Below are positions 1 to 58,219 of a DNA stretch of 58,219 bases, one piece after another. The stretch's first letter is position 1; every line of letters starts with the position of its first letter. The translations under genes were made by a program, and so were the position numbers. The stretch comes from an uncultured Bacteroidaceae bacterium (GTDB lineage: Bacteria; Bacteroidota; Bacteroidia; Bacteroidales; Bacteroidaceae). The notes beneath the pieces were generated by a model. It was given only the letters and a program-made list of their open reading frames with translations, did not search any database and was not told the DNA's origin. The stretch is taken from contig CAJOLR010000004.1 in assembly GCA_905235565.1 (NCBI GenBank), positions 1 through 58,219 of the forward strand, written 5' to 3'.

Positions 1-119
1 CTAAAGTCTGCACCCTTACTCTTTCCTGTTATCTCGGCTATCCTTGATATTGTGGCCTGGGGTGGATGCAGTACCATTATCGTATATCTCTGTTCTATTG
101 TCAAGTGCTTATATCCCAT
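1..119 (-). mobile_element. IS30-family transposase, N-terminal part, cut by window edge
   Basis: Reading leftwards from an ATG at 119, the frame gives MGYKHLTIEQRYTIMVL followed by a helix-turn-helix-like stretch (ATISRIAEITGKS). The YKHLTIEQRYTI start is the hallmark of IS30-family transposases, whose N-terminal HTH binds the terminal inverted repeats before a DDE domain. Only about 39 codons are visible, so it cannot be told whether the copy is intact. The left end of the element should lie between about 120 and 215, but no inverted repeat can be recognised without the other end. Confidence 0.7.
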
Positions 120-238
120 TTCGTGCAATACTTTTATACTCGTACTCACTTTCTGTTTTTCCCTTCAGGGTTGGTAGTTTCAGATTAATGTCGTAAGTTC
201 GCACTACAACATTTTACTAACCAATTAAAACAGGAAAA

Positions 239-1405
239 ATGAAAAAGATTATCCTATCAGTCATGACGCTGGCTGCACTGTCCGTGTCAGCTCAGCAACA
301 GAGAAACAACAATGTTCCGTCATATGCGGACGCAGTCGAGGATTTCAAGCCCTCAGTGATCACAAACCAGCCCGGCCGTCAGTATCCGATGGTGAACTCA
401 CAGGGTGCTGTGCGCGTTCAGCTTCGTGCTCCCGGCGCCACATCGGTCCAGTTGGACCTGGGTCGCCGTTATGAGATGACCAAGGATGAGAACGGCGTGT
501 GGACAGGTACATCGGCCCCTCAGGATGTAGGTTTCCACTACTATCAGCTGATTGTGGACGGTACGGCTATGCCCGATCCCGGTACTATCTCATATTTTGG
601 TGCAGGCCGATGGGGAAGCGGTATCGAGATTCCGTCGGACGATATGGATTTCTGGCAGGTAAAGGATGTTCCTCAGGGTTCTATTGTAGAGAAATACTAC
701 TGGTCAAAGGCTACAGAGAGCATGCGTCACTGCTATGTCTATCTGCCCAACGAGTACGACAAGAACCCTAACAAGAAGTATCCGGTTCTGTACCTGCAGC
801 ACGGTAATGCCGAGAATGAGTACGGCTGGTCCGTTCAGGGGCACACCGGCCAGATCATGGACAACCTGATTGCAGCCAAGAAGGCTGTTCCGTTCATCAT
901 CGTAATGGATTACGGCCAGGGCCAGAACATACATCTTAAAGGTCAGTATGCTCCTCAGCCTCAGCAGCAGGGTCAGCAGGGCGGCAGCGGTGCCAGCAAC
1001 GACGCATTCTCCGTGGTGCTTCTGAATGACATCATCCCGTTCATTGAGAAGGAGTTCCGTGTATATACCGATGCGGCTCACCGCGGTATGGCCGGTCTGT
1101 CAATGGGTGGCGGTCAGACACGCCGTATCACATTGGCCAACCCCACCAAGTTCGGATACATAGGTATGTTCAGCGGCGGCACAATCAGCCCTGATGATGT
1201 AAACGGTGCAAACGGTTTCAAGAATACCGCCAAGCTGGTGTTCATGAGCTCCGGAAGCAAGGAGAACCCCAGAGTGATGGAGGCTGCCGAGGCACTTAAC
1301 GGCATGGGTGTAAAGGCTGTAGGTTACATATCGGAGGGCACAGCCCACGAGTGGCATACCTGGCGCCGCAGCCTGTATCAGTTCGCTCAGCTGATTTTCA
1401 AGTAA
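239..1405 (+). CDS. Secreted CE1-type esterase with N-terminal beta-sandwich domain
   Basis: A 388-residue exported esterase of the kind that removes feruloyl or acetyl groups from plant polysaccharides. Residues 1-19 form a signal peptide ending at a SAQ cleavage site. Residues about 50-135 look like the immunoglobulin-like (CBM48/E-set) domain common in front of Bacteroidetes esterases. The alpha/beta-hydrolase domain follows: nucleophile elbow GLSMGG with Ser288, and a C-terminal HxWxxWR motif giving the catalytic histidine around His370. A Gln/Gly-rich insert at about 240-252 is likely a flexible loop. It stands alone with its own terminator. GH67 and GH43 genes elsewhere in the window fit a xylan-using lifestyle; the exact ester substrate is not known. 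Confidence 0.85.
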   Translation: MKKIILSVMTLAALSVSAQQQRNNNVPSYADAVEDFKPSVITNQPGRQYPMVNSQGAVRVQLRAPGATSVQLDLGRRYEMTKDENGVWTGTSAPQDVGFHYYQLIVDGTAMPDPGTISYFGAGRWGSGIEIPSDDMDFWQVKDVPQGSIVEKYYWSKATESMRHCYVYLPNEYDKNPNKKYPVLYLQHGNAENEYGWSVQGHTGQIMDNLIAAKKAVPFIIVMDYGQGQNIHLKGQYAPQPQQQGQQGGSGASNDAFSVVLLNDIIPFIEKEFRVYTDAAHRGMAGLSMGGGQTRRITLANPTKFGYIGMFSGGTISPDDVNGANGFKNTAKLVFMSSGSKENPRVMEAAEALNGMGVKAVGYISEGTAHEWHTWRRSLYQFAQLIFK

Positions 1406-1410
1406 AACAA

Positions 1411-1437
1411 AAAGGGAGGCTCCGGCCTCCTTTTTTT
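1411..1437 (+). terminator. Intrinsic terminator after the CE1 esterase
   Basis: Six-base-pair stem GGAGGC/GCCTCC (1415-1420 with 1425-1430), four-base loop, followed by seven T. It lies 6 bases after the stop codon. Confidence 0.85.
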
Positions 1438-1607
1438 ATGCCTGACTTCTAACATTTTGTCATAGTTTTCGGAAGGGCTCGGGTAAATACTGTCAAAATG
1501 AAAAATATTTTAGTCAATACCTCGCAAAGTGTAAACAATAGTAGGTTTTGACTTTGCAAAATATTTGTATATTGTTCAAAAGTTTATCACTTTTTTCATT
1601 GAAAATA

Positions 1608-1639
1608 TTTGTTTTACCCGAATTAAGGGACTACCTTTG
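1608..1639 (+). promoter_or_regulatory. Bacteroidetes-type promoter of the serC operon
   Basis: TTTG at 1608-1611 and TACCTTTG at 1632-1639 are separated by exactly 20 bases, matching the Bacteroidetes sigma-ABfr consensus (TTTG, 19-21 bases, TAnnTTTG). Transcription would start near 1645, leaving a leader of about 33 bases before serC. The rest of 1438-1607 is A+T-rich with nothing else recognised. Confidence 0.8.
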
Positions 1640-1677
1640 CGCCACGAATCAAAAAATCTTTAATTTTATACTCTGTT

Positions 1678-2742
1678 ATGAAGCATAATTTTTGCGCAGG
1701 TCCTGCTGTTCTTCCGCAGGAAGTGATTGAGAAATCAGCTCAGGCTGTCTATGATTTTGCCGGCACAGGCATTTCCATTCTCTCTATCAGCCACCGTTCA
1801 AGTGAGTTCAAGCCCGTTGTTGATGAGGCCGAGGCTCTCATCAAGGAGATCCTGGATGTACCCGAGGGTTATTCAGTGCTGTTCCTGGCAGGTGGTGCCA
1901 GCATGGAGTTCTGCCGCGTTCCCTATAACTTCCTCAACAAGAAGGCTGCTTACCTGAACACAGGTGTTTGGGCCAAGAAGGCCATGAAGGAGGCCAAGGC
2001 TTTCGGTGAGGTGGTAGAGGTGGCCTCATCGGCCGAATCAACCTATACCTACATCCCCAAGGATTACGTTATCCCTGCCGATGCAGACTATTTCCACTTT
2101 ACAACAAACAACACCATCTACGGTACAGAGATCCGCAAGGACCTGGACAGCCCGGTTCCATTGATCTCTGACATGTCATCGGATATTTTCTCACGTCCCA
2201 TTGATGTAAGCAAGTACAACTGCATATACGGTGGTGCCCAGAAGAACCTGGCTCCCTCGGGTATGGCCTTTGTTATTGTCAAGAACGATGCACTGGGCCA
2301 TGTGGACCGTTATATCCCCACCATGCTGAACTACCAGACACACATTGACAACGGTTCTATGTTCAATACTCCTCCCACATTCACTATCTACTCAGCACTG
2401 GAGTCACTCCGCTGGCTCAAGGCTCAGGGTGGTGTAAAGGAAATGGCCAAGCGAGCCGAGGCCCGTGCCGCCAAGCTGTACAGTGAGATTGACCGCAACA
2501 AGCTGTTTGTAGGTACCGCCAAAGAGGAGGACCGTTCTTACATGAACATCTGCTGGGTTATGCAGCCCGAGTACAAGGAACTTGAGGATGAGTTCATGAG
2601 CTTTGCCAAGAGTCAGGGTATGGTCGGCATCAAGGGTCACCGTTCAGTCGGCGGTTTCCGCGCTTCATGCTACAACGCTCTGCCTATGGAGAGTGTTGAC
2701 GCCCTGATTGCATGCATGAAGGAGTTTGAGGCAAAACATTGA
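1678..2742 (+). CDS. serC: Phosphoserine aminotransferase
   Basis: Converts 3-phosphohydroxypyruvate and glutamate to phosphoserine and 2-oxoglutarate in cytoplasmic serine synthesis (also used in pyridoxal phosphate synthesis). The 354 residues are the normal length for a class V PLP aminotransferase. The family start [13 protein letters not shown] is present, as are the LAGGAS phosphate-binding turn (about 70-75) and the PLP lysine Lys189 in YGGAQKN. It is the first gene of a three-gene serine operon, 61 bases ahead of serA, behind a strong promoter at 1608-1639. Confidence 0.96.
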
Positions 2743-2763
2743 TTCATCGCTATGAATCAATGC

Positions 2764-2790
2764 TTTGCAATTGACAATTGACAATTAAAT
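2764..2790. repeat. Short tandem AATTGAC repeat between serC and serA
   Basis: The spacer contains CAATTGACAATTGACAATTAA, a seven-base unit repeated nearly three times. Each CAATTG is palindromic, so the tract reads similarly on both strands. No function can be assigned; similar CAATTG-rich tracts are known as dispersed small repeats in Bacteroidetes. Confidence 0.45.
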
Positions 2791-2803
2791 ACACATTAAT
2801 TAT

Positions 2804-3724
2804 ATGAAGGTACTTGTTGCTACATCAAAACCTTTTGCAAAGGTTGCTGTTGACGGAATACGTGAAGTTATTGAGGGTGCAGGTTATGAGCTTGTACTGC
2901 TTGAGAAATATACAGAGAAGGCTGCTCTTCTCAAGGCTGTTGCCGATGTTGACGCTATCATCATCCGCAGCGATATCATAGACGCTGAGGTATTTGACGC
3001 TGCCAAGCAGCTTAAGATTGTGGTTCGCGCAGGTGCAGGTTATGACAATGTCGACCTGGCATCGGCCACAGCACACGGAGTATGCGTAATGAACACTCCG
3101 GGTCAGAACGCCAATGCAGTTGCCGAGCTGGTAGCCGGTCTGATGGTTTACGCCGTACGTAACTTCTACAACGGCACATCAGGTATCGAACTGCTGGGCA
3201 AGAAACTGGGTATCCACGCTTTCGGTAACGTAGGCCGTAACGTAGCCCGCATAGCCAAGGGATTCGGCATGGAGGTTTACGCTTTCGATGCATACTGCCC
3301 CAAGGAGGTTATCGAGGCTGCCGGCGTACATGCAGTTGACAACGTGGAGGATATGTACAAGACCTGCCAGTTCATCTCACTGCACTTGCCTGCAACCGAT
3401 GAGACTAAGAACTCTATCGGTAAGAAACTGGTTAGCCTGATGCCCAAGGGCGCTGTCCTGGTTAATTCAGCCCGTAAGGAGATTATCAATGAGGACGAGC
3501 TTATCCAGCTCATGCAGGAGCGTGAGGACCTTAAGTTCGTATCAGATATAGCACCTGCCGCTGCCACCAAGTTTGAGGAGCTGTTTGCAGGCCGTTACTT
3601 TGCTACTCCCAAGAAGATGGGTGCCCAGACTGCCGAGGCCAACATCAACGCAGGTATTGCAGCCGCCAACCAGATTGTGGGATTCATCAAGGATGGTATA
3701 ACCAAGTTCATGGTTAACAGATAA
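2804..3724 (+). CDS. serA: D-3-phosphoglycerate dehydrogenase, short form with unusual active site
   Basis: First step of serine synthesis: oxidation of 3-phosphoglycerate to 3-phosphohydroxypyruvate with NAD. At 306 residues it is a short form with no C-terminal ACT domain, so serine feedback through ACT is not expected. The nucleotide-binding loop reads HAFGNVGR (about 138-145), substrate-side RAGAGYDNVD is at 75-84, and catalytic Arg224 is in NSAR. The usual TPH motif is TPK here (Lys270), and the usual Glu-containing DVFxxEP segment is replaced by SDIAPAAA. This looks like a Bacteroidetes clade variant rather than damage. Its stop overlaps the start of the next gene (TAATG). Confidence 0.92.
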   Translation: MKVLVATSKPFAKVAVDGIREVIEGAGYELVLLEKYTEKAALLKAVADVDAIIIRSDIIDAEVFDAAKQLKIVVRAGAGYDNVDLASATAHGVCVMNTPGQNANAVAELVAGLMVYAVRNFYNGTSGIELLGKKLGIHAFGNVGRNVARIAKGFGMEVYAFDAYCPKEVIEAAGVHAVDNVEDMYKTCQFISLHLPATDETKNSIGKKLVSLMPKGAVLVNSARKEIINEDELIQLMQEREDLKFVSDIAPAAATKFEELFAGRYFATPKKMGAQTAEANINAGIAAANQIVGFIKDGITKFMVNR

Positions 3725-4971
3725 TGGCTATAGTAAAACCATTTCAGGGAATCCGTCCGCCCAAGGAACTTGTCGAGAAGGTGCAGAGCCGTCCTTACGA
3801 TGTGCTCAACTCAGAGGAGGCCAAAGCCGAGGCAGCAGGTAACGAGATGTCCCTTTATCACATCATCAAGCCCGAGATTGACTTTGATCCCATAGCCGAG
3901 GAGACCGATCCCCGTGTGTATGCTAAGGCCGCCGAGAACTTCAAGAAGTTCCAGGACAAGGGCTGGCTCAAGCGTGACACCAAGGAGCAGTACTACATCT
4001 ACGCTCAGACTATGCAGGGCAAGACCCAGTACGGTCTTGTGGTTTGCGCATACGTGGAGGATTACCTCAAGGGCAACATCAAGAAACATGAACTGACCCG
4101 TGCCGATAAGGAGGAGGACCGCATGAAGCATGTCCGCGTAAACAACGCCAACATCGAGCCGGTGTTCTTTGCCTATCCCGATGACAAGGTGCTTGACGAG
4201 CTTGTTGCCAAGTACGTAAAGGTGGCTCCCGAGTACGATTTTGTTGCCCAGGGCGACGGTTTCCGTCATCAGCTCTGGATAATAGACAAGGATGAGGATA
4301 TCAAAACGGTAACAGAGCGTTTTGCACATATTCCTTCACTTTATATCGCCGACGGACATCACCGTTCAGCCGCTGCTGCCCTGGTTGGTGCCGAGAAGGC
4401 CCGCCAGAATCCCAACCATCGCGGTGATGAGGAGTACAACTACTTTATGGCGGTTTGCTTCCCGGCTTCACAGCTCACAATCATCGACTACAACCGCGTG
4501 GTCAAGGACTTGAACGGCATGACATCGGACCAGTTCCTCAAGGCACTGGAGAAGAACTTTGTTGTAGAGAAAAAGGGTAAGGATATATTCAAGCCGTCAG
4601 AACTCCACACGTTCTCACTCTATCTGGACGGAGAATGGTATAAGCTGACTGCAAAGAAGGGGACATTCGATGATTCAGACCCCATCGGCGTTCTTGATGT
4701 GACAATATCATCAAACCTGATTCTGGACCAGTTGCTTGGTATAAAGGACTTGCGCCGCGACAAGAGGATTGATTTTGTTGGTGGCATACGCGGTCTTGGA
4801 GAACTCAAGCGCCGTGTTGACAGCGGTGAGATGAAGATGGCTCTGGCGCTCTATCCCGTTTCAATGAAACAACTTATGGATATAGCCGATACGGGCAACA
4901 TCATGCCTCCCAAGACTACCTGGTTTGAGCCAAAACTTCGCTCAGGATTGGTAATCCATTCACTTGACTGA
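3724..4971 (+). CDS. DUF1015 family protein of the serine operon
   Basis: A 415-residue cytoplasmic protein of the DUF1015/COG4198 family, translationally coupled to serA. The serC-serA-DUF1015 order recurs in Bacteroidetes, so a role in serine metabolism is likely; its reaction is not established. The most conserved patch visible is ADGHHRSAAA with Asp210-Gly-His-His-Arg214. A GHHR signature is also found in ParB/sulfiredoxin-fold nucleotide enzymes, including the archaeal serine kinase SerK, so a phosphotransfer role on serine or phosphoserine is a reasonable guess only. No classical phosphoserine phosphatase lies in this operon. Confidence 0.85.
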   Translation: MAIVKPFQGIRPPKELVEKVQSRPYDVLNSEEAKAEAAGNEMSLYHIIKPEIDFDPIAEETDPRVYAKAAENFKKFQDKGWLKRDTKEQYYIYAQTMQGKTQYGLVVCAYVEDYLKGNIKKHELTRADKEEDRMKHVRVNNANIEPVFFAYPDDKVLDELVAKYVKVAPEYDFVAQGDGFRHQLWIIDKDEDIKTVTERFAHIPSLYIADGHHRSAAAALVGAEKARQNPNHRGDEEYNYFMAVCFPASQLTIIDYNRVVKDLNGMTSDQFLKALEKNFVVEKKGKDIFKPSELHTFSLYLDGEWYKLTAKKGTFDDSDPIGVLDVTISSNLILDQLLGIKDLRRDKRIDFVGGIRGLGELKRRVDSGEMKMALALYPVSMKQLMDIADTGNIMPPKTTWFEPKLRSGLVIHSLD

Positions 4972-4972
4972 T

Positions 4973-5005
4973 AAAAAAGCTTGCGATTCAATCGCAAGCT
5001 TTTTT
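4973..5005. terminator. Bidirectional terminator between convergent genes
   Basis: A perfect 15-base-pair stem (4973-4987 with 4991-5005) with loop TCA; the arms are A-rich on the left and T-rich on the right, so it can stop transcription from the serine operon and from the leftward genes ending at 5008. Confidence 0.9.
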
Positions 5006-5007
5006 GT

Positions 5008-5355
5008 TTATACGTGACTAACCCGGTCTTTCCTGGGGAGTTTGGCGTTGACTTCGTTGTAGGCGTGGCGGGTCAGCTCTTCTATCAGCGGGCGGTCCAC
5101 ATCGGCATCGAGACGTATCTGGTTCCAGTATTTCTTGTTCCAATGGTAGGCGCCTTCTATTGCGGCGTAATGGTCGCGCAGTTCCTGTGCACGGTCGGGG
5201 TCACACTTGAGTACCACAATATCGGGCTTATCGAGTGTAATACAGGCAAATATCTTGCCTTTGAGACGGAATACCACAACCGTATCATCAAACGGCATAT
5301 CCTCGGTTGTAAGAGGCAGACTCAGGCAGTATTCGCGGAACAGTTCTATATCCAT
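5008..5355 (-). CDS. MmcQ/YjbR-family protein
   Basis: A 115-residue cytoplasmic protein of the YjbR/MmcQ (DUF419) family, a CyaY-like fold that may bind DNA or nucleotides; the true function is not known. Supporting features are the N-terminal FREYCLSLP segment, FRLKGKIFACITLD in the middle and a C-terminal helix with YNEVNAKLPRKDR. Length is normal for the family. It begins 8 bases after the msrC stop and is the last gene of the leftward operon. Confidence 0.8.
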   Translation of the reverse strand: MDIELFREYCLSLPLTTEDMPFDDTVVVFRLKGKIFACITLDKPDIVVLKCDPDRAQELRDHYAAIEGAYHWNKKYWNQIRLDADVDRPLIEELTRHAYNEVNAKLPRKDRVSHV

Positions 5356-5363
5356 AACGTGTT

Positions 5364-5825
5364 TCAGTTCAACAGTTTGACAATCTGCTCCAGGTAGTGG
5401 GCATCGGTCTCATCAAAGGTGTTCAGATACCTGCTGTCAATGTCAAGTACGGCCGATACCTTATCGGCTTTGAATACGGGAACCACTATCTCACTGCGGG
5501 ACTCACTGCTGCAGGCTATGTGTCCCGGAAACTTCTCAACATCTGATACTACTATAGTATCGCGGCGCTGCCATGATGTTCCGCACACTCCTCGGCCGAA
5601 TGCTATCCTTGTACAGGCAATAGGGCCTTGGAAAGGTCCAAGTACCAGTTGCTCCTTGCCGTCGGAGCCTTTGCGGATTATATAGAATCCTGTCCACCAG
5701 AATCCCATTGTCTCATGGATGAGAGCCGCCAGATTGGCCATATTTGCTATCAGATCATTTTCTCCGTCCAGCAATGCAGCCGCCTCTTTAAGCAACTGCG
5801 TGTATTTGAGTTCTTTGTCTGTCAT
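5364..5825 (-). CDS. msrC: Free methionine-R-sulfoxide reductase (GAF domain)
   Basis: Reduces free methionine-R-sulfoxide using thioredoxin, a cytoplasmic oxidative repair role. The 153-residue single GAF domain has the three conserved cysteines at 71 (IACTRI), 81 (GVCGTS) and 105 (HIACSS); the spacing of 10 and 24 is the same as in the E. coli enzyme (84, 94, 118). The SEIVVPVF and VLDIDS strands that close the pocket are also present. Its ATG overlaps the stop of the upstream gene (ATGA), so it is translationally coupled to a secreted protein gene. Confidence 0.93.
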   Translation of the reverse strand: MTDKELKYTQLLKEAAALLDGENDLIANMANLAALIHETMGFWWTGFYIIRKGSDGKEQLVLGPFQGPIACTRIAFGRGVCGTSWQRRDTIVVSDVEKFPGHIACSSESRSEIVVPVFKADKVSAVLDIDSRYLNTFDETDAHYLEQIVKLLN

Positions 5826-7180
5826 TTGATTATTATCCTCTGGTTTTCTGGTGTTCCGCTTCTTCCGCGTAATGTGACATTATATATTCCTTTAGGCATT
5901 GCCGATGTATCAAATGATACTGTACCGTCTTTGACGACGGATGATTCAAGTACTTGACCAGACATCCCAGATACAATCACATTGTCATTGCCGGTAGATT
6001 CTGAAACATGAATATCCAAACGGCTTCCTTGCTCTATCACTGTCGGGCTTATTCCCATCCTTGAAGGAGAACGAGATATGGACATGACTTGTGTGGTTGT
6101 GGGGTTAATAACATATACTCCTTCATATGTTTTCCAATGGTAGTAATTGCCCGATCCTTGCTGTACATCCTCGGACGTGAGTATGTAAACAAGCCCATTC
6201 ATGACAGATACGGAATTAACCCTGAGATATGTGGTGATTTGGTCCTTTTCATCGGGCAAACTGATGTATGCCAGCTGTGAGCCTTTGCTGTTCATGACCT
6301 TCAGACCTTTGTACTTGCGGGACTGGTTTACACTTCTGCGGATTACCCAATCATCGCATATCCATCCATCACCAAATCTGGGTATCAGCTCTATGTCAGC
6401 TATCAGATACTCCCAATTGTCATCATCGTTGAATATGTTCTGGCTGGCATAGATGGTGGTTGTAGGATAGAATGAGTTGTCAATGTCCTGATATAGGAAT
6501 CCTTCCAGGTTTGGCTCATACTGGTAATAACCGTTTTCAACGGAATAATCAAGGTCTTTGGTCCATACGGCATTTGTGGTATCAAGTTCGGTATAATAAC
6601 CAAAGAAGTGGTACATGCAGACACAACTGTCCTCGCTTACACCCCAGAACTCGTACGGATATTTGCGCCCGTAACGCTCAAACTGATAGAACTGATCATC
6701 CCTGAGATTGTTGCCCATCAAAGCCTTCATGCCGTCGGCATCAAAGAACTCAATCAGCTGGAATGACTCTCCGTATCCCCATAATCTCCGGATGAAATCC
6801 TCTATCTCAGGAATCATAGAAAGGGTGTAAGTGGTATCCTTATCCGTAAACTTGTCATAGAACTTTTTATCAAACCTGACTGTTTCAATCACACCTTCGG
6901 CCTTCTCATAATATGTGTCCGATGACTCCTGCGGTGGAACAGAAATAGCCAGTTTGATGCCCTGTGGCCCCGGACTTTCATAGATGCCTATCTCTGATTT
7001 ATTCCCGTTGTGGTCAAAATCCACTACGGTCATATATGCCTTACCGTCATTGGTCAGTTCCTTGGGCAGGGGGCTGACTGTTGATTCACTGCCCATACGG
7101 GCTTCCATCTGCACAGTCTGCGCCGTAAGTGTAGCTGATGCTGTAAGCAATGCTGCGATAATAAAATAGTATTTTCCCAT
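5822..7180 (-). CDS. Secreted protein with probable T9SS C-terminal sorting domain
   Basis: No function recognised. Translation is placed at the ATG at 7180, giving 452 residues that begin with a clean signal peptide (MGKYYFIIAALLTASATLTA, cleaved near AQT); the frame stays open for 18 codons upstream but that start would bury the signal. The body has many Trp/Tyr/Asp-rich beta strands. The last 70 residues (IHVSESTGNDNVIVSGMSGQ through MPKGIYNVTLRG to a final IIIK) fit a type A T9SS sorting domain, implying transport across the outer membrane and surface attachment or release. First gene of an operon with msrC and yjbR-like. Confidence 0.75.
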   Translation of the reverse strand: MGKYYFIIAALLTASATLTAQTVQMEARMGSESTVSPLPKELTNDGKAYMTVVDFDHNGNKSEIGIYESPGPQGIKLAISVPPQESSDTYYEKAEGVIETVRFDKKFYDKFTDKDTTYTLSMIPEIEDFIRRLWGYGESFQLIEFFDADGMKALMGNNLRDDQFYQFERYGRKYPYEFWGVSEDSCVCMYHFFGYYTELDTTNAVWTKDLDYSVENGYYQYEPNLEGFLYQDIDNSFYPTTTIYASQNIFNDDDNWEYLIADIELIPRFGDGWICDDWVIRRSVNQSRKYKGLKVMNSKGSQLAYISLPDEKDQITTYLRVNSVSVMNGLVYILTSEDVQQGSGNYYHWKTYEGVYVINPTTTQVMSISRSPSRMGISPTVIEQGSRLDIHVSESTGNDNVIVSGMSGQVLESSVVKDGTVSFDTSAMPKGIYNVTLRGRSGTPENQRIIIK

Positions 7181-7272
7181 AACAGTCTTTCTGATAATTA
7201 TCTGCAATAATAACCAATTGTTTTTATGTGACAAAGATTATCCATGCGTATCATTTTATTAATTTTGCGTTT

Positions 7273-7505
7273 ATGGCGGAGCATTGGAGCATATATGCGG
7301 ATTGGAACCCTTGGCATGGTTGTACCAAGATAAACCCGGACTTCTGGCGTATGATGTGCGCCGTCCGTTTCAACTCAGTCAGGCTCATAAGGCCAACATT
7401 GACTATAAGATAGACCAATTCTTTGTGCCGGAGAAAGTCAAATTTGAGTGGAAGGAATCAGACTATCGCCAGGAGGAGTTGTTTGATGGATTATTAACCG
7501 AGTAA
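7273..7505 (+). pseudogene. DUF5131 (phage Gp37/Gp68-type) gene with internal deletion
   Basis: The first 17 codons from ATG 7273 give AEHWSIYADWNPWHGCTKI, the start of DUF5131 proteins (WNPWHGC motif). About 30 bases on, a different frame (from about 7345 to the TAA at 7505) carries VRRPFQLSQAHKANIDYKI, which resembles the C-terminal end of the same family (pattern R.LQ.SQARKAGI). Full-length relatives are roughly 230-270 residues, so some 150-170 codons are missing and the two ends are out of frame. The cysteines after WNPWHGC are gone. TAATTTTG at 7260-7267 could be a relic -7 box. Confidence 0.55.
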
Positions 7506-7515
7506 ACTATAGAAG

Positions 7516-8127
7516 ATGAAAAAAGTATTGTTCATTCAGATTGCCTGCGCGGCGATGATGCTGTGCGCATGTGGCGGTAACCAGCCGCCTGTTCAGAGTT
7601 TTGATGATATAGTTGCATCCCGCCGCAGTGTACGTGACTATGACGCTTCCAAGACAATAAGTCAGGAGCAGGTTATGGAACTTATCAAGTGTGCTCAGGA
7701 GGCTCCGTCATGGGCCAATCAGCAGCCTACAAAGTATTATGTGGCCATGAGCCCGGACAAGGTTGCTGCTGTTAAGGACTTGGTAGGTGACGGTAACAAA
7801 CGTAATACCGCGGGCGCTCCCGTTATGATTGTATCAACATACGTCAAGGGTAAATCAGGCTTTTTCCGTTCTAATCCGGCCAATGAGATTGGTGACGGAT
7901 GGGGCGCTTACGATAACGGCCTGAGTAATGCCTACTTTATACTGAAAGCCCGTGAGCGCGGTTTTGATACCTTGATTATGGGCATGCGTAATTCCGATGA
8001 ACTGCGTAAATTGTTTGCCATCCCTGATGACGAGTGCATCATGGCGGTCATCAGCCTGGGTTACCGTGCATCGGACCCCAACCGTCCGGACCGCAAACCG
8101 ACAAATGAGATGGTAAGGTTTTTCTGA
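7516..8127 (+). CDS. Nitroreductase-family lipoprotein
   Basis: A 203-residue FMN-dependent nitroreductase-like oxidoreductase. SRRSVRDYDASKTIS (about 35-49) is the family's FMN-phosphate-binding entry, followed by QEAPSWANQQP and a C-terminal ISLGYRA strand. Unlike the usual cytoplasmic enzymes it begins with a lipoprotein signal peptide (MKKVLFIQIACAAMMLCAC), with Cys19 of LCAC as the probable lipidated residue, so it should face the periplasm. The physiological substrate is unknown. It starts 10 bases after the DUF5131 remnant. Confidence 0.85.
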   Translation: MKKVLFIQIACAAMMLCACGGNQPPVQSFDDIVASRRSVRDYDASKTISQEQVMELIKCAQEAPSWANQQPTKYYVAMSPDKVAAVKDLVGDGNKRNTAGAPVMIVSTYVKGKSGFFRSNPANEIGDGWGAYDNGLSNAYFILKARERGFDTLIMGMRNSDELRKLFAIPDDECIMAVISLGYRASDPNRPDRKPTNEMVRFF

Positions 8128-8141
8128 TACATGTTTCTTTT

Positions 8142-8149
8142 TATCTTTG
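8142..8149 (+). promoter_or_regulatory. -7 box of the ridA promoter
   Basis: TATCTTTG matches TAnnTTTG and sits 18 bases before the ridA start. The -33 position holds only T-rich sequence (8119-8123), so the upstream box is weak. Confidence 0.5.
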
Positions 8150-8166
8150 CATAAACAATTGAAGCA

Positions 8167-8541
8167 ATGAAAAAGACAATAGCTACAGCTAAGGCTCCGG
8201 CTGCAATAGGGCCATACTCACAGGCAGTAAACCTGAATGGAACGGTGTTTGTATCGGGCCAGCTTCCCGTAAATCCTGCCGACGGAACCATTCCCGCCGG
8301 TATAGAACTCCAGACCCGCCAGGCTATGGATAACATAGGTGCTATACTTAAAGAAGCCGGACTGACATTCAATGACATAGTCAAGACTACAGTGCTTATG
8401 GCCGACCTTAAGGATTTTGCGGCTATGAACGCAGTGTATGCAGAGTATTTTCCACAGGATAAGCCTGCACGTGCATGTTTTCAGGTGGCAGCTGTGCCCA
8501 AGGGCGCACTCTTGGAGATTGAAGCGATAGCCGGCAGGTAA
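8167..8541 (+). CDS. ridA: RidA-type enamine/imine deaminase
   Basis: Hydrolyses reactive 2-aminoacrylate and related enamines released by PLP enzymes, protecting metabolism. The 124-residue protein has the full RidA signature: AIGPYSQAV (about 13-21), FVSGQLPV, the carboxylate-binding Arg102 in KPARACFQV, and the C-terminal LEIEAIA with the catalytic-site glutamate. It forms a trimer in known relatives. It is the first gene after its own -7 box, 9 bases ahead of the kinase remnant. Confidence 0.95.
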   Translation: MKKTIATAKAPAAIGPYSQAVNLNGTVFVSGQLPVNPADGTIPAGIELQTRQAMDNIGAILKEAGLTFNDIVKTTVLMADLKDFAAMNAVYAEYFPQDKPARACFQVAAVPKGALLEIEAIAGR

Positions 8542-8550
8542 GGCTCATTT

Positions 8551-9282
8551 ATGAGAATTACGCGTAGTTTGCTGCTCTGTCTGGTCATGGCGCTTGCCAC
8601 GGCTTCATTATGCTATTCTCAGAATAATCCTTATCAGATTGATGACGAGTGTTATAAATACATGACCGAGGCTGACAGGCTGATTGGTAAGCCGGGATTT
8701 GACGAGCAGACGTCAGAGCTGAAGGTTGTAAATGTCATAGTAGCGGTCTTGTTGTCAGTCATTCTGTTGGGCGGTATCCTGGGCCTTTATATATATGTAA
8801 GGAATCTCAGGAAGAGCCAGCGTAAGGACCGTATCATGATAGCCGAACTCACAGAGGCCAATGAGCGGGCCCGTGCGGCAGACGTGGCAAAGACACAGTT
8901 CATACAGAATATGACACATGAGTTGCGTACACCGCTCAATGCCATATCCGGTTTTTCGCAGGTGCTGGTAAATCTGCTGACCAATGCATGCAAGCATACT
9001 GTCAGGGGAGAGATACGTCTGGGCTGCTCTCTAACCGATGTGCCGGGTATGCTTTCATTCAGCGTTGAGGATACAGGCCCGGGTATTCCGGCCTCCGAGG
9101 CTGAACATATATTCGAGCGATTTGTCAAACTGAACGCATTCGTACAGGGTACAGGACTGGGATTGAGTATATGCCGTCAGATAGCTCATGCGTTGGGAGG
9201 CAGCGTATATCTTGACACTGAATATACCGGCGGGGCACGTTTCGTTTTCAATATTCCGGTATCAGGAAAGACCGAAGAGTAG
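8551..9282 (+). CDS. Sensor histidine kinase with internal in-frame deletions
   Basis: A 243-residue membrane histidine kinase reduced from a larger Bacteroidetes type. There is a signal peptide (1-23), a short periplasmic stub that resembles the start of a TPR sensor region (NPYQIDDECYKY), one transmembrane helix (about 60-82) and the phospho-acceptor His123 in THELRTPLN. At about residue 138 the H-box helix (GFSQVL) runs straight into the ATPase N-box (VNLLTNACKHT), so the second dimerisation helix and first ATPase strands are missing. The G1 (DTGPGIP) and G2 (GTGLGLSIC) boxes remain. Reading frame is intact, yet normal kinase activity is doubtful. Confidence 0.8.
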   Translation: MRITRSLLLCLVMALATASLCYSQNNPYQIDDECYKYMTEADRLIGKPGFDEQTSELKVVNVIVAVLLSVILLGGILGLYIYVRNLRKSQRKDRIMIAELTEANERARAADVAKTQFIQNMTHELRTPLNAISGFSQVLVNLLTNACKHTVRGEIRLGCSLTDVPGMLSFSVEDTGPGIPASEAEHIFERFVKLNAFVQGTGLGLSICRQIAHALGGSVYLDTEYTGGARFVFNIPVSGKTEE

Positions 9283-9285
9283 GAT

Positions 9286-9945
9286 ATGGAGCATAGTACT
9301 GATACATATCTCACTGTTAAGGACAGTGCACAGACTCAGTTTGTGGAGCAGCGCAGCAGGTTCATTTCATTCATCTGGCATGTGACTTCGGCCGATGAAG
9401 TCAAGGATCGTATAGCAGCCCTGCAGAAAGAGTATTACGATGCGCGTCATATATGTTATGCCTATATGTTGGGCCCGGAGCGCACGGACTGGCGTGCCAA
9501 TGACAACGGAGAACCGTCCGGTACTGCAGGGAAGCCTATCCTGGGACAGATAAACAGTTCCGGGCTGACCGATGTGCTCATAGCTGTGGTAAGGTATTTC
9601 GGCGGTGTCAAGTTAGGGACATCGGGTCTGACGGAAGCCTACAGACAGGCTGCGGCGCAAGTTATTGCCAAGGCTGATGTTGTGACGGCATATGTAGAGA
9701 GTCAGGTTGCTGTCCTTTATACATACAACATGACCAATGTAGTCATGAAGGCGGTCAAGGATATGGACCTGCGGATAGTCAGCCAGGAGTGGGGCGCATT
9801 CAGGGCAGAGGGGCATTCACGCGGTTTTGACTGCCGCAGTGTGTTTTCGGCCAGACTCAGCGTTGTAAATCAGTTTATCGGTCGTCTGGAAACTGTGGCC
9901 GGTACACAGCCGGAGCCGGAACTGGTATGTCTGGCCAAAGATTAA
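9286..9945 (+). CDS. YigZ/IMPACT-family protein
   Basis: A 219-residue cytoplasmic protein of the YigZ (UPF0029/IMPACT) family. The core motif DARHICYAYMLG followed by NDNGEPSGTAGKPILGQI and VVRYFGGVKLGTSGL is nearly complete; the eukaryotic IMPACT protein regulates translation through GCN1, while the bacterial role is unsettled. A C-terminal ferredoxin-like domain (about 140-215) is present as in full-length YigZ. It starts 3 bases after the kinase remnant and is probably co-transcribed with ridA. Confidence 0.9.
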   Translation: MEHSTDTYLTVKDSAQTQFVEQRSRFISFIWHVTSADEVKDRIAALQKEYYDARHICYAYMLGPERTDWRANDNGEPSGTAGKPILGQINSSGLTDVLIAVVRYFGGVKLGTSGLTEAYRQAAAQVIAKADVVTAYVESQVAVLYTYNMTNVVMKAVKDMDLRIVSQEWGAFRAEGHSRGFDCRSVFSARLSVVNQFIGRLETVAGTQPEPELVCLAKD

Positions 9946-9978
9946 CCGGTTATTTATGCTATTATTACGTTTTTTCAG

Positions 9979-9986
9979 TAAGTTTG
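9979..9986 (+). promoter_or_regulatory. -7 box upstream of the alpha-glucuronidase
   Basis: TAAGTTTG fits TAnnTTTG, 40 bases before the GH67 start. Twenty bases further up is TATG at 9955-9958, one mismatch from the TTTG -33 box. Confidence 0.55.
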
Positions 9987-10026
9987 CAATACTGATGCAT
10001 GTGAGTTAATTATTGATATAAATATA

Positions 10027-12060
10027 ATGAAAACAGGAAAATTAAGCGCGGGCATAGCTTCATTGCTTTTAGCGGTTTCAATGCAGTCATGCGGCGGTCA
10101 GTCAAGGCCGGAGAACAACAATGGCCATAACCTTTGGCTGGGTGACATAACAGTTCCAGTAAACGCTCCTATGAAAGAGAAACTGGGTAAGTATGACAGC
10201 CAGTTGGGCGATGAGGGATTCCGCATCAGAAAGAATGACAAGGGTGAGGCTGTTATTTATGCAAATACGGATGCCGGCCTTATGTACGGCACTTATCACC
10301 TTAAACGTCTGAACGATTGCGGTGATTTGTCAAAACTGGACAAGGAGATAGTTGAGGTCCCGGCTTTCAGGTATAGGATACTGAACCATTGGGATAACCC
10401 AAACCTGACTGTGGAGCGCGGATATGCCGGCAAGTCACTCTGGAAATGGGAGGAGCTGCCCGGTAAGATACGTCCCGAGTATGAGGAGTATGCACGCGCC
10501 AACGCATCCATCGGCATAAACGGCACGGTTCTCAATAACGTGAATGCCGATGCCCGTATGCTCAGCCGCGAGTATCTTGAAAAGGTTAAGGTACTGGCCG
10601 ATATATTCCGTCCGTATAATCTCAAGGTATATCTGTCACTCAACTTTGCCGCTCCCAAGCATCTGGCCGGTCTCAAGACCAGCGATCCTTTGGATAAGGA
10701 TGTAATCAAGTGGTGGAACGATAAGGTGGCCGAGATTTACAGCATAATACCTGACTTTGGAGGATTCCTGGTAAAGGCCAATTCCGAAGGTCAGTCAGGT
10801 CCGCAGGACTACGGCCGCACCCATGCCGACGGTGCCAATATGATTGCTGATGCCCTGAAACCCTATGGCGGAATCGTGATGTGGAGGGCGTTTGTCTATG
10901 CTCCGGAGTCACCCGACCGCGCCAAGCAGGCAGTTGAGGAGTTCAAGCCGCTGGACGGACAGTTCCGTGACAACGTAATCATCCAGATCAAGAACGGTCC
11001 GGTTGATTTCCAGCCGCGTGAGCCTTTCAGCCCGCTGTTCGGTCAGATGGAAAAGACCAATGTGATGGCCGAGATGCAGATTACTCAGGAGTATCTGGGC
11101 CACAGCAACCACATGGTCTATCTGCACCCCATGTGGAAGGAGTGCCTGGACAGCGATACATATCAGAATGGAAAGGGTAGCACCGTGGCAGCTGAGACTC
11201 TAGGCAAGGTGCATGGTAATACAAAATACAGCGCAATTGCCGGAGTGACCAATATTGGTGACAGTATAAACTGGTGCGGACACCACATGGCTCAGGCCAA
11301 CTGGTATGCATTCGGCCGTATGGCATGGAATCCGGACCTGAGCTCGGAGCAGATCATTGATGAGTGGATAAAGCAGACCTTTACCGCCGATAAGAAGTTT
11401 GTGGAGCCTGTGGCCAAGATGCTGCTGGAGTCACGTGAGGCATGCGTCAAATACGAGATGCCAATGGGCTTGCACCACTGTTTCTCAGGTGCCGGTCACT
11501 ATGGCCCAGGACCCTGGGACCGCTCCTCACGTCCCGACTGGGAGCCTGCGTACTATCATAAGGCTGCTGCCGACGGAATAGGTTTTGACAGAACCTCCAA
11601 GACCGGTACCGATGCCGTAAGCCAGTATCATGAGCCGCTCCGTTCACTCTATGACAATGTGGAGACCTGCCCCAAGGAACTGATCCTGTGGTTCCACCAT
11701 CTGCCTTGGGATTACAAGATGAAGAGCGGTCGCACCCTTTGGGATGAGCTTTGCTACACCTTTGAAGAGGGTATCAAGGAGGCGCGCGGCTTTATCCGTA
11801 CATGGGAAAGCGTTGAAAAATATGTCGACCCGTACCGTTACGGCCAGATTCATGACAAACTGGTCCGTCAGGCTAAAGATGCCATCTGGTGGCGCGATGC
11901 CCTGATGCTCTATTTCCAGACATTCTCTGGAATGCCCATACCGGATGACTGTACCAAGCCACAGCATACTCTGGATGAACTGCGCAGTTTCCGTCTGCGT
12001 ATATCCAACTATGAGACTCCGGCACTTGATAAGCTGCCCGTTTATGAGTTGGACCTTTAA
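10027..12060 (+). CDS. GH67 alpha-glucuronidase, lipoprotein
   Basis: Removes 4-O-methylglucuronic acid from xylo-oligosaccharides, a late step in glucuronoxylan breakdown. At 677 residues it is full length. The N-terminus is a lipoprotein signal peptide (MKTGKLSAGIASLLLAVSMQSC, lipid Cys22). The family motif GGFLVKANSEGQSGPQDYGR has the probable acid catalyst Glu254; FQPREPFSPL and EMQITQEYLGH supply the paired Asp/Glu of the base side. Tryptophan-rich GHHMAQANWYAFGRMAWNPDL is typical of GH67. It probably works on the outside of the inner membrane or in the periplasm. It has its own -7 box at 9979-9986. Confidence 0.95.
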   Translation: MKTGKLSAGIASLLLAVSMQSCGGQSRPENNNGHNLWLGDITVPVNAPMKEKLGKYDSQLGDEGFRIRKNDKGEAVIYANTDAGLMYGTYHLKRLNDCGDLSKLDKEIVEVPAFRYRILNHWDNPNLTVERGYAGKSLWKWEELPGKIRPEYEEYARANASIGINGTVLNNVNADARMLSREYLEKVKVLADIFRPYNLKVYLSLNFAAPKHLAGLKTSDPLDKDVIKWWNDKVAEIYSIIPDFGGFLVKANSEGQSGPQDYGRTHADGANMIADALKPYGGIVMWRAFVYAPESPDRAKQAVEEFKPLDGQFRDNVIIQIKNGPVDFQPREPFSPLFGQMEKTNVMAEMQITQEYLGHSNHMVYLHPMWKECLDSDTYQNGKGSTVAAETLGKVHGNTKYSAIAGVTNIGDSINWCGHHMAQANWYAFGRMAWNPDLSSEQIIDEWIKQTFTADKKFVEPVAKMLLESREACVKYEMPMGLHHCFSGAGHYGPGPWDRSSRPDWEPAYYHKAAADGIGFDRTSKTGTDAVSQYHEPLRSLYDNVETCPKELILWFHHLPWDYKMKSGRTLWDELCYTFEEGIKEARGFIRTWESVEKYVDPYRYGQIHDKLVRQAKDAIWWRDALMLYFQTFSGMPIPDDCTKPQHTLDELRSFRLRISNYETPALDKLPVYELDL

Positions 12061-12102
12061 TGACACTGATTTTGTTTTATTTATAAAAAGAAAAAGACTA
12101 CT

Positions 12103-12549
12103 ATGGCATCAATTCAGGATTTTATTCTTAAGCAGGTTACCGCACAAGCTGGTAAGGTTGATATTCCTTCAAACCTGAAGGATAAGGTGTTGGGAGGTCT
12201 GTCAGATTCGATATTCGGCAGCCTTACCCAGACAGCAGCCAAGACAGGTGGCATTGAGACTATCAAGGAACTGGTTACAGGTAAGACCAAACCGGCTGCC
12301 AGTCCCGTTACGTCACTGGCTACAAACCTGTTTACACAAAACGTTTTGAGCAAGATGAACCTGGGCGCAGCCGCATCATCACTGACCGGACTGATTCCGG
12401 GAGTAATGGGAAGCCTGTCATCTTTCATCAAGGATCAGGACGGAGACGGTGATATAGACCTTCAGGATTTCCTGGCGGCTCTGAACGGTGGCAAGGGTGG
12501 TTTACTTAAGACGGCAACATCCATGCTTGGAGGACTGTTTAAAAAGTGA
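12103..12549 (+). CDS. Small EF-hand-like protein of unknown function
   Basis: A 148-residue protein not assigned to a firm family. The sequence is rich in Gly, Leu, Thr and Lys, with long amphipathic helices and no signal peptide. Near the C-terminus a single calcium-loop-like motif DQDGDGDIDLQDF (about 117-129) is flanked by helices, like the lone EF-hand or dockerin-type loop in DUF937-like proteins. The Ala/Gly/Leu-rich segment about 85-110 (GAAASSLTGLIPGVMGSLSS) could pack against membranes or itself. It is 42 bases downstream of the GH67 gene with no terminator between, so it may share its transcript. Confidence 0.65.
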   Translation: MASIQDFILKQVTAQAGKVDIPSNLKDKVLGGLSDSIFGSLTQTAAKTGGIETIKELVTGKTKPAASPVTSLATNLFTQNVLSKMNLGAAASSLTGLIPGVMGSLSSFIKDQDGDGDIDLQDFLAALNGGKGGLLKTATSMLGGLFKK

Positions 12550-12598
12550 TTGTCCTTATAAATTCTGTATTCTGTTGCTTGCAGTTGATAAAAATGAT

Positions 12599-12606
12599 TA
12601 AATTTG
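12599..12606 (+). promoter_or_regulatory. -7 box upstream of the outer-membrane barrel protein
   Basis: TAAATTTG matches TAnnTTTG and lies 29 bases before the ATG at 12636. The -33 region has only a partial match (TTG at 12575-12577). Its position supports starting the next gene at 12636 rather than at an upstream in-frame codon. Confidence 0.55.
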
Positions 12607-12635
12607 CAATACAAATACTAAAACAAAAAAGGATT

Positions 12636-13217
12636 ATGAAGAAATTATTGTTTATGGCAGCAGCTCTGCTCACAGCAGGATTTGCCAGTGCACAGATCAC
12701 TTACTCAATTGGTTATTTGAACTCAACTCAGGATTTTGACTATCCTATTTTATCTCCGAAAGACATGACTTACAGCGGTTTTTCAATTGGAGTTGATGAC
12801 AATATCAATCTGGCAGGTGATCTTAACGTAGCTCCCGGTATAGGTATGGAGTTCTCATTTGACAAGGATGATGATAAAAAGTATAAGGAGTTTGCCCTGT
12901 TTGTTCCGGTAGATTTTAATTACGGTTTTGCCATCTCTGACAATTTCAAGCTGTCAGTTTTTGCAGGTCCTACTTTCAATCTTGGCCTTATGCAGAAGAC
13001 TACCGGTGACAATGATTATGAGTTTAACTACTATGATGAGGATGAAGGCAACATGGGTCGCTTTGATATCCTGCTTGGCGGTGGTATCTGGTGCGATATC
13101 CAGGACCAGTTCCGTATCAAGGTAGGCTATAAGGCTGGCATGCTTAACACTTGCAAGACTGATGATTGCACCAGAAAGACCAATGTTCTCTCTGTATCAT
13201 TCGGTTATATTTTCTGA
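12636..13217 (+). CDS. Small outer-membrane beta-barrel protein
   Basis: A 193-residue secreted protein that reads as an eight-stranded-type outer-membrane barrel; the exact role is unknown. The start at 12636 gives a clean signal peptide (MKKLLFMAAALLTAGFASAQ). The mature part alternates hydrophobic and polar residues in strands, with acidic loops (FDKDDDKKYKE and NDYEFNYYDEDEGN), and ends with the aromatic strand VLSVSFGYIF, the usual C-terminal signal for barrel insertion. It stands alone between its own -7 box and a terminator. Confidence 0.75.
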   Translation: MKKLLFMAAALLTAGFASAQITYSIGYLNSTQDFDYPILSPKDMTYSGFSIGVDDNINLAGDLNVAPGIGMEFSFDKDDDKKYKEFALFVPVDFNYGFAISDNFKLSVFAGPTFNLGLMQKTTGDNDYEFNYYDEDEGNMGRFDILLGGGIWCDIQDQFRIKVGYKAGMLNTCKTDDCTRKTNVLSVSFGYIF

Positions 13218-13256
13218 TTGACGGAACAGGTAGTGACTTTCATTCCTGCCTAGACT

Positions 13257-13297
13257 ATAAAAAAGTAAGACGTCCTGATGGGCGTCTTACTTTTTTT
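13257..13297 (+). terminator. Intrinsic terminator after the barrel protein
   Basis: Stem GTAAGACG/CGTCTTAC (13265-13272 with 13283-13290), extended by A/T pairs, then a run of seven T. It sits immediately before the 3' end of the leftward tRNA gene and could serve both strands. Confidence 0.85.
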
Positions 13298-13298
13298 G

Positions 13299-13371
<73 letters not shown>

Positions 13372-13401
13372 CTCTTTCGGCCGCGAAGGTAGTAAAAATT
13401 A

Positions 13402-13433
13402 TTTGGCTGTGTCGGCATTTTTGAGTTAATTTG
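13402..13433 (+). promoter_or_regulatory. Promoter of the 24-gene polyene-type operon
   Basis: TTTG at 13402-13405 and TTAATTTG at 13426-13433 (one mismatch from TAnnTTTG) are 20 bases apart. It is the only promoter-like pair seen ahead of the operon and is divergent from tRNA-Thr. The leader to the first ATG is about 35 bases of A+T-rich sequence. Confidence 0.65.
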
Positions 13434-13473
13434 CAATTTAATATATCTATAATATATAATATCATATTGTAGT

Positions 13474-14202
13474 ATGAAATATGCACTGGTTACAGGTGGC
13501 TCAAGAGGGCTCGGAAGGGCTGTCTGCATAAAGCTTGCAGCTCAAGGCTACCCGGTTCTGATAAATTACAAATCTAACTCAGAGGCTGCTCTTGAGACCA
13601 AGCGTCTCATAGAGGAAAAGGGAGGTAATGCCGAACTTATGCCTTTTGATGTCTCTGTACAGGCTGATGTTGAGGCGGCAGTTGACAAATGGCAGGAGGC
13701 TCATAATGATGACTATATAGCAGTTCTGGTAAACAACGCCGGCATACGTCGGGACAATCTGATGGTCTTTATGCAGGATGATGACTGGAACAGCGTCCTT
13801 GGCACCAATCTCAACAGTTTCTTTTTCCTGACCCGTCGTCTGCTTAAGGATATGCTCTCCAAGCGCTGGGGCAGGATAGTAAATATGGCATCCCTGTCAG
13901 GCATCAAGGGATTGCCGGGTCAGACCAATTACTCTGCTGCTAAGGCTGCGCTGATAGGCGCAACAAAGGCTCTGGCGCAGGAGGTTGCCGCGCGCAAGGT
14001 TACGGTAAACGCCGTCGCTCCCGGTTTCATAGCTACGGATATGACCAGGGAACTGCCAGAAGATGAACTCAAGAAGATGATTCCGGTGGGCAGGTTCGGT
14101 CGTCCAGAGGAAGTGGCCGAAACAGTGGGTTTCCTGGTTTCGGAGGGAGCGTCGTACATAACCGGTGAAGTTATTTCAGTTAACGGAGGATTATATACCT
14201 GA
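13474..14202 (+). CDS. 3-oxoacyl-ACP reductase (FabG-like) of the polyene operon
   Basis: An SDR ketoreductase that would reduce the 3-oxo group after each condensation. The 242 residues have the NADP-binding TGGSRGLGR (7-15), NNAG at 87-90, and the catalytic Ser140/Ser142, Tyr153 and Lys157 (YSAAK). The end of the protein, ITGEVISVNGGLYT, is typical of FabG. It is the first gene of a 24-gene operon and is followed after 5 bases by a ketosynthase, so it is assigned to that pathway rather than to general fatty acid synthesis. Confidence 0.93.
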   Translation: MKYALVTGGSRGLGRAVCIKLAAQGYPVLINYKSNSEAALETKRLIEEKGGNAELMPFDVSVQADVEAAVDKWQEAHNDDYIAVLVNNAGIRRDNLMVFMQDDDWNSVLGTNLNSFFFLTRRLLKDMLSKRWGRIVNMASLSGIKGLPGQTNYSAAKAALIGATKALAQEVAARKVTVNAVAPGFIATDMTRELPEDELKKMIPVGRFGRPEEVAETVGFLVSEGASYITGEVISVNGGLYT

Positions 14203-14207
14203 TCGGA

Positions 14208-15428
14208 ATGGGAAGAGTAGTTATTACAGGAATGGGCATTTGGAGTTGTCTGGGTACAAACCTGGATCAGGTAAGGGACTCTCTGTTTGCCGGAAAGTCA
14301 GGAATTGGGATCGATCCCGCGCGTAAGGAATACGGATACAGGTCACTCCTGACCGGTATAGTGGAGCAACCTGTCCTGAAGGGCTTGCTTGACCGCCGCC
14401 TGCGTGCCGGAATGAGCGAGGAGGCTGAGTATGCTTTTATGGCCTCGCGTGAGGCATTTGCCAATGCGGGGGTGGACGATGATTATCTGCTGGCCAATGA
14501 GGTGGGCGTGATATTCGGTAACGATTCAAGTGCCAAGCCGGTCATCGAGACCAACCGGATAATGGAGGAGTATAAGGATAGCGCCATGTTGGGATCTGGC
14601 CTGATATTCCAGTCAATGAATTCAACAGTAAACATGAATATGAGTACCGTGTTCCATCTGCGTGGCGTGAACTTTACGCTGAGCGCCGCCTGCGCAAGCG
14701 GATCGCACGCCATAGGAATAGGGTACATGATGATACAGCAGGGATTGCAGGATATGGTTCTGTGCGGTGGCGCACAGGAGACAAACTACCTGTCAATGGC
14801 GTCGTTCGATGCCTTGTCAGCATTCTCGGTACGTATGGATGAGCCGCAGAAGGCATCACGTCCGTTTGACCGTGACCGTGACGGACTTGTTCCCAGCGGT
14901 GGCGCTGCGGCTCTGGTGCTTGAGGATTATGACCATGCCGTAAAGCGCGGTGCCAGAATACTGGCTGAGGTGGCAGGTTACGGGTTCTCATCAAACGGAA
15001 CCGGAGGTATATCACAACCCAATTCCGATGCATCGTTCCTGGCTATGAGCCGTGCCCTTAAGCAGGCCGGGGTGCTGCCTGATGATGTTGACTACATCAA
15101 TGCTCACGCCACATCCACACCGCAGGGCGATATGTTTGAGGCCGTGGCGCTGGCACGTCTCTTTGAGGGGCGAAAGGCATGGATAAGCTCCACCAAGTCA
15201 ATGACCGGACATGAATGCTGGATGGCAGGTGCCAGTGAAGCTGTCTACTGCACTCTGATGCTCAACAACGGTTTTGTGGCACCCAACATCAACTTTGAGA
15301 ACCCCGATGAGTATTCGGCCAGACTCAATATAGCAGCCGATACCAAACAGACTGAAATAAGGACTATACTGTCAAATTCCTTCGGTTTTGGAGGAACCAA
15401 CAGTGCACTCGTAATAAAGAAGATATGA
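14208..15428 (+). CDS. Beta-ketoacyl-ACP synthase (FabF-like), catalytic
   Basis: A 406-residue condensing enzyme. The full catalytic set is visible: Cys162 in SAACASGSH, His300 in NAHATSTPQGD and His335 in STKSMTGHE. The C-terminal SFGFGGTNSAL is also intact. It probably acts as one of the chain-initiating or elongating ketosynthases with the two ACPs of the operon. Start chosen 5 bases after the reductase stop; its end overlaps the methyltransferase start by 4 bases (ATGA). Confidence 0.93.
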   Translation: MGRVVITGMGIWSCLGTNLDQVRDSLFAGKSGIGIDPARKEYGYRSLLTGIVEQPVLKGLLDRRLRAGMSEEAEYAFMASREAFANAGVDDDYLLANEVGVIFGNDSSAKPVIETNRIMEEYKDSAMLGSGLIFQSMNSTVNMNMSTVFHLRGVNFTLSAACASGSHAIGIGYMMIQQGLQDMVLCGGAQETNYLSMASFDALSAFSVRMDEPQKASRPFDRDRDGLVPSGGAAALVLEDYDHAVKRGARILAEVAGYGFSSNGTGGISQPNSDASFLAMSRALKQAGVLPDDVDYINAHATSTPQGDMFEAVALARLFEGRKAWISSTKSMTGHECWMAGASEAVYCTLMLNNGFVAPNINFENPDEYSARLNIAADTKQTEIRTILSNSFGFGGTNSALVIKKI

Positions 15429-16528
15429 ATCTCTCACCGGCCTTGAAGGAGGCTTATACCAAGGAGCACCTGAGCGCACGTGACGCACAGCGTCTGGCTG
15501 AGTTCATCGCTTGGGGTCCGATAGTTTTCCAGGCATCACGCCTGATGATAAAGTTCGGAATTCTGGACCTTCTGCGCGATAATGTGGACGGTCTTACCCA
15601 GCAGGAGATTGCCGATAAGACCAGGTTGTCTCTCTACGCAGTTAAGGTGCTCACCGAGGCCTCTCTGTCTATAGGTTCAGTATTGCTGGACCCTGAGACT
15701 GACCGTTTCCGTCTGTCCAAGACAGGCTGGTTCCTGCTTACAAATCCCATCACCCGCGTTAACATCGACTTTAATCACGATGTCAATTATGAGGGCTGGT
15801 TCCGCCTTGAGGAATCTCTCAAGGAGGGGCGCCCCGCAGGTCTGGAGCATTTTGGAAAATGGCCTACGGTATATGAGGGCCTTTCACAGCTGCCTGAGCA
15901 GGTGCAGAAGAGTTGGTTCGGATTCGATCATTTCTACTCGGACCACTCGTTTGACGAGGCCCTTAAGATTGTGTTTGACGGAGGTCAGACTGAATCACTG
16001 GTTGATGTGGGCGGCAATACAGGCCGATGGGCCATGCGTTGCGTCGATTACAGCGACAAGGTGAAGGTTACCATAATGGACCTGCCGCAACAACTGGAGA
16101 TGATGCGTAGGCAGACTGCCGGGCAGAATGGCGCCGACCGCATTGATGGATTCGGCATAAACCTGCTGGACCGCAATCAGAAGTTCCCGCAGGGCCGTCA
16201 CTTTGACGCTATCTGGATGAGTCAGTTTCTGGATTGCTTCTCGGAGGATGAGATACTGAGCATACTTACACGTGCCACCGGTGCCATGGACAAGGATACC
16301 AGTCTTTACATAATGGAGACATTCTGGGACCGACAGAAGTATGAGCCGGGAGCATTGTGCCTGACCATGACAAGCCTCTATTTCACAGCCATTGCCAACG
16401 GTAACAGCAAGATGTACCATTCGGAGTGCATGGAGCGTCTGGTGGAAAAGGCAGGCATGAAGGTTGAGACAATACATGACAACCTGGGTCAGGGAGGTCA
16501 CAGTATCATGGTATGTAAACTGAAATAA
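15425..16528 (+). CDS. SAM-dependent methyltransferase with winged-helix dimerisation domain
   Basis: A 367-residue methyltransferase of the plant-COMT/hydroxyneurosporene type. Residues about 20-110 form a helical/winged dimerisation domain (MIKFGILDLLRDN, LTQQEIADKTRLS), and the SAM motif I is VDVGGNTGRW (193-202). WMSQFLDCFSEDE fits the downstream motif of the family. In aryl-polyene pathways a methyltransferase decorates the aromatic head; that is the likely role here but the substrate is inferred. Overlaps the ketosynthase upstream by 4 bases. Confidence 0.85.
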   Translation: MNLSPALKEAYTKEHLSARDAQRLAEFIAWGPIVFQASRLMIKFGILDLLRDNVDGLTQQEIADKTRLSLYAVKVLTEASLSIGSVLLDPETDRFRLSKTGWFLLTNPITRVNIDFNHDVNYEGWFRLEESLKEGRPAGLEHFGKWPTVYEGLSQLPEQVQKSWFGFDHFYSDHSFDEALKIVFDGGQTESLVDVGGNTGRWAMRCVDYSDKVKVTIMDLPQQLEMMRRQTAGQNGADRIDGFGINLLDRNQKFPQGRHFDAIWMSQFLDCFSEDEILSILTRATGAMDKDTSLYIMETFWDRQKYEPGALCLTMTSLYFTAIANGNSKMYHSECMERLVEKAGMKVETIHDNLGQGGHSIMVCKLK

Positions 16529-16546
16529 TCAAACAAGTAATAACAT

Positions 16547-16789
16547 ATGGACAGAAAAGAGATTGAAGCCAAAGTCAGGAATTTCATGATCGAGGATCTT
16601 GAGATTGATGAGGATAAGATCAGTCCCGATGCGCTGCTCAAGCAGGATCTGGGTATAGACAGCCTGGACTTTATTGACATTGTGGTCATTGTTGAGAAGA
16701 CATTCGGAGTCAAGATCAAGAGTGAGGAGATGGCTGGGGTAAAGACCTTCAGCGCGTTCTGTGACTATTTGGAGAGCAAGCTTGGCTAA
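16547..16789 (+). CDS. Acyl carrier protein 1
   Basis: An 80-residue acidic carrier protein. The phosphopantetheine site is Ser39 in DLGIDSLDFID. The usual four-helix ACP pattern and length are present. It carries the growing chain between the ketosynthases, reductase and dehydratases of the operon. The next gene begins inside its last codons. Confidence 0.95.
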   Translation: MDRKEIEAKVRNFMIEDLEIDEDKISPDALLKQDLGIDSLDFIDIVVIVEKTFGVKIKSEEMAGVKTFSAFCDYLESKLG

Positions 16790-17681
16790 GAGAGGGGGTA
16801 AACCCACTGATTGGAAGGGTAAGACCGACGGTCTGCCATGGATGATCCGTTCCCTGGTATTCCTTATGAAGGTCATAGACAGGCGCATCATCTATTGCTT
16901 TATGGCAGTTGTAGTCCCTTTCTATATGCTTTTCAATCACAAAGGCTATCTGGCCATCTACAGGTTTTTCAGAGAGCGTTTCGGTTACGGGCGGTTCAGG
17001 TCATTCCTGAAGGTTTACGCCAATCACTTCCGGTTCGGACAGGTCATAATTGACCGGTATGCGGCTTTCGCAGGCAAGAAGTTCCGGTTTGAACTGGACG
17101 GCAACGAGAGGTTCATGGAGCTGGTTAACGGTGAGACCGGTTTTGTTCAGCTAAGTTCACATGCAGGCAACTACGAGATGGTGGGATACGGTCTGACATC
17201 GGTCTCTAAGAAGATAAACGGTCTGTTCTACGGCGGTGAGACTCAGGTAATGATGGAATTCAGGCGTAAGATACTGTCTGTGCACAACGTGAACCTGATA
17301 GAGGTGAATGAGTCTATGTCGCACATATTCAATATGAATGCGGCTATAGACCGCGGTGAGATTGTTAGCATGACTGGTGACCGTATGTTCGGATCGGCCA
17401 AGTCTATCAGGTGCATGTTCCTGGGCAAGGAGGCACAGTTCCCCATGGGGCCGTTTGCCTTGGCTGTGCAGAAGGAGGTTCCCATGCTGGCGGTGTTCTC
17501 AATGCGTAGTCACGGAGTGTACAAGGTCTATGTGAGGGATATAAGACAGGATGAATCGCTCCCGCTCAGGGCACGTATGGCCGATATGGCCGCAAAATTT
17601 GCCTCCGAGCTGGAGAGAGTGGTCAGAATGTATCCCACACAGTGGTTCAACTACTACGATTTCTGGAAGACCGATGAATGA
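16782..17681 (+). CDS. LpxL/HtrB-like acyltransferase
   Basis: A 299-residue membrane-associated acyltransferase of the lipid A lauroyltransferase type, which moves an acyl chain from ACP to a lipid acceptor. The probable catalytic motif is HX4E in SSHAGNYEM. A hydrophobic N-terminal helix (IIYCFMAVVVPFYMLF) would anchor it. Start chosen at TTG 16782, overlapping the ACP stop by 8 bases, with GGAGA 6-10 bases upstream; an in-frame GTG at 16761 lies inside the ACP and is less likely. In the operon it could attach the finished polyene to a membrane lipid. Confidence 0.85.
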   Translation: MAKRGGKPTDWKGKTDGLPWMIRSLVFLMKVIDRRIIYCFMAVVVPFYMLFNHKGYLAIYRFFRERFGYGRFRSFLKVYANHFRFGQVIIDRYAAFAGKKFRFELDGNERFMELVNGETGFVQLSSHAGNYEMVGYGLTSVSKKINGLFYGGETQVMMEFRRKILSVHNVNLIEVNESMSHIFNMNAAIDRGEIVSMTGDRMFGSAKSIRCMFLGKEAQFPMGPFALAVQKEVPMLAVFSMRSHGVYKVYVRDIRQDESLPLRARMADMAAKFASELERVVRMYPTQWFNYYDFWKTDE

Positions 17682-18096
17682 GTTTGAAAAGGTAGATATT
17701 CACACATTGCTGCCGCAGCAGGAGCCGTTCGTGATGATTGACCGTCTGCTCCATTATGACCCGGTCCGGACAGTCACGAGTCTTGAGGTCAGGGCAGACA
17801 ATATCTTTGTTGACAATGGTCATCTGTCAGTGGCCGGAATCAACGAGAACATAGCCCAGACCTGCGCAGCCAGGATGGGATACATCAGCCGCTTATCGGG
17901 CGAGAGGGTAAAGATTGGTGTGATAGGTGCCATAACCGGATTCAGCGTGAACCGTACTCCGCTGACAGGTGAGGTACTGACAACTGCAATAGATGTAGTG
18001 CAGGAGGTTTACCAGGTGACGCTGGTACATGCCACCGTTATGGTCGGGACAGAGATTATCGCTGAGACTGACCTTAAGATTGCGCTACAGGATTGA
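17674..18096 (+). CDS. Hotdog-fold 3-hydroxyacyl-ACP dehydratase-like protein 1
   Basis: A 140-residue hotdog-fold protein of the FabZ/FabA-like group found in aryl-polyene loci. It begins with the LLPQQEPFVMIDRL strand typical of FabZ-type enzymes, and the central helix NGHLSVAGINENIAQT carries a histidine and a glutamate in the positions used for dehydration. It would remove water from 3-hydroxyacyl-ACP to make each double bond. The ATG at 17674 overlaps the acyltransferase stop by 8 bases; the frame is open further upstream but only inside that gene. Confidence 0.85.
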   Translation: MNEFEKVDIHTLLPQQEPFVMIDRLLHYDPVRTVTSLEVRADNIFVDNGHLSVAGINENIAQTCAARMGYISRLSGERVKIGVIGAITGFSVNRTPLTGEVLTTAIDVVQEVYQVTLVHATVMVGTEIIAETDLKIALQD

Positions 18097-18530
18097 TGCT
18101 TAAATATATTGACATGAAAGAACTTAAGGCTACCATACCACTGCGGGTCCGCTTCAGCGAGGTGGACTCCATGAACATAGTATGGCACGGATCATACGTG
18201 ATGTATTTTGAGGATGCCCGCGAGGCGTTCGGTCAGAAGTATGGAATAGCCTATCTTGATATATTCGGTCAAGGTTATTATGCTCCGCTGGTGGACCTGT
18301 CATTCAAGTACAAGAGTCCTATTACATATGGGATGAAGCCGGAGATAACCATAACCTTCAGGCCGGTGGATGCCGCCAAGATTGTGTTCGATTATGAGAT
18401 AACCAATCCGGACAACGGTGAGGTGCTGGCCACAGGCCATTCCGTGCAGGTTTTCATGGACCTGAACTATCAGTTGGTATGGGGCAATCCCGATTTCTAT
18501 GAGGAGTGGAAAAGAAAATGGCTCGATTGA
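18096..18530 (+). CDS. Hotdog acyl thioesterase (4-hydroxybenzoyl-CoA thioesterase type)
   Basis: A 144-residue thioesterase of the 4HBT/YbgC family. The segment RFSEVDSMNIVWHGSYVMYFEDARE holds the family Asp and His and the start of the central helix; it is the best recognised part. It may edit or release ACP-bound intermediates. The ATG at 18096 overlaps the preceding TGA by one base; a second in-frame ATG at 18114 is possible. It overlaps the next gene by 13 bases. Confidence 0.85.
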   Translation: MLKYIDMKELKATIPLRVRFSEVDSMNIVWHGSYVMYFEDAREAFGQKYGIAYLDIFGQGYYAPLVDLSFKYKSPITYGMKPEITITFRPVDAAKIVFDYEITNPDNGEVLATGHSVQVFMDLNYQLVWGNPDFYEEWKRKWLD

Positions 18531-19660
18531 TAAGATACATAGCAGATAACGTGGTGTCCCCGTTGGGAACTGATTCACGTTCCAACTATGACAGTGTAAG
18601 GGCCGGCAGGTCAGGACTGGCACGTTATGAGTCTATGGGCAATATAAATACCCCGTTTGTGCTGTCACGTATAGAGCGTGACGTTATTGACGGATTGTGC
18701 AAGGAGTTGGGCATTCGGGGCAATTATACCTTCTTTGAGAAGCTGCTGCTCTGTTCGTCAGTTCAGGCAGTAAGGAGTTCCGGCATAGACGCCTCGTCGG
18801 AGAGAGTCCTGTTTATCATCTCCACCACCAAGGGTAATGTATCACTTTTGGGGCAGCCTCAGGACGGAGTGGAGCAGGAGCGTGTGTTGCTGGGCAAGGC
18901 CGCACGTCAGATATCCCGGTTCTTTGGCAATCCCGGCAAACCGATTGTGGTATGCAACGCCTGCATATCGGGCGTATGCGCACAGATAGAGGCCATGCGT
19001 GCCCTGCGCAGCGGACGTTACGACTATGCCGTTGTGATAGGGGCCGATGAGCAGTCACCGTTCATCATATCGGGATTCCTGTCGTTCAAGGCCATTTCCG
19101 GTGAGCCTTGCCGTCCGTTCGACAAGGACCGCAAGGGCCTGAATCTGGGCGAGTGTGCCGCCACGGTGGTGCTTGAGGCATCGGATGATAAAAAATACGG
19201 CTGGGAACTGGTATGCGGCGCCATACGCAATGACGCCAACCATATATCCGGTCCGTCCCGTACGGGTGAGGGCAGTTACCTTTGTCTTATGGAGGTGCTT
19301 AAGGAGTGCAACCGCAGTGAGTTGGCTTTTGTAAACGTACACGGAACCGCAACCGCTTATAATGACGAGATGGAGTCAATAGCCCTGTTCCGCGCCGGAC
19401 TGGCAGATGTACCGGTAACGGGTCTTAAGGGCTATTACGGACATACTATGGGTGCGGCCGGTATAATGGAGAGCATACTTTCCATGTATGCGGTACGTGA
19501 CAATACGGTGCTTGCCACACGAGGCTACAGCGAGCAGGGAACCACTTACCCGGTAAGCGTGAGCGGTGAGACAAGAGAGTGCAATGGCAGCGAGTTCATT
19601 AAACTGCTGTCGGGATTCGGCGGAAGCAATGCCGCCCTGTTATACAGATTCGTGGAGTAG
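18518..19660 (+). CDS. Beta-ketoacyl synthase, divergent but with full catalytic triad
   Basis: A 380-residue ketosynthase, less like FabF than the other two. The catalytic residues are still readable: Cys149 in CNACISG, His275 in VNVHGTATAYND and His309 in GYYGHTMGAAG. KGLNLGECAATVVLE and the C-terminal LLSGFGGSNAAL match the family. ATG 18518 chosen; an in-frame GTG at 18506 would add four residues. It is immediately upstream of a half-size ketosynthase-like gene, which may be its non-catalytic partner. Confidence 0.9.
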   Translation: MARLIRYIADNVVSPLGTDSRSNYDSVRAGRSGLARYESMGNINTPFVLSRIERDVIDGLCKELGIRGNYTFFEKLLLCSSVQAVRSSGIDASSERVLFIISTTKGNVSLLGQPQDGVEQERVLLGKAARQISRFFGNPGKPIVVCNACISGVCAQIEAMRALRSGRYDYAVVIGADEQSPFIISGFLSFKAISGEPCRPFDKDRKGLNLGECAATVVLEASDDKKYGWELVCGAIRNDANHISGPSRTGEGSYLCLMEVLKECNRSELAFVNVHGTATAYNDEMESIALFRAGLADVPVTGLKGYYGHTMGAAGIMESILSMYAVRDNTVLATRGYSEQGTTYPVSVSGETRECNGSEFIKLLSGFGGSNAALLYRFVE

Positions 19661-19662
19661 TT

Positions 19663-20253
19663 ATGGAGAGGAGAGGACTTGACTTTGTGGTGCTTAACCA
19701 GGGTAATGCCCAGCTTACGGAGCTGTATCGCACTCATATAGGTGATTGGCCAAAATTCTACAAGATGGATACCCTTAGCAAGGCGGGATTTGTGGCTACT
19801 GAACTGTTGCTCAAAAAGATAGGCGAATGCAGGTGTGGCGGCGAAGAGTTTGTCCGGAGCCGAGCCATAGTGCTGTTCGGCTCAACGGCATCGCTTTGCG
19901 CCGACAGGAATTATCAGGAAACGATACAGGACAAGGATAACTATTATCCAAGTCCGGCACTGTTTGTATATACACTGCCAAACATCGTGACGGGCGAGAT
20001 TGCCATCCGCAACCATTGGCGTGGCGAGACATCATTCTACGTACTGGAGGAGCCCGATGCATCACAGATGGCGTTTCATCTGGCATGCGCATTCCAGGAC
20101 GGCGATACGGAGAGCATACTTGCCGGATGGGTGGACAGCCGTATGAATGATGACTATCAGGTATTCGTGACTCTCATTAACCGTGAAGATGCGACTGACA
20201 CCGAATGGTTGACCGGACAATTGGATTTGATTATTAACAAATTAAACAAATAA
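19663..20253 (+). CDS. Half-size ketosynthase-like protein without catalytic cysteine
   Basis: A 196-residue protein that matches only the N-terminal half of a ketosynthase. MDTLSKAGFVATELLL, AIVLFGSTASLC and SPALFVYTLPNIVTGEIAIRN follow the order of the first thiolase-like subdomain. Where the nucleophile cysteine should be, the sequence reads RGETSFYVLEE, so it cannot condense. It starts 2 bases after the divergent ketosynthase and ends 10 bases before the second ACP, so a structural or chain-length role with a neighbouring enzyme is inferred. No frameshift is seen at its end. Confidence 0.7.
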   Translation: MERRGLDFVVLNQGNAQLTELYRTHIGDWPKFYKMDTLSKAGFVATELLLKKIGECRCGGEEFVRSRAIVLFGSTASLCADRNYQETIQDKDNYYPSPALFVYTLPNIVTGEIAIRNHWRGETSFYVLEEPDASQMAFHLACAFQDGDTESILAGWVDSRMNDDYQVFVTLINREDATDTEWLTGQLDLIINKLNK

Positions 20254-20263
20254 AGATATTATT

Positions 20264-20521
20264 ATGGAAGAGATGATTCTTAAACTGAAGCAGGAGATTA
20301 TCGAGGTTCTGAATCTTGAGGACATCAAACCCGAGGAGATTGACAATGACGCTCCTCTGTTTGGTGAAGGTCTTGGCCTTGATTCAATTGATGCACTGGA
20401 ACTTATCGTGCTCATGGAGAAGAACTACGGCATCAAGCTGCAGGATCCTGCCAAGGGTAAGGAGATATTCAGGTCCATCAATGTGATGGCTGACTATATT
20501 CAGAAAAACCGCACCAGATAA
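20264..20521 (+). CDS. Acyl carrier protein 2
   Basis: An 85-residue carrier protein with phosphopantetheine Ser41 in GLGLDSIDALEL. It is clearly different from the first ACP (DSI instead of DSL and a different helix I), which fits the two-ACP arrangement of aryl-polyene systems, where one ACP loads the starter and the other carries the chain. Its TAA overlaps the ATG of the next ketosynthase by one base. Confidence 0.95.
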   Translation: MEEMILKLKQEIIEVLNLEDIKPEEIDNDAPLFGEGLGLDSIDALELIVLMEKNYGIKLQDPAKGKEIFRSINVMADYIQKNRTR

Positions 20522-21720
20522 TGCAGGAAAAATCAGTGCTGATAACAGGCTGCGGCATAGTGAGTGCCATAGGCCTGGATTGCGGACAGGTATTGGATTC
20601 GCTCCTTAAGGTACGTACCGGAGTGGGGACGCTCAGATACCTCAAGACCGGACATACGGAGTTTCCCGTAGGTGAGGTCAAACTGTCCGATGAGGAGATG
20701 CAGCGTATGATGGGCATTGCTTCCGATACGCCCTCAACCCGTACGGCACTGATGGGGATGATTGCCCTGCATGAGGCTTTGGGGCAGGCCGGACTGAACC
20801 GTGATGACCTCAAGGAGTGCGGTTTTGTGAACGGCACCACAGTGGGTGGTATGGACAAGAGTGAGCAGTATTACCTGGATTTCATTGAGAATGACAGCCG
20901 TAACGCTTACATCAGCACTCATGACTGCGGTTCTTGCTCCGAGATGATAGCCGACCGTTTTGGCCGTTTCAAGATGATTACCACCATATCCACGGCGTGT
21001 TCATCGGCCGCAAACGCAATTGAGATGGCCGCCGATATGATACGACTGGGTGAGGCCGATATAGTTGTGGCAGGAGGATCGGAGTGCATAACCAAGTTCC
21101 ATCTGAACGGTTTCAACTCACTTATGATACTGGACCATAACCAGTGCCGTCCGTTTGATGCCGGCAGGGCCGGACTGAATCTGGGCGAGGGTGCCGCTTT
21201 CGTGGTGCTTGAGGAGGCCGGTCATGCGGCTGCACGCGGTGCCAAGGCTTTGGCGCGTCTCTCTGGTTACGGAAATGCCTGCGACGCCTTCCACCAGACT
21301 GCTTCATCACCTGATGGTGAGGGTGCATATATTGCTATGAGCAAGGCACTTAAAGAGGCTGGGTTAAAGCCATCGGACATTGATTACGTGAATGCTCACG
21401 GTACCGGAACTCCCAATAACGATGAGAGTGAGAGCCAGGCCATGAAACGGCTTTTTGGCCAGTATATGCCGCCGGTGTCATCGACCAAGTCCATGACCGG
21501 ACATACCACCAGCGCATCGGGAGCAATCGAGACGGTTATCTGTATTCTGGCCATAAGGAACGGTTTCATTCCTGTAAACTATGCGTTTGAGCATCCTATG
21601 GAGAACGGAATCGTGCCCAATATGGATCTGAACCGTGGCTGTAAGTTGCGTCACGTGCTCTGCAACTCGTTCGGATTCGGCGGAAACGACTCATCATTGG
21701 TATTGTCAGCAGTGGAATGA
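20521..21720 (+). CDS. Beta-ketoacyl-ACP synthase (FabF-like), catalytic partner of a CLF-like protein
   Basis: A 399-residue condensing enzyme with Cys160 (TISTACSSAAN), His293 (NAHGTGTPNND) and His328 (STKSMTGHT), plus the C-terminal SFGFGGNDSSL. It is followed with a 4-base overlap by a ketosynthase-like protein without catalytic residues, so the two probably form a KS/chain-length-factor heterodimer like the elongating pair described for Xenorhabdus aryl polyenes. That pairing is inference from order and sequence. Confidence 0.93.
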   Translation: MQEKSVLITGCGIVSAIGLDCGQVLDSLLKVRTGVGTLRYLKTGHTEFPVGEVKLSDEEMQRMMGIASDTPSTRTALMGMIALHEALGQAGLNRDDLKECGFVNGTTVGGMDKSEQYYLDFIENDSRNAYISTHDCGSCSEMIADRFGRFKMITTISTACSSAANAIEMAADMIRLGEADIVVAGGSECITKFHLNGFNSLMILDHNQCRPFDAGRAGLNLGEGAAFVVLEEAGHAAARGAKALARLSGYGNACDAFHQTASSPDGEGAYIAMSKALKEAGLKPSDIDYVNAHGTGTPNNDESESQAMKRLFGQYMPPVSSTKSMTGHTTSASGAIETVICILAIRNGFIPVNYAFEHPMENGIVPNMDLNRGCKLRHVLCNSFGFGGNDSSLVLSAVE

Positions 21721-22733
21721 TTATGGAAAACAAGTCTGTTAAAATTCTGTCTGCCAAGCAGATATCAATTCAGAATCCTCTTGCAGAGGAGTGGATGGAC
21801 AATCCCCTGAGTTACACAGAGGATTACGTGCGTGCCGTAGATCCTGACTTCAGGCAGTTCATATCGGCTGGCGATGCCCGCCGTATGGGAAAACTGCTCA
21901 AAAGGGCTCTTGCCACTTCACTCTCCGCATTGCATGAGGGTGGTATTGAGGATCCTGATGCCATCATAACCGGTACGGGATTCGGCAGCATTGAGAATAC
22001 GGAGTTGTTCCTGGATGCACTGGTACGTGAGGGTGAGCAGCTGCTCAAACCCACCCAGTTCATGCAGTCAACTCATAACACAGCATCATCGCTGATTGGA
22101 ATACATACTAAATGCCACGGATACAACTCCACCTACTCACAGAAGGGTTTCTCTTTTGACAGCGCCCTGTATGACGCCTGGATGCAGTTCCGTCTGGGCA
22201 GGATCAGGTCTGCTCTGGTGGGCAGTCATGATGAGATGTCGCCCGTGTTCTCGGGGTTTGTGCGCAAGGCCGGTCATGTAAAGGAGGGTGAGATATGCAG
22301 CGAGGCTGCGGTTTCAGTACTTATGACTGAGTGTGGTGACAACGCTTACTGCACACTGGATGGTGTAAAACTGCTTGATACCCCTTCGGAGGTTACTCTG
22401 AAACAGGTTTTGGCCGATATGACCGCCGGCGGCATCAACGCCGTGATGACGGGTATGAGCGGCAACGCTGAAAACGATTCATGGTACGGATTCCTGAATA
22501 CGATGCTTTCGGGTGTACCGCAGTTAAGATACAAGCCCCTGTTCGGGGTTAACTTCTCGTCATCGGCCATAGGGTTCTACGCAGCGGCATGCTGCCTTAG
22601 GAAAGGTTGTGTCCCTGCGGTGCTTTCGGCATCGGGCAAGGACATAGATTGCCGTAAGGGCATTCTGGTGGTCAATGTGGTTGAGGGACGTCATTATTCA
22701 TTCTCATTGTTGAAGTCAGTATGTGGAAAATAA
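21717..22733 (+). CDS. Chain-length-factor-like ketosynthase homolog, catalytically degenerate
   Basis: A 338-residue ketosynthase relative. QSTHNTASSLIGIHTKCHGYN matches the dimer-interface helix, but the nucleophile region reads NSTYSQKGFSFDSAL with no cysteine, and the second half (KPLFGVNFSSSAIGFYAAA) lacks the histidine found in the GH motif of active enzymes. These losses are the mark of chain-length factors. It starts at ATG 21717 overlapping the previous stop (ATGA); ATG 21723 is an alternative. It likely controls polyene length with the ketosynthase upstream. Confidence 0.8.
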   Translation: MIMENKSVKILSAKQISIQNPLAEEWMDNPLSYTEDYVRAVDPDFRQFISAGDARRMGKLLKRALATSLSALHEGGIEDPDAIITGTGFGSIENTELFLDALVREGEQLLKPTQFMQSTHNTASSLIGIHTKCHGYNSTYSQKGFSFDSALYDAWMQFRLGRIRSALVGSHDEMSPVFSGFVRKAGHVKEGEICSEAAVSVLMTECGDNAYCTLDGVKLLDTPSEVTLKQVLADMTAGGINAVMTGMSGNAENDSWYGFLNTMLSGVPQLRYKPLFGVNFSSSAIGFYAAACCLRKGCVPAVLSASGKDIDCRKGILVVNVVEGRHYSFSLLKSVCGK

Positions 22734-23077
22734 TACCATACTCATTGCTGCAGAGCCTGCTTCTGGCTGCAGGTCAGCTTATGATGAAGCTGGCCCTGAA
22801 CCATATGAGCCCTTATCAGGGGTTCTGGCGCTTTATCAGGCATGAACTGACCAACAACTGGTGGTGGCTGGGTTGCGGCATATCGATGGGAGGTGCAACA
22901 GTGCTGTGGTTCTATATAATGAAGAATTTCCCGCTCAGCGTGGCTTATCCGCTCAGTTGCCTGAGTTTCGTATTCGGAATGCTGGGAGCAATGGCATTCC
23001 TGGGAGAGCAGATTCCTCTGGGCCGATGGATAGGCATCGGCCTCATACTGGTGGGTGCGGCATTCATAAGCAGATGA
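22721..23077 (+). CDS. Small four-helix membrane protein, DMT/SMR-like
   Basis: A 118-residue inner-membrane protein with four hydrophobic segments (about 5-25, 46-66, 71-93, 97-116). The last half (NFPLSVAYPLSCLSFVFGMLGA, GRWIGIGLILVGAAFI) matches the small multidrug resistance/EamA half-transporter pattern. A role in moving a lipid-linked intermediate or a precursor is possible; similar small proteins flip undecaprenyl-linked sugars next to GT2 enzymes, and a GT2 gene lies 1 kb downstream. Overlaps the previous gene by 13 bases. Confidence 0.8.
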   Translation: MWKIIPYSLLQSLLLAAGQLMMKLALNHMSPYQGFWRFIRHELTNNWWWLGCGISMGGATVLWFYIMKNFPLSVAYPLSCLSFVFGMLGAMAFLGEQIPLGRWIGIGLILVGAAFISR

Positions 23078-23078
23078 T

Positions 23079-23696
23079 ATGAGAAAGATATACCTGATAG
23101 TCACTTGTCTGGTCCTGCTGCTTGCAGTGGGAGTGTGGGCTGTACCGTTCAGCGGACAGCAGACTGAGGATGAGATGATTGAGAGTATCGTAAAGGCGTG
23201 CTCCGATATGCGATCAATGAAGTGTGACATAAGCCAGACCAGACGTATTCCGCTAATGGATGAGCCTCAGCAATCTGCAGGGACTATGATATATATCACT
23301 CCTTCCAGGTTTTGTCTGAACTATACCGATCCTTTTGAGTGGAAACTCAAGGTTGACGGAGATATTGTAACGGTAGACTCAGGACAGGAGGCATCGGGCG
23401 ATGCAGGACGTCTGTACAAGGGTATGTCGGGTATGATACTGGGCTGTATGTCGGGTGAAATGCTCAAGGACAAACGCACTTTCAGCGTATCTGTGGCCGA
23501 TGCCGGCACGGAGTGGAAGGCGGTGATGATTCCGCAGCGCCGTGACATGAAGAAGATGTTCAGCCGTATTGAACTGGGATTCGATCCAGATACACGTCTG
23601 CTTAAACGCCTCCTTATGGAGGAGGCCGGAGGAGGCAGCACGGAGATACTTATCAGCAATGTGAATCTGAACGGGGACTATGAGGCTGAATGGTGA
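23079..23696 (+). CDS. LolA-like periplasmic carrier
   Basis: A 205-residue protein with an N-terminal signal peptide or anchor (MRKIYLIVTCLVLLLAVGVWA) followed by a LolA/LolB-type half-barrel. The middle holds the usual SAGTMIYITPSRFCLNYTDP pattern with alternating strands, like the LolA-like proteins encoded in aryl-polyene loci. It should shuttle a hydrophobic molecule, presumably the polyene lipid, from the inner to the outer membrane. Gap of one base from the preceding gene and 17-base overlap with the next. Confidence 0.82.
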   Translation: MRKIYLIVTCLVLLLAVGVWAVPFSGQQTEDEMIESIVKACSDMRSMKCDISQTRRIPLMDEPQQSAGTMIYITPSRFCLNYTDPFEWKLKVDGDIVTVDSGQEASGDAGRLYKGMSGMILGCMSGEMLKDKRTFSVSVADAGTEWKAVMIPQRRDMKKMFSRIELGFDPDTRLLKRLLMEEAGGGSTEILISNVNLNGDYEAEW

Positions 23697-24072
23697 TTTT
23701 TACAGGGTAGAATCCCGTTTGGAGGGCTTGCCTCAGGGACTGTCAGGGTTCAACATCATTCTGAATCCTGACCATCTTATTTATAAGGCACACTTTCCCG
23801 GACAGCCTGTAACTCCCGGCGTCTGCATACTCCAGATTATTCAGGAACTACTTTCAATAGAAGTAGATATTGCATTGTTTATCAATAAGATAAAGAATGC
23901 AAAATTTACAAATATGATATCGCCTGTTTCAGACAGGCGGATATCGGTCCTGTTCAGTTCCATAACCCCTGACGAGGACGGTATCAAGGCTCAGGGAGTG
24001 GTGGCTCGTCCTGATAATGTGGCCGATGTGTTCCTTAAGTTCTCAGTATTTCTTGTAAAGGAACCATTCTGA
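23680..24072 (+). CDS. FabZ-like dehydratase 2 with Glu-to-Gln change
   Basis: A 130-residue hotdog dehydratase-like protein. The catalytic histidine motif HFPGQPVTPGV is perfect, but the residue that is glutamate in FabZ (PGVxxxE) is glutamine here (PGVCILQIIQE). It may act as a dehydratase or isomerase partner of the first hotdog protein, or it may be a binding subunit. It overlaps the LolA-like gene by 17 bases, suggesting tight coupling. Confidence 0.85.
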   Translation: MRLNGDFYRVESRLEGLPQGLSGFNIILNPDHLIYKAHFPGQPVTPGVCILQIIQELLSIEVDIALFINKIKNAKFTNMISPVSDRRISVLFSSITPDEDGIKAQGVVARPDNVADVFLKFSVFLVKEPF

Positions 24073-24073
24073 C

Positions 24074-24805
24074 ATGACACCAGGATACTGCGTCATATTA
24101 CCCACTTACAACAACAGCGGCACACTGGCCGATGTTGTGGAGCGTACACTTAAGGTATGCCCCGATGTTATTGTGGTAAATGACGGCAGTACGGACAATA
24201 CACAGGCCGAGTTGTGCGGTCTGGACGTGACAGTCCTGAATCACGACAGGAACCGTGGCAAAGGTAAGGCCCTTAAGACGGGATTGCTCTATGCCGCCGG
24301 GAACGGGTTTACACATGCCGTGACTATAGATTCTGACGGACAGCACTTTCCCGAGGATATTCCAGCCATGATAGAGGCATCACTGCAGCATCCTGATGAT
24401 ATAATAGTTGGATGCCGTAATCTGACAACCCGGAATATGCCGCGGCAGAATACTTTTGCCAACCGTTTCTCAAACTTCTGGTTCCGTATGCAGACCGCTC
24501 GGAAACTGGAGGACACCCAGTCCGGATTCCGTGTATATCCGCTTGATTCACTTTACGGTATGGGACTGATTACCTCGCGTTATGAGGCCGAGCTGGAACT
24601 GCTGGTTTTTGCTGCATGGCACGGTGTTAATGTTCAGGGCGTGCCGGTACATGTGTGGTATGCACCTGTAGGAGAGAGAGTTTCACACTTCCGCCCGTTC
24701 CGGGATTTCTTCAGGATCAGTGTCCTGAATACGGTATTGTGTTTTGGAGCGCTGCTGGTGGGCCTGCCGCTGGCTCTGTTGCGCAAGATAGGGATACGGC
24801 TATGA
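24074..24805 (+). CDS. GT2 family glycosyltransferase, dolichol-phosphate-mannose synthase-like
   Basis: A 243-residue family 2 glycosyltransferase. VILPTYNNSGTL, VVNDGSTDNT and the metal-binding DSDGQH (about 88-93) give the GT-A core; DTQSGFRVYP matches polyprenyl-phosphate sugar synthases. A hydrophobic C-terminal segment (VLCFGALLVGLPLALL) would hold it at the membrane. It probably adds a sugar to the lipid anchor or to a carrier lipid. One base after the dehydratase; its TGA overlaps the next ATG (ATGA). Confidence 0.88.
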   Translation: MTPGYCVILPTYNNSGTLADVVERTLKVCPDVIVVNDGSTDNTQAELCGLDVTVLNHDRNRGKGKALKTGLLYAAGNGFTHAVTIDSDGQHFPEDIPAMIEASLQHPDDIIVGCRNLTTRNMPRQNTFANRFSNFWFRMQTARKLEDTQSGFRVYPLDSLYGMGLITSRYEAELELLVFAAWHGVNVQGVPVHVWYAPVGERVSHFRPFRDFFRISVLNTVLCFGALLVGLPLALLRKIGIRL

Positions 24806-27738
24806 GAAAGTTATTTCTGGGCATATATGACTGGCTATCGGGGCGCAAGACAGTTGCGGTCTTTCTGGTCGTGTTCATTATGCTGCTCTCCGTAATCTCC
24901 GCCATGCGCATGGATTATGAGGAGGATATAGCCCGATTCCTGCCCCTGGACACCCGCGACAGCCGCCAGACAGAACTTATGGACCGTCTGAGCAGACAGA
25001 ACAGGATAGCGGTGATATTCCGTTATGACGGCAGTGATGATGCCCAGGGTGCTCTGACCGATGCCATGGACCGTTTTGAGGAACTCTGGTTTGATTATGA
25101 TACATTAGGCCTGGTGCCCGATATGTCGGCTCTGGCCGATGAGTCCATGGCGATGGAACTCATTGAGTTTGTGCAGGAGCATACGGCCAGTTTCCTGACC
25201 GGTGCCGATTACCGCCGTATGGATTCTCTGCTGTCAGTGCCCGGATATGTGGACAGCCAGCTTGAGGCAGACCGCCGTTCACTGCAGATGCTTACGGGCG
25301 GATTCACCAAGAACCTTATCCCGAATGATCCGTTGAACCTGTTCTCACCGTTGCTGATCAGACTATCCGAGATTGGCGGCAATACGGGCTTCCGGGTATC
25401 GGAAGACGGATATATGATGCACTCCACTTTACCTGTAGGGGTGCTGTTCTTTGACTCACCTTATGGACAGAGCGAATCAGACCACAATGCCGGCCTGGTG
25501 GCTCTCGTGGACAGTGTGGGTGCCCAGGTGGCTGCCGCGACAGGCATTGCGGTATCGCAGATAGGGGCTCCGGTAATTGCCGTATCAAATGCGGAGCGCA
25601 TCAAGAAGGACAGTATCCTGGCTGTTGCTCTGGCTGTAATAGGAATCCTGATTGTGCTCTGGTTCTCATTCAGGCGTATCAGCGATATGCTGTGGCTGGT
25701 GGTAACGCTGATTTTCGGAGGGGTGTTTGCTTTGGGCGTGACCGGGCTCTTCAAGAACAGCATATCGATAATAGTCATCGGACTGGGCTCGGTGCTTGTA
25801 GGTATTGCGGCCAATTATCCGCTTCATTTCCTGCACTCGCTGCATGATACTGCCGATAACCGGCGTACTCTTGGCGAGATGGTTGTGCCGCTGCTGACAG
25901 GCAATATCACCACGGTCAGTGCGTTCTTCTGCCTGATATTCCTCAAGGCCGAGGCTATGCATGACCTGGCTCTTTTCGGGTCATGCATGCTGGTGGGAAC
26001 TATACTTTTTACGCTGGTTTTCCTGCCCGTGTTTGTTAAGCCAAGAATGCTTGCTGCGGGTGAACAGCCCCGTGAAGATAAGGTCGTGCCCCGTCTTAAC
26101 CGCACAGGACGTATGATATCGCGTGTGGTGATGCTCATTACGGTTGCCATGCTGATATGGGGCGGTAGCGCAGGATTCGACACTGACCTGAACCATATCA
26201 ACTACATGACTCCGCAACAGAGGGCTGACCTTGAACTGATCTCGAGCGGTGTTGACCAGGGCTCTATGGACCAGCTTTCCGTGCTTACATCCATGCTGCC
26301 TTCCAGTTCCGAGCAGGATGACAGCCGCTGGCTCTCTTTCTGGAACGCTCACAGCAATCAGATAGAGCAACTGAAGGAGCGCAGCAGGGAATATGGATTC
26401 TCTAATGATGCATTCGCTCCCTTCCTGAATTCCGTAAAGACCCAGCCGGAACTCATCTCTAAGGAAAACTTCACGCAGGAGAGCATGGCCGATATAATGA
26501 AAACCCTGGTGGAGTCTCTGTCCAATGATTTCAACAAGGTGCTGTTCATGTGCGGATTCGTGGTGTTTGCGTTCCTATGGATATCGTTCGGAAAGCTGGA
26601 GCTGGCGCTGATATCTTTCCTGCCGCTTACCGTGGGCTGGATCTGGATACTCTGCATCATGAACCTGCTGGGTATACAGTTCAACATAGTAAGCATCATA
26701 CTGGCAACGTTCATATTCGGTCAGGGTGATGATTACACGATATTCATCACCGAAGGTCTGCTGCACGAGTACAAGACCGGCGTAAGGACTGTAGATGACC
26801 GCCGCAAGAGCGTAATTATATCGGCCATAATAATGTTCATCGGTATTGGAACGCTCATATTCGCCAAGCATCCGGCTATGCGCTCTCTTGCCGAGATTAC
26901 GATTCTTGGTATGCTGGTGGTGGTTGTGATGGCCCATTTCCTGCCCGAGTGGCTGTTCCAGTGGATGACCATGAAGAACGGCCGCAGGCGCGAGGTACCT
27001 GTAACCATAATGCGCATCCTGCGCAGCGCGTGGGCGTTCGGATTCCTGCTGATATCGGTCATTATCTGTACCCCTGTTGTGCTGGTCATATTCATGGGCC
27101 GCAAGAGGGAATGGAAGGACAGGTTCCTGCACAATCTGCTCTACAGGTTTGCAAATCTGGTTATACGCCGCGTGCCGGCTGTAGGGTTCACACTGGACAA
27201 TAGCATTGGCGAGACCTTCAGCAAGCCCGCCGTGATAATAAGCAACCACCAGTCACACCTGGACCTGATGTGCCTTATGATGCTCACACCCAAGATGATT
27301 GTTGTGACCAATGACTGGGTGTGGCACAATCCCATTTACGGGGCACTGATACGCCGTGCAGAGTTTGTGCCTGCAGCCGATGGCATTGAGAACTATATGC
27401 CGCAGTTCCGCAGCCTTGTTGAGCGAGGCTACTCCATACTGGTGTTCCCCGAGGGTACACGGTCGGCCGATTGCTCCATACTGCGTTTCCATAAGGGTGC
27501 ATTCCATCTGGCACATGAACTGGGACTTGACATACTTCCGGTATGCCTGAACGGAGTAGGCTACGCCCTGCCCAAGGAGGAGTTCATGCTCCGTCCGGGA
27601 CATATAACCGTAACCATTGGCAAGCGCGTGACACCCGATGACCTTAGTTGGGGAGCCGATGCAAGAGAACGTACTAAGGCATTCCACAAGTTCTATCAGG
27701 AGTGGTATGCTGAGATGTGCAACAAACTGGAGAGTTGA
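24802..27738 (+). CDS. MMPL/RND-type exporter fused to a PlsC-type acyltransferase
   Basis: A 978-residue two-part membrane protein. Residues 1 to about 760 form an MMPL-type exporter: first membrane helix at about 15-35, a large periplasmic loop (about 40-270), a helix bundle, a second large loop and a second bundle (QFNIVSIILATFIFGQGDDYTI). After one more hydrophobic pair (about 735-765) the chain enters an acylglycerol-phosphate acyltransferase domain with HX4D at NHQSHLD (His816, Asp821) and FPEGTRS (about 882-888). The start at 24802 overlaps the GT2 stop (ATGA); the frame is open upstream only inside that gene. Export and acylation of the same product are likely coupled. MMPL genes are standard in aryl-polyene loci. 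Confidence 0.9.
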   Translation: MRKLFLGIYDWLSGRKTVAVFLVVFIMLLSVISAMRMDYEEDIARFLPLDTRDSRQTELMDRLSRQNRIAVIFRYDGSDDAQGALTDAMDRFEELWFDYDTLGLVPDMSALADESMAMELIEFVQEHTASFLTGADYRRMDSLLSVPGYVDSQLEADRRSLQMLTGGFTKNLIPNDPLNLFSPLLIRLSEIGGNTGFRVSEDGYMMHSTLPVGVLFFDSPYGQSESDHNAGLVALVDSVGAQVAAATGIAVSQIGAPVIAVSNAERIKKDSILAVALAVIGILIVLWFSFRRISDMLWLVVTLIFGGVFALGVTGLFKNSISIIVIGLGSVLVGIAANYPLHFLHSLHDTADNRRTLGEMVVPLLTGNITTVSAFFCLIFLKAEAMHDLALFGSCMLVGTILFTLVFLPVFVKPRMLAAGEQPREDKVVPRLNRTGRMISRVVMLITVAMLIWGGSAGFDTDLNHINYMTPQQRADLELISSGVDQGSMDQLSVLTSMLPSSSEQDDSRWLSFWNAHSNQIEQLKERSREYGFSNDAFAPFLNSVKTQPELISKENFTQESMADIMKTLVESLSNDFNKVLFMCGFVVFAFLWISFGKLELALISFLPLTVGWIWILCIMNLLGIQFNIVSIILATFIFGQGDDYTIFITEGLLHEYKTGVRTVDDRRKSVIISAIIMFIGIGTLIFAKHPAMRSLAEITILGMLVVVVMAHFLPEWLFQWMTMKNGRRREVPVTIMRILRSAWAFGFLLISVIICTPVVLVIFMGRKREWKDRFLHNLLYRFANLVIRRVPAVGFTLDNSIGETFSKPAVIISNHQSHLDLMCLMMLTPKMIVVTNDWVWHNPIYGALIRRAEFVPAADGIENYMPQFRSLVERGYSILVFPEGTRSADCSILRFHKGAFHLAHELGLDILPVCLNGVGYALPKEEFMLRPGHITVTIGKRVTPDDLSWGADARERTKAFHKFYQEWYAEMCNKLES

Positions 27739-27740
27739 GT

Positions 27741-29231
27741 ATGGAGGTGGTGATTATAGGTTCAGGAATGGGCGGATTGTTCTGCGGGGCGCTTTTGGCC
27801 AGGCGCGGTGTAAGGGCTACCGTACTTGAGAAGAATGGTGTTATAGGCGGCGGAATGCAGATGTTCGTACGCAACGGTGAGTCATACGAGACCGGAATGC
27901 ATGTGGCTGGAGGTTTCAACCAAGGCGGTGTCCTGAACAGTATATGCCGTTATCTGGGCATTATGGACAGACTGCGTATCAGTCCGTCGGACATGATGCT
28001 GAGCGTAACATACGCCGACAGCGGACGCACCTATGACCTGCCAGCCGGCAGAGATGCATTCATTTATTATCTGTCAGGCAAGTTCCCGCATGAGAAAGAT
28101 AACATACGGCGTTATGTGGATGCCGTATTCCGTGTATCACATGAGGAGAAACTTTTCTATCTGGAGAGCATGAGGGGTGTCAGTGACCACTCCGACGAGT
28201 TCTTTATGCCTGCCGATGCATTCATTGCAAAGTATATCGGTGATCCGGAACTGCGTGCCGTGCTGGCATCGGTCAACCCGCTTTATTCGGGTATTCCCGG
28301 ACACTCGCCGGCTTACATACACATAATGATTTCGGCACTCTTTATGGAGAATCCCTGCCGTTTTGAGGGAGGTTCCGGACAGTTGGCCGATGCCCTGAAG
28401 AGTGTGATTGAAGATGCCGGAGGCAGGGTGCAGACGCATTCTGAGGTGGTATCGGTACGGGTAAGTGACATGTATGTGGAGTGTGTGACAGACCGGTCCG
28501 GAAAAGAGTACCGGGCAGACTGGTACATATCGGATATCCATCCTGTGTCATTGTTCGGTCTGATAGACGGTAAGGCTTTCACAACCGGATACCGCAGCCG
28601 TATTGAGAGCATTCAGGAGACAGCATCGGCATTCAAGGTCTATGTAAGGCTCACGCCCGGAACGGTACCGTTCCCGTCACATCCGATATCGGTGGTGGAC
28701 AGCATGGAGAATGCATGGAAGATGGCAGAGTATGAGCCGGACAACTGGCCGCATGGAGTAAACTGTTTCTTCGGACAGGGCATGGACGGCTACGCATCAC
28801 ATCTGACGGCATACTGCCTGATGACCTTTGATGAGGTCCGGGAGTGGGAGAACACCCGCTCAGGACACAGGGGAGAGGCTTATGAGGCTTGGAAACGGGA
28901 GCGGACAGAGAGGGTACTGGACCTGGTGGAGAAACGTTTTCCACACATAAGGGAGTGTGCCGATGATATCTTTGCCTCATCACCGCTTACGTTCCGCGAC
29001 TGGATGGGAACCGTGAGGGCAGGCGCATACGGTCTGTTTAAGGACAGTAAAGACATAGCATCATCGCTTATTCCCATACGCACCAAGGTGAAAAACCTGC
29101 TCCTTACCGGACAAAATGTAAATATGCACGGAATTGGTGGGGTTCCGATGACGGCAATTGAAACCATTCAGACTATATTTGCAGACGATTCCGTATTGAA
29201 GGGGATCAGGGATGCTGTATCAAACAAGTAA
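27741..29231 (+). CDS. FAD-dependent oxidoreductase, phytoene-desaturase/CrtI-like
   Basis: A 496-residue flavoprotein. The N-terminal dinucleotide site is VVIIGSGMGGLFCGALLARRG with an acidic end (LEKNG), and the C-terminal GQNVNMHGIGGVPMTAIET matches the flavin-contacting end of CrtI-like desaturases and retinol saturases. It might adjust saturation of the polyene chain or oxidise a precursor; there is no crtB or other carotenoid gene nearby, so carotenoid synthesis is not supported. ATG 27741 chosen, 2 bases after the exporter stop. Confidence 0.85.
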   Translation: MEVVIIGSGMGGLFCGALLARRGVRATVLEKNGVIGGGMQMFVRNGESYETGMHVAGGFNQGGVLNSICRYLGIMDRLRISPSDMMLSVTYADSGRTYDLPAGRDAFIYYLSGKFPHEKDNIRRYVDAVFRVSHEEKLFYLESMRGVSDHSDEFFMPADAFIAKYIGDPELRAVLASVNPLYSGIPGHSPAYIHIMISALFMENPCRFEGGSGQLADALKSVIEDAGGRVQTHSEVVSVRVSDMYVECVTDRSGKEYRADWYISDIHPVSLFGLIDGKAFTTGYRSRIESIQETASAFKVYVRLTPGTVPFPSHPISVVDSMENAWKMAEYEPDNWPHGVNCFFGQGMDGYASHLTAYCLMTFDEVREWENTRSGHRGEAYEAWKRERTERVLDLVEKRFPHIRECADDIFASSPLTFRDWMGTVRAGAYGLFKDSKDIASSLIPIRTKVKNLLLTGQNVNMHGIGGVPMTAIETIQTIFADDSVLKGIRDAVSNK

Positions 29232-29249
29232 CAGACAAAAGGACAACAT

Positions 29250-30545
29250 ATGAAACCGTTCAAACTGAAGCTAATCTATCCCAAGTGGCAGAAACTGAAA
29301 GGTCAGACCACTTTCAACCTACCGCCTCACGGACCGGTTGCCTTTGCGGCCACGCTCCCCGAGTGGGTTGAGGTGACATTCACCGATGAAAATGTGGAGG
29401 CCATCAACTTTGACGAGGAGTGCGATGGTGTGGCATTGTCAATGATGCTCAGCACCCAGGTCAAACGCGGATGGGAGATAGCCGATGAGTATCACAAACG
29501 CGGCAAACTGGTCATGGCCGGAGGTATATCCACCATGCTCCATGCCGAGGATATGGTAAAGCATGTGGACTGCGTGTTCCTGGGCGAGTCTGAGGGCCGC
29601 ATGGAGGAGGTGATGCAGGACTGGGTGAACGGCAAGCTGCGCAAGTTCTACAACTATATGGGCAACATGCCGCCTATTGAGTCTGTAGGTCCCTGCCGCC
29701 GTGACCTGTACAAGCGTGAACTCTACAACCATAAGGGCGTGCAGATGGTGGACCTGTTCCATGCCAGCCGCGGATGCAGGTTCAGCTGCTATCCCTGCGC
29801 CGTTTCATATCTGGGCGGCCGCAAGTTCCGTCCGCGTCCAATTGACAAGGTGGTAGAGGATATGGCTGCCATAGACAACAACCGCCTGTTCATAGTAGAT
29901 AACTCACTGGCCCAGAACAAGGAGTGGGAGAAAGAGCTCTTCACCGCAATTGCCCCGCTCAAGAAGAAATGGATAAGCCATACCATCGAAGATGACCCCG
30001 AGGTACTGGATCTGGCAGCCAAGGCAGGCGCATGGTACGTATATCAGGCCGTTTATGATACATCGGACTACATCAAGGAGCGCGTAAAACGCTATCACGA
30101 TTATGGTATTGGCGTGGAGGGTACCATCCTGCTGGGACTGGACAACCAGACCGAGGATGACATAAAGCGTCTGATTGATTTCCTGGGAGAGATAGACCTG
30201 GACCTGGCCGAATTTACAGTGATGACCCCGTTCCCGCACACTAAGGGATATGATGACCTGCTGCGTCAGGGCCGCATATTTGACTTTGACTGGAACCATT
30301 ACAACGCCGGTCAGGTGGTGTTCCAGCCCAAGCACATGAGCCCGGAGCGCCTGCAGGAACTCTATGATTACGCATGGAAGAGTTTCTATGCCGATGAGAG
30401 CCAGGAGCAGAAGATGTTCCGTCTGTTCTGCAACGTTGCCCTGCGTGAGATGGAGGAGGGTACTTACCGCCCGCGTGACCGCCGTCTTGCCAACAAGTCA
30501 TTCGGCAAGGATGTAGTCAGAAACATAAAGACTGTAAACGTATGA
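29250..30545 (+). CDS. Radical SAM protein with B12-binding-type N-terminal domain
   Basis: A 431-residue radical SAM enzyme. The iron-sulfur motif is C176xxxC180xxC183 (RGCRFSCYPCA). The preceding 150 residues have the Rossmann-like build of cobalamin-binding domains (VEAINFDEECDGVALSMM, LVMAGGISTMLH, VFLGESEG). A TIM-barrel-like core follows, with LLGLDNQTEDDIKRLIDFL. Such enzymes methylate or rearrange unreactive carbons; the substrate is unknown. Only 18 bases follow the FAD gene, without a terminator, and it overlaps the next gene by 4 bases, so it seems to belong to the operon. Confidence 0.88.
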   Translation: MKPFKLKLIYPKWQKLKGQTTFNLPPHGPVAFAATLPEWVEVTFTDENVEAINFDEECDGVALSMMLSTQVKRGWEIADEYHKRGKLVMAGGISTMLHAEDMVKHVDCVFLGESEGRMEEVMQDWVNGKLRKFYNYMGNMPPIESVGPCRRDLYKRELYNHKGVQMVDLFHASRGCRFSCYPCAVSYLGGRKFRPRPIDKVVEDMAAIDNNRLFIVDNSLAQNKEWEKELFTAIAPLKKKWISHTIEDDPEVLDLAAKAGAWYVYQAVYDTSDYIKERVKRYHDYGIGVEGTILLGLDNQTEDDIKRLIDFLGEIDLDLAEFTVMTPFPHTKGYDDLLRQGRIFDFDWNHYNAGQVVFQPKHMSPERLQELYDYAWKSFYADESQEQKMFRLFCNVALREMEEGTYRPRDRRLANKSFGKDVVRNIKTVNV

Positions 30546-30904
30546 AAGTATCACCCGATTATTACGACGAGATATTCAACTACCAGGGCGAATGGGATAT
30601 GCCATCGGCATGCGGCCTCAAGATACGCCGCAGTGAAGGTAAGACCTATGTCATAGTAACAGAACTGTATCAGGACAATCCGGGCACATCGGTCACCTAT
30701 GCCGGACATAAACTGGCCGGCCAGATATGCCAGGCTAAGGGCCTTGACCTGAAAGACATTGTCTATGTGGAGTGCAATCCCAACACCAACTCCAAACTCT
30801 CGTTCTACGATGAGGAGTATTTTGAGGTGGACTTTGATGCCGACCCTCAGCACAAATACCGTCAGTTGACAAGGGAAGAGATGCTCAAACTGCTGGGTAA
30901 GTGA
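30542..30904 (+). CDS. Unrecognised 120-residue protein coupled to the radical SAM gene
   Basis: No family recognised. It is a soluble acidic protein without signal peptide or membrane helix. YVIVTELYQDNPGTSVTY and DIVYVECNPNTNSKLSFYDEEYFEV suggest a small alpha/beta fold. Its ATG overlaps the radical SAM stop and its TGA overlaps the next ATG, so the three are translated together. It could be a partner, a peptide-free chaperone or a regulator of the radical SAM enzyme, but nothing in the sequence decides this. Confidence 0.75.
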   Translation: MKVSPDYYDEIFNYQGEWDMPSACGLKIRRSEGKTYVIVTELYQDNPGTSVTYAGHKLAGQICQAKGLDLKDIVYVECNPNTNSKLSFYDEEYFEVDFDADPQHKYRQLTREEMLKLLGK

Positions 30905-31785
30905 TGTTTGCAAGCCTGCTGTTCAGTTTCCTGGCCGTCATTATCCCGAGCAGCAAGACCATTGCTCCCTGGGCTGATCTGGAAAGGCATGCCGATGAGG
31001 TTAAGGTTACGCCTTATCTGGCAGAAGATAGCCGTAACGCACCTACGGTGATTGTCTGTCCTGGAGGCAGCTACCACTGGCTGGATGTCAAGGGCGAGGG
31101 TATTGAGGTGGCCGAATGGCTGCAGGACAACGGAATCAATGCGATACTTCTACAGTACCGCACAGCAGGATTGGGTTCTTTCATCTGGCATTACCGGTTC
31201 CTGTTCCGTGGCCGCAAGCATCCCGATATGATATGTGATGTCCAGCGTACAATCCGTTACGTGCGAGAGAATGCCGACAGTCTGGGTATTGATCCGCATC
31301 GTGTAGGAGTGATGGGCTTTTCGGCCGGAGGACATCTTGCCATGTCATCGGCCTGTTTCAGTGACAGGGACTATACAAACCTTCCTGACGGTCCTTCGGA
31401 AGTTTCGTTAAGACCCGATTTTGTGGGCGCCATATATCCTGTAGTCACAATGAAAGGTGAGTATGTCCACAAACGCTCACGCCGCGGACTGCTGGGAGAG
31501 TGGGGTGTATACAGCGCCAGGAAAAGGGACTTGATGTCCATCGAGGAGAACATTCCTGAAGACTGTCCTCCGGTATTTCTTATAAATTGCAAGGACGATC
31601 CTGTTGTAGATTGGCATAATTCAGTAATTTTGGACAAAGCTCTTACCGATGCCGGTGTCAGACACAAGTATATCCTGTATGAGACGGGTAAGCACGGGTT
31701 TGGGGTAAGCAATATTTACGGCTCTCCGGAGTGCCGCAAATGGAAAGATGATTTTTTGGTCTGGCTAAGTAAGTTGTATGAATGA
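30904..31785 (+). CDS. Alpha/beta-hydrolase esterase/lipase
   Basis: A 293-residue esterase of the BD-FAE/acetyl-xylan-esterase-like type. The oxyanion segment is VIVCPGGSYHWLDV, the nucleophile is in GVMGFSAGGHLAMS, and the Asp and His are in CKDDPVVDWHN and ETGKHGFGVS. A hydrophobic N-terminus (MFASLLFSFLAVIIPSS) may be a signal peptide, so it could act in the periplasm. ATG 30904 overlaps the previous TGA by one base. Its place in the operon suggests it cleaves an ester in the pathway product, but a carbohydrate ester is equally possible by family. Confidence 0.85.
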   Translation: MFASLLFSFLAVIIPSSKTIAPWADLERHADEVKVTPYLAEDSRNAPTVIVCPGGSYHWLDVKGEGIEVAEWLQDNGINAILLQYRTAGLGSFIWHYRFLFRGRKHPDMICDVQRTIRYVRENADSLGIDPHRVGVMGFSAGGHLAMSSACFSDRDYTNLPDGPSEVSLRPDFVGAIYPVVTMKGEYVHKRSRRGLLGEWGVYSARKRDLMSIEENIPEDCPPVFLINCKDDPVVDWHNSVILDKALTDAGVRHKYILYETGKHGFGVSNIYGSPECRKWKDDFLVWLSKLYE

Positions 31786-33070
31786 CATAGAGTTTTCATC
31801 GCCTGCGGAGATAAAGGCTTTTCAGGAGGATCTGCTGCATAAGCACCTTGTTTATCTCAAGAAGTATTCGCCCTATTACAGGCGCGTATTTGACAGCTAT
31901 GGGATAAACATCAGTAAGATTGTGCACCTGGAGGACCTGACGCGCATTCCTTTCACCGAAAAGAAAGATCTTCAGCTCTACAACGATGATTTCTGCTGTG
32001 TTGCCAAGAACAGGATCATAGACTATATAACTACATCTGGCACTCTTGGTGATCCAGTACTTTTTGGCTGTACCGAGAAGGACCTGCAGCGCCTGGCATA
32101 CAATGAGAAGAAATCATTCATGTGTGCCGGCCTGACCAGTGACAGCGTTGTCCAGCTGATGACCACTCTCGACAAGCGCTTCATGGCCGGTATGGCATAT
32201 TTCCTGGGCCTCCGTGAGATGGGTGCGGGCGTGATCCGCGTAGGTAACGGAATCCCCGAACTCCAGTGGGACACCATCCGCCGTTTCCATCCCGATGCCA
32301 TAATGTGCGTACCGTCTTTCATTCTCAAACTGATAGAGTATGCCGATGCGCATGATATCGATTACCGTTCCAGCAGTATACGCCGCATAATAGGTATCGG
32401 TGAGGGACTGCGGGGACAGGATTTTGAACTAAACCTGCTGGGGCGCCAGATTCATGATAAATGGCCCGAGGTCCAGCTGTTTGCAACCTATTCATCGACC
32501 GAGATGGGGGCTACCTTCAGTGAGTGCGAGTACGGTATGGGCGGTCACGTGCATCCGGAGCTGATTATTGTGGAGATTATCGGTGATGACGGCATGCCTG
32601 TGGCCGACGGACAGCCGGGCGAGGTGGTCGTGACCACACTTGGGGTTGAGGGAATGCCTCTGCTCAGATTCCGTACCGGAGATATAGCATGCAAGCATGT
32701 GGAGCAGTGCCGCTGTGGCCGATGGTCATACAGGCTCTCACCGCTGCTGGGACGCAAGAACAATATGATCAAGCTGAAGGGTACCACTCTCTATCCGCCG
32801 GCTATCAACGATGTGCTTGATAATACCGATTATATAGAGAACTATGTGGTGACAGTACGTAACAGCAAGGCCGGAACTGATGATGTGATTGTAAAGATAG
32901 GGCTCAAGAATGATCCTGGCTTTGATGTCATCAAGGAACTTAAGGACAGTTTCCGCTCACGCATCCGAGTGGCACCGGAAATTGAGATATGTCCCGTTGA
33001 GGAGATTCAGAAGATCAATTATCCTCCAACCGGCCGCAAACCGGTCAAATTCATAGATGAAAGGAAATGA
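31778..33070 (+). CDS. PaaK-like adenylate-forming ligase
   Basis: A 430-residue member of the phenylacetate-CoA ligase family. The ATP loop reads TTSGTLGDPVLFG, the second core motif YSSTEMG, and LRFRTGDI and LLGRKNNMIKLKG mark the hinge to the C-terminal domain. It activates a carboxylic acid, often aromatic, to an acyl adenylate and then a thioester. In this operon it is the only candidate for activating an aromatic starter. Overlaps the esterase by 8 bases and the next gene by 4. Confidence 0.9.
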   Translation: MNDIEFSSPAEIKAFQEDLLHKHLVYLKKYSPYYRRVFDSYGINISKIVHLEDLTRIPFTEKKDLQLYNDDFCCVAKNRIIDYITTSGTLGDPVLFGCTEKDLQRLAYNEKKSFMCAGLTSDSVVQLMTTLDKRFMAGMAYFLGLREMGAGVIRVGNGIPELQWDTIRRFHPDAIMCVPSFILKLIEYADAHDIDYRSSSIRRIIGIGEGLRGQDFELNLLGRQIHDKWPEVQLFATYSSTEMGATFSECEYGMGGHVHPELIIVEIIGDDGMPVADGQPGEVVVTTLGVEGMPLLRFRTGDIACKHVEQCRCGRWSYRLSPLLGRKNNMIKLKGTTLYPPAINDVLDNTDYIENYVVTVRNSKAGTDDVIVKIGLKNDPGFDVIKELKDSFRSRIRVAPEIEICPVEEIQKINYPPTGRKPVKFIDERK

Positions 33071-34191
33071 CAGACTATCACAAGTTCGATGATATACGTC
33101 CCTATCGGGATGAGGAGATACCGGCAGCAATGCAGCGCATTGCATCCAACCACTTATTCCCGCTGGTAGCCAAGTTTGTCTTTCCGGAACTGACAGTTGA
33201 ACAGGCTGCCGATAAGATACGCAGTTTCAAGACCATATATGATTTCCAGCATGACGCAATGGTGCCTATGAACCAGCAGGTTCTTGAAGGCACAATAACA
33301 GAATTCACAATTGGAGGAATAGAAAAACTTGATACATCCAAACGTTACCTCTATGTCAGTAACCATAGGGATATAGTATTGGATTCCTGTATCCTCATGT
33401 ATGCCCTGTTCAGGGATGGAGGTCACAATACAGGTGAGATTACTTTCGGATCAAACCTGATGCGCGGCGAACTGGTTATAGATATAGGCAAAAGCAACAA
33501 GATGTTCCGTGTGGACCGCGCACGTAATCCGCGTGAACTGTACAGCACATCGGTACATCTGTCGGAATACATCCGATACGCCATAACTGAGAAAAAGCAG
33601 TCTGTCTGGATAGCCCAGCGCAACGGACGCACCAAGGACGGCATTGACCGCACTGACCAGGGGGTAATCAAGATGTTCGGCATGAGCGGTCCCAAGGACA
33701 GGGTGGATGCTCTTGATGAACTTAATATCGTACCGGTATCGGTCTCATACGAGTGGGAGTCTTGCGATATACTCAAGGCTCTTGAATTGTACGAGACCCG
33801 TAACGGCGAGCCTTACATCAAGAAGCCGGGCGAGGACCTGAACAGCATCCTGACCGGCATCTTGCAGGATAAAGGCCGTGTACATTTCCAGATATGCGAT
33901 CCCATAAGGCGCGATGAACTGGAGGCTCTGAAAGATGTACCCAATGTACAGTTCCATCGTGAAGTGGCTCAGATAATTGACAAACGCATCTGTGGCGATT
34001 ACCGCCTGTTCCCAAATGCATATATAGCTCATGACCTTCGTTACGGCACCACCCGTTATTCAGACCGTTACACAAAAGAGCAGTATGATGCTTTTGTGGC
34101 CCGTATGGCCGAGCTTGACAAATACAGCACGGATCCTGTCCTGACGGACATATTCCTGGGTATTTACTCCAACCCGATAATGCAACCTTAA
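33067..34191 (+). CDS. Glycerolipid-type acyltransferase (PlsC/PlsB superfamily)
   Basis: A 374-residue acyltransferase. The acceptor motif appears as SNHRDIVLDSCIL, where the His-to-Asp spacing is one longer than the usual HX4D, and WIAQRNGRTKDGIDRTDQGV matches the second motif (EGRTKDG type). The N-terminal part (VAKFVFPELTVEQAADKIRS) is helical without obvious membrane spans. It probably transfers an acyl group to a lipid-like acceptor. Overlap of 4 bases with the ligase gene ties it to the operon. Confidence 0.8.
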   Translation: MTDYHKFDDIRPYRDEEIPAAMQRIASNHLFPLVAKFVFPELTVEQAADKIRSFKTIYDFQHDAMVPMNQQVLEGTITEFTIGGIEKLDTSKRYLYVSNHRDIVLDSCILMYALFRDGGHNTGEITFGSNLMRGELVIDIGKSNKMFRVDRARNPRELYSTSVHLSEYIRYAITEKKQSVWIAQRNGRTKDGIDRTDQGVIKMFGMSGPKDRVDALDELNIVPVSVSYEWESCDILKALELYETRNGEPYIKKPGEDLNSILTGILQDKGRVHFQICDPIRRDELEALKDVPNVQFHREVAQIIDKRICGDYRLFPNAYIAHDLRYGTTRYSDRYTKEQYDAFVARMAELDKYSTDPVLTDIFLGIYSNPIMQP

Positions 34192-34202
34192 CTGTTAATC
34201 AT

Positions 34203-34811
34203 ATGGAAAAGACAAGCACTGTAATCAAGTCTTCGATACTGGCAGGCATCTGCATCGGAATAGCCGGATTCGGTTTCCTGGCTCTGGGCGGGATTGCCGG
34301 GGCCGTACTCTTTGCCTTCGGGCTTATAACCGTGGTGTGCTATAAGCTCAAACTATACACTGGAACCGCCGGCTTTATTGTAAAAGGAGAGGTAGGCAAG
34401 CTGCTGATAATCCTTTTGGGCAATATTGCAGGATGCCTTTTGGTGGCTTTGCTGGCCAGAGTCTCGCCGATGGACCTTCAGGGCGCGGCGCAAAAGATAC
34501 TGGCAGGCCGTTTGGCCATCGGTCCGGTGCGTGCCGGCCTGCTGGCTATAGGGTGCGGATTCCTGATGACAACCGCCGTTACATTTGCCCGTCGAGGTCA
34601 GTGGCTTCCTCTGCTTTTTGCGGTGCCTATGTTCATACTGTGCGGATTCCCGCACTGCATAGCCGATGCGTTCTACTATCTTACAGTACCGTTCTCATTC
34701 ATCAGGGATAATTTCTGGAGCGTTCTGCTGCTCTATGTCTGTCTGGTTATAGGCAACTTTATCGGCTGCAACCTGTATAGGCTTATCATGTCCGGTGAGG
34801 AGAAAGTGTAA
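34203..34811 (+). CDS. Formate/nitrite transporter (FNT) family channel
   Basis: A 202-residue inner-membrane protein with six hydrophobic segments. Its pattern (SSILAGICIGIAGFGFLALGG, YTGTAGFIVKGE, CGFPHCIADAFYYL) corresponds to FNT channels, which pass formate, nitrite or hydrosulfide; the GFPHC segment aligns with the GFEHCVAN loop carrying the central histidine. It is shorter than most members (about 250-280). It is the last gene of the long operon, 11 bases behind the acyltransferase; no terminator follows before the GH43 gene. Confidence 0.75.
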   Translation: MEKTSTVIKSSILAGICIGIAGFGFLALGGIAGAVLFAFGLITVVCYKLKLYTGTAGFIVKGEVGKLLIILLGNIAGCLLVALLARVSPMDLQGAAQKILAGRLAIGPVRAGLLAIGCGFLMTTAVTFARRGQWLPLLFAVPMFILCGFPHCIADAFYYLTVPFSFIRDNFWSVLLLYVCLVIGNFIGCNLYRLIMSGEEKV

Positions 34812-34839
34812 TTGATTAATTAACTAACCTTTTTACTAT

Positions 34840-36258
34840 ATGAAGACCAAATCATTTGTTGCTATGGCTGTTGCAGCATTGTCTCTGCTTATGGCAGGTT
34901 GCAAGGAGCAGAAAGCTCCCATCAAAGTGTGTATATTCCCGGGTGATTATCCTGACCCCACCATCCTGCGTGACGGCAGTGACTACTACATGACCCATTC
35001 CAACTTCACCTATTATCCCGGACTGCTTATCTGGCACTCCACCGATCTGCTTCACTGGGAGCCTATAGCACGTGCGGTGCAGGGGCATGACTATTCAATC
35101 TACGCTCCGGACCTCTGCAAGGTAAACGGCAAGTACTACATCTATTATCCCACCAGCAGCGGTGAGAACTTTGTGGTTACCGCCGATAAGCCGGAGGGCC
35201 CTTGGAGTGAACCGGTCAAGCTGCGTGTAAGCGGAATAGATCCCGGTCATGCCATCGATGATGACGGCAAGCGTTACCTCTATACAAATGACGGCCACGT
35301 GGCTCCACTGTCAGATGACGGTCTCTCAATAACCGGTCCCAACAGGAAGGTCTATGACCCCTGGCAGTACCCCGAGGAGTGGGAGACCGAGGGCATGTGG
35401 CTTGAATCGCCCAAGATACTCAAACGCGGTGACTGGTATTATCTGGTAAGCGCCGAGGGCGGTACAGCCGGTCCCGCAACCAGCCACATGTGCGTAGTGG
35501 CCCGCAGCAAGTCTGTTACAGGTCCCTGGGAGAACAGCCCCTACAACCCGCTGGTACACACCTATACTATTGATGAGGAGTGGTGGTCAAAAGGTCACGG
35601 AACCCTGATTGATGACCCGGAAGGCAACTGGTACATAGTTTATCATGCATATCGCAACGGATTCCACACGCTGGGTCGCAGCACCATCATCGAGAGTGTC
35701 AACTGGACCAAGGACGGCTGGCCCGTACTGGCAGAGAAGGACGGAGCCAAATGGGAGAACGGCGGCCTGCAGGACTATGACTACCTGCGCCACTATGAGA
35801 ATCCTCTGATGTGGGCCAAGTGGGAGCCCGGCTTTGACAACGGCACCCTGATGACTACCACTGCCGTAGATACCAGGTATGAGATAACCGCAAGGTTCAG
35901 GATAGGAGAGGGCAGTCGTGCCGGACTCTACCTGTTCTATGACGAGCAGGCCTATATAGGATTACAGGGAAATGATTCCAAACTGGCAATAACGGATATC
36001 GCATTACATCAGCCCAGAATGAACGTTCGCTATCCGGTTAACGCAGGCTCAAACCTCTACGTGCGTATCCGTAACGACCGCAATAAGGTAACCTTATGGC
36101 GCAGTGCCGACGGCAGCAACTGGACCGAGGTGTGCAAGGATGTGGATGTTTCCACATACCACCACAACGTCTATAAAGGCTTCTTTGCCCTTCGTCCCGC
36201 CTACTTCCTGGATGGCGGTGCCACGCTTGAGGATTTCAGGTATGTTCCGTTAAACTGA
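34840..36258 (+). CDS. GH43-family glycoside hydrolase, lipoprotein
   Basis: A 472-residue beta-xylosidase/arabinofuranosidase-type enzyme. The signal peptide ends in LLMAGC, with lipid Cys21. The five-bladed propeller carries the base Asp39 in GDYPDPTILRDG, the Asp of IDPGHAIDDDGKRYL as pKa modulator and the acid Glu in LESPKIL. The C-terminal 170 residues form a beta-sandwich (ITARFRIGEGSRAGLYLFYDE) typical of GH43 with an appended domain. Substrate is likely xylan or arabinan side chains. 28 bases after the FNT gene; ends at a strong terminator. Confidence 0.92.
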   Translation: MKTKSFVAMAVAALSLLMAGCKEQKAPIKVCIFPGDYPDPTILRDGSDYYMTHSNFTYYPGLLIWHSTDLLHWEPIARAVQGHDYSIYAPDLCKVNGKYYIYYPTSSGENFVVTADKPEGPWSEPVKLRVSGIDPGHAIDDDGKRYLYTNDGHVAPLSDDGLSITGPNRKVYDPWQYPEEWETEGMWLESPKILKRGDWYYLVSAEGGTAGPATSHMCVVARSKSVTGPWENSPYNPLVHTYTIDEEWWSKGHGTLIDDPEGNWYIVYHAYRNGFHTLGRSTIIESVNWTKDGWPVLAEKDGAKWENGGLQDYDYLRHYENPLMWAKWEPGFDNGTLMTTTAVDTRYEITARFRIGEGSRAGLYLFYDEQAYIGLQGNDSKLAITDIALHQPRMNVRYPVNAGSNLYVRIRNDRNKVTLWRSADGSNWTEVCKDVDVSTYHHNVYKGFFALRPAYFLDGGATLEDFRYVPLN

Positions 36259-36265
36259 AAAAAAC

Positions 36266-36290
36266 AGGCCGGTTCAACACCGGCCTTATT
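36266..36290. terminator. Bidirectional terminator between GH43 and Gfo/Idh genes
   Basis: Stem AGGCCGGT/ACCGGCCT (36266-36273 with 36279-36286), loop TCAAC, A-rich on the left (36258-36264) and T-rich on the right. The two genes converge on it. Confidence 0.85.
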
Positions 36291-36293
36291 TAT

Positions 36294-37262
36294 TTAATCC
36301 ATAGGATATTGAACACCCCATTTCTGGCGCAGGCTATCCATCACTTTCATGATGTCAAGCGTCTCCTGATGGGGCATGTAGGGCGATTCCAACCATCCGT
36401 TCTCAAGGGCCTGCTTGCAGGCAATCACCTGATACTCATATCCGGTAATCTGACCGGCGGGCTTGTCAAACACTGCCACGGGCTTGTAATCATTATATAC
36501 GGTTATACGCTCGGGGCAGTTTATGTTATCTACAATCAGATAGCCCTCGGTGCCGCAAATCTGACCAAGCCTGCCGCACAGACATAATGCGCTGGACTGG
36601 ATGTTGGCTATCCGGCCGTCACTGTATGACCAACTGATGGAGTTGTGCATATCCATTCCGGTGCTGCTCTTGATGCAGTTTGATGTCTCGTTTATGATAT
36701 CGGCCCCAAAGTACATGCGGCAGAAATTGATGCTGTAGACTCCCAGGTCTAATAGTGCGCCGCCGCAAAGGTCCGGTCTGAGTATGCGCTCCTTGAACTC
36801 CATCATATAGCAGAGGCTGGCGTTGAGCAGACGCGGCTTGCCTATGGCACCGCTGTCAAGCAGCTCCTTAACTTTCATGGACAGCGGCATATAGCGGGTC
36901 CAGATAGCCTCGGTGATGAATATACCTTTTTTGTGAGCCAGGTTTATCAGTGCATCGGCCTCGCGTGCATTGGCAGTAAAAGCCTTCTCGCAAAGCACAG
37001 GCTTGCCCGCATTGATAGCCAGGCTGGCATGCTCAAAATGGTGGGAGTGGGGCGTGGCCACATATACCAGATCCACATCAGGATCCTCAACCATCTCCTT
37101 GTAGGAGCCGTATGCCTTTTCAAAACCCCAGTGACGGGCAAACTCCTGAGCACGGCCCAGGTCACGTGCTGCAATTGCATACTTCATTGAAGGATCCAGT
37201 CCTGTAAGGGTTTCTGCCATCTTGTCGGCTATCCAGCCGGCTCCTATAATTCCTATTTTCAT
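36294..37262 (-). CDS. Gfo/Idh/MocA-family oxidoreductase
   Basis: A 322-residue NAD(P)-dependent sugar or cyclitol dehydrogenase. The N-terminal Rossmann motif is GIIGAGWIADKMAET (about 3-17), the family EKAF (Glu-Lys pair that positions substrate) is at about 93-96, and the C-terminal half is the alpha/beta dimerisation domain. No signal peptide, so cytoplasmic. The substrate cannot be read from sequence. It converges with the GH43 gene; upstream lies an M15 peptidase on the same strand 56 bases away. Confidence 0.9.
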   Translation of the reverse strand: MKIGIIGAGWIADKMAETLTGLDPSMKYAIAARDLGRAQEFARHWGFEKAYGSYKEMVEDPDVDLVYVATPHSHHFEHASLAINAGKPVLCEKAFTANAREADALINLAHKKGIFITEAIWTRYMPLSMKVKELLDSGAIGKPRLLNASLCYMMEFKERILRPDLCGGALLDLGVYSINFCRMYFGADIINETSNCIKSSTGMDMHNSISWSYSDGRIANIQSSALCLCGRLGQICGTEGYLIVDNINCPERITVYNDYKPVAVFDKPAGQITGYEYQVIACKQALENGWLESPYMPHQETLDIMKVMDSLRQKWGVQYPMD

Positions 37263-37318
37263 ATCCGGTAAGGTTAGTAATTATTGTAGTGAGAATATAT
37301 ATAAATGAGCCCGATATG

Positions 37319-38086
37319 TCACTCTGTCTGCTCAATCAGTTCAAAGTGCTGGAAGTCCTTGCATGATGTCCAGTCGCCGCCCCATTCAAAGCCGGCCTGA
37401 GTGAAGAGACGGAAGCAGAGGTCGTTATGGTCTATCTTGTAGGGGAAGGTCTTGGTGCGGTCGCAGTACCCGGCTGCCGTGGCGGGCTGGATAAAGCGCG
37501 TGCCGTCGTCACGGTCCTTGTAATAGGGATTGTACAGTGTGTTGATATCTATTGCCAGCCCGCGTGCGTGTTTGGACAGTTTGGTGCTGCCGGCGATGGC
37601 GCGATAACAGAAACACGATGAGTTGTTGTCGCGCATCTGAGTCTCGTCATCAGCATCATAGACATCGGGCAGCAACATCTTCTGGATAGGGTAGCGGGCA
37701 TCAAAAAGCTTGCGCAGGATACTTGCCACGGTGTCGGCTATATGAGCATTGCAGATCATCTCACCCACATGCATCTGGTTATCATAGTCCCAGTGCAGAG
37801 CGCGGATGTGACGCAGGTCACTGCGGCCTATATAAGGATTTTCCTTATAAGTCTTGTCCTGCATGCGCTGCCACACGCCGTCAGGTATAGGCTCAGCAGC
37901 GAAACACCTGTCAATGCCGCCAAAAGCCTCAACAACATCGGCCGTAACTGTTTTGTCCGCCTGCCACTCCCGCAACACAGTGATATCAACTTCACTCTTA
38001 CTGTTTTTGCCCGAGCAGCATAATGTAAGTATTACAAACCCGCACCCAAGTGCAGCACCCAATATCCGTAATACTGTCCTTTCCAT
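37319..38086 (-). CDS. M15-family peptidase (D-Ala-D-Ala carboxypeptidase-like)
   Basis: A 255-residue exported zinc peptidase. ATG 38086 (the frame also has an ATG at 38101, which overlaps the expected transcription start) gives a lipoprotein-like signal peptide ending LTLCCSG. Zinc ligands are readable as SKHARGLAIDIN (SxHx6D) and the late DFQHFEL histidine, the M15 (VanY/M15C) pattern. It should trim or cleave peptidoglycan peptides in the periplasm. A -7 box (TATCTTTG, minus strand) lies at 38113-38120. Confidence 0.85.
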   Translation of the reverse strand: MERTVLRILGAALGCGFVILTLCCSGKNSKSEVDITVLREWQADKTVTADVVEAFGGIDRCFAAEPIPDGVWQRMQDKTYKENPYIGRSDLRHIRALHWDYDNQMHVGEMICNAHIADTVASILRKLFDARYPIQKMLLPDVYDADDETQMRDNNSSCFCYRAIAGSTKLSKHARGLAIDINTLYNPYYKDRDDGTRFIQPATAAGYCDRTKTFPYKIDHNDLCFRLFTQAGFEWGGDWTSCKDFQHFELIEQTE

Positions 38087-38112
38087 ATTATCACAATTCA
38101 ATTCTATAACGG

Positions 38113-38120
38113 CAAAGATA
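38113..38120 (-). promoter_or_regulatory. -7 box of the M15 peptidase promoter
   Basis: TATCTTTG on the minus strand matches TAnnTTTG. Transcription would start near 38106, about 20 bases before the chosen ATG at 38086. No good -33 TTTG is seen at the expected spacing. Confidence 0.5.
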
Positions 38121-38259
38121 ATGAATTATGCCGAAGCAAAGGGGGGAAATGGAGCGATATTTTTTTAATGTGAGATAGTGGTTCGGGTAATTTGAATAAA
38201 TTTGCGTAACATTTACTGAGAAGACCTCTACAATCATAAGATTTATATCATGACTGCCG

Positions 38260-38394
38260 ATGGGCATAGCATCAAGTACATTGTTTGAACAGCCGGATGG
38301 TTCATACATTCTCTTCTGTGACCGGACTGAGCCGGCATTAAAAGGTGGCGGCTACCGTGCGTACGGAGTCCCGGTACGTCCGGTTCTTCCCTGA
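38260..38394 (+). pseudogene. Fragment resembling the C-terminus of a FISUMP/fimbrillin-type lipoprotein
   Basis: A 44-codon open frame in the 580-base gap between the M15 gene and carA ends in RAYGVPVRPVLP followed by a stop. The YGxxVRPV ending is a recurrent C-terminal signature of Bacteroidetes secreted lipoproteins. Nothing upstream in frame looks like the rest of such a gene, so this is most likely a leftover end. Base order is too short for more. The flanks (38121-38259 and 38395-38490) show nothing else. Confidence 0.35.
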
Positions 38395-38494
38395 CAGATT
38401 TGTCAAACCGTATAATTATCCGGTATAACATTATTTAATAGAGCGATTGTTGAAAACTTATTCATTCTGATGCGCACGTTTAAGGGAAAAGCAG

Positions 38495-38502
38495 TACCTT
38501 TG
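38495..38502 (+). promoter_or_regulatory. -7 box of the carA promoter
   Basis: TACCTTTG matches TAnnTTTG exactly. Transcription should start at about 38507-38510, some 160 bases before carA, which leaves a long leader. A clear TTTG -33 box is not found 20 bases upstream. Confidence 0.6.
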
Positions 38503-38506
38503 CGGC

Positions 38507-38593
38507 ATGTTAAGAAAGAGAGGAAATATTGACTGTTCACCAAAGCATAAACCCACGGGTGGTGATAGTGCTTTCAATCATTTCATTTCATAA
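38507..38593 (+). CDS. Candidate carA leader peptide (28 codons)
   Basis: ATG 38507 opens a 28-codon frame (starts MLRKRGNIDCSPKH, ends AFNHFIS) whose TAA at 38591-38593 overlaps the left arm of a terminator hairpin. The ATG lies at the predicted transcription start, so translation would be leaderless. The 3' third of the frame is T-rich (38570-38590). A ribosome reaching the stop would cover the hairpin, as in pyrBI-type attenuation. There is no run of arginine codons (only two). It may also be an accidental frame. Confidence 0.35.
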   Translation: MLRKRGNIDCSPKHKPTGGDSAFNHFIS

Positions 38594-38627
38594 AGGGGGA
38601 ATTGTTTAAGACGGTTTCCCCTTTTTT
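38592..38627 (+). terminator. Leader terminator/attenuator hairpin ahead of carA
   Basis: AAAGGGGGAA (38592-38601) can pair with TTTCCCCTTT (38615-38624), ten pairs including one G-T, around a 13-base loop, followed directly by more T. It lies inside the carA leader, 40 bases before the carA ATG and downstream of its promoter, so it would act as an attenuator. Confidence 0.65.
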
Positions 38628-38667
38628 CTTATTTAGGGATAAAGACTAAAACAAACATAAAAACAAA

Positions 38668-39729
38668 ATGACAGTATCACTAGTTTTGGCCGATGGCACC
38701 TCATTCAAGGGTGAGTCATTCGGATACAATCAGCCTGTAAGCGGCGAGCTTGTATTCAATACCGCAATGGCCGGTTATCCTGAGATCCTGACTGAGCCCG
38801 CATCGCGCGGACAGCTCATTGTTATGACCTATCCGGTGATAGGAAACTACGGCATCCAGCCCATGAGTGCCGATGAGAACGGGCTTCCTACCAACGCGGA
38901 GAGCGAGCACGCACAGGCACGCGCCCTGATAGTAAGTGACAAGAGTGATTTCTACAGTCACTGGAACGCTGCCGAATCACTTGAGGAGTGGATGAAGCGT
39001 GAGAAGGTGGTTGGCATAGAGGGAGTTGATACCCGTGAGCTTACCAAGCATATCCGCAATCACGGCAGCATGACCGCCAAGATACTGTTTGACGGAAAGC
39101 AGAAACCCGCTGAGTATGCATACACCAACATGCTGCCCGAGGTATCGGTAAAGGAGCCTGTTACATACAATGAGGGCGGTTCCAAGACTGTGGTTCTGGT
39201 AGACTGCGGCGTGAAGGCCGGTGTGGTACGCTGCCTTATCAATGAAGACCTCAAGGTGGTTCGCGTTCCCTGGAACTATAATTACTCAAAGATCAAGATG
39301 GACGGCCTGGTGATATCGGACGGTCCGGGTAACCCCAGTTACTGCAGTGAGGTGGTTACAGCTCTGCAGAAGTTTATGGCTAAGAATGACACCCCGATAC
39401 TGGGTATAGGTATGGGATGCCTGCTGCTTGGTCTGGCCGGCGGTATGGATACATACAAGCTCAAGTTCGGTCATCACACCCAGAACCAGCCGGTACAGCT
39501 GGTGGGCACCGACCGCTGCTACATAACCACCCAGAACCACAACTACGCAATACGTGAGGATTCTGTAGTAGGTCAGTGGAAGGTATATCTCAAGAACCTT
39601 AACGACGGATCGGTTGAGGGTATCTACAACACACGCAAGCCCTGGGTTGGCGTGATGTTCCACTCAGAGAGCGATCAGGTAAACACTGACGCCAGGTTTA
39701 TTTACGATGATTTTGTTTCAAAACTCTAA
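38668..39729 (+). CDS. carA: Carbamoyl phosphate synthase small subunit, glutaminase cysteine missing
   Basis: The 353-residue small subunit of carbamoyl phosphate synthase, for arginine and pyrimidine synthesis. The N-terminal interaction domain (VLADGTSFKGESFG, NTAMAGYPEILTEP) and class I amidotransferase domain are complete: FGHHTQNQPV, TTQNHNYAI and the His332/Glu334 pair (MFHSES). However, the nucleophile elbow, GICLGHQ in E. coli, reads GIGMGCL: residue 248 is Gly in place of Cys, and a cysteine occurs three residues later (251). Classical glutamine hydrolysis is therefore unlikely. It is 12 bases ahead of carB. Confidence 0.95.
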   Translation: MTVSLVLADGTSFKGESFGYNQPVSGELVFNTAMAGYPEILTEPASRGQLIVMTYPVIGNYGIQPMSADENGLPTNAESEHAQARALIVSDKSDFYSHWNAAESLEEWMKREKVVGIEGVDTRELTKHIRNHGSMTAKILFDGKQKPAEYAYTNMLPEVSVKEPVTYNEGGSKTVVLVDCGVKAGVVRCLINEDLKVVRVPWNYNYSKIKMDGLVISDGPGNPSYCSEVVTALQKFMAKNDTPILGIGMGCLLLGLAGGMDTYKLKFGHHTQNQPVQLVGTDRCYITTQNHNYAIREDSVVGQWKVYLKNLNDGSVEGIYNTRKPWVGVMFHSESDQVNTDARFIYDDFVSKL

Positions 39730-39741
39730 CACCCTAAGGAT

Positions 39742-42700
39742 ATGGCATTGAAGAAGTATAAGAAAGTGCTGCTGCTTGGATCGGGCGCACTCAAGATAGG
39801 TGAGGCAGGCGAGTTTGATTACTCCGGTTCGCAGGCTCTTAAGGCCCTGAAGGAGGAGGGTATAGAGACCATCCTTATCAACCCCAACATTGCTACGGTT
39901 CAGACCAGCGAGGGTGTTGCTGACAGAGTTTATTTCTACCCTGTAACCCCGTTCTTTGTAGAGAAGGTAATTGCCAAGGAGCGTCCCGATGCAATCCTGC
40001 TGGCATTCGGTGGTCAGACCGCACTTAACTGCGGTGTGGCACTGGAGCAGAGCGGTGTTCTGGCCAAATATAAGGTAAAGGTGCTGGGTACCCAGGTTAA
40101 GGCCATTATGGATACCGAGGACCGTGACCTCTTTATCAAGCGTCTGGATGAGATAGGCGTGCAGACAATCAAGAGCCATGCCGTTGAGACCATGGACGAT
40201 GCACGCGCAGCCGCACGTGAGCTGGGTTATCCGGTTATCATCCGCTCGGCTTACGCCCTGGGTGGTCTGGGCTCCGGTTTCTGCGACAATGAGGAGGAAC
40301 TCAACAAACTGGCTGAGAAGTCATTCTCATTCTCACCGCAGATCCTTGTGGAGAAGAGCCTCAAGGGTTGGAAGGAAATTGAGTTTGAGTGCGTAAACGA
40401 CAAGAGCGGCAACTCTATCATAGTCTGCTCAATGGAGAACTTTGACCCATTAGGCATACATACCGGCGAGAGTATCGTGGTTGCTCCTACACAGACACTT
40501 ACCCATCACGAGGTGCAGAAACTGGAGGAGCTGACCATCCGCATTGCCCGCCACGTGGGTATAGTAGGTGAGTGCAACATCCAGTTCGCATTCGATCCCC
40601 AGAGCGAGGATTACCGCGTTATCGAGGTCAACGCCCGCCTGAGCCGCTCATCGGCCCTGGCATCAAAGGCCACCGGTTATCCTCTGGCATTCGTTGCCTG
40701 CAAGCTGGGTCTGGGCTACAATCTTTATGAACTCAAGAATTCCATCACCAAGGATACTACCGATTTCTTTGAGCCCTCTGTTGACTACGTGGTCTGCAAG
40801 ATTCCGCGCTGGGACCTCTCCAAGTTCCACGGTGTGGACCGTGAGATAGGCTCATCTATGAAGTCTGTCGGTGAGGTCATGTCTATCGGCCGCAACTTTG
40901 AGGAGGTTATCCAGAAGGGTATCCGTATGATAGGCCAGGGTATGCACGGATTCGTGGAGAACAAGAGCATCAAGTTTGCCGATCTGGACAAGGCGCTCAA
41001 GGAGCCTACTGACAAGCGTCTGTTCGCTATCAGCCAGGCATTCAGCGAGGGCTACACCATAGACCGTATCTATGAGCTTACCAGGATTGACAAGTGGTTC
41101 CTGAACCGCCTGAAGGGTATTGTTGACCTGTCCAGGCAGTTGCACAAGGTTAAGGGCATAGAGGCTCTGGGCGAAGACCTGCTGCGCAAGGCCAAGAAGA
41201 TGGGATTCAGCGATTTCCAGATTGCACGTGCCATAGGCGAGGAGAAGAAACTGGGCACACAGGCCGGTCTGCTGGCTGTACGCAACAAGCGTAAGAGCAT
41301 GGGTATAGTACCTTACGTAAAACAGATTGATACGCTGGGAGGTGAGTATCAGGCCAAGGAGAACTACCTGTACATGACATATAACGGCTGCGCCCACGAT
41401 ATACCTTTCTTTGATGACAAGAAGTCTATAATAGTCATCGGCTCAGGTGCATACCGCATAGGTTCATCGGTAGAGTTTGACTGGTGCGGCGTTCAGGCGC
41501 TGAATTCAGTCCGCAAGGAGGGTTACCGCAATATCGTAATCAACTGCAACCCCGAGACTGTAAGTACCGACTATGATGTTACAGACCGTCTGTTCTTTGA
41601 CGAGCTCACATTTGAGCGAGTGATGGATATAATAGAGCTGGAGGATCCATACGGCGTGATAGTATCAACCGGCGGACAGATTCCCAACAACCTGGCCATG
41701 AAGCTTGATGCCATGAACGTGCCTATCTTAGGTACAAGCGCCAAGGATATCGATAACGCCGAGGACCGTGAAAAGTTCTCGGCCATGCTGGACCGCATCG
41801 GCGTTGACCAGCCTGAGTGGAGTGAGCTTACATCCATGAAGGAGATTGGCAAGTTTATTGAAAAGGTAGGATTCCCCGTACTGGTGCGTCCCTCATATGT
41901 GCTATCTGGTGCTGCCATGAATGTTTGCAGCAACCAGGAGGAGCTGGAGCGTTTCCTGCAGCTGGCTGCCGAGGTATCAAAGGAACATCCGGTTGTTGTA
42001 AGCCGGTTCATCGAGAATGCCAAGGAGGTTGAGATGGATGCCGTTGCCAAGGACGGCGAGATTATTGCCTACGCCATCAGCGAGCACATTGAGTTTGCCG
42101 GCGTACATTCCGGTGACGCTACCATCCAGTTCCCGCCGCAGAAACTGTACGTGGAGACTGTAAAGCGTATCAAGCGCATCAGCCGTCAGATTGCCAAGGA
42201 ACTGCACATAAGCGGACCGTTCAACATACAGTATCTGGCTCGTGAGAACGATATCAAGGTGATTGAGTGTAACCTGCGTGCTTCACGTTCATTCCCGTTC
42301 GTAAGCAAGGTGCTTAAGATCAACCTCATTGAGATAGCAACCAAGATCATGCTTGGCATCCCTGTTGAGGCACCCGAGAAGAGCCTGTTCGATATCGATT
42401 ACGTTGGTATCAAGGCCTCACAGTTCTCGTTCAACCGTCTGCAGAAGGCTGATCCCGTGCTGGGCGTTGATATGGCATCGACCGGTGAGGTGGGATGCTT
42501 AGGTGACGACCAGCGTTACGCCATCCTGGAGTCAATGCTCTCTGTAGGTTACCGTATCCCCAAGAAGAACGTACTGCTCTCAACCGGTACAGCAAAGCAG
42601 AAAGCAGCCATGCTGGATGCCGCCAAGATGCTGGTATCAGAGGGCTACAACCTGTTCGCTACCGGCGGTACATCAAAGTACCTTGAGGAGAACGGTATCA

Positions 42701-42969
42701 AGAACACCCGCGTATATTGGCCCAGCGAGGAGGGACAGCAGCCGCAGGCTCTTGATATGCTGCACAGGAAGGAGATAGATATGGTTGTGAACATACCTAA
42801 GGACCTCACTCAGCATGAGCTTACCAACGGTTACAAGATCCGTCGTGCCGCCATTGACCTGAACATTCCGCTGATTACCAACGCCCGCTTGGCCAGTTCG
42901 TTCATCAATGCCTTCTGCACGGTGGACATCAACGACATCCCCATCAAGAGCTGGGACAGCTTCAAATGA
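39742..42969 (+). CDS. carB: Carbamoyl phosphate synthase large subunit
   Basis: The 1075-residue synthetase subunit makes carbamoyl phosphate from bicarbonate, ammonia and two ATP. Both ATP-grasp halves are present (GSGALKIGEAGEFDYSGSQ near residue 12 and GSGAYRIGSSVEFDWCGVQ near 570) along with YALGGLGSG and the second-half YVLSGAAMN. The C-terminal MGS-like allosteric domain (about 940-1075, GYNLFATGGTSKYLEENG) is complete; in relatives it binds UMP or ornithine. Length is normal. Confidence 0.97.
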   Translation: MALKKYKKVLLLGSGALKIGEAGEFDYSGSQALKALKEEGIETILINPNIATVQTSEGVADRVYFYPVTPFFVEKVIAKERPDAILLAFGGQTALNCGVALEQSGVLAKYKVKVLGTQVKAIMDTEDRDLFIKRLDEIGVQTIKSHAVETMDDARAAARELGYPVIIRSAYALGGLGSGFCDNEEELNKLAEKSFSFSPQILVEKSLKGWKEIEFECVNDKSGNSIIVCSMENFDPLGIHTGESIVVAPTQTLTHHEVQKLEELTIRIARHVGIVGECNIQFAFDPQSEDYRVIEVNARLSRSSALASKATGYPLAFVACKLGLGYNLYELKNSITKDTTDFFEPSVDYVVCKIPRWDLSKFHGVDREIGSSMKSVGEVMSIGRNFEEVIQKGIRMIGQGMHGFVENKSIKFADLDKALKEPTDKRLFAISQAFSEGYTIDRIYELTRIDKWFLNRLKGIVDLSRQLHKVKGIEALGEDLLRKAKKMGFSDFQIARAIGEEKKLGTQAGLLAVRNKRKSMGIVPYVKQIDTLGGEYQAKENYLYMTYNGCAHDIPFFDDKKSIIVIGSGAYRIGSSVEFDWCGVQALNSVRKEGYRNIVINCNPETVSTDYDVTDRLFFDELTFERVMDIIELEDPYGVIVSTGGQIPNNLAMKLDAMNVPILGTSAKDIDNAEDREKFSAMLDRIGVDQPEWSELTSMKEIGKFIEKVGFPVLVRPSYVLSGAAMNVCSNQEELERFLQLAAEVSKEHPVVVSRFIENAKEVEMDAVAKDGEIIAYAISEHIEFAGVHSGDATIQFPPQKLYVETVKRIKRISRQIAKELHISGPFNIQYLARENDIKVIECNLRASRSFPFVSKVLKINLIEIATKIMLGIPVEAPEKSLFDIDYVGIKASQFSFNRLQKADPVLGVDMASTGEVGCLGDDQRYAILESMLSVGYRIPKKNVLLSTGTAKQKAAMLDAAKMLVSEGYNLFATGGTSKYLEENGIKNTRVYWPSEEGQQPQALDMLHRKEIDMVVNIPKDLTQHELTNGYKIRRAAIDLNIPLITNARLASSFINAFCTVDINDIPIKSWDSFK

Positions 42970-43000
42970 TACAATTGGGGACAGCCCCCTTTTGTATCAT
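42966..43000. terminator. Bidirectional terminator between carB and the GH13 gene
   Basis: Stem ATGATACAA/TTGTATCAT (42966-42974 with 42992-43000) with an inner GGGG/CCCC pairing. It includes the stop codons of both convergent genes. Confidence 0.75.
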
Positions 43001-44670
43001 TTCTGCCACTTGAGGATGACGCCGGATTGGGCAGGGACGGTGACGCGGATGGGAGTGTCGGGATGGATGTTGACCTTGAAAGGCTGACCTGAAAGGAGTT
43101 CCTTTACTGCCGCTCCGTCCTTCTGCGTGATTTCCATGTAGTCAAAAGCGTGCTGCGGAATATTGACGGCAGTGTAGAGCGGCTGGTCGCTGAAGTTTGT
43201 AACTACAAGTATTGCATCCTTGTCATCGGAGCGCATAAAAGCGTATTGACGGTGAGGGTTGAAATCCGATGACTGCGGATTGACGTACATCAGGTCAAAG
43301 AACTTGCCGTTACGTATGCAGTTCTCCTTATTGCAGATATTGAGCAGAGTGGAGTAGAACTGCCTCAACTCACGCTCATTGGCTGTCAGGCGTTCATCGT
43401 TCCATTTTCCGTCATTGTACAGGCGGGTAAGAGTATCGGGTGCCCAGTAATCAAAGATTGTGGTGCGTCCGTCCAGCCCGCTGAATCCCTCCTGGTCCAT
43501 ACCGGGCTCTGCAACTTCCTGGCCTGCATAAACCATTACGGGACAATTGTCCATAAGGGCTGAAACAATCATGGCCGGACGGCCTTTTTGTCCGTTTCCA
43601 CCGAAGAATCGGGATGCCAGACGCTGCTCGTCATGGTTCTCCATGAAGTGCAGCATGTGCGGGCCGTTCCCTCCGTTCTGCTGCCAGCAGCGGGTAATTG
43701 CTGTGGTCGATTGGCGTGACTCCACTACAGCGCGGAGTGTGTCATAAAGTCCTACCTTATCATATATATAGTCGAATCCACCCCAATCTATATAACTGCT
43801 GTATGATCCGGGATTGTAAATCTCGGCAATGAACTGAATGCGTGGGTGCGACTCCTTGACCTGTCTTATTGCCCAATGCCAGAAATCCACAGGTACCATC
43901 TCGGCCATATCGCAACGGAATGCATCCACTCCTTTCGATGCCCAGTACAGAAGGATGTGCAGCATCTTGTGCCAGGTGTCCGGCACAGGGTCAAGGCAAT
44001 GTCTGCCACCGCCGGTGTAATCAACTCCGTAATTTAGTTTTACGGTCTCATACCAATCTGAATATGAAGGCGTTGCTGTGAATTGGTCATTGCCGGTGGC
44101 ACGGGCCGGGAACTCCTTGTATTCACCCCAGTCAATCTCTCCGCCAAGTGCCTGCCCCGGCATATAATAGAAGTTGTTCTGCGGTGAGAAATGAATGTTC
44201 ACATCATCATCCTGCCCCAAGTCCCTGACACCCTTAGGTTTCTTGATTGAATGATACTGACGTGCCACATGATTGGGCACGAAATCCATAATGAATTTCA
44301 TGCCGGCAGCATGGACCCGGTCCACCAGAGCCTGGAACTCGGCCATACGGTCCGGCACAGATTCTGCCAGGTCCGTGTCTATGTCATAATAGTCACGGAT
44401 GGCGTAGGGTGAACCGGCGCAGCCCTTAACAGTCCTGGGATTTGATTCCGGAATCCTGAACTTCCTGTAGCTGGTGCAGGAAGCATGGGCTATCAGTCCC
44501 GTGAACCATATATGAGTAACTCCCATCGTCTTGATGTTATCAAGAACGGTGGGAGTATAACTGTTCAGCTTGCCGGAACCGTTAGTGCTGATGTCACCGC
44601 CTGGTATATTCTGCCCTCCGCTGTTGCAGCAGACGCGTGTGAATATCTGGTAGATGACGGCTTTCTCCAT
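42997..44670 (-). CDS. Cytoplasmic GH13 alpha-amylase-family enzyme
   Basis: A 557-residue alpha-glucan hydrolase or transferase. The start at 44670 (MEKAVIYQIF) is six bases after the fabD stop; the frame is open upstream only inside fabD. GH13 regions are in order: FVPNHVARQ, DAFRCDMAEM with the Asp nucleophile, FIAEIYNPG with the Glu acid, and FMENHDEQR with the transition-state Asp. A beta-sandwich C-domain follows (about 460-557). No signal peptide, so it likely acts on internal glycogen or imported maltodextrins. Confidence 0.9.
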   Translation of the reverse strand: MEKAVIYQIFTRVCCNSGGQNIPGGDISTNGSGKLNSYTPTVLDNIKTMGVTHIWFTGLIAHASCTSYRKFRIPESNPRTVKGCAGSPYAIRDYYDIDTDLAESVPDRMAEFQALVDRVHAAGMKFIMDFVPNHVARQYHSIKKPKGVRDLGQDDDVNIHFSPQNNFYYMPGQALGGEIDWGEYKEFPARATGNDQFTATPSYSDWYETVKLNYGVDYTGGGRHCLDPVPDTWHKMLHILLYWASKGVDAFRCDMAEMVPVDFWHWAIRQVKESHPRIQFIAEIYNPGSYSSYIDWGGFDYIYDKVGLYDTLRAVVESRQSTTAITRCWQQNGGNGPHMLHFMENHDEQRLASRFFGGNGQKGRPAMIVSALMDNCPVMVYAGQEVAEPGMDQEGFSGLDGRTTIFDYWAPDTLTRLYNDGKWNDERLTANERELRQFYSTLLNICNKENCIRNGKFFDLMYVNPQSSDFNPHRQYAFMRSDDKDAILVVTNFSDQPLYTAVNIPQHAFDYMEITQKDGAAVKELLSGQPFKVNIHPDTPIRVTVPAQSGVILKWQK

Positions 44671-44675
44671 AGAGC

Positions 44676-45539
44676 TTAACCTCTGATTCTCTTTATGAGA
44701 CCTGTCAGAACGGCACCGGGACCGCACTCGGTAAACTCCTCTGCTCCATCGGAAATCATGTTCAGTACACTCTGTGTCCAGCGTACCGGTGAGTTGAGCT
44801 GTGTCACCAGATTTGCCTTGATTTCATCGGGATTTACGTGCGGTTTGGCATCCACGTTCTGGTAGATGGGGCAAACGGGTGTGTTAAACTGTGTCTCGCT
44901 AATGGCCTGTGCAAGCTCATCCTTGGCGGGAGTCATAAGAGGTGAGTGGAATGCACCTCCCACCACGAGCGGCAGGGCACGCTTGGCACCGGCCTCCGTC
45001 ATAAGCGGGCAGGCAGCGGCGATTGCCTCCTTGGATCCGGAAATAACCACCTGACCGGGACTGTTGTAGTTAGCGGGAACAACCACCATGCCTTTGGCGT
45101 TCAGGTCGGCGCAGATGGCTTCAATCTTATCATCGGCCAGACCGATGATGGCGGCCATTGTACCGGGTACTTTCTCACAGCACTTCTGCATGGCACCGGC
45201 ACGCTTGGCAACCAGCTTGAGGCCGCTCTCAAAAGAGAGTGCACCGCAGGCTACCAAGGCCGAAAACTCACCCAGGGAGTGTCCTGCCACCATATCAGGC
45301 TTGAAATCAGCGCCGTGAGACTTGGCTACTGCCACTGAGTGGATGAATACTGCGGGCTGTGTAATATCTGTGCGGCGCAGGTCTTCATCACTGCCGCCGA
45401 ACATTATGTCTGAAATCTTGAATCCAAGAATGGAATTTGCCTCTGCAAACAGATCTTTTGCCCAGTCAAACTGGTTATACAGGTCTTTACCCATGCCCGG
45501 GAACTGGGCACCCTGTCCGGGGAATACGTATGCTTTCAT
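44676..45539 (-). CDS. fabD: Malonyl-CoA:ACP transacylase
   Basis: Loads malonyl groups on ACP for fatty acid synthesis, and could also supply the polyene assembly line, which has no transacylase of its own. The 287 residues hold the GHSLGE nucleophile Ser88, Arg113 in AKRAGAMQ and catalytic His198 in GGAFHSP, plus the N-terminal FPGQGAQ. It is cytoplasmic and of normal length. A minus-strand TACTTTTG (45636-45629), 90 bases upstream, could be its -7 box. First gene of a two-gene operon with GH13. Confidence 0.95.
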   Translation of the reverse strand: MKAYVFPGQGAQFPGMGKDLYNQFDWAKDLFAEANSILGFKISDIMFGGSDEDLRRTDITQPAVFIHSVAVAKSHGADFKPDMVAGHSLGEFSALVACGALSFESGLKLVAKRAGAMQKCCEKVPGTMAAIIGLADDKIEAICADLNAKGMVVVPANYNSPGQVVISGSKEAIAAACPLMTEAGAKRALPLVVGGAFHSPLMTPAKDELAQAISETQFNTPVCPIYQNVDAKPHVNPDEIKANLVTQLNSPVRWTQSVLNMISDGAEEFTECGPGAVLTGLIKRIRG

Positions 45540-45729
45540 ATCAGAAATATTTAGTATGTGCTGTATAATTTGGTTATATTTGCGAGCCCTTCAGATAATG
45601 GAGGCTGCGCAATTTTCAATAACTTGTGCAAAAGTAGTCATCATTTTGATGCCTCCGGAATAGTGGCCTACTTTTTTTTAAGTGTATACACAATTATTGT
45701 TTTTTGTGCGCGTTATATAAAAAAAACTT

Positions 45730-46380
45730 ATGCTTAATTATAACATTCAAAACTATACTCACGCCAGATATATGGAACACTCTGATGCGATGGGAGTATT
45801 TCAACACACGATAAAGAGAATTTTTGATATTGTTTTTTCTCTGATCGGCCTTATTGTTCTCTCCCCGTTATTCCTGTGCTTCTCCATTATTCTGATGTTC
45901 AGTAATGGTCCTATCATATTCAAGCAAGAGAGAATCGGTTATAAAGGCAAACCGTTTATCATCTATAAGTTCAGGACAATGAGCATTGATGCCGAATCTG
46001 AAGGCATCCCTCGTCTTGAGGCTGAGAGGAACAGATTCCTCACACCGTTCGGCAGTTTCCTGCGCGCACATCATCTTGATGAACTTCCGCAGCTATGGAA
46101 TGTCCTTAAGGGTGACATGTCATTTGTGGGTCCGCGTCCGGAGCGCCAGTATTTCATTGACCAGATTAACCGTGAGACCGATGATTACCGCTACATCTAT
46201 CTGATGCGTCCCGGTATTACATCATACGCAACGATTTACAACGGTTATACCGATACGATGGACAAGATGCTCAAGCGTCTGGAGTATGATCTGGACTATC
46301 TTGACAACCGTAATATATTCACTGACTTGGGAATCATATTCAGAACAGTCTTCTCTGTGTTCAGTGGAAAGAAGTTCTGA
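45730..46380 (+). CDS. Initiating sugar-phosphate transferase of polysaccharide synthesis
   Basis: A 216-residue membrane enzyme of the bacterial sugar transferase family that moves a sugar-1-phosphate to undecaprenyl phosphate, starting repeat-unit assembly. One N-terminal re-entrant/transmembrane helix (IFDIVFSLIGLIVLSPLFLC) precedes the catalytic region (PIIFKQERIGYKGKPF, FRTMSIDA, DELPQLWNVLKGDMSFVGPRPE). It is a monotopic short form (PglC/WcaJ C-terminal-like). It is the first gene of the exopolysaccharide locus. The 190-base gap upstream shows A/T tracts but no clear promoter. Confidence 0.92.
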   Translation: MLNYNIQNYTHARYMEHSDAMGVFQHTIKRIFDIVFSLIGLIVLSPLFLCFSIILMFSNGPIIFKQERIGYKGKPFIIYKFRTMSIDAESEGIPRLEAERNRFLTPFGSFLRAHHLDELPQLWNVLKGDMSFVGPRPERQYFIDQINRETDDYRYIYLMRPGITSYATIYNGYTDTMDKMLKRLEYDLDYLDNRNIFTDLGIIFRTVFSVFSGKKF

Positions 46381-46404
46381 TTTCCCTTCGATTCTATTCA
46401 TTAT

Positions 46405-48915
46405 ATGAGAAAGTACCTCGTTCTGTCATTTTTTTTACTGGCAGGTGTTGCTGTTTCGGCACAGATGTCCGAAGATAAGATAATCCAGTACGTTATGGAG
46501 CAGCAGGCCAAAGGAGTATCCCAGGAGCAGATTGTATATGATCTGAATAAAAAAGGTGTTACAGTCCAACAGCTCCAACGGATGCGCGATAAATATGAGA
46601 AACAGTCTTCTACCGGTTTTATGGGAAGTACCATACCGGAACAGGGAGCCTCAAAAAACCGTTCAAGGTCAGGTGAGGGAGAGTCTTTCAATATGGTGAG
46701 TCAGGCCGACCAGTATTCAGCCAACGGCAAACGGATAATAGACAGCCGTACTCTTGAAAAGGAGAGACTCCAGAATATGCTTAATGAGTCTATGTTCCTT
46801 TTTGTGGATTCAGTCTATCTGCTCAAGCAGTCTATCCTATCTCAGAAAAAGGAGATTTACGGACATGAGATGTTCAAGGGTCGTAATCTTTCATTCGAAC
46901 CCAGTGCCAATCTTGCCACTCCCCAAAACTACAGGCTGGGTCCTGGCGATGAGGTGATTATAGATATCTGGGGTGCGTCACAGAACTCCATCCGCGAAGT
47001 AATTTCACCAGACGGAAACATTGTAGTTGATGATCTTGGGCCCGTATATCTGAACGGCAAGACAATTCAGGAGGCTAATGACTATATCAAAAAGGTGTTC
47101 AGTAAGATATATTCCGGACTTGACGATGATAACTCAAATTCAAACATCAAGGTCTCACTTGGCCAGAACCGTTCGGTAATGGTCAATGTAATGGGCGACG
47201 TGGAGAACCCTGGTACATATCAGGTTTCATCATTCGCAACCGTTTTCAATGCCTTATACATGGCCGGCGGCGTCAATTATCTGGGATCACTCAGAGAGAT
47301 CAGGCTCTATCATGAGAATAAGGAGGTTGCCAGGATTGATATGTATGACTATATCCGCAACGGAAGGGTTAAGGATGACTTACGTCTTAATGACAATGAT
47401 GTAATTGTAGTATCACCCCATAAACTTCTGGTGAACATTGACGGAAGCGTTCGTAGGCCCATGATGTATGAGATGACTTCCGATGAGTCTCTTGCAGACC
47501 TTATAGAATATGCAGGCGGATTGCAGTCAAATGCATACAAGAAGGATGTCAGAGTTATCCGTATGGGTGATTATCAGCGTCAGATATTTACTGTCTCAAA
47601 GGAGCATCTGTCAGGTTTCAAACTAATAGACGGTGATTCAATCTATGTTGATTCCATTGAGACCTCATTCGGCAATATGGCCGAAGTCCGCGGCGCGGTT
47701 TACCGTCCCGGCAAGTTCCAGATAGACGGTGATATTACAACCGTCAGGGCACTTATCGAGGCTGCCGGTGGACTTAAGGATGATGCATTCCCTTCAAGAG
47801 CACTGTTGAGCCGTACAAATCCTGACAAGACTTTGACAAATCTGGCTATTGACATAAAGGGACTCATAGAAGGTTCCACGCAGGATGAGACATTGCGCAA
47901 CAATGATGTGCTGTTTATTCCCAGTCTTTTTGACGTAGGTGAAGTCAAGACATTCAGCATATATGGTGAGGTGTTGTTCCCCGGTGATTACCGTTATGCC
48001 GACAATACAAGTATAGAGGACCTGATATTGCAGGCCGGTGGTCTTAAGGAGGATGCTTCACTGACCAAGGTCGATGTGGTACGCCGTAACCGTGACAAAA
48101 ATGCTGTTGAAAAGTCCCGGTCAATATCCGTAACCTACTCATTCAGTATTAACGAAGACCTTTCAATTCAGGATAATGACTTCCGTCTGGAGCCATATGA
48201 CGAGGTTTATATACGCCGCAGCCCCGGTTACTCGGTGAACCGTCGTGTAATAGTTGAGGGTGAGGTTACATTCCCCGGTTATTATTCACTTGCCACCAAT
48301 AGCGAGCGTCTGAGCGACATTATGGAAAGAGTGGGACAGTTCAGTTCAGAGGCTTATCCCGAAGGTGCCCGTCTGGAACGTAAGATGACTGCTGACGAGA
48401 GGGCGCGTATGCAAGATATAGCCGAAATACTTGCCGGTAATGACTCAATAGCATTGGCAAAGGCTATCGAGAAGCTCATGAACATTACAACCTTCGACGT
48501 AGGTATCAACCTAAAGGAGGCTGTCGAGAAGCCCGGTGGTCATGCGGATATCGTTCTGCGTGATGGAGACCGTATCATCGTTCCGGTATTTACCAATACC
48601 GTTAAGATAAACGGAGAGGTTATGTTCTCCAACACCATACCTTACGTAAAGGGTAAGAACCTGAAGTACTACATCGAGAAGGCCGGAGGATACTCACAGA
48701 GAGCCAAGAAAAGCAAGGCATACGTGATTTACATGAACGGTTCGGTGGCTAAGGCAAAAAAACGTTCATTCAAACTGGTGCAGCCGGGTTGTGAAATAGT
48801 GGTTCCCGCACGCGCCGAACGTGAAGGACTTTCATCCACCGAGATTCTCAGTCTCGGCTCGACTTCGGCATCATTGGCAACGGTCGTACTTGCTCTCATG
48901 AACCTTCTGAAATAA
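46405..48915 (+). CDS. Wza-like polysaccharide export protein with multiple SLBB domains
   Basis: An 836-residue outer-membrane exporter of the Wza family. A signal peptide (MRKYLVLSFFLLAGVAVSAQ) is followed by a helical region, the polysaccharide export domain (LGPGDEVIIDIWG near 175-187) and a series of SLBB repeats recognisable by VNVMGDVENPGTYQVS, AEVRGAVYRPGKFQI, FSIYGEVLFPGDYRY and VIVEGEVTFPGYYSL. This is over twice the length of E. coli Wza (379) and is typical of Bacteroidetes forms. A hydrophobic C-terminal stretch (STSASLATVVLALMNLL) may form the outer-membrane crossing. Confidence 0.92.
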   Translation: MRKYLVLSFFLLAGVAVSAQMSEDKIIQYVMEQQAKGVSQEQIVYDLNKKGVTVQQLQRMRDKYEKQSSTGFMGSTIPEQGASKNRSRSGEGESFNMVSQADQYSANGKRIIDSRTLEKERLQNMLNESMFLFVDSVYLLKQSILSQKKEIYGHEMFKGRNLSFEPSANLATPQNYRLGPGDEVIIDIWGASQNSIREVISPDGNIVVDDLGPVYLNGKTIQEANDYIKKVFSKIYSGLDDDNSNSNIKVSLGQNRSVMVNVMGDVENPGTYQVSSFATVFNALYMAGGVNYLGSLREIRLYHENKEVARIDMYDYIRNGRVKDDLRLNDNDVIVVSPHKLLVNIDGSVRRPMMYEMTSDESLADLIEYAGGLQSNAYKKDVRVIRMGDYQRQIFTVSKEHLSGFKLIDGDSIYVDSIETSFGNMAEVRGAVYRPGKFQIDGDITTVRALIEAAGGLKDDAFPSRALLSRTNPDKTLTNLAIDIKGLIEGSTQDETLRNNDVLFIPSLFDVGEVKTFSIYGEVLFPGDYRYADNTSIEDLILQAGGLKEDASLTKVDVVRRNRDKNAVEKSRSISVTYSFSINEDLSIQDNDFRLEPYDEVYIRRSPGYSVNRRVIVEGEVTFPGYYSLATNSERLSDIMERVGQFSSEAYPEGARLERKMTADERARMQDIAEILAGNDSIALAKAIEKLMNITTFDVGINLKEAVEKPGGHADIVLRDGDRIIVPVFTNTVKINGEVMFSNTIPYVKGKNLKYYIEKAGGYSQRAKKSKAYVIYMNGSVAKAKKRSFKLVQPGCEIVVPARAEREGLSSTEILSLGSTSASLATVVLALMNLLK

Positions 48916-48929
48916 AAATCTCTATCAAG

Positions 48930-50003
48930 ATGGAAGGAGCAAATAACAATAACAAAGAGAAGATCAGAGTGACAGTGATTGACCTGGAAAAGCTGGTAAA
49001 GAAACTTTTCGGGAAAAAGAAGATGATCATCATCTCAACCATTGCGACAGCAGTGATATCGTCAATCCTGATTGTATGTGTCCCCAGAGGATATAACAGC
49101 CTGGTAATGCTTGCCCCCGAGGATGAAAGTTCAAGCGGCGGCACGTTGAGCGACATCGCATCTTCTTTCGGTTTTGATTTCGGTGCGATGAGATCATCGG
49201 ATGCCATTTATCCCTTGCTCTATCCTGACCTGTTCAACTCAAACGATTTCGTTGTAGGACTTCTTGAAACAAGAGTAGCGACTCTGGACGGAAGCATCGA
49301 CACCACATATCTGGAATATCTGATGAATCATCAGAAATCGGCTCCATGGACAAAGGTAATCTCTAAGATGAAGGGACTGGTTAAGCCAAAGCCACATTCA
49401 GTTAACATGTCTCGCGTCAGAAAGGAGGGCCTGGATCCATTTATGCTGACCTATAAGGAGTTCATGATTGTCAAGAAGGTCAAGGAGAACATCAAGTGCA
49501 CTGTGGACAAGAAAACCAATGTCATAACCATAAATGTGAAGGATCAGGATCCGTTGATATGTGCCACAATGGCCGATTCGGCATGCGTCCGCCTGCAGGC
49601 CTTCATCACACAGTACAGGACAAGCAAGGCTCGCGCTGATTACGAGTACTATTCACAGCTTATTGAGGATGCCAGGCAGGATTACCGACGCTCAGCCAAG
49701 GAGTACAGCGACTATTGCGACTCTCACAAGGGTATGGTACTTCAGGCCGACATTTCCAGAAGGGATGAACTTGAAAGCCAGATGAATGCCGACTACAATA
49801 CATTGACAGTGCTGAATACTCAGATTCAGTCAGCTAAGGCCCGTATACAGGAGAAAACCCCCGCTTTTACAATGCTTCAGAATGCATCTGTTCCTGTCAA
49901 GGCTTCTACCCCAAAGAGGATGATATTTGTGTTCATTATGACAATGCTGGCTTTTGTCATAAGCACCCTAATCGCTCTTAAAAAGATACTGGCAGAAGAA
50001 TAA
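48930..50003 (+). CDS. Wzz-like chain-length determinant (polysaccharide co-polymerase)
   Basis: A 357-residue inner-membrane protein of the Wzz family. Helices at about 33-51 and 331-350 flank a periplasmic domain with a long coiled stretch (YEYYSQLIEDARQDYRRSAKEY). PxxP-type PKRMIF precedes the second helix. There is no BY-kinase domain, so chain length is not controlled by an attached tyrosine kinase. It starts 14 bases after the exporter and its stop overlaps the next gene by one base. Confidence 0.88.
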   Translation: MEGANNNNKEKIRVTVIDLEKLVKKLFGKKKMIIISTIATAVISSILIVCVPRGYNSLVMLAPEDESSSGGTLSDIASSFGFDFGAMRSSDAIYPLLYPDLFNSNDFVVGLLETRVATLDGSIDTTYLEYLMNHQKSAPWTKVISKMKGLVKPKPHSVNMSRVRKEGLDPFMLTYKEFMIVKKVKENIKCTVDKKTNVITINVKDQDPLICATMADSACVRLQAFITQYRTSKARADYEYYSQLIEDARQDYRRSAKEYSDYCDSHKGMVLQADISRRDELESQMNADYNTLTVLNTQIQSAKARIQEKTPAFTMLQNASVPVKASTPKRMIFVFIMTMLAFVISTLIALKKILAEE

Positions 50004-51529
50004 TGGCAGGCTCAGCGGCAAAAATAGCAAACAATACTATTCTGTTATGGGGAAGGATGCTGGTCATTACCATAATCAATCTCTATGCGCTGAGAATTCT
50101 TATAAATGCTTTGGGTGATGATGACTACGGCCTGTATAACGCGGTCGCCGGTATCGTCACAATCTTTATGTCTGTATGTACTGTCCTTTCAATTTCTACA
50201 CAGCGTTTCTATTCATATGAATCGGGCCGGAACGATGATTCCCGTCTCAATGAGATATTCTCTAAGAGCCTGAATCTGAATGTGGTCCTTGCGCTGGCCA
50301 TTATCCTTCTGCTTGAGACAGTAGGCCTTTGGTATCTGGGAAACCGTCTGGTGGTTCCTGACGAAAGGCTGGAGGCAGTCCGATGGGTATACCAGTTTGC
50401 AATCTTTTCACTGGTCTGCATGCTTCTGCAGATTCCGTACATGGCTGCCGTGATGGCTCATGAGGACATGGGTATTTACACCATAATAACTACTGCGGAG
50501 TGCCTTTTGAAACTGGTTGTGATACTTCTGATAGGACGTGGAGGCATAGACAGGATGATATTCTACGGCGGCGGTCTGTTTGTAGTGGTATTCCTGACAT
50601 TCCTTTCATATGCACTGGTGGCAGGCCATAGATACAGTGAATGCCGATATCACATACAGAAGGACCGAACCCTCTACAAGGAACTGCTTACCTTCTCGGG
50701 ATGGACATTCTACGGAACCGCAGCAGGCGTAGTCCTGATACAGGGCAACACGCTGCTGTTGAACCGATTCTTCAAACTCTTCATCAATGCTGCGTTTGCC
50801 GTGGCAGTTCAGATACAGAACGCCTTTGTTCAGTTGTGCAACAGCGTTGTCCTGGCCATCAGACCGGCAATGATCCGTTCATATGCGCTTCAGGACTTTA
50901 ACGGACTGAACCTGCTCTTCTCATTCAGCAACAAGACGCTATTCTTCATTATATCTGCTGTGGGAATCCCCCTGATAGTAGAGATGCCCCTGATAATGGA
51001 TGTATGGCTGGTGGACGTCACTCCTGAAAAGATACTGTTTGCCCGTCTGATGATAGGATATGTTGCGGTGATTGCCATGCAGAACCCGATAACAATCATT
51101 ATTCAGGCCTCAGGCAACATCCGGCTGTATCATCTGCTGGCTGAAACCGTAATGCTTATGTGTCTTCCGATATCATGGGTTCTGTTCCGTATGGGAATGC
51201 CTGCATATACCGTTCTGATTTCAATGATATCGGTCAGCATAGTTGCCCACATGACGCGTCTTTACTGCCTCAAAAGAAACTACAGGTATTTCTCATTCTC
51301 TGATTACCTGCTCAAGTTCTCAGTTCCGTATATTCTGTCCGCACTGGTCGCTTTTGCGGCAGCTTTCCTGCTTCACAGGGTGATAGGAATAGCGGCCGTT
51401 CGTGTTGTGGCAGTGCTGGCCACTCCGCTTCTGATACTCTCTGCATTCATCTACCTGGGCGGACTGACAGTATCTGAGAAGGCATATGTGAATAAACTGA
51501 TTCCAAAAATCCTGAAACCCAAGAGATGA
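50003..51529 (+). CDS. Wzx-type repeat-unit flippase
   Basis: A 508-residue polytopic inner-membrane protein of the polysaccharide-transporter (MATE-like) family, with about 12-14 hydrophobic segments. Early features are NNTILLWGRMLVITIINLYAL and GLYNAVAGIVTIFMSVCTVLS, which match Bacteroidetes lipopolysaccharide flippases. It should turn lipid-linked repeat units to the periplasmic side. One-base overlap with the co-polymerase gene and 4-base overlap with the polymerase gene. Confidence 0.9.
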   Translation: MAGSAAKIANNTILLWGRMLVITIINLYALRILINALGDDDYGLYNAVAGIVTIFMSVCTVLSISTQRFYSYESGRNDDSRLNEIFSKSLNLNVVLALAIILLLETVGLWYLGNRLVVPDERLEAVRWVYQFAIFSLVCMLLQIPYMAAVMAHEDMGIYTIITTAECLLKLVVILLIGRGGIDRMIFYGGGLFVVVFLTFLSYALVAGHRYSECRYHIQKDRTLYKELLTFSGWTFYGTAAGVVLIQGNTLLLNRFFKLFINAAFAVAVQIQNAFVQLCNSVVLAIRPAMIRSYALQDFNGLNLLFSFSNKTLFFIISAVGIPLIVEMPLIMDVWLVDVTPEKILFARLMIGYVAVIAMQNPITIIIQASGNIRLYHLLAETVMLMCLPISWVLFRMGMPAYTVLISMISVSIVAHMTRLYCLKRNYRYFSFSDYLLKFSVPYILSALVAFAAAFLLHRVIGIAAVRVVAVLATPLLILSAFIYLGGLTVSEKAYVNKLIPKILKPKR

Positions 51530-52878
51530 AACCTACATTTGCCGATAACATACTGGTGGTATTGTATTTTCTGCTGTGGGTGGTGACATTCATCCTATAT
51601 CACAGGAAATACCGGAATCTGGATGGCGGCAGCGTCATTATCGGCTCCTATTTATGTTATGCATTCTTCTCAATACTGACACTTAATAATCCCATCACCA
51701 TATGGGACTACTATGACTATCATCACCTGAAGGTGTTTCCGTTTATCTATCTGTTTGTCATGCTGATAATTGCATTGTCACCTGCAATCAGATACCATAA
51801 CAATCCCGCCAGTCAGATAGAGGCTCACAGTTCCTTTATCCTGTATGTGCTCTCTGCAGTCATCATACTGTCGGCTCTGCTGCTTTTTCCAAATATCATT
51901 GCGAATCTGGGAGACGGCCTGGTTAAACTGATCACTGATACTGATGCCGGAAAGGACGCATATGAGGAACAGCTTCAGAATGCCGCTGATTCGGGAAGCG
52001 GTATAGCCAATATCCCCGCCATCATATTCAATGCATTATCTGAGATTGCAATATTCCTGTTCTTCTATTTCCTGACCTTGAAAAGAAAAAATGTATGGCT
52101 TGTGGGCGGACTTGGCTTTGCAATCATTGTGGCTGTACTGCAGCCCATTATGGCCGGCCAGCGAAGTCTTGTGATCTATACGGTGCTGACAGTGATACTG
52201 GGCTATTTTTTCTTCAAGCAGTTCATCCAGAGCTTAATCAGAAAAGTGATGCGCCATGTGGGTATTATTGCTCTTGCCCTTACAATGGTGCCGGTAATAG
52301 CCATTACCGTGAGCCGATTCTCACAATTCCGCCAATCGACAGTAACTGACTATGTGAATTGGTATATAGGCCAGGGAAACATATACTTCAACAATTATGC
52401 TTTGGATGACAACGGTATCCGATACGGTGACCGTACGCTGAATCTGGTAAAGCGCGCCATCAGTTCAAACGCATCCGATAACTTTGTCGAGAGACGTGAT
52501 ACATTCAGAAATCTGTATGTTAATGATGATATTTTTACTACGTTCGTAGGTGATTTCACGATTGACTACGGACCGATGCTGGCATTTCTGATTTTTGTCA
52601 TATTCAATGCATGGGTGTTGTTAAGGACCCGAGTGCAGAACAGCCATATAAAGATTCAGCAGGCCATTCTGCTGTACTTCACCATGTGCGTGTGTATGCA
52701 GGGCGGTATGACTCTGTTCACTTTTGCAGATACGGCGAATCTTAAAATGTTCTGTATGTTTGCTTTGTACGCATATCTGGTGTTGTATGACATCCTACTG
52801 GAGAAGTTTCCGCAGCATATAGAGTATGTCAGGCATACCGGCAAGCGGTTGCCCAAAAAGAGAATCATTGTGAAATAG
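51526..52878 (+). CDS. Wzy-like oligosaccharide polymerase
   Basis: A 450-residue inner-membrane protein with about 10-12 hydrophobic helices and a long central periplasmic loop (about 275-350: SRFSQFRQSTVTDYVNWYIG, NLVKRAISSNASDN). This layout and its position after Wzx fit an O-antigen-type polymerase, though sequence conservation in the group is low. It would join repeat units in the periplasm under control of the Wzz-like protein. Confidence 0.75.
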   Translation: MKPTFADNILVVLYFLLWVVTFILYHRKYRNLDGGSVIIGSYLCYAFFSILTLNNPITIWDYYDYHHLKVFPFIYLFVMLIIALSPAIRYHNNPASQIEAHSSFILYVLSAVIILSALLLFPNIIANLGDGLVKLITDTDAGKDAYEEQLQNAADSGSGIANIPAIIFNALSEIAIFLFFYFLTLKRKNVWLVGGLGFAIIVAVLQPIMAGQRSLVIYTVLTVILGYFFFKQFIQSLIRKVMRHVGIIALALTMVPVIAITVSRFSQFRQSTVTDYVNWYIGQGNIYFNNYALDDNGIRYGDRTLNLVKRAISSNASDNFVERRDTFRNLYVNDDIFTTFVGDFTIDYGPMLAFLIFVIFNAWVLLRTRVQNSHIKIQQAILLYFTMCVCMQGGMTLFTFADTANLKMFCMFALYAYLVLYDILLEKFPQHIEYVRHTGKRLPKKRIIVK

Positions 52879-52882
52879 CGCT

Positions 52883-54040
52883 ATGAAGAGGATAATGCTT
52901 GTTTTTGGTACCCGCCCGGAGGCCATCAAGATGTGCCCCTTGGTCAAGGAGTTTCAGAAATACCCGCAGGATTTTGAGACAGTGGTATGTGTTACCGGTC
53001 AACACCGGGAGATGCTGGATCAGGTGCTGGAAATATTTGAAGTGACTCCTGATTATGACCTGAATATCATGAAGCAGGGACAGGATCTGTACGATGTAAC
53101 ATCCCGTGTGCTCCTGGGTATGCGTGACGTGTTCACGGAATGCAGGCCGGACATTGTCCTGGTTCATGGCGATACTACCACATCGATGGCTGCCGCTATG
53201 GCCTCGTTCTACAGTCAGATACCGGTAGGGCATGTTGAGGCGGGACTCAGAACCCATAATATGTCAAGCCCGTGGCCCGAGGAGATGAACCGCCAGGTGA
53301 CAGGCCGTATTGCCGACTATAATTTCAGTCCCACAGCCCTGAGTGAGCAGAATCTCAAGGACGAGAATGCGCACGGCAGGATATTCGTAACCGGCAACAC
53401 CGTGATAGACGCCCTCCACATGGTAGTGGATAAGCTCAAGAACGATTCCAAACTCGCTGCAGAGCAAGAGAACGTCCTCAGAACTGCAGGTTACGACATC
53501 AGTCGTCTTAATTCTCAATTGCAACAGCGTAAGCTGGTGCTGATAACCGGTCACCGCAGGGAGAACTTCGGCGACGGATTCATCAGTATGGTTACGGCAA
53601 TGAAAGATTTGAGTGAGATGTATCAGGATGTGGATTTTGTCTATCCCATGCACCTGAATCCCAATGTCAGAAAGCCCATTCATCAGGTTTTCGGTGAGGA
53701 TCTGACCGTATACGGCAATTTCTTCTTCATAGAGCCTCTTCAGTACCTGGAGTTTGTATATCTGATGGAGAAGAGTTATCTGTTGCTTACGGACAGCGGA
53801 GGCATTCAGGAGGAGGCTCCGGGACTTGGCAAACCGGTTCTGGTGATGCGTAACACCACAGAGCGTCCCGAGGCACTCTCTGCCGGAACGGTCAAACTGG
53901 TTGGAACCGACCATGACCTTATTGTAAATGAGGTGAGCAGACTGATTGAGAATAAGGAGTATTATGACAGTATGTCCAAGGCCCGGAACCCTTACGGCGA
54001 TGGTCTGGCATGTCAAAGAATAGTAAATGCTTTAAGGTAA
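52883..54040 (+). CDS. wecB: Non-hydrolysing UDP-N-acetylglucosamine 2-epimerase
   Basis: Interconverts UDP-GlcNAc and UDP-ManNAc in the cytoplasm, so the polysaccharide probably contains ManNAc or a derivative. The 385-residue protein has the family start VFGTRPEAIKMCPL, the HGDTTTSMAAAMASFY loop, HVEAGLRTHN and the C-terminal LTDSGGIQEEAPGLGKPVLVMRNTTERPE in order. No wecC dehydrogenase is seen in the window. It starts 4 bases after the polymerase gene. Confidence 0.95.
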   Translation: MKRIMLVFGTRPEAIKMCPLVKEFQKYPQDFETVVCVTGQHREMLDQVLEIFEVTPDYDLNIMKQGQDLYDVTSRVLLGMRDVFTECRPDIVLVHGDTTTSMAAAMASFYSQIPVGHVEAGLRTHNMSSPWPEEMNRQVTGRIADYNFSPTALSEQNLKDENAHGRIFVTGNTVIDALHMVVDKLKNDSKLAAEQENVLRTAGYDISRLNSQLQQRKLVLITGHRRENFGDGFISMVTAMKDLSEMYQDVDFVYPMHLNPNVRKPIHQVFGEDLTVYGNFFFIEPLQYLEFVYLMEKSYLLLTDSGGIQEEAPGLGKPVLVMRNTTERPEALSAGTVKLVGTDHDLIVNEVSRLIENKEYYDSMSKARNPYGDGLACQRIVNALR

Positions 54041-54052
54041 CTGCATATCGGT

Positions 54053-55201
54053 ATGAAAGCCAGAGTAATTGCATTATATCTTCCCCAATTCCATCCCATT
54101 CCGGAGAATGACCTATGGTGGGGACCCGGATTCACCGAATGGACAAACGTAGCCAAGGCAAAACCGTTGTTCCGCGGCCATATCCAGCCCAGGATTCCGG
54201 CCGACCTGGGATTCTATGATCTGCGTCTGCCTGAGACCCGTCAGCAGCAGGCTCAACTGGCACGCCAGGCCGGAATAGAGGGATTCTGCTATTACCATTA
54301 CTGGTTCGGCAACGGAAAACAGTTGCTGGAACGTCCGTTCAATGAGGTGCTTGAAAGCGGAAAGCCTGATTTCCCTTTCTGCCTGTGTTGGGCTAACCAT
54401 GATTGGACAAACAAGACCTGGACCAGTAAGGGCACTCTCAAGAAGGATAATATGATGATACAGATGGATTACTCCATGGAAGATCATTGGAACCATTTCA
54501 TGTCTTTGCTTCCTGCTTTCAGGGACAAACGCTACATCACGGTAGACGGAAAGCCCATGTTCGTGATTTACAATTCAATGTCTTTCCCGCAGGTAAGAGA
54601 GTTCATCAACCTCTGGCAGGACCTGGCGCATCAGAACGGCCTGCCCGGCATCTATTTTGTCGGAGGTACTTCATCTACTTACGCTTTCCGTAAGAATGAA
54701 GAGGGTAAGCGCGTAGTGTCGATACCCAATCTTAAGAGCAGCGCCGACGTGTACAACTCTGTACTTGATATGGGTTTTGACGCGGTTAACTCTTTTGGAA
54801 AGCGCCGTGGTGAGATGCTTGAGGAGGGCCGAATCAAGAATATCGTGCGGATTGCTTTGCAGAAATGCGGCATTCCCATAAGTAAGAAATATGATTATCT
54901 AAAGACAGTAAGCGGCTATTATGCCCCGGAAGATACCTGGGAAAACGTTTTTCCCACCATACTGCCGCAGTGGGACCGCACTCCCAGAGCGGGATCGGCC
55001 GAAGGTATGTATGTTAACGCAACACCCGAGAATTTCCGCAAACACGTGCTTGATGCTCTTGATATGGTCAAAAACAAGGAAGAGCAGCACCGTATAATTT
55101 TCCTGAAATCGTGGAACGAGTGGGGCGAGGGCAATTATGTTGAACCGGATCAGACATGGGGTCACGGATTTCTGGATGTATTGTCCCAAACGATAAAATA
55201 A
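54053..55201 (+). CDS. WbsX-like glycosyltransferase
   Basis: A 382-residue protein of the WbsX family, often found in O-antigen and capsule loci and related in fold to GH99-type enzymes. The opening ALYLPQFHPIPENDLWWGPGFTEW and CLCWANHDWTNKTW motifs are diagnostic, and the end KSWNEWGEGNYVEPD is intact. Which linkage it makes is unknown. Twelve bases follow wecB. Confidence 0.88.
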   Translation: MKARVIALYLPQFHPIPENDLWWGPGFTEWTNVAKAKPLFRGHIQPRIPADLGFYDLRLPETRQQQAQLARQAGIEGFCYYHYWFGNGKQLLERPFNEVLESGKPDFPFCLCWANHDWTNKTWTSKGTLKKDNMMIQMDYSMEDHWNHFMSLLPAFRDKRYITVDGKPMFVIYNSMSFPQVREFINLWQDLAHQNGLPGIYFVGGTSSTYAFRKNEEGKRVVSIPNLKSSADVYNSVLDMGFDAVNSFGKRRGEMLEEGRIKNIVRIALQKCGIPISKKYDYLKTVSGYYAPEDTWENVFPTILPQWDRTPRAGSAEGMYVNATPENFRKHVLDALDMVKNKEEQHRIIFLKSWNEWGEGNYVEPDQTWGHGFLDVLSQTIK

Positions 55202-55211
55202 GCCATCCCTG

Positions 55212-56300
55212 ATGAAAGAGATAGTATTCATACTCAGTTCCCTGAATGATCCCCACTACCGCAAGCGTGTTGAGGAGTTCATGGACCATGGCTATGAAGT
55301 TATTGTCTACGGTTTCAAGAGGGAGGGGCGTGAGCTGCCGCCTTCACGCTATGATCCTACCGTGCTGGGCGAGATACAGAACCGCAGTTTCAGTTCAAGG
55401 ATAGGAATACTCAATTCAGGCATCAGGTCCATCTTGGCCCAATGCAGGGGAAAGATATGTTTCTACAGCAGTCTGGATATAGCCATTTTTGCATCGCTGT
55501 ATATCAGAGCCCCATATATTTATGAAGTCTGCGACCTGACTGAACTGACAATCGGCAATAAGGCGGTTAAAGGAATCCTTACGGCGCTTAACAGGCGTTA
55601 CATCCGCAAATCCATAACAACAATCATAACTTCCGAGGGCTTTGCACAGCATTTTGCCGGTATTGATCAGGGTAAGTTCTCACTTATTCCAAACAAAGTG
55701 AGTCCGGACATCCCCGCTTTTTCCGCTGAAAGGAAGACCATAGACAAGGATGTAATAAGAATAGGATTTGCAGGAGTGATAAGGTTTGAAACTATCTATA
55801 ATTTTGTCAAGTCGGCATCCGAATTCGGCCATAACATAGAACTTCATCTGTTTGGTATATACAACGATACTGACAAGTGGTCTGTAAAGATCCGTGAATT
55901 GGAAAAGGAGTCAGATAATGTGATTTATCACGGGCCTTTTTCAAATCCTGACGGACTCCCCGCCATTTATTCGGGAATTGATATGGTTTTATGCACATAT
56001 TCACCTACTTTTGGAGTGAAGTATGCCGAGCCCAACAAACTGTATGAGGCTATTTATTTCAGATGCCCTATCATTGTAAGCGAAAACGTCTTTCTTGGAG
56101 ACAAGGTCAAAAGGCTGAACGTGGGCTATGTGATAAATGCCATGGACGAGGACGTCATCAAATCGTTCCTGTCCGGTTTGAATGAGACTGAATATAATCA
56201 GAAGGTCATTGCCTGTGAGAGTATTCCTCAAAGAGACTGTCTGAACATCAATGATGATTTCTTTAGCGGACTTGAAACAAAAACTAAGGATTTATGGTAA
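55212..56300 (+). CDS. GT-B type glycosyltransferase
   Basis: A 362-residue glycosyltransferase with a two-domain GT4-like form. The N-terminal half begins IVFILSSLNDPHYRKRVEEF, and the C-terminal donor-binding half has IRIGFAGVIRFETIYNFVKS, VIYHGPFSNPDG and YAEPNKLYEAIYFRCPIIVSE, where the Glu of EPNKLYE matches the usual EX7E sugar-binding pair. Donor and acceptor are unknown. Its stop overlaps the next gene by 7 bases. Confidence 0.85.
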   Translation: MKEIVFILSSLNDPHYRKRVEEFMDHGYEVIVYGFKREGRELPPSRYDPTVLGEIQNRSFSSRIGILNSGIRSILAQCRGKICFYSSLDIAIFASLYIRAPYIYEVCDLTELTIGNKAVKGILTALNRRYIRKSITTIITSEGFAQHFAGIDQGKFSLIPNKVSPDIPAFSAERKTIDKDVIRIGFAGVIRFETIYNFVKSASEFGHNIELHLFGIYNDTDKWSVKIRELEKESDNVIYHGPFSNPDGLPAIYSGIDMVLCTYSPTFGVKYAEPNKLYEAIYFRCPIIVSENVFLGDKVKRLNVGYVINAMDEDVIKSFLSGLNETEYNQKVIACESIPQRDCLNINDDFFSGLETKTKDLW

Positions 56301-57196
56301 CTAATAAACTGCACGAAACATATCATGTATTTGAAGAACTTGTGGCAAAAGTGTTCGGAGAGAATGCCCGCTACAGGCTGATATATTTTTTGCGGACCGG
56401 TAAATACCTGAATCTTGACAATCCCAGTGACTGGAACGAGAAGATGTTCTGGCTCTCACGGTATTGGCGTAATCCGTTGGTGCCGGTATGTTCCGATAAG
56501 TATGCTGTAAGACAGTATCTGGCCGATAAGGGATGCCAGGATATCCTGAATGAGCAATACGGGGTCTATGACTCGGCAGCGCAGATTGACTTTGACAAAC
56601 TCCCGTCAAAGTTCGTGCTCAAATGCAATCATGGGTCCAGAATGAACATCATTGTCGAGGACAAGTCTACACTTGATATACCCGATACGGTAAAGACATT
56701 GGACGAATGGCTGGGATTCCAGTATGGCAGGGGTACAGAATGGCAGTATCGGAGTATCAGGCCCAGAATACTGGCAGAGAAGTATCTGGAGAGCTCAGAC
56801 GGCAGATTGACAGAATACCAGATATTCTGTTTTAACGGCAAACCAATGTTTTTTCTGGTAAGGAATGATTTGCGTAAAAGTTCCGTCGACAGACAGTCAG
56901 CCGAGTTTGCCGTATCATATACCATTGACTGGCAGCGCGTTTATATGAGAAAGGATGAAGAGAAGTTCAATCCGGATCTTCCTAAACCGCACAACTATGA
57001 TAAGATGATTGAATATGCCCATCGTCTGTCTGAGGATTTTCCCCAGGTCAGGGTTGATTATTACGAGATTGATGACAGGCTTGTCTTTGGAGAACTGACA
57101 TTTTCTTCACACGGTGGAATCCAATCCAATTACAGGAAAGAATATATCAAGTCTCTTGGAGAGGAGTTGAAGCTTCCTTCTAAGTACAACGGTTGA
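56294..57196 (+). CDS. TupA-like ATP-grasp protein
   Basis: A 300-residue protein of the ATPgrasp_TupA family. NLDNPSDWNEKMFWLSRYW, DKYAVRQYLADKGC and FVLKCNHGSRMNIIVEDKS give the family order, and FNGKPMFFLVRND and DYYEIDDRLVFGELTFSSHGG carry the metal/ATP-binding acidic residues. TupA in Bacillus makes polyglutamate side chains of teichuronopeptide, so this may attach an amino acid to the polysaccharide. It overlaps the GT gene by 7 bases. Confidence 0.85.
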   Translation: MVTNKLHETYHVFEELVAKVFGENARYRLIYFLRTGKYLNLDNPSDWNEKMFWLSRYWRNPLVPVCSDKYAVRQYLADKGCQDILNEQYGVYDSAAQIDFDKLPSKFVLKCNHGSRMNIIVEDKSTLDIPDTVKTLDEWLGFQYGRGTEWQYRSIRPRILAEKYLESSDGRLTEYQIFCFNGKPMFFLVRNDLRKSSVDRQSAEFAVSYTIDWQRVYMRKDEEKFNPDLPKPHNYDKMIEYAHRLSEDFPQVRVDYYEIDDRLVFGELTFSSHGGIQSNYRKEYIKSLGEELKLPSKYNG

Positions 57197-57246
57197 TATT
57201 GTTTTTTTTACTACTTTTATAGCCGTTTTGTTAAGACAAGTATTTG

Positions 57247-58044
57247 ATGACTGACAGCCTGGTTTCCATTATAACCACTCTATATAACTCCGCTAACTTT
57301 ATTGCAAAGACAATAGAGTCTGTAATGGCGCAGACCTATTCCAATTGGGAGATGGTCATTACAGATGACTGTTCGACGGATAACGGCCCTGAGATAGTGG
57401 AGTCATATGCCGCTAAAGAGCCCAGAATCAAATTGTTCAGACTGAATGAAAACGGCGGTCCCGGTGTGGCCCGTAATAACTCCATAGCAAATTCCCAGGG
57501 ACAGTACATTGCTTTTCTGGACAGCGATGACACATGGATGCCTGACAAACTTGAGAAACAGCTTGCCCTTATGGACAATAAGCGTTGCGGAGTAGTGTAC
57601 TCAAGCTATCTGATCTGTGACGGAGATGACAATGTGACCGGTATGGTCAAATGCAAGGCGAGAACACGCTATTGGAGGGAGGTCTGTGACAACTCGATAG
57701 GTTTTCTCACCATGATGTTTGACCGTAAGATAGTAGGCGACGCAATGTTGCCCATAATCCGCAAACGTCAGGACTGGGGCTTGAACATAGAACTCCTTAG
57801 GCGTTGCAGAGTGGCATACGGTGTCAAGAAGCCGTTGGCTGTTTACAGAATCAGGAAAGGTTCCGTTTCAAGAGACAAACTCCCGCTTGTAAAGTACAAT
57901 ATTTCAATATACAGACAGATCCTGGGCTATTCGGCAGTCCGTGCCGTATTGATGTTCACATTCATATTCATGCCGTTCTATATTGGCAAGAAGGTACTCA
58001 ATTTCTTTAAGACAATATGCGTTAACAAGCATCTCAAGGTTTAA
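57247..58044 (+). CDS. GT2 family glycosyltransferase of the polysaccharide locus
   Basis: A 265-residue family 2 enzyme: SIITTLYNSANFI, VITDDCSTDNG, GPGVARNNSI and the metal-binding AFLDSDDTW form the GT-A core. A hydrophobic C-terminus (VLMFTFIFMPFYIGKKVLNF) suggests membrane contact. It is close in style to TuaG/WfgS-type transferases. ATG 57247 is chosen over an in-frame TTG just before it. Last recognised gene of the locus; no terminator seen after it. Confidence 0.9.
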   Translation: MTDSLVSIITTLYNSANFIAKTIESVMAQTYSNWEMVITDDCSTDNGPEIVESYAAKEPRIKLFRLNENGGPGVARNNSIANSQGQYIAFLDSDDTWMPDKLEKQLALMDNKRCGVVYSSYLICDGDDNVTGMVKCKARTRYWREVCDNSIGFLTMMFDRKIVGDAMLPIIRKRQDWGLNIELLRRCRVAYGVKKPLAVYRIRKGSVSRDKLPLVKYNISIYRQILGYSAVRAVLMFTFIFMPFYIGKKVLNFFKTICVNKHLKV

Positions 58045-58099
58045 CTTCTGCCTGTTTCCGGTCTATTATCAGTATAGATTTTTACTACTAAATTTAAAT

Positions 58100-58219
58100 A
58101 TGATGAAGAAAGTATTATTTACAGTTGCTCTGGCCCTCGTTGCAGCAGGTGCCAGCGCTCAGGAACCCAATTTTACAATGGGTGGCGGATTCGGAGGCGG
58201 ATTCGGCGGATTCGGCGGT
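58100..58219 (+). CDS. Secreted Gly/Phe-rich protein, cut by window end
   Basis: Forty codons from ATG 58100 (a second ATG follows at 58103). Residues 1-21 are a signal peptide (MKKVLFTVALALVAAGASAQ after the first Met), then EPNFTMGGGFGGGFGGFGG to the window end. The GGF repeats begin at once after the cleavage site. No family can be named from the visible part; it could be a barrel or a low-complexity surface protein. It lies 55 bases after the last glycosyltransferase and probably has its own promoter. Confidence 0.7.
   Translation, partial: MMKKVLFTVALALVAAGASAQEPNFTMGGGFGGGFGGFGG

Follow-up and report, generated by a model that had tools for sequence, protein, structure and literature searches.

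A flexirubin-type aryl polyene operon with flxY and without an ammonia lyase gene in an uncultured Bacteroidaceae bacterium

The flexirubin clusters of Chitinophaga pinensis and Flavobacterium johnsoniae (37 kbp in the latter) are the closest known counterparts of the locus described here. In C. pinensis, flxA is the first gene and flxY the last, and the Chitinophaga FlxY orthologue is a measured 4-coumarate-CoA ligase that accepted cinnamates, indoleacrylate and two arylpropionates but none of the other carboxylic acids it was tested with (PMC3992019). In one survey, aryl polyenes (APEs) formed the second commonest gene cluster class of the rumen (2,800 of 14,814 clusters, according to the available text of PMC8241843).

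Here we analyse an operon in a 58,219-nucleotide stretch of DNA (the window) from an uncultured Bacteroidaceae bacterium. As judged from sequence comparison, its gene content and order follow the flxB to flxY pattern, aromatic ammonia lyases (PF00221) were found in none of the 25 searched genomes of its genus, and FlxY is under purifying selection. With confidence and doubt about evenly balanced, we propose that this is a flexirubin-type APE lipid operon, belonging to a Bacteroidales lineage of the rumen or gut, that has lost flxA and kept flxY, its hydroxycinnamate-type starter now being scavenged from plant cell walls.

Layout and class of the operon

A sequence-only reading of the window had described a polyene-type operon of 24 genes, and this description holds: 24 co-directional open reading frames lie on the + strand at 13474-34811, overlapping or separated by at most 18 bp. 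Pfam and NCBIfam scans, which took in 23 of the 24 genes, revealed a ketoreductase (KR), three ketosynthases (KS) and a KS-like gene without Cys/His, a methyltransferase, an ACP, two FabZ/FabA-like dehydratases (DH), a thioesterase, LolA, a GT2 glycosyltransferase, an MMPL-acyltransferase fusion and an FAD oxidoreductase, with a radical SAM enzyme, an esterase, a PaaK-like ligase, an acyltransferase and an FNT channel in the tail. ACP1, left out of the scans, was identified through its DSL motif and its position in relatives. The features are as follows.

13474-14202, +: FlxB, ketoreductase (KR); opens the operon, with no flxA before it (NF053542, 405.8 bits, cut-off 340)
14208-15428, +: KS_a, FabB-like ketosynthase, Cys/His/His (family scans and motif reading)
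15425-16528, +: FlxJ-family methyltransferase, probable ring methylation (NF053543, 595.8 bits, cut-off 560)
16547-16789, +: ACP1, DSL motif, conserved in relatives
16761-17681, +: LpxL/HtrB-like acyltransferase (PF03279)
17674-18096, +: DH_a, FabZ-like dehydratase (weak FabZ matches below cut-off)
18096-18530, +: 4HBT thioesterase (PF13279)
18518-19660, +: KS_b, ketosynthase, Cys/His/His (family scan and motif reading)
19663-20253, +: conserved 196-aa protein of no known family, in most related clusters (comparison with relatives)
20264-20521, +: ACP2, DSI motif (PF00550, NF006617)
20521-21720, +: KS_c, ketosynthase, Cys/His/His, adjoining KS_d; probably ApeO-like, from its position (family scans)
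21717-22733, +: KS_d, chain-length-factor-like KS without the active-site Cys and both His (PF13723)
22721-23077, +: EamA/ArnE-like small membrane protein (Pfam/NCBIfam scans)
23079-23696, +: LolA2 of flexirubin clusters (NF053544, 126.8 bits, cut-off 125)
23680-24072, +: DH_b, FabA/FabZ-like dehydratase (PF07977)
24074-24805, +: GT2 glycosyltransferase (PF00535)
24802-27738, +: MMPL-like exporter fused to a PlsC-type acyltransferase (PF01553 above cut-off; MMPL 20.4 bits, cut-off 20.5)
27741-29231, +: FAD oxidoreductase of the carotenoid desaturase/isomerase superfamily (PF01593; TIGR02733 below cut-off)
29250-30545, +: B12-type radical SAM enzyme, CxxxCxxC at residues 176-183 (PF04055, 33.9 bits, cut-off 29.5)
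30542-30904, +: 120-aa protein paired with the radical SAM enzyme, matching no known family (family scans, relatives)
30904-31785, +: probable secreted esterase, BD-FAE/xylan-esterase-like, GFSAG motif (PF20434; signal peptide by eye)
31778-33070, +: FlxY, predicted aryl-acid CoA ligase, PaaK superfamily (NF053551, 683.7 bits, cut-off 520)
33067-34191, +: acyltransferase, 374 aa, last conserved gene (PF01553)
34203-34811, +: FNT-family channel, not conserved in the cluster (PF01226)
34840-36258, +: GH43, xylosidase/arabinofuranosidase type, 28 bp downstream of the FNT gene (PF04616)

The MMPL-like fusion gene also gave HAE3/HpnN-like matches below cut-off. The tail genes listed in the sequence-only reading are present from the radical SAM enzyme to the acyltransferase, but the FNT gene was rejected as part of the cluster because it is absent from all ten cluster tails of the genus that were examined; the conserved operon thus comprises 23 genes. 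The notion that the 196-aa protein is half a ketosynthase was dropped when a profile comparison with KS gave no match.

Four flexirubin equivalogs (FlxB, FlxJ, LolA2 and FlxY) score above their NCBIfam cut-offs. The hallmark set of APE clusters is present (a KS with a Cys-less chain-length factor (CLF), a FabB-like KS, KR, DH and two ACPs), together with an export and assembly set (MMPL-type exporter, at 20.4 against 20.5 bits, LolA, acyltransferases and GT2) and, in FlxY, a predicted ligase for the activation of an aryl starter acid. Neither DarA nor DarB was named among the 23 scanned genes, and no protein of the genome exceeded the DarB cut-off (best 18.6 bits, on KS_a, against 550). The lack of DarB marks the cluster as APE-type rather than truly flexirubin and is no peculiarity of the locus, DarB being over cut-off in none of 35 related genomes.

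The flxA position and the FlxY ligase

The reported lack of an ammonia lyase in the operon and the window was upheld and extends to the whole draft genome (2.2 Mb, 91 contigs, 91% complete), in which a PF00221 search, positive in 5 of 14 named genomes as a control, found nothing. None of the 25 genus genomes (the window's own and 24 others; FlxY is over cut-off in all but G010, where it is fragmented) has a match either, and a lyase elsewhere in the genome was rejected on these grounds. Outside the genus, PF00221 is present in eight of ten FlxY-bearing genomes.

In lyase-bearing relatives flxA usually stands directly upstream of flxB (G061, G080, G081, G099 and many named loci). It is gone from this place in the window's operon, in genus members and in the single-contig relative G041. 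The usual position in the genus is assembled and occupied by other genes, and ten cluster heads examined there contained no flxA stump. G041 keeps about 40 N-terminal residues of an apparent flxA. In the 2.2 kb searched, each of the five lyase queries matched this stump, the best with E 0.001, against at best 0.031 in five neighbouring control stretches; in a search of cluster heads the match was weak (E 0.12), and its place is precisely that of flxA. Mapped on a FlxY tree of 52 rows, FlxA absence requires eight state changes, at least five of them forced by well-supported branches.

Profile searches of the genome found no Fld-type phenyllactate dehydratase (HGD-D, PF06050) and no UbiC chorismate lyase (PF04345), the latter with a positive control in E. 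coli; a search for the chorismatase N-domain (PF21168) also gave no match but is uninformative, its positive control having been silent too.

The PaaK-like ligase suspected of activating the starter is borne out as such a ligase, though not as a novel one: by its NF053551 score it is FlxY, a known flexirubin gene with a characterised orthologue. FlxY is over cut-off in 7 of 7 FlxA-bearing but only 11 of 43 FlxA-less named genomes; since it usually accompanies FlxA, its retention alone suggests a remaining substrate. With dN/dS of 0.025-0.051 against five genus relatives, FlxY ranks with the most constrained genes in a set of 17 and is under strong purifying selection in the genus. The genus FlxY branch is the fastest relative to the sister clade among 23 genes compared (ratio 1.74; about 55 versus 32 changes, with an uncorrected p of about 0.014 that loses significance once the 23 genes are corrected for). 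An altered substrate preference may lie behind this, and the change N316W is common to the genus and a second lineage without FlxA.

The claim of an undescribed system did not survive, given the flexirubin equivalogs over cut-off and the finding that lyase-less polyene clusters are common among rumen and gut Bacteroidales: 61 of 80 named loci had no lyase within the sequence examined, nine of these 61 with less than 3 kb upstream, and most of the compared genomes are drafts. FlxY over cut-off is missing from 32 of the 43 FlxA-less relatives, which have kept their PKS genes, so clusters of this type may use a starter other than a hydroxycinnamate. The window's operon belongs to the rarer lyase-less class in which FlxY is kept.

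Neighbours of flxY and the source of the starter

The cluster motif of the radical SAM enzyme reads CRFSCYPC; its B12-binding domain (PF02310) scores 26.0 bits, below the cut-off of 32.1, and the families that the enzyme weakly matches are B12-type methylases/cyclases, not tyrosine lyases. PF00221 occurs in 34 of 36 genomes carrying this radical SAM family, the window's not counted (31 of 33 plus G087, G094 and G099; G257 has only one, HutH-like match). No radical SAM gene was found in the examined cluster tails of the FlxA-less, FlxY-bearing G041, G103 and G105, and in G041 the family is absent genome-wide. Structure models reached a mean pLDDT of 52.4 for the enzyme and 64.6 for the 120-aa protein, the latter with no structure match at E <= 0.001; a kinship of the small protein with TAL-effector repeats (best PDB E 1.4e-4) was judged to be chance, as no stretch passes alone. 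The two apparently form an undescribed accessory pair of Bacteroidales polyene clusters, with a putative conserved tailoring role; a literature search combining "radical SAM" with "flexirubin" found no paper.

The esterase adjoins FlxY in most relatives, also in lyase-bearing clusters (16 of 19), and so is not specific to lyase loss; it was rejected as a lyase substitute for the same reason. GH43 follows the last conserved acyltransferase gene by 4-24 bp in five of ten genus tails, a spacing that makes co-transcription with the operon possible, and GH67 lies upstream in many genus members. p-Coumarate is linked to arabinoxylan in forage (available text of PMC9695934). The xylan-esterase-like gene next to FlxY and the nearby GH43 gene fit scavenging from plant cell walls without proving it.

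Other origins of the starter have to be weighed against this. It is somewhat unlikely, in our judgement, that FlxY activates an endogenous aromatic acid made by another route, be it 4-hydroxybenzoate as in proteobacterial APEs or 4-coumarate from a non-homologous enzyme. The acceleration of the FlxY branch and the shared N316W would accord with such a source, as would the start of APE/xanthomonadin-type pathways from 3- or 4-hydroxybenzoate (available text of PMC8253772 and PMC3949708); the absence of PF04345 and the substrates taken by C. pinensis FlxY speak against it. The FlxA-less relatives that retain PKS genes with no FlxY over cut-off raise the further idea that the polyene is no longer aryl-headed, fatty acid synthesis providing the acyl group from which it starts and FlxY having another role, which the strong purifying selection on both FlxY and the FlxJ methyltransferase in the genus renders distinctly improbable.

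The closeness of the radical SAM and 120-aa genes to FlxY in the genus could suggest that they replace the lyase, cleaving tyrosine by radical chemistry to give the aromatic acid. We rejected this role and give it very little credence: the family co-occurs with PF00221 genes in other genera, is missing from the three FlxA-less tails named above and has its weak profile matches among methylases and cyclases. Least credible of all is a lyase hidden in an assembly gap; the fragmented, incomplete draft would allow it, but all 25 genus genomes lack a lyase, the usual flxA position is assembled, and single-contig G041 has none except the apparent stump.

Proposed pathway and comparison with known systems

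The preferred reading thus remains a scavenged aromatic starter activated by the PaaK-like enzyme, an idea of the sequence-only reading that is still live. With the starter-making enzyme lost and the activating enzyme kept, the pigment head may come from dietary plant phenolic acids. FlxY would still activate a hydroxycinnamate-type acid from outside, either 4-coumarate or a closely related acid, the most likely source being grass arabinoxylan. By adding malonyl units to this starter, KS/CLF, KR and DH would build a polyene acid, and FlxJ would methylate the ring. Both the radical SAM/120-aa pair and the FAD enzyme may modify the head group or the chain. The polyene acid would then be attached by GT2 and the acyltransferases, with a lipid or glycolipid as the acceptor rather than a dialkylresorcinol, and MMPL and LolA would carry the product to the outer membrane. 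More tentatively, a number of Bacteroidales lineages, among them an entire rumen/gut genus, may make a pigment that depends on diet: its head would be a hydroxycinnamate that the secreted esterase releases from arabinoxylan, GH43 would belong to the same transcription unit or adjoin it, and the radical SAM pair would tailor the head anaerobically. If part of the FlxY-bearing clusters has lost de novo starter synthesis, the pigment would depend on forage phenolics and fibre digestion would be linked to the bacterial outer membrane.

The locus resembles the flxA-flxY flexirubin cluster of C. pinensis in FlxB, FlxJ, LolA2 and FlxY, all over cut-off, and in its set of KS, reductase, dehydratase, thioesterase, acyltransferase, LolA, glycosyltransferase and exporter genes (PMC3992019). 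It differs in having neither flxA nor DarB, in the esterase beside flxY and the GH43 downstream, and in the radical SAM/120-aa pair, which the available text of PMC3992019 does not name for that cluster. Xanthomonadin and arcuflavin clusters share a type II FAS-like system and an AMP ligase and start from hydroxybenzoate, not from the product of a lyase (available text of PMC3949708); the XanB2-type chorismatase that supplies the hydroxybenzoate of xanthomonadin was not found in the window's genome, in a search whose control was silent. As far as the available descriptions extend, the APE clusters of E. coli CFT073, Xenorhabdus and Acinetobacter also combine a KS and reduced CLF, a second FabB-like KS and two ACPs, and ape clusters have KR, DHs, Lol-like proteins and an aromatic starter that does not come from an ammonia lyase. 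Exporter, acyltransferase and glycosyltransferase genes are common to APE clusters and the window. Unlike ape clusters, the window has a starter ligase of the FlxY/PaaK type rather than ApeH, no ubiC that we could find and a B12-type radical SAM pair. Lyase-bearing Bacteroidales clusters (G394/RUG11952, G145/UBA1184) have flxA upstream of flxB and two FAD oxidoreductases, unlike the window, and their fetched pieces contain no GH43 match; they share with it the tail order of radical SAM enzyme, 120-aa protein, esterase, FlxY and acyltransferase, and FlxY proteins of clusters of this type are 78-81% identical to that of the window.

Operon content and the identity of the ligase

The window is the entire contig C4 of a 2.2 Mb draft genome (91 contigs, 91% complete) and carries, at 13474-34811, 24 genes running in one direction, with neighbours overlapping or lying no more than 18 bp apart. 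Pfam and NCBIfam scans assigned 23 of them; the acyl carrier protein ACP1, outside those scans, was recognised by its DSL motif. FlxB (405.8 bits against an NCBIfam flexirubin cut-off of 340), FlxJ (595.8 against 560) and, narrowly, LolA2 (126.8 against 125) all exceeded their thresholds. The sequence-only reading had proposed a PaaK-like ligase; a ligase is present, and because it surpasses the curated cut-off (683.7 against 520 bits), it is identified as the known aryl-acid CoA ligase FlxY. The absence of an aromatic ammonia lyase from this polyene operon, also proposed there, was confirmed: PF00221, the family of the tyrosine ammonia-lyase FlxA, has no match in the operon or in the whole draft genome, and five of the 14 named genomes used as control gave a match.

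The active-site cysteine and both histidines are kept in the ketosynthases KS_a, KS_b and KS_c and missing from KS_d, as expected of a chain-length factor. DarB was above its cut-off in none of 35 genomes. Aryl polyenes (APEs) turn into flexirubin-type pigments when DAR proteins are present, according to an excerpt of PMC5932025, and where these proteins are absent an APE is expected. The closest named genomes (L107-L109, L119, L120, L122) belong to Bacteroidaceae or Bacteroidales and come from horse faeces, water buffalo and RUG/UBA sets.

The missing flxA and the retained FlxY

Of 101 genomes, 34 had FlxY above its cut-off: 24 among the 37 of the genus, the window's counted, and 10 among the 64 others. 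PF00221 was sought in these 34 and in G010, where the FlxY match is split in three pieces (L202, G010:C34), reflecting a disrupted gene or assembly errors. None of the 25 genus members searched had a match, and eight of the ten FlxY-bearing genomes outside the genus did, the exceptions being G041 (one contig) and G078. In G061, G080, G081 and G099 the lyase adjoins flxB on its upstream side, the flxA position; in the genus other genes precede flxB (GH67 in many members; an outer membrane protein gene and tRNA-Thr in the window). The operon thus lacks one gene at its start and is otherwise complete.

Features of the window beside the conserved polyene genes
239-1405, (+), PF00756 esterase, on the window contig
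13298-13371, (-), tRNA-Thr(CGT), directly upstream of the operon at the expected flxA place
34203-34811, FNT channel gene, preceded by the operon's final conserved gene and followed by GH43
44676-45539, (-), Acyl_transf_1 (FabD-like), 155.9 bits, near the operon
45730-58219, capsule/exopolysaccharide-type genes (Bac_transf, Poly_export/SLBB, Wzz, UDP-GlcNAc 2-epimerase, WbsX)

Ten upstream ends of genus clusters held no lyase remnant at E <= 0.1 (best 0.16, within another gene). In G041, L043:8956-9084 (-), just upstream of flxB and on its strand, matches about the first 40 FlxA residues with each of the five lyase queries; the lowest E was 0.001 in a 2.2 kb piece, where five control pieces gave 0.031 at best. 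This stretch is apparently the stump of a deleted flxA in the single-contig relative.

In an FlxJ-anchored scan of named genomes, from which the best 80 of 572 relatives were taken, the titles mostly point to ruminant, deer or horse samples or carry RUG-type names (RUG for rumen genomes). A lyase lay within the locus in 19 of these best 80; where flxB was on the same strand with at least 3 kb upstream, 17 loci had one and 27 did not. PF00221 was then searched in 50 of the 80, namely 44 genomes whose loci have no lyase and 6 whose loci have one. Thirty-seven of the 44 had no match, five a single full-length match in the high-scoring HutH-like tier, and G114 a fragment undecided between FlxA and HutH. 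The last, G138, has a HutH-like and an FlxA-like match, and was counted as FlxA-bearing because the latter adjoins FlxY on the cluster's contig, beyond the locus flank. Both tiers occur in all six lyase-bearing controls; the tier-based division of FlxA from HutH is inferred, supported by the lower tier's location in clusters.

FlxY was above cut-off in 11 of 43 FlxA-less against 7 of 7 FlxA-bearing genomes (chance of 7/7 about 0.0003, hand-computed hypergeometric with 18 of 50 carrying FlxY and draft gaps ignored); six of the 11 are genus members already in the 25-genome search. Lyase loss is thus common and usually without FlxY; the window is one of the minority in which the ligase is kept. 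The other 32 of the 43, with FlxY also below cut-off, keep the polyene PKS genes (L077-L156; G101-G144), which suggests a third class of cluster, built on another starter. L102, L103, L110 and L113 are rearranged, with flxB, the FAD oxidoreductase and KS_a upstream of flxJ on the opposite strand. Two genus members, G001 and G028 (L065-L068), have a different cluster version, in which FlxY is 57% identical, a KS_a gene lies on a separate stretch and the radical SAM pair was not seen.

A tree of 52 FlxY proteins (28 labelled FlxA-absent, 24 present) requires eight changes of that label, at least five being forced by well-supported branches; they count as losses provided that flxA was never regained, and incomplete drafts and G114's undecided fragment could raise their number. 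Against five genus relatives, dN/dS was 0.025-0.051 for FlxY, 0.011-0.051 for the radical SAM enzyme and 0.028-0.052 for FlxB, values that FlxY synonymous distances of 0.74-1.83 make rough; FlxY is not decaying. Relative to the lyase-bearing sister clade, its genus branch is the longest of 23 genes compared (ratio 1.74), ahead of that of the 120-aa protein (1.63, single outgroup), and it has twelve genus-fixed changes, of which N316W is common to the FlxA-less lineage G109/G110/G114. The long branch and N316W may reflect altered substrate preference, a signal that would fail correction for 23 genes.

The radical SAM pair and the operon tail

The radical SAM enzyme (431 aa, CxxxCxxC motif) has a B12-binding-like N-terminus, with a PF02310 match under its cut-off, and among its top-scoring profiles, all under cut-off, are those of MJ_1487-, HpnJ-, BchE- and HpnR-type families. 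Its family is tight: 37 of 393 genomes of the order (the window's counted) exceed 600 bits and the next match scores 235; in a phylum sample of 395 genomes only the window's enzyme passed E 1e-100. Among 20 fetched neighbourhoods, 17 include flx genes no more than some 10 kb away, and the 120-aa gene is present in 17. Placement varies: ahead of the esterase and FlxY, divergent from flxA, adjoining the lyase, downstream of exporter and FAD genes or, in L124, between DH_b and KS_b. As PF00221 is present in 34 of the 36 other genomes with this family, a role for the pair as substitute lyase was rejected, and it is read from its distribution as an accessory tailoring module. The families it resembles point to anaerobic C-methylation or hydroxylation, of ring or chain, as its putative reaction. 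No open-licence paper was found that joins 'radical SAM' with 'flexirubin'.

The esterase gene between the 120-aa gene and flxY belongs to PF20434, with PaeX- and AxeA1-type profiles below cut-off; the names of its PDB matches include xylanase and acetyl xylan esterase, and its N-terminus looks signal-peptide-like by eye. The gene detected immediately 5' of FlxY is this esterase in 16 of 19 tails with a lyase, in 7 of 9 from FlxA-less genomes outside the genus and in 9 of 12 from the genus; L072 starts inside FlxY. Five further lyase-bearing tails, outside the 16/19 count, have the esterase in three and none seen in two. The gap from acyltransferase to GH43 is 4-24 bp in five of ten genus tails, 88 bp in one and over 2 kb in two; GH43 was not found in the other two, nor matched in any of five lyase-bearing sister tails (L169-L173). 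The FNT channel gene is in none of the ten genus tails. The FabD-like gene, which overlaps an alpha-amylase gene (42997-44727), could be a source of malonyl-ACP. The PF00756 family, to which the esterase at 239-1405 belongs, also contains feruloyl esterases.

Starter supply and comparison with known clusters

The sequence establishes the gene content, a conserved gene order, the lack of flxA and an FlxY retained under constraint. We propose that a plant hydroxycinnamate would be imported and activated by FlxY, whose substrate class is published for Chitinophaga pinensis. KS/CLF, KR and DH would then extend it on two ACPs, FlxJ would methylate the ring, the radical SAM pair and the FAD enzyme would tailor the product, GT2 and the acyltransferases would attach it to a (glyco)lipid, and MMPL/LolA would export it. 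In the plant walls that cattle are fed, p-coumarate and ferulate are bound through ester or ether links to arabinoxylan and lignin (PMC9695934). The main rival, that an endogenous acid such as 4-hydroxybenzoate serves as starter, recalls the predicted starter of the E. coli APE (PMC8253772, in excerpt); UbiC, however, has no match in the genome, and we consider this origin rather unlikely.

Lyase-less, FlxY-retaining flexirubin clusters found no description in the open-licence literature, consulted mostly as titles and abstract openings. The C. pinensis cluster, as described in excerpts of PMC3992019, extends from flxA (Cpin_1853) to flxY (Cpin_1877); there FlxA turns tyrosine into 4-coumarate by deamination, and FlxY, which yields 4-coumaroyl-CoA, also accepts cinnamate, indoleacrylate, indolepropionate, 3-chlorocinnamate and phenylpropionate. 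We file the present cluster as one of APE/flexirubin type that lacks FlxA, retains FlxY and carries the radical SAM pair as a conserved accessory.
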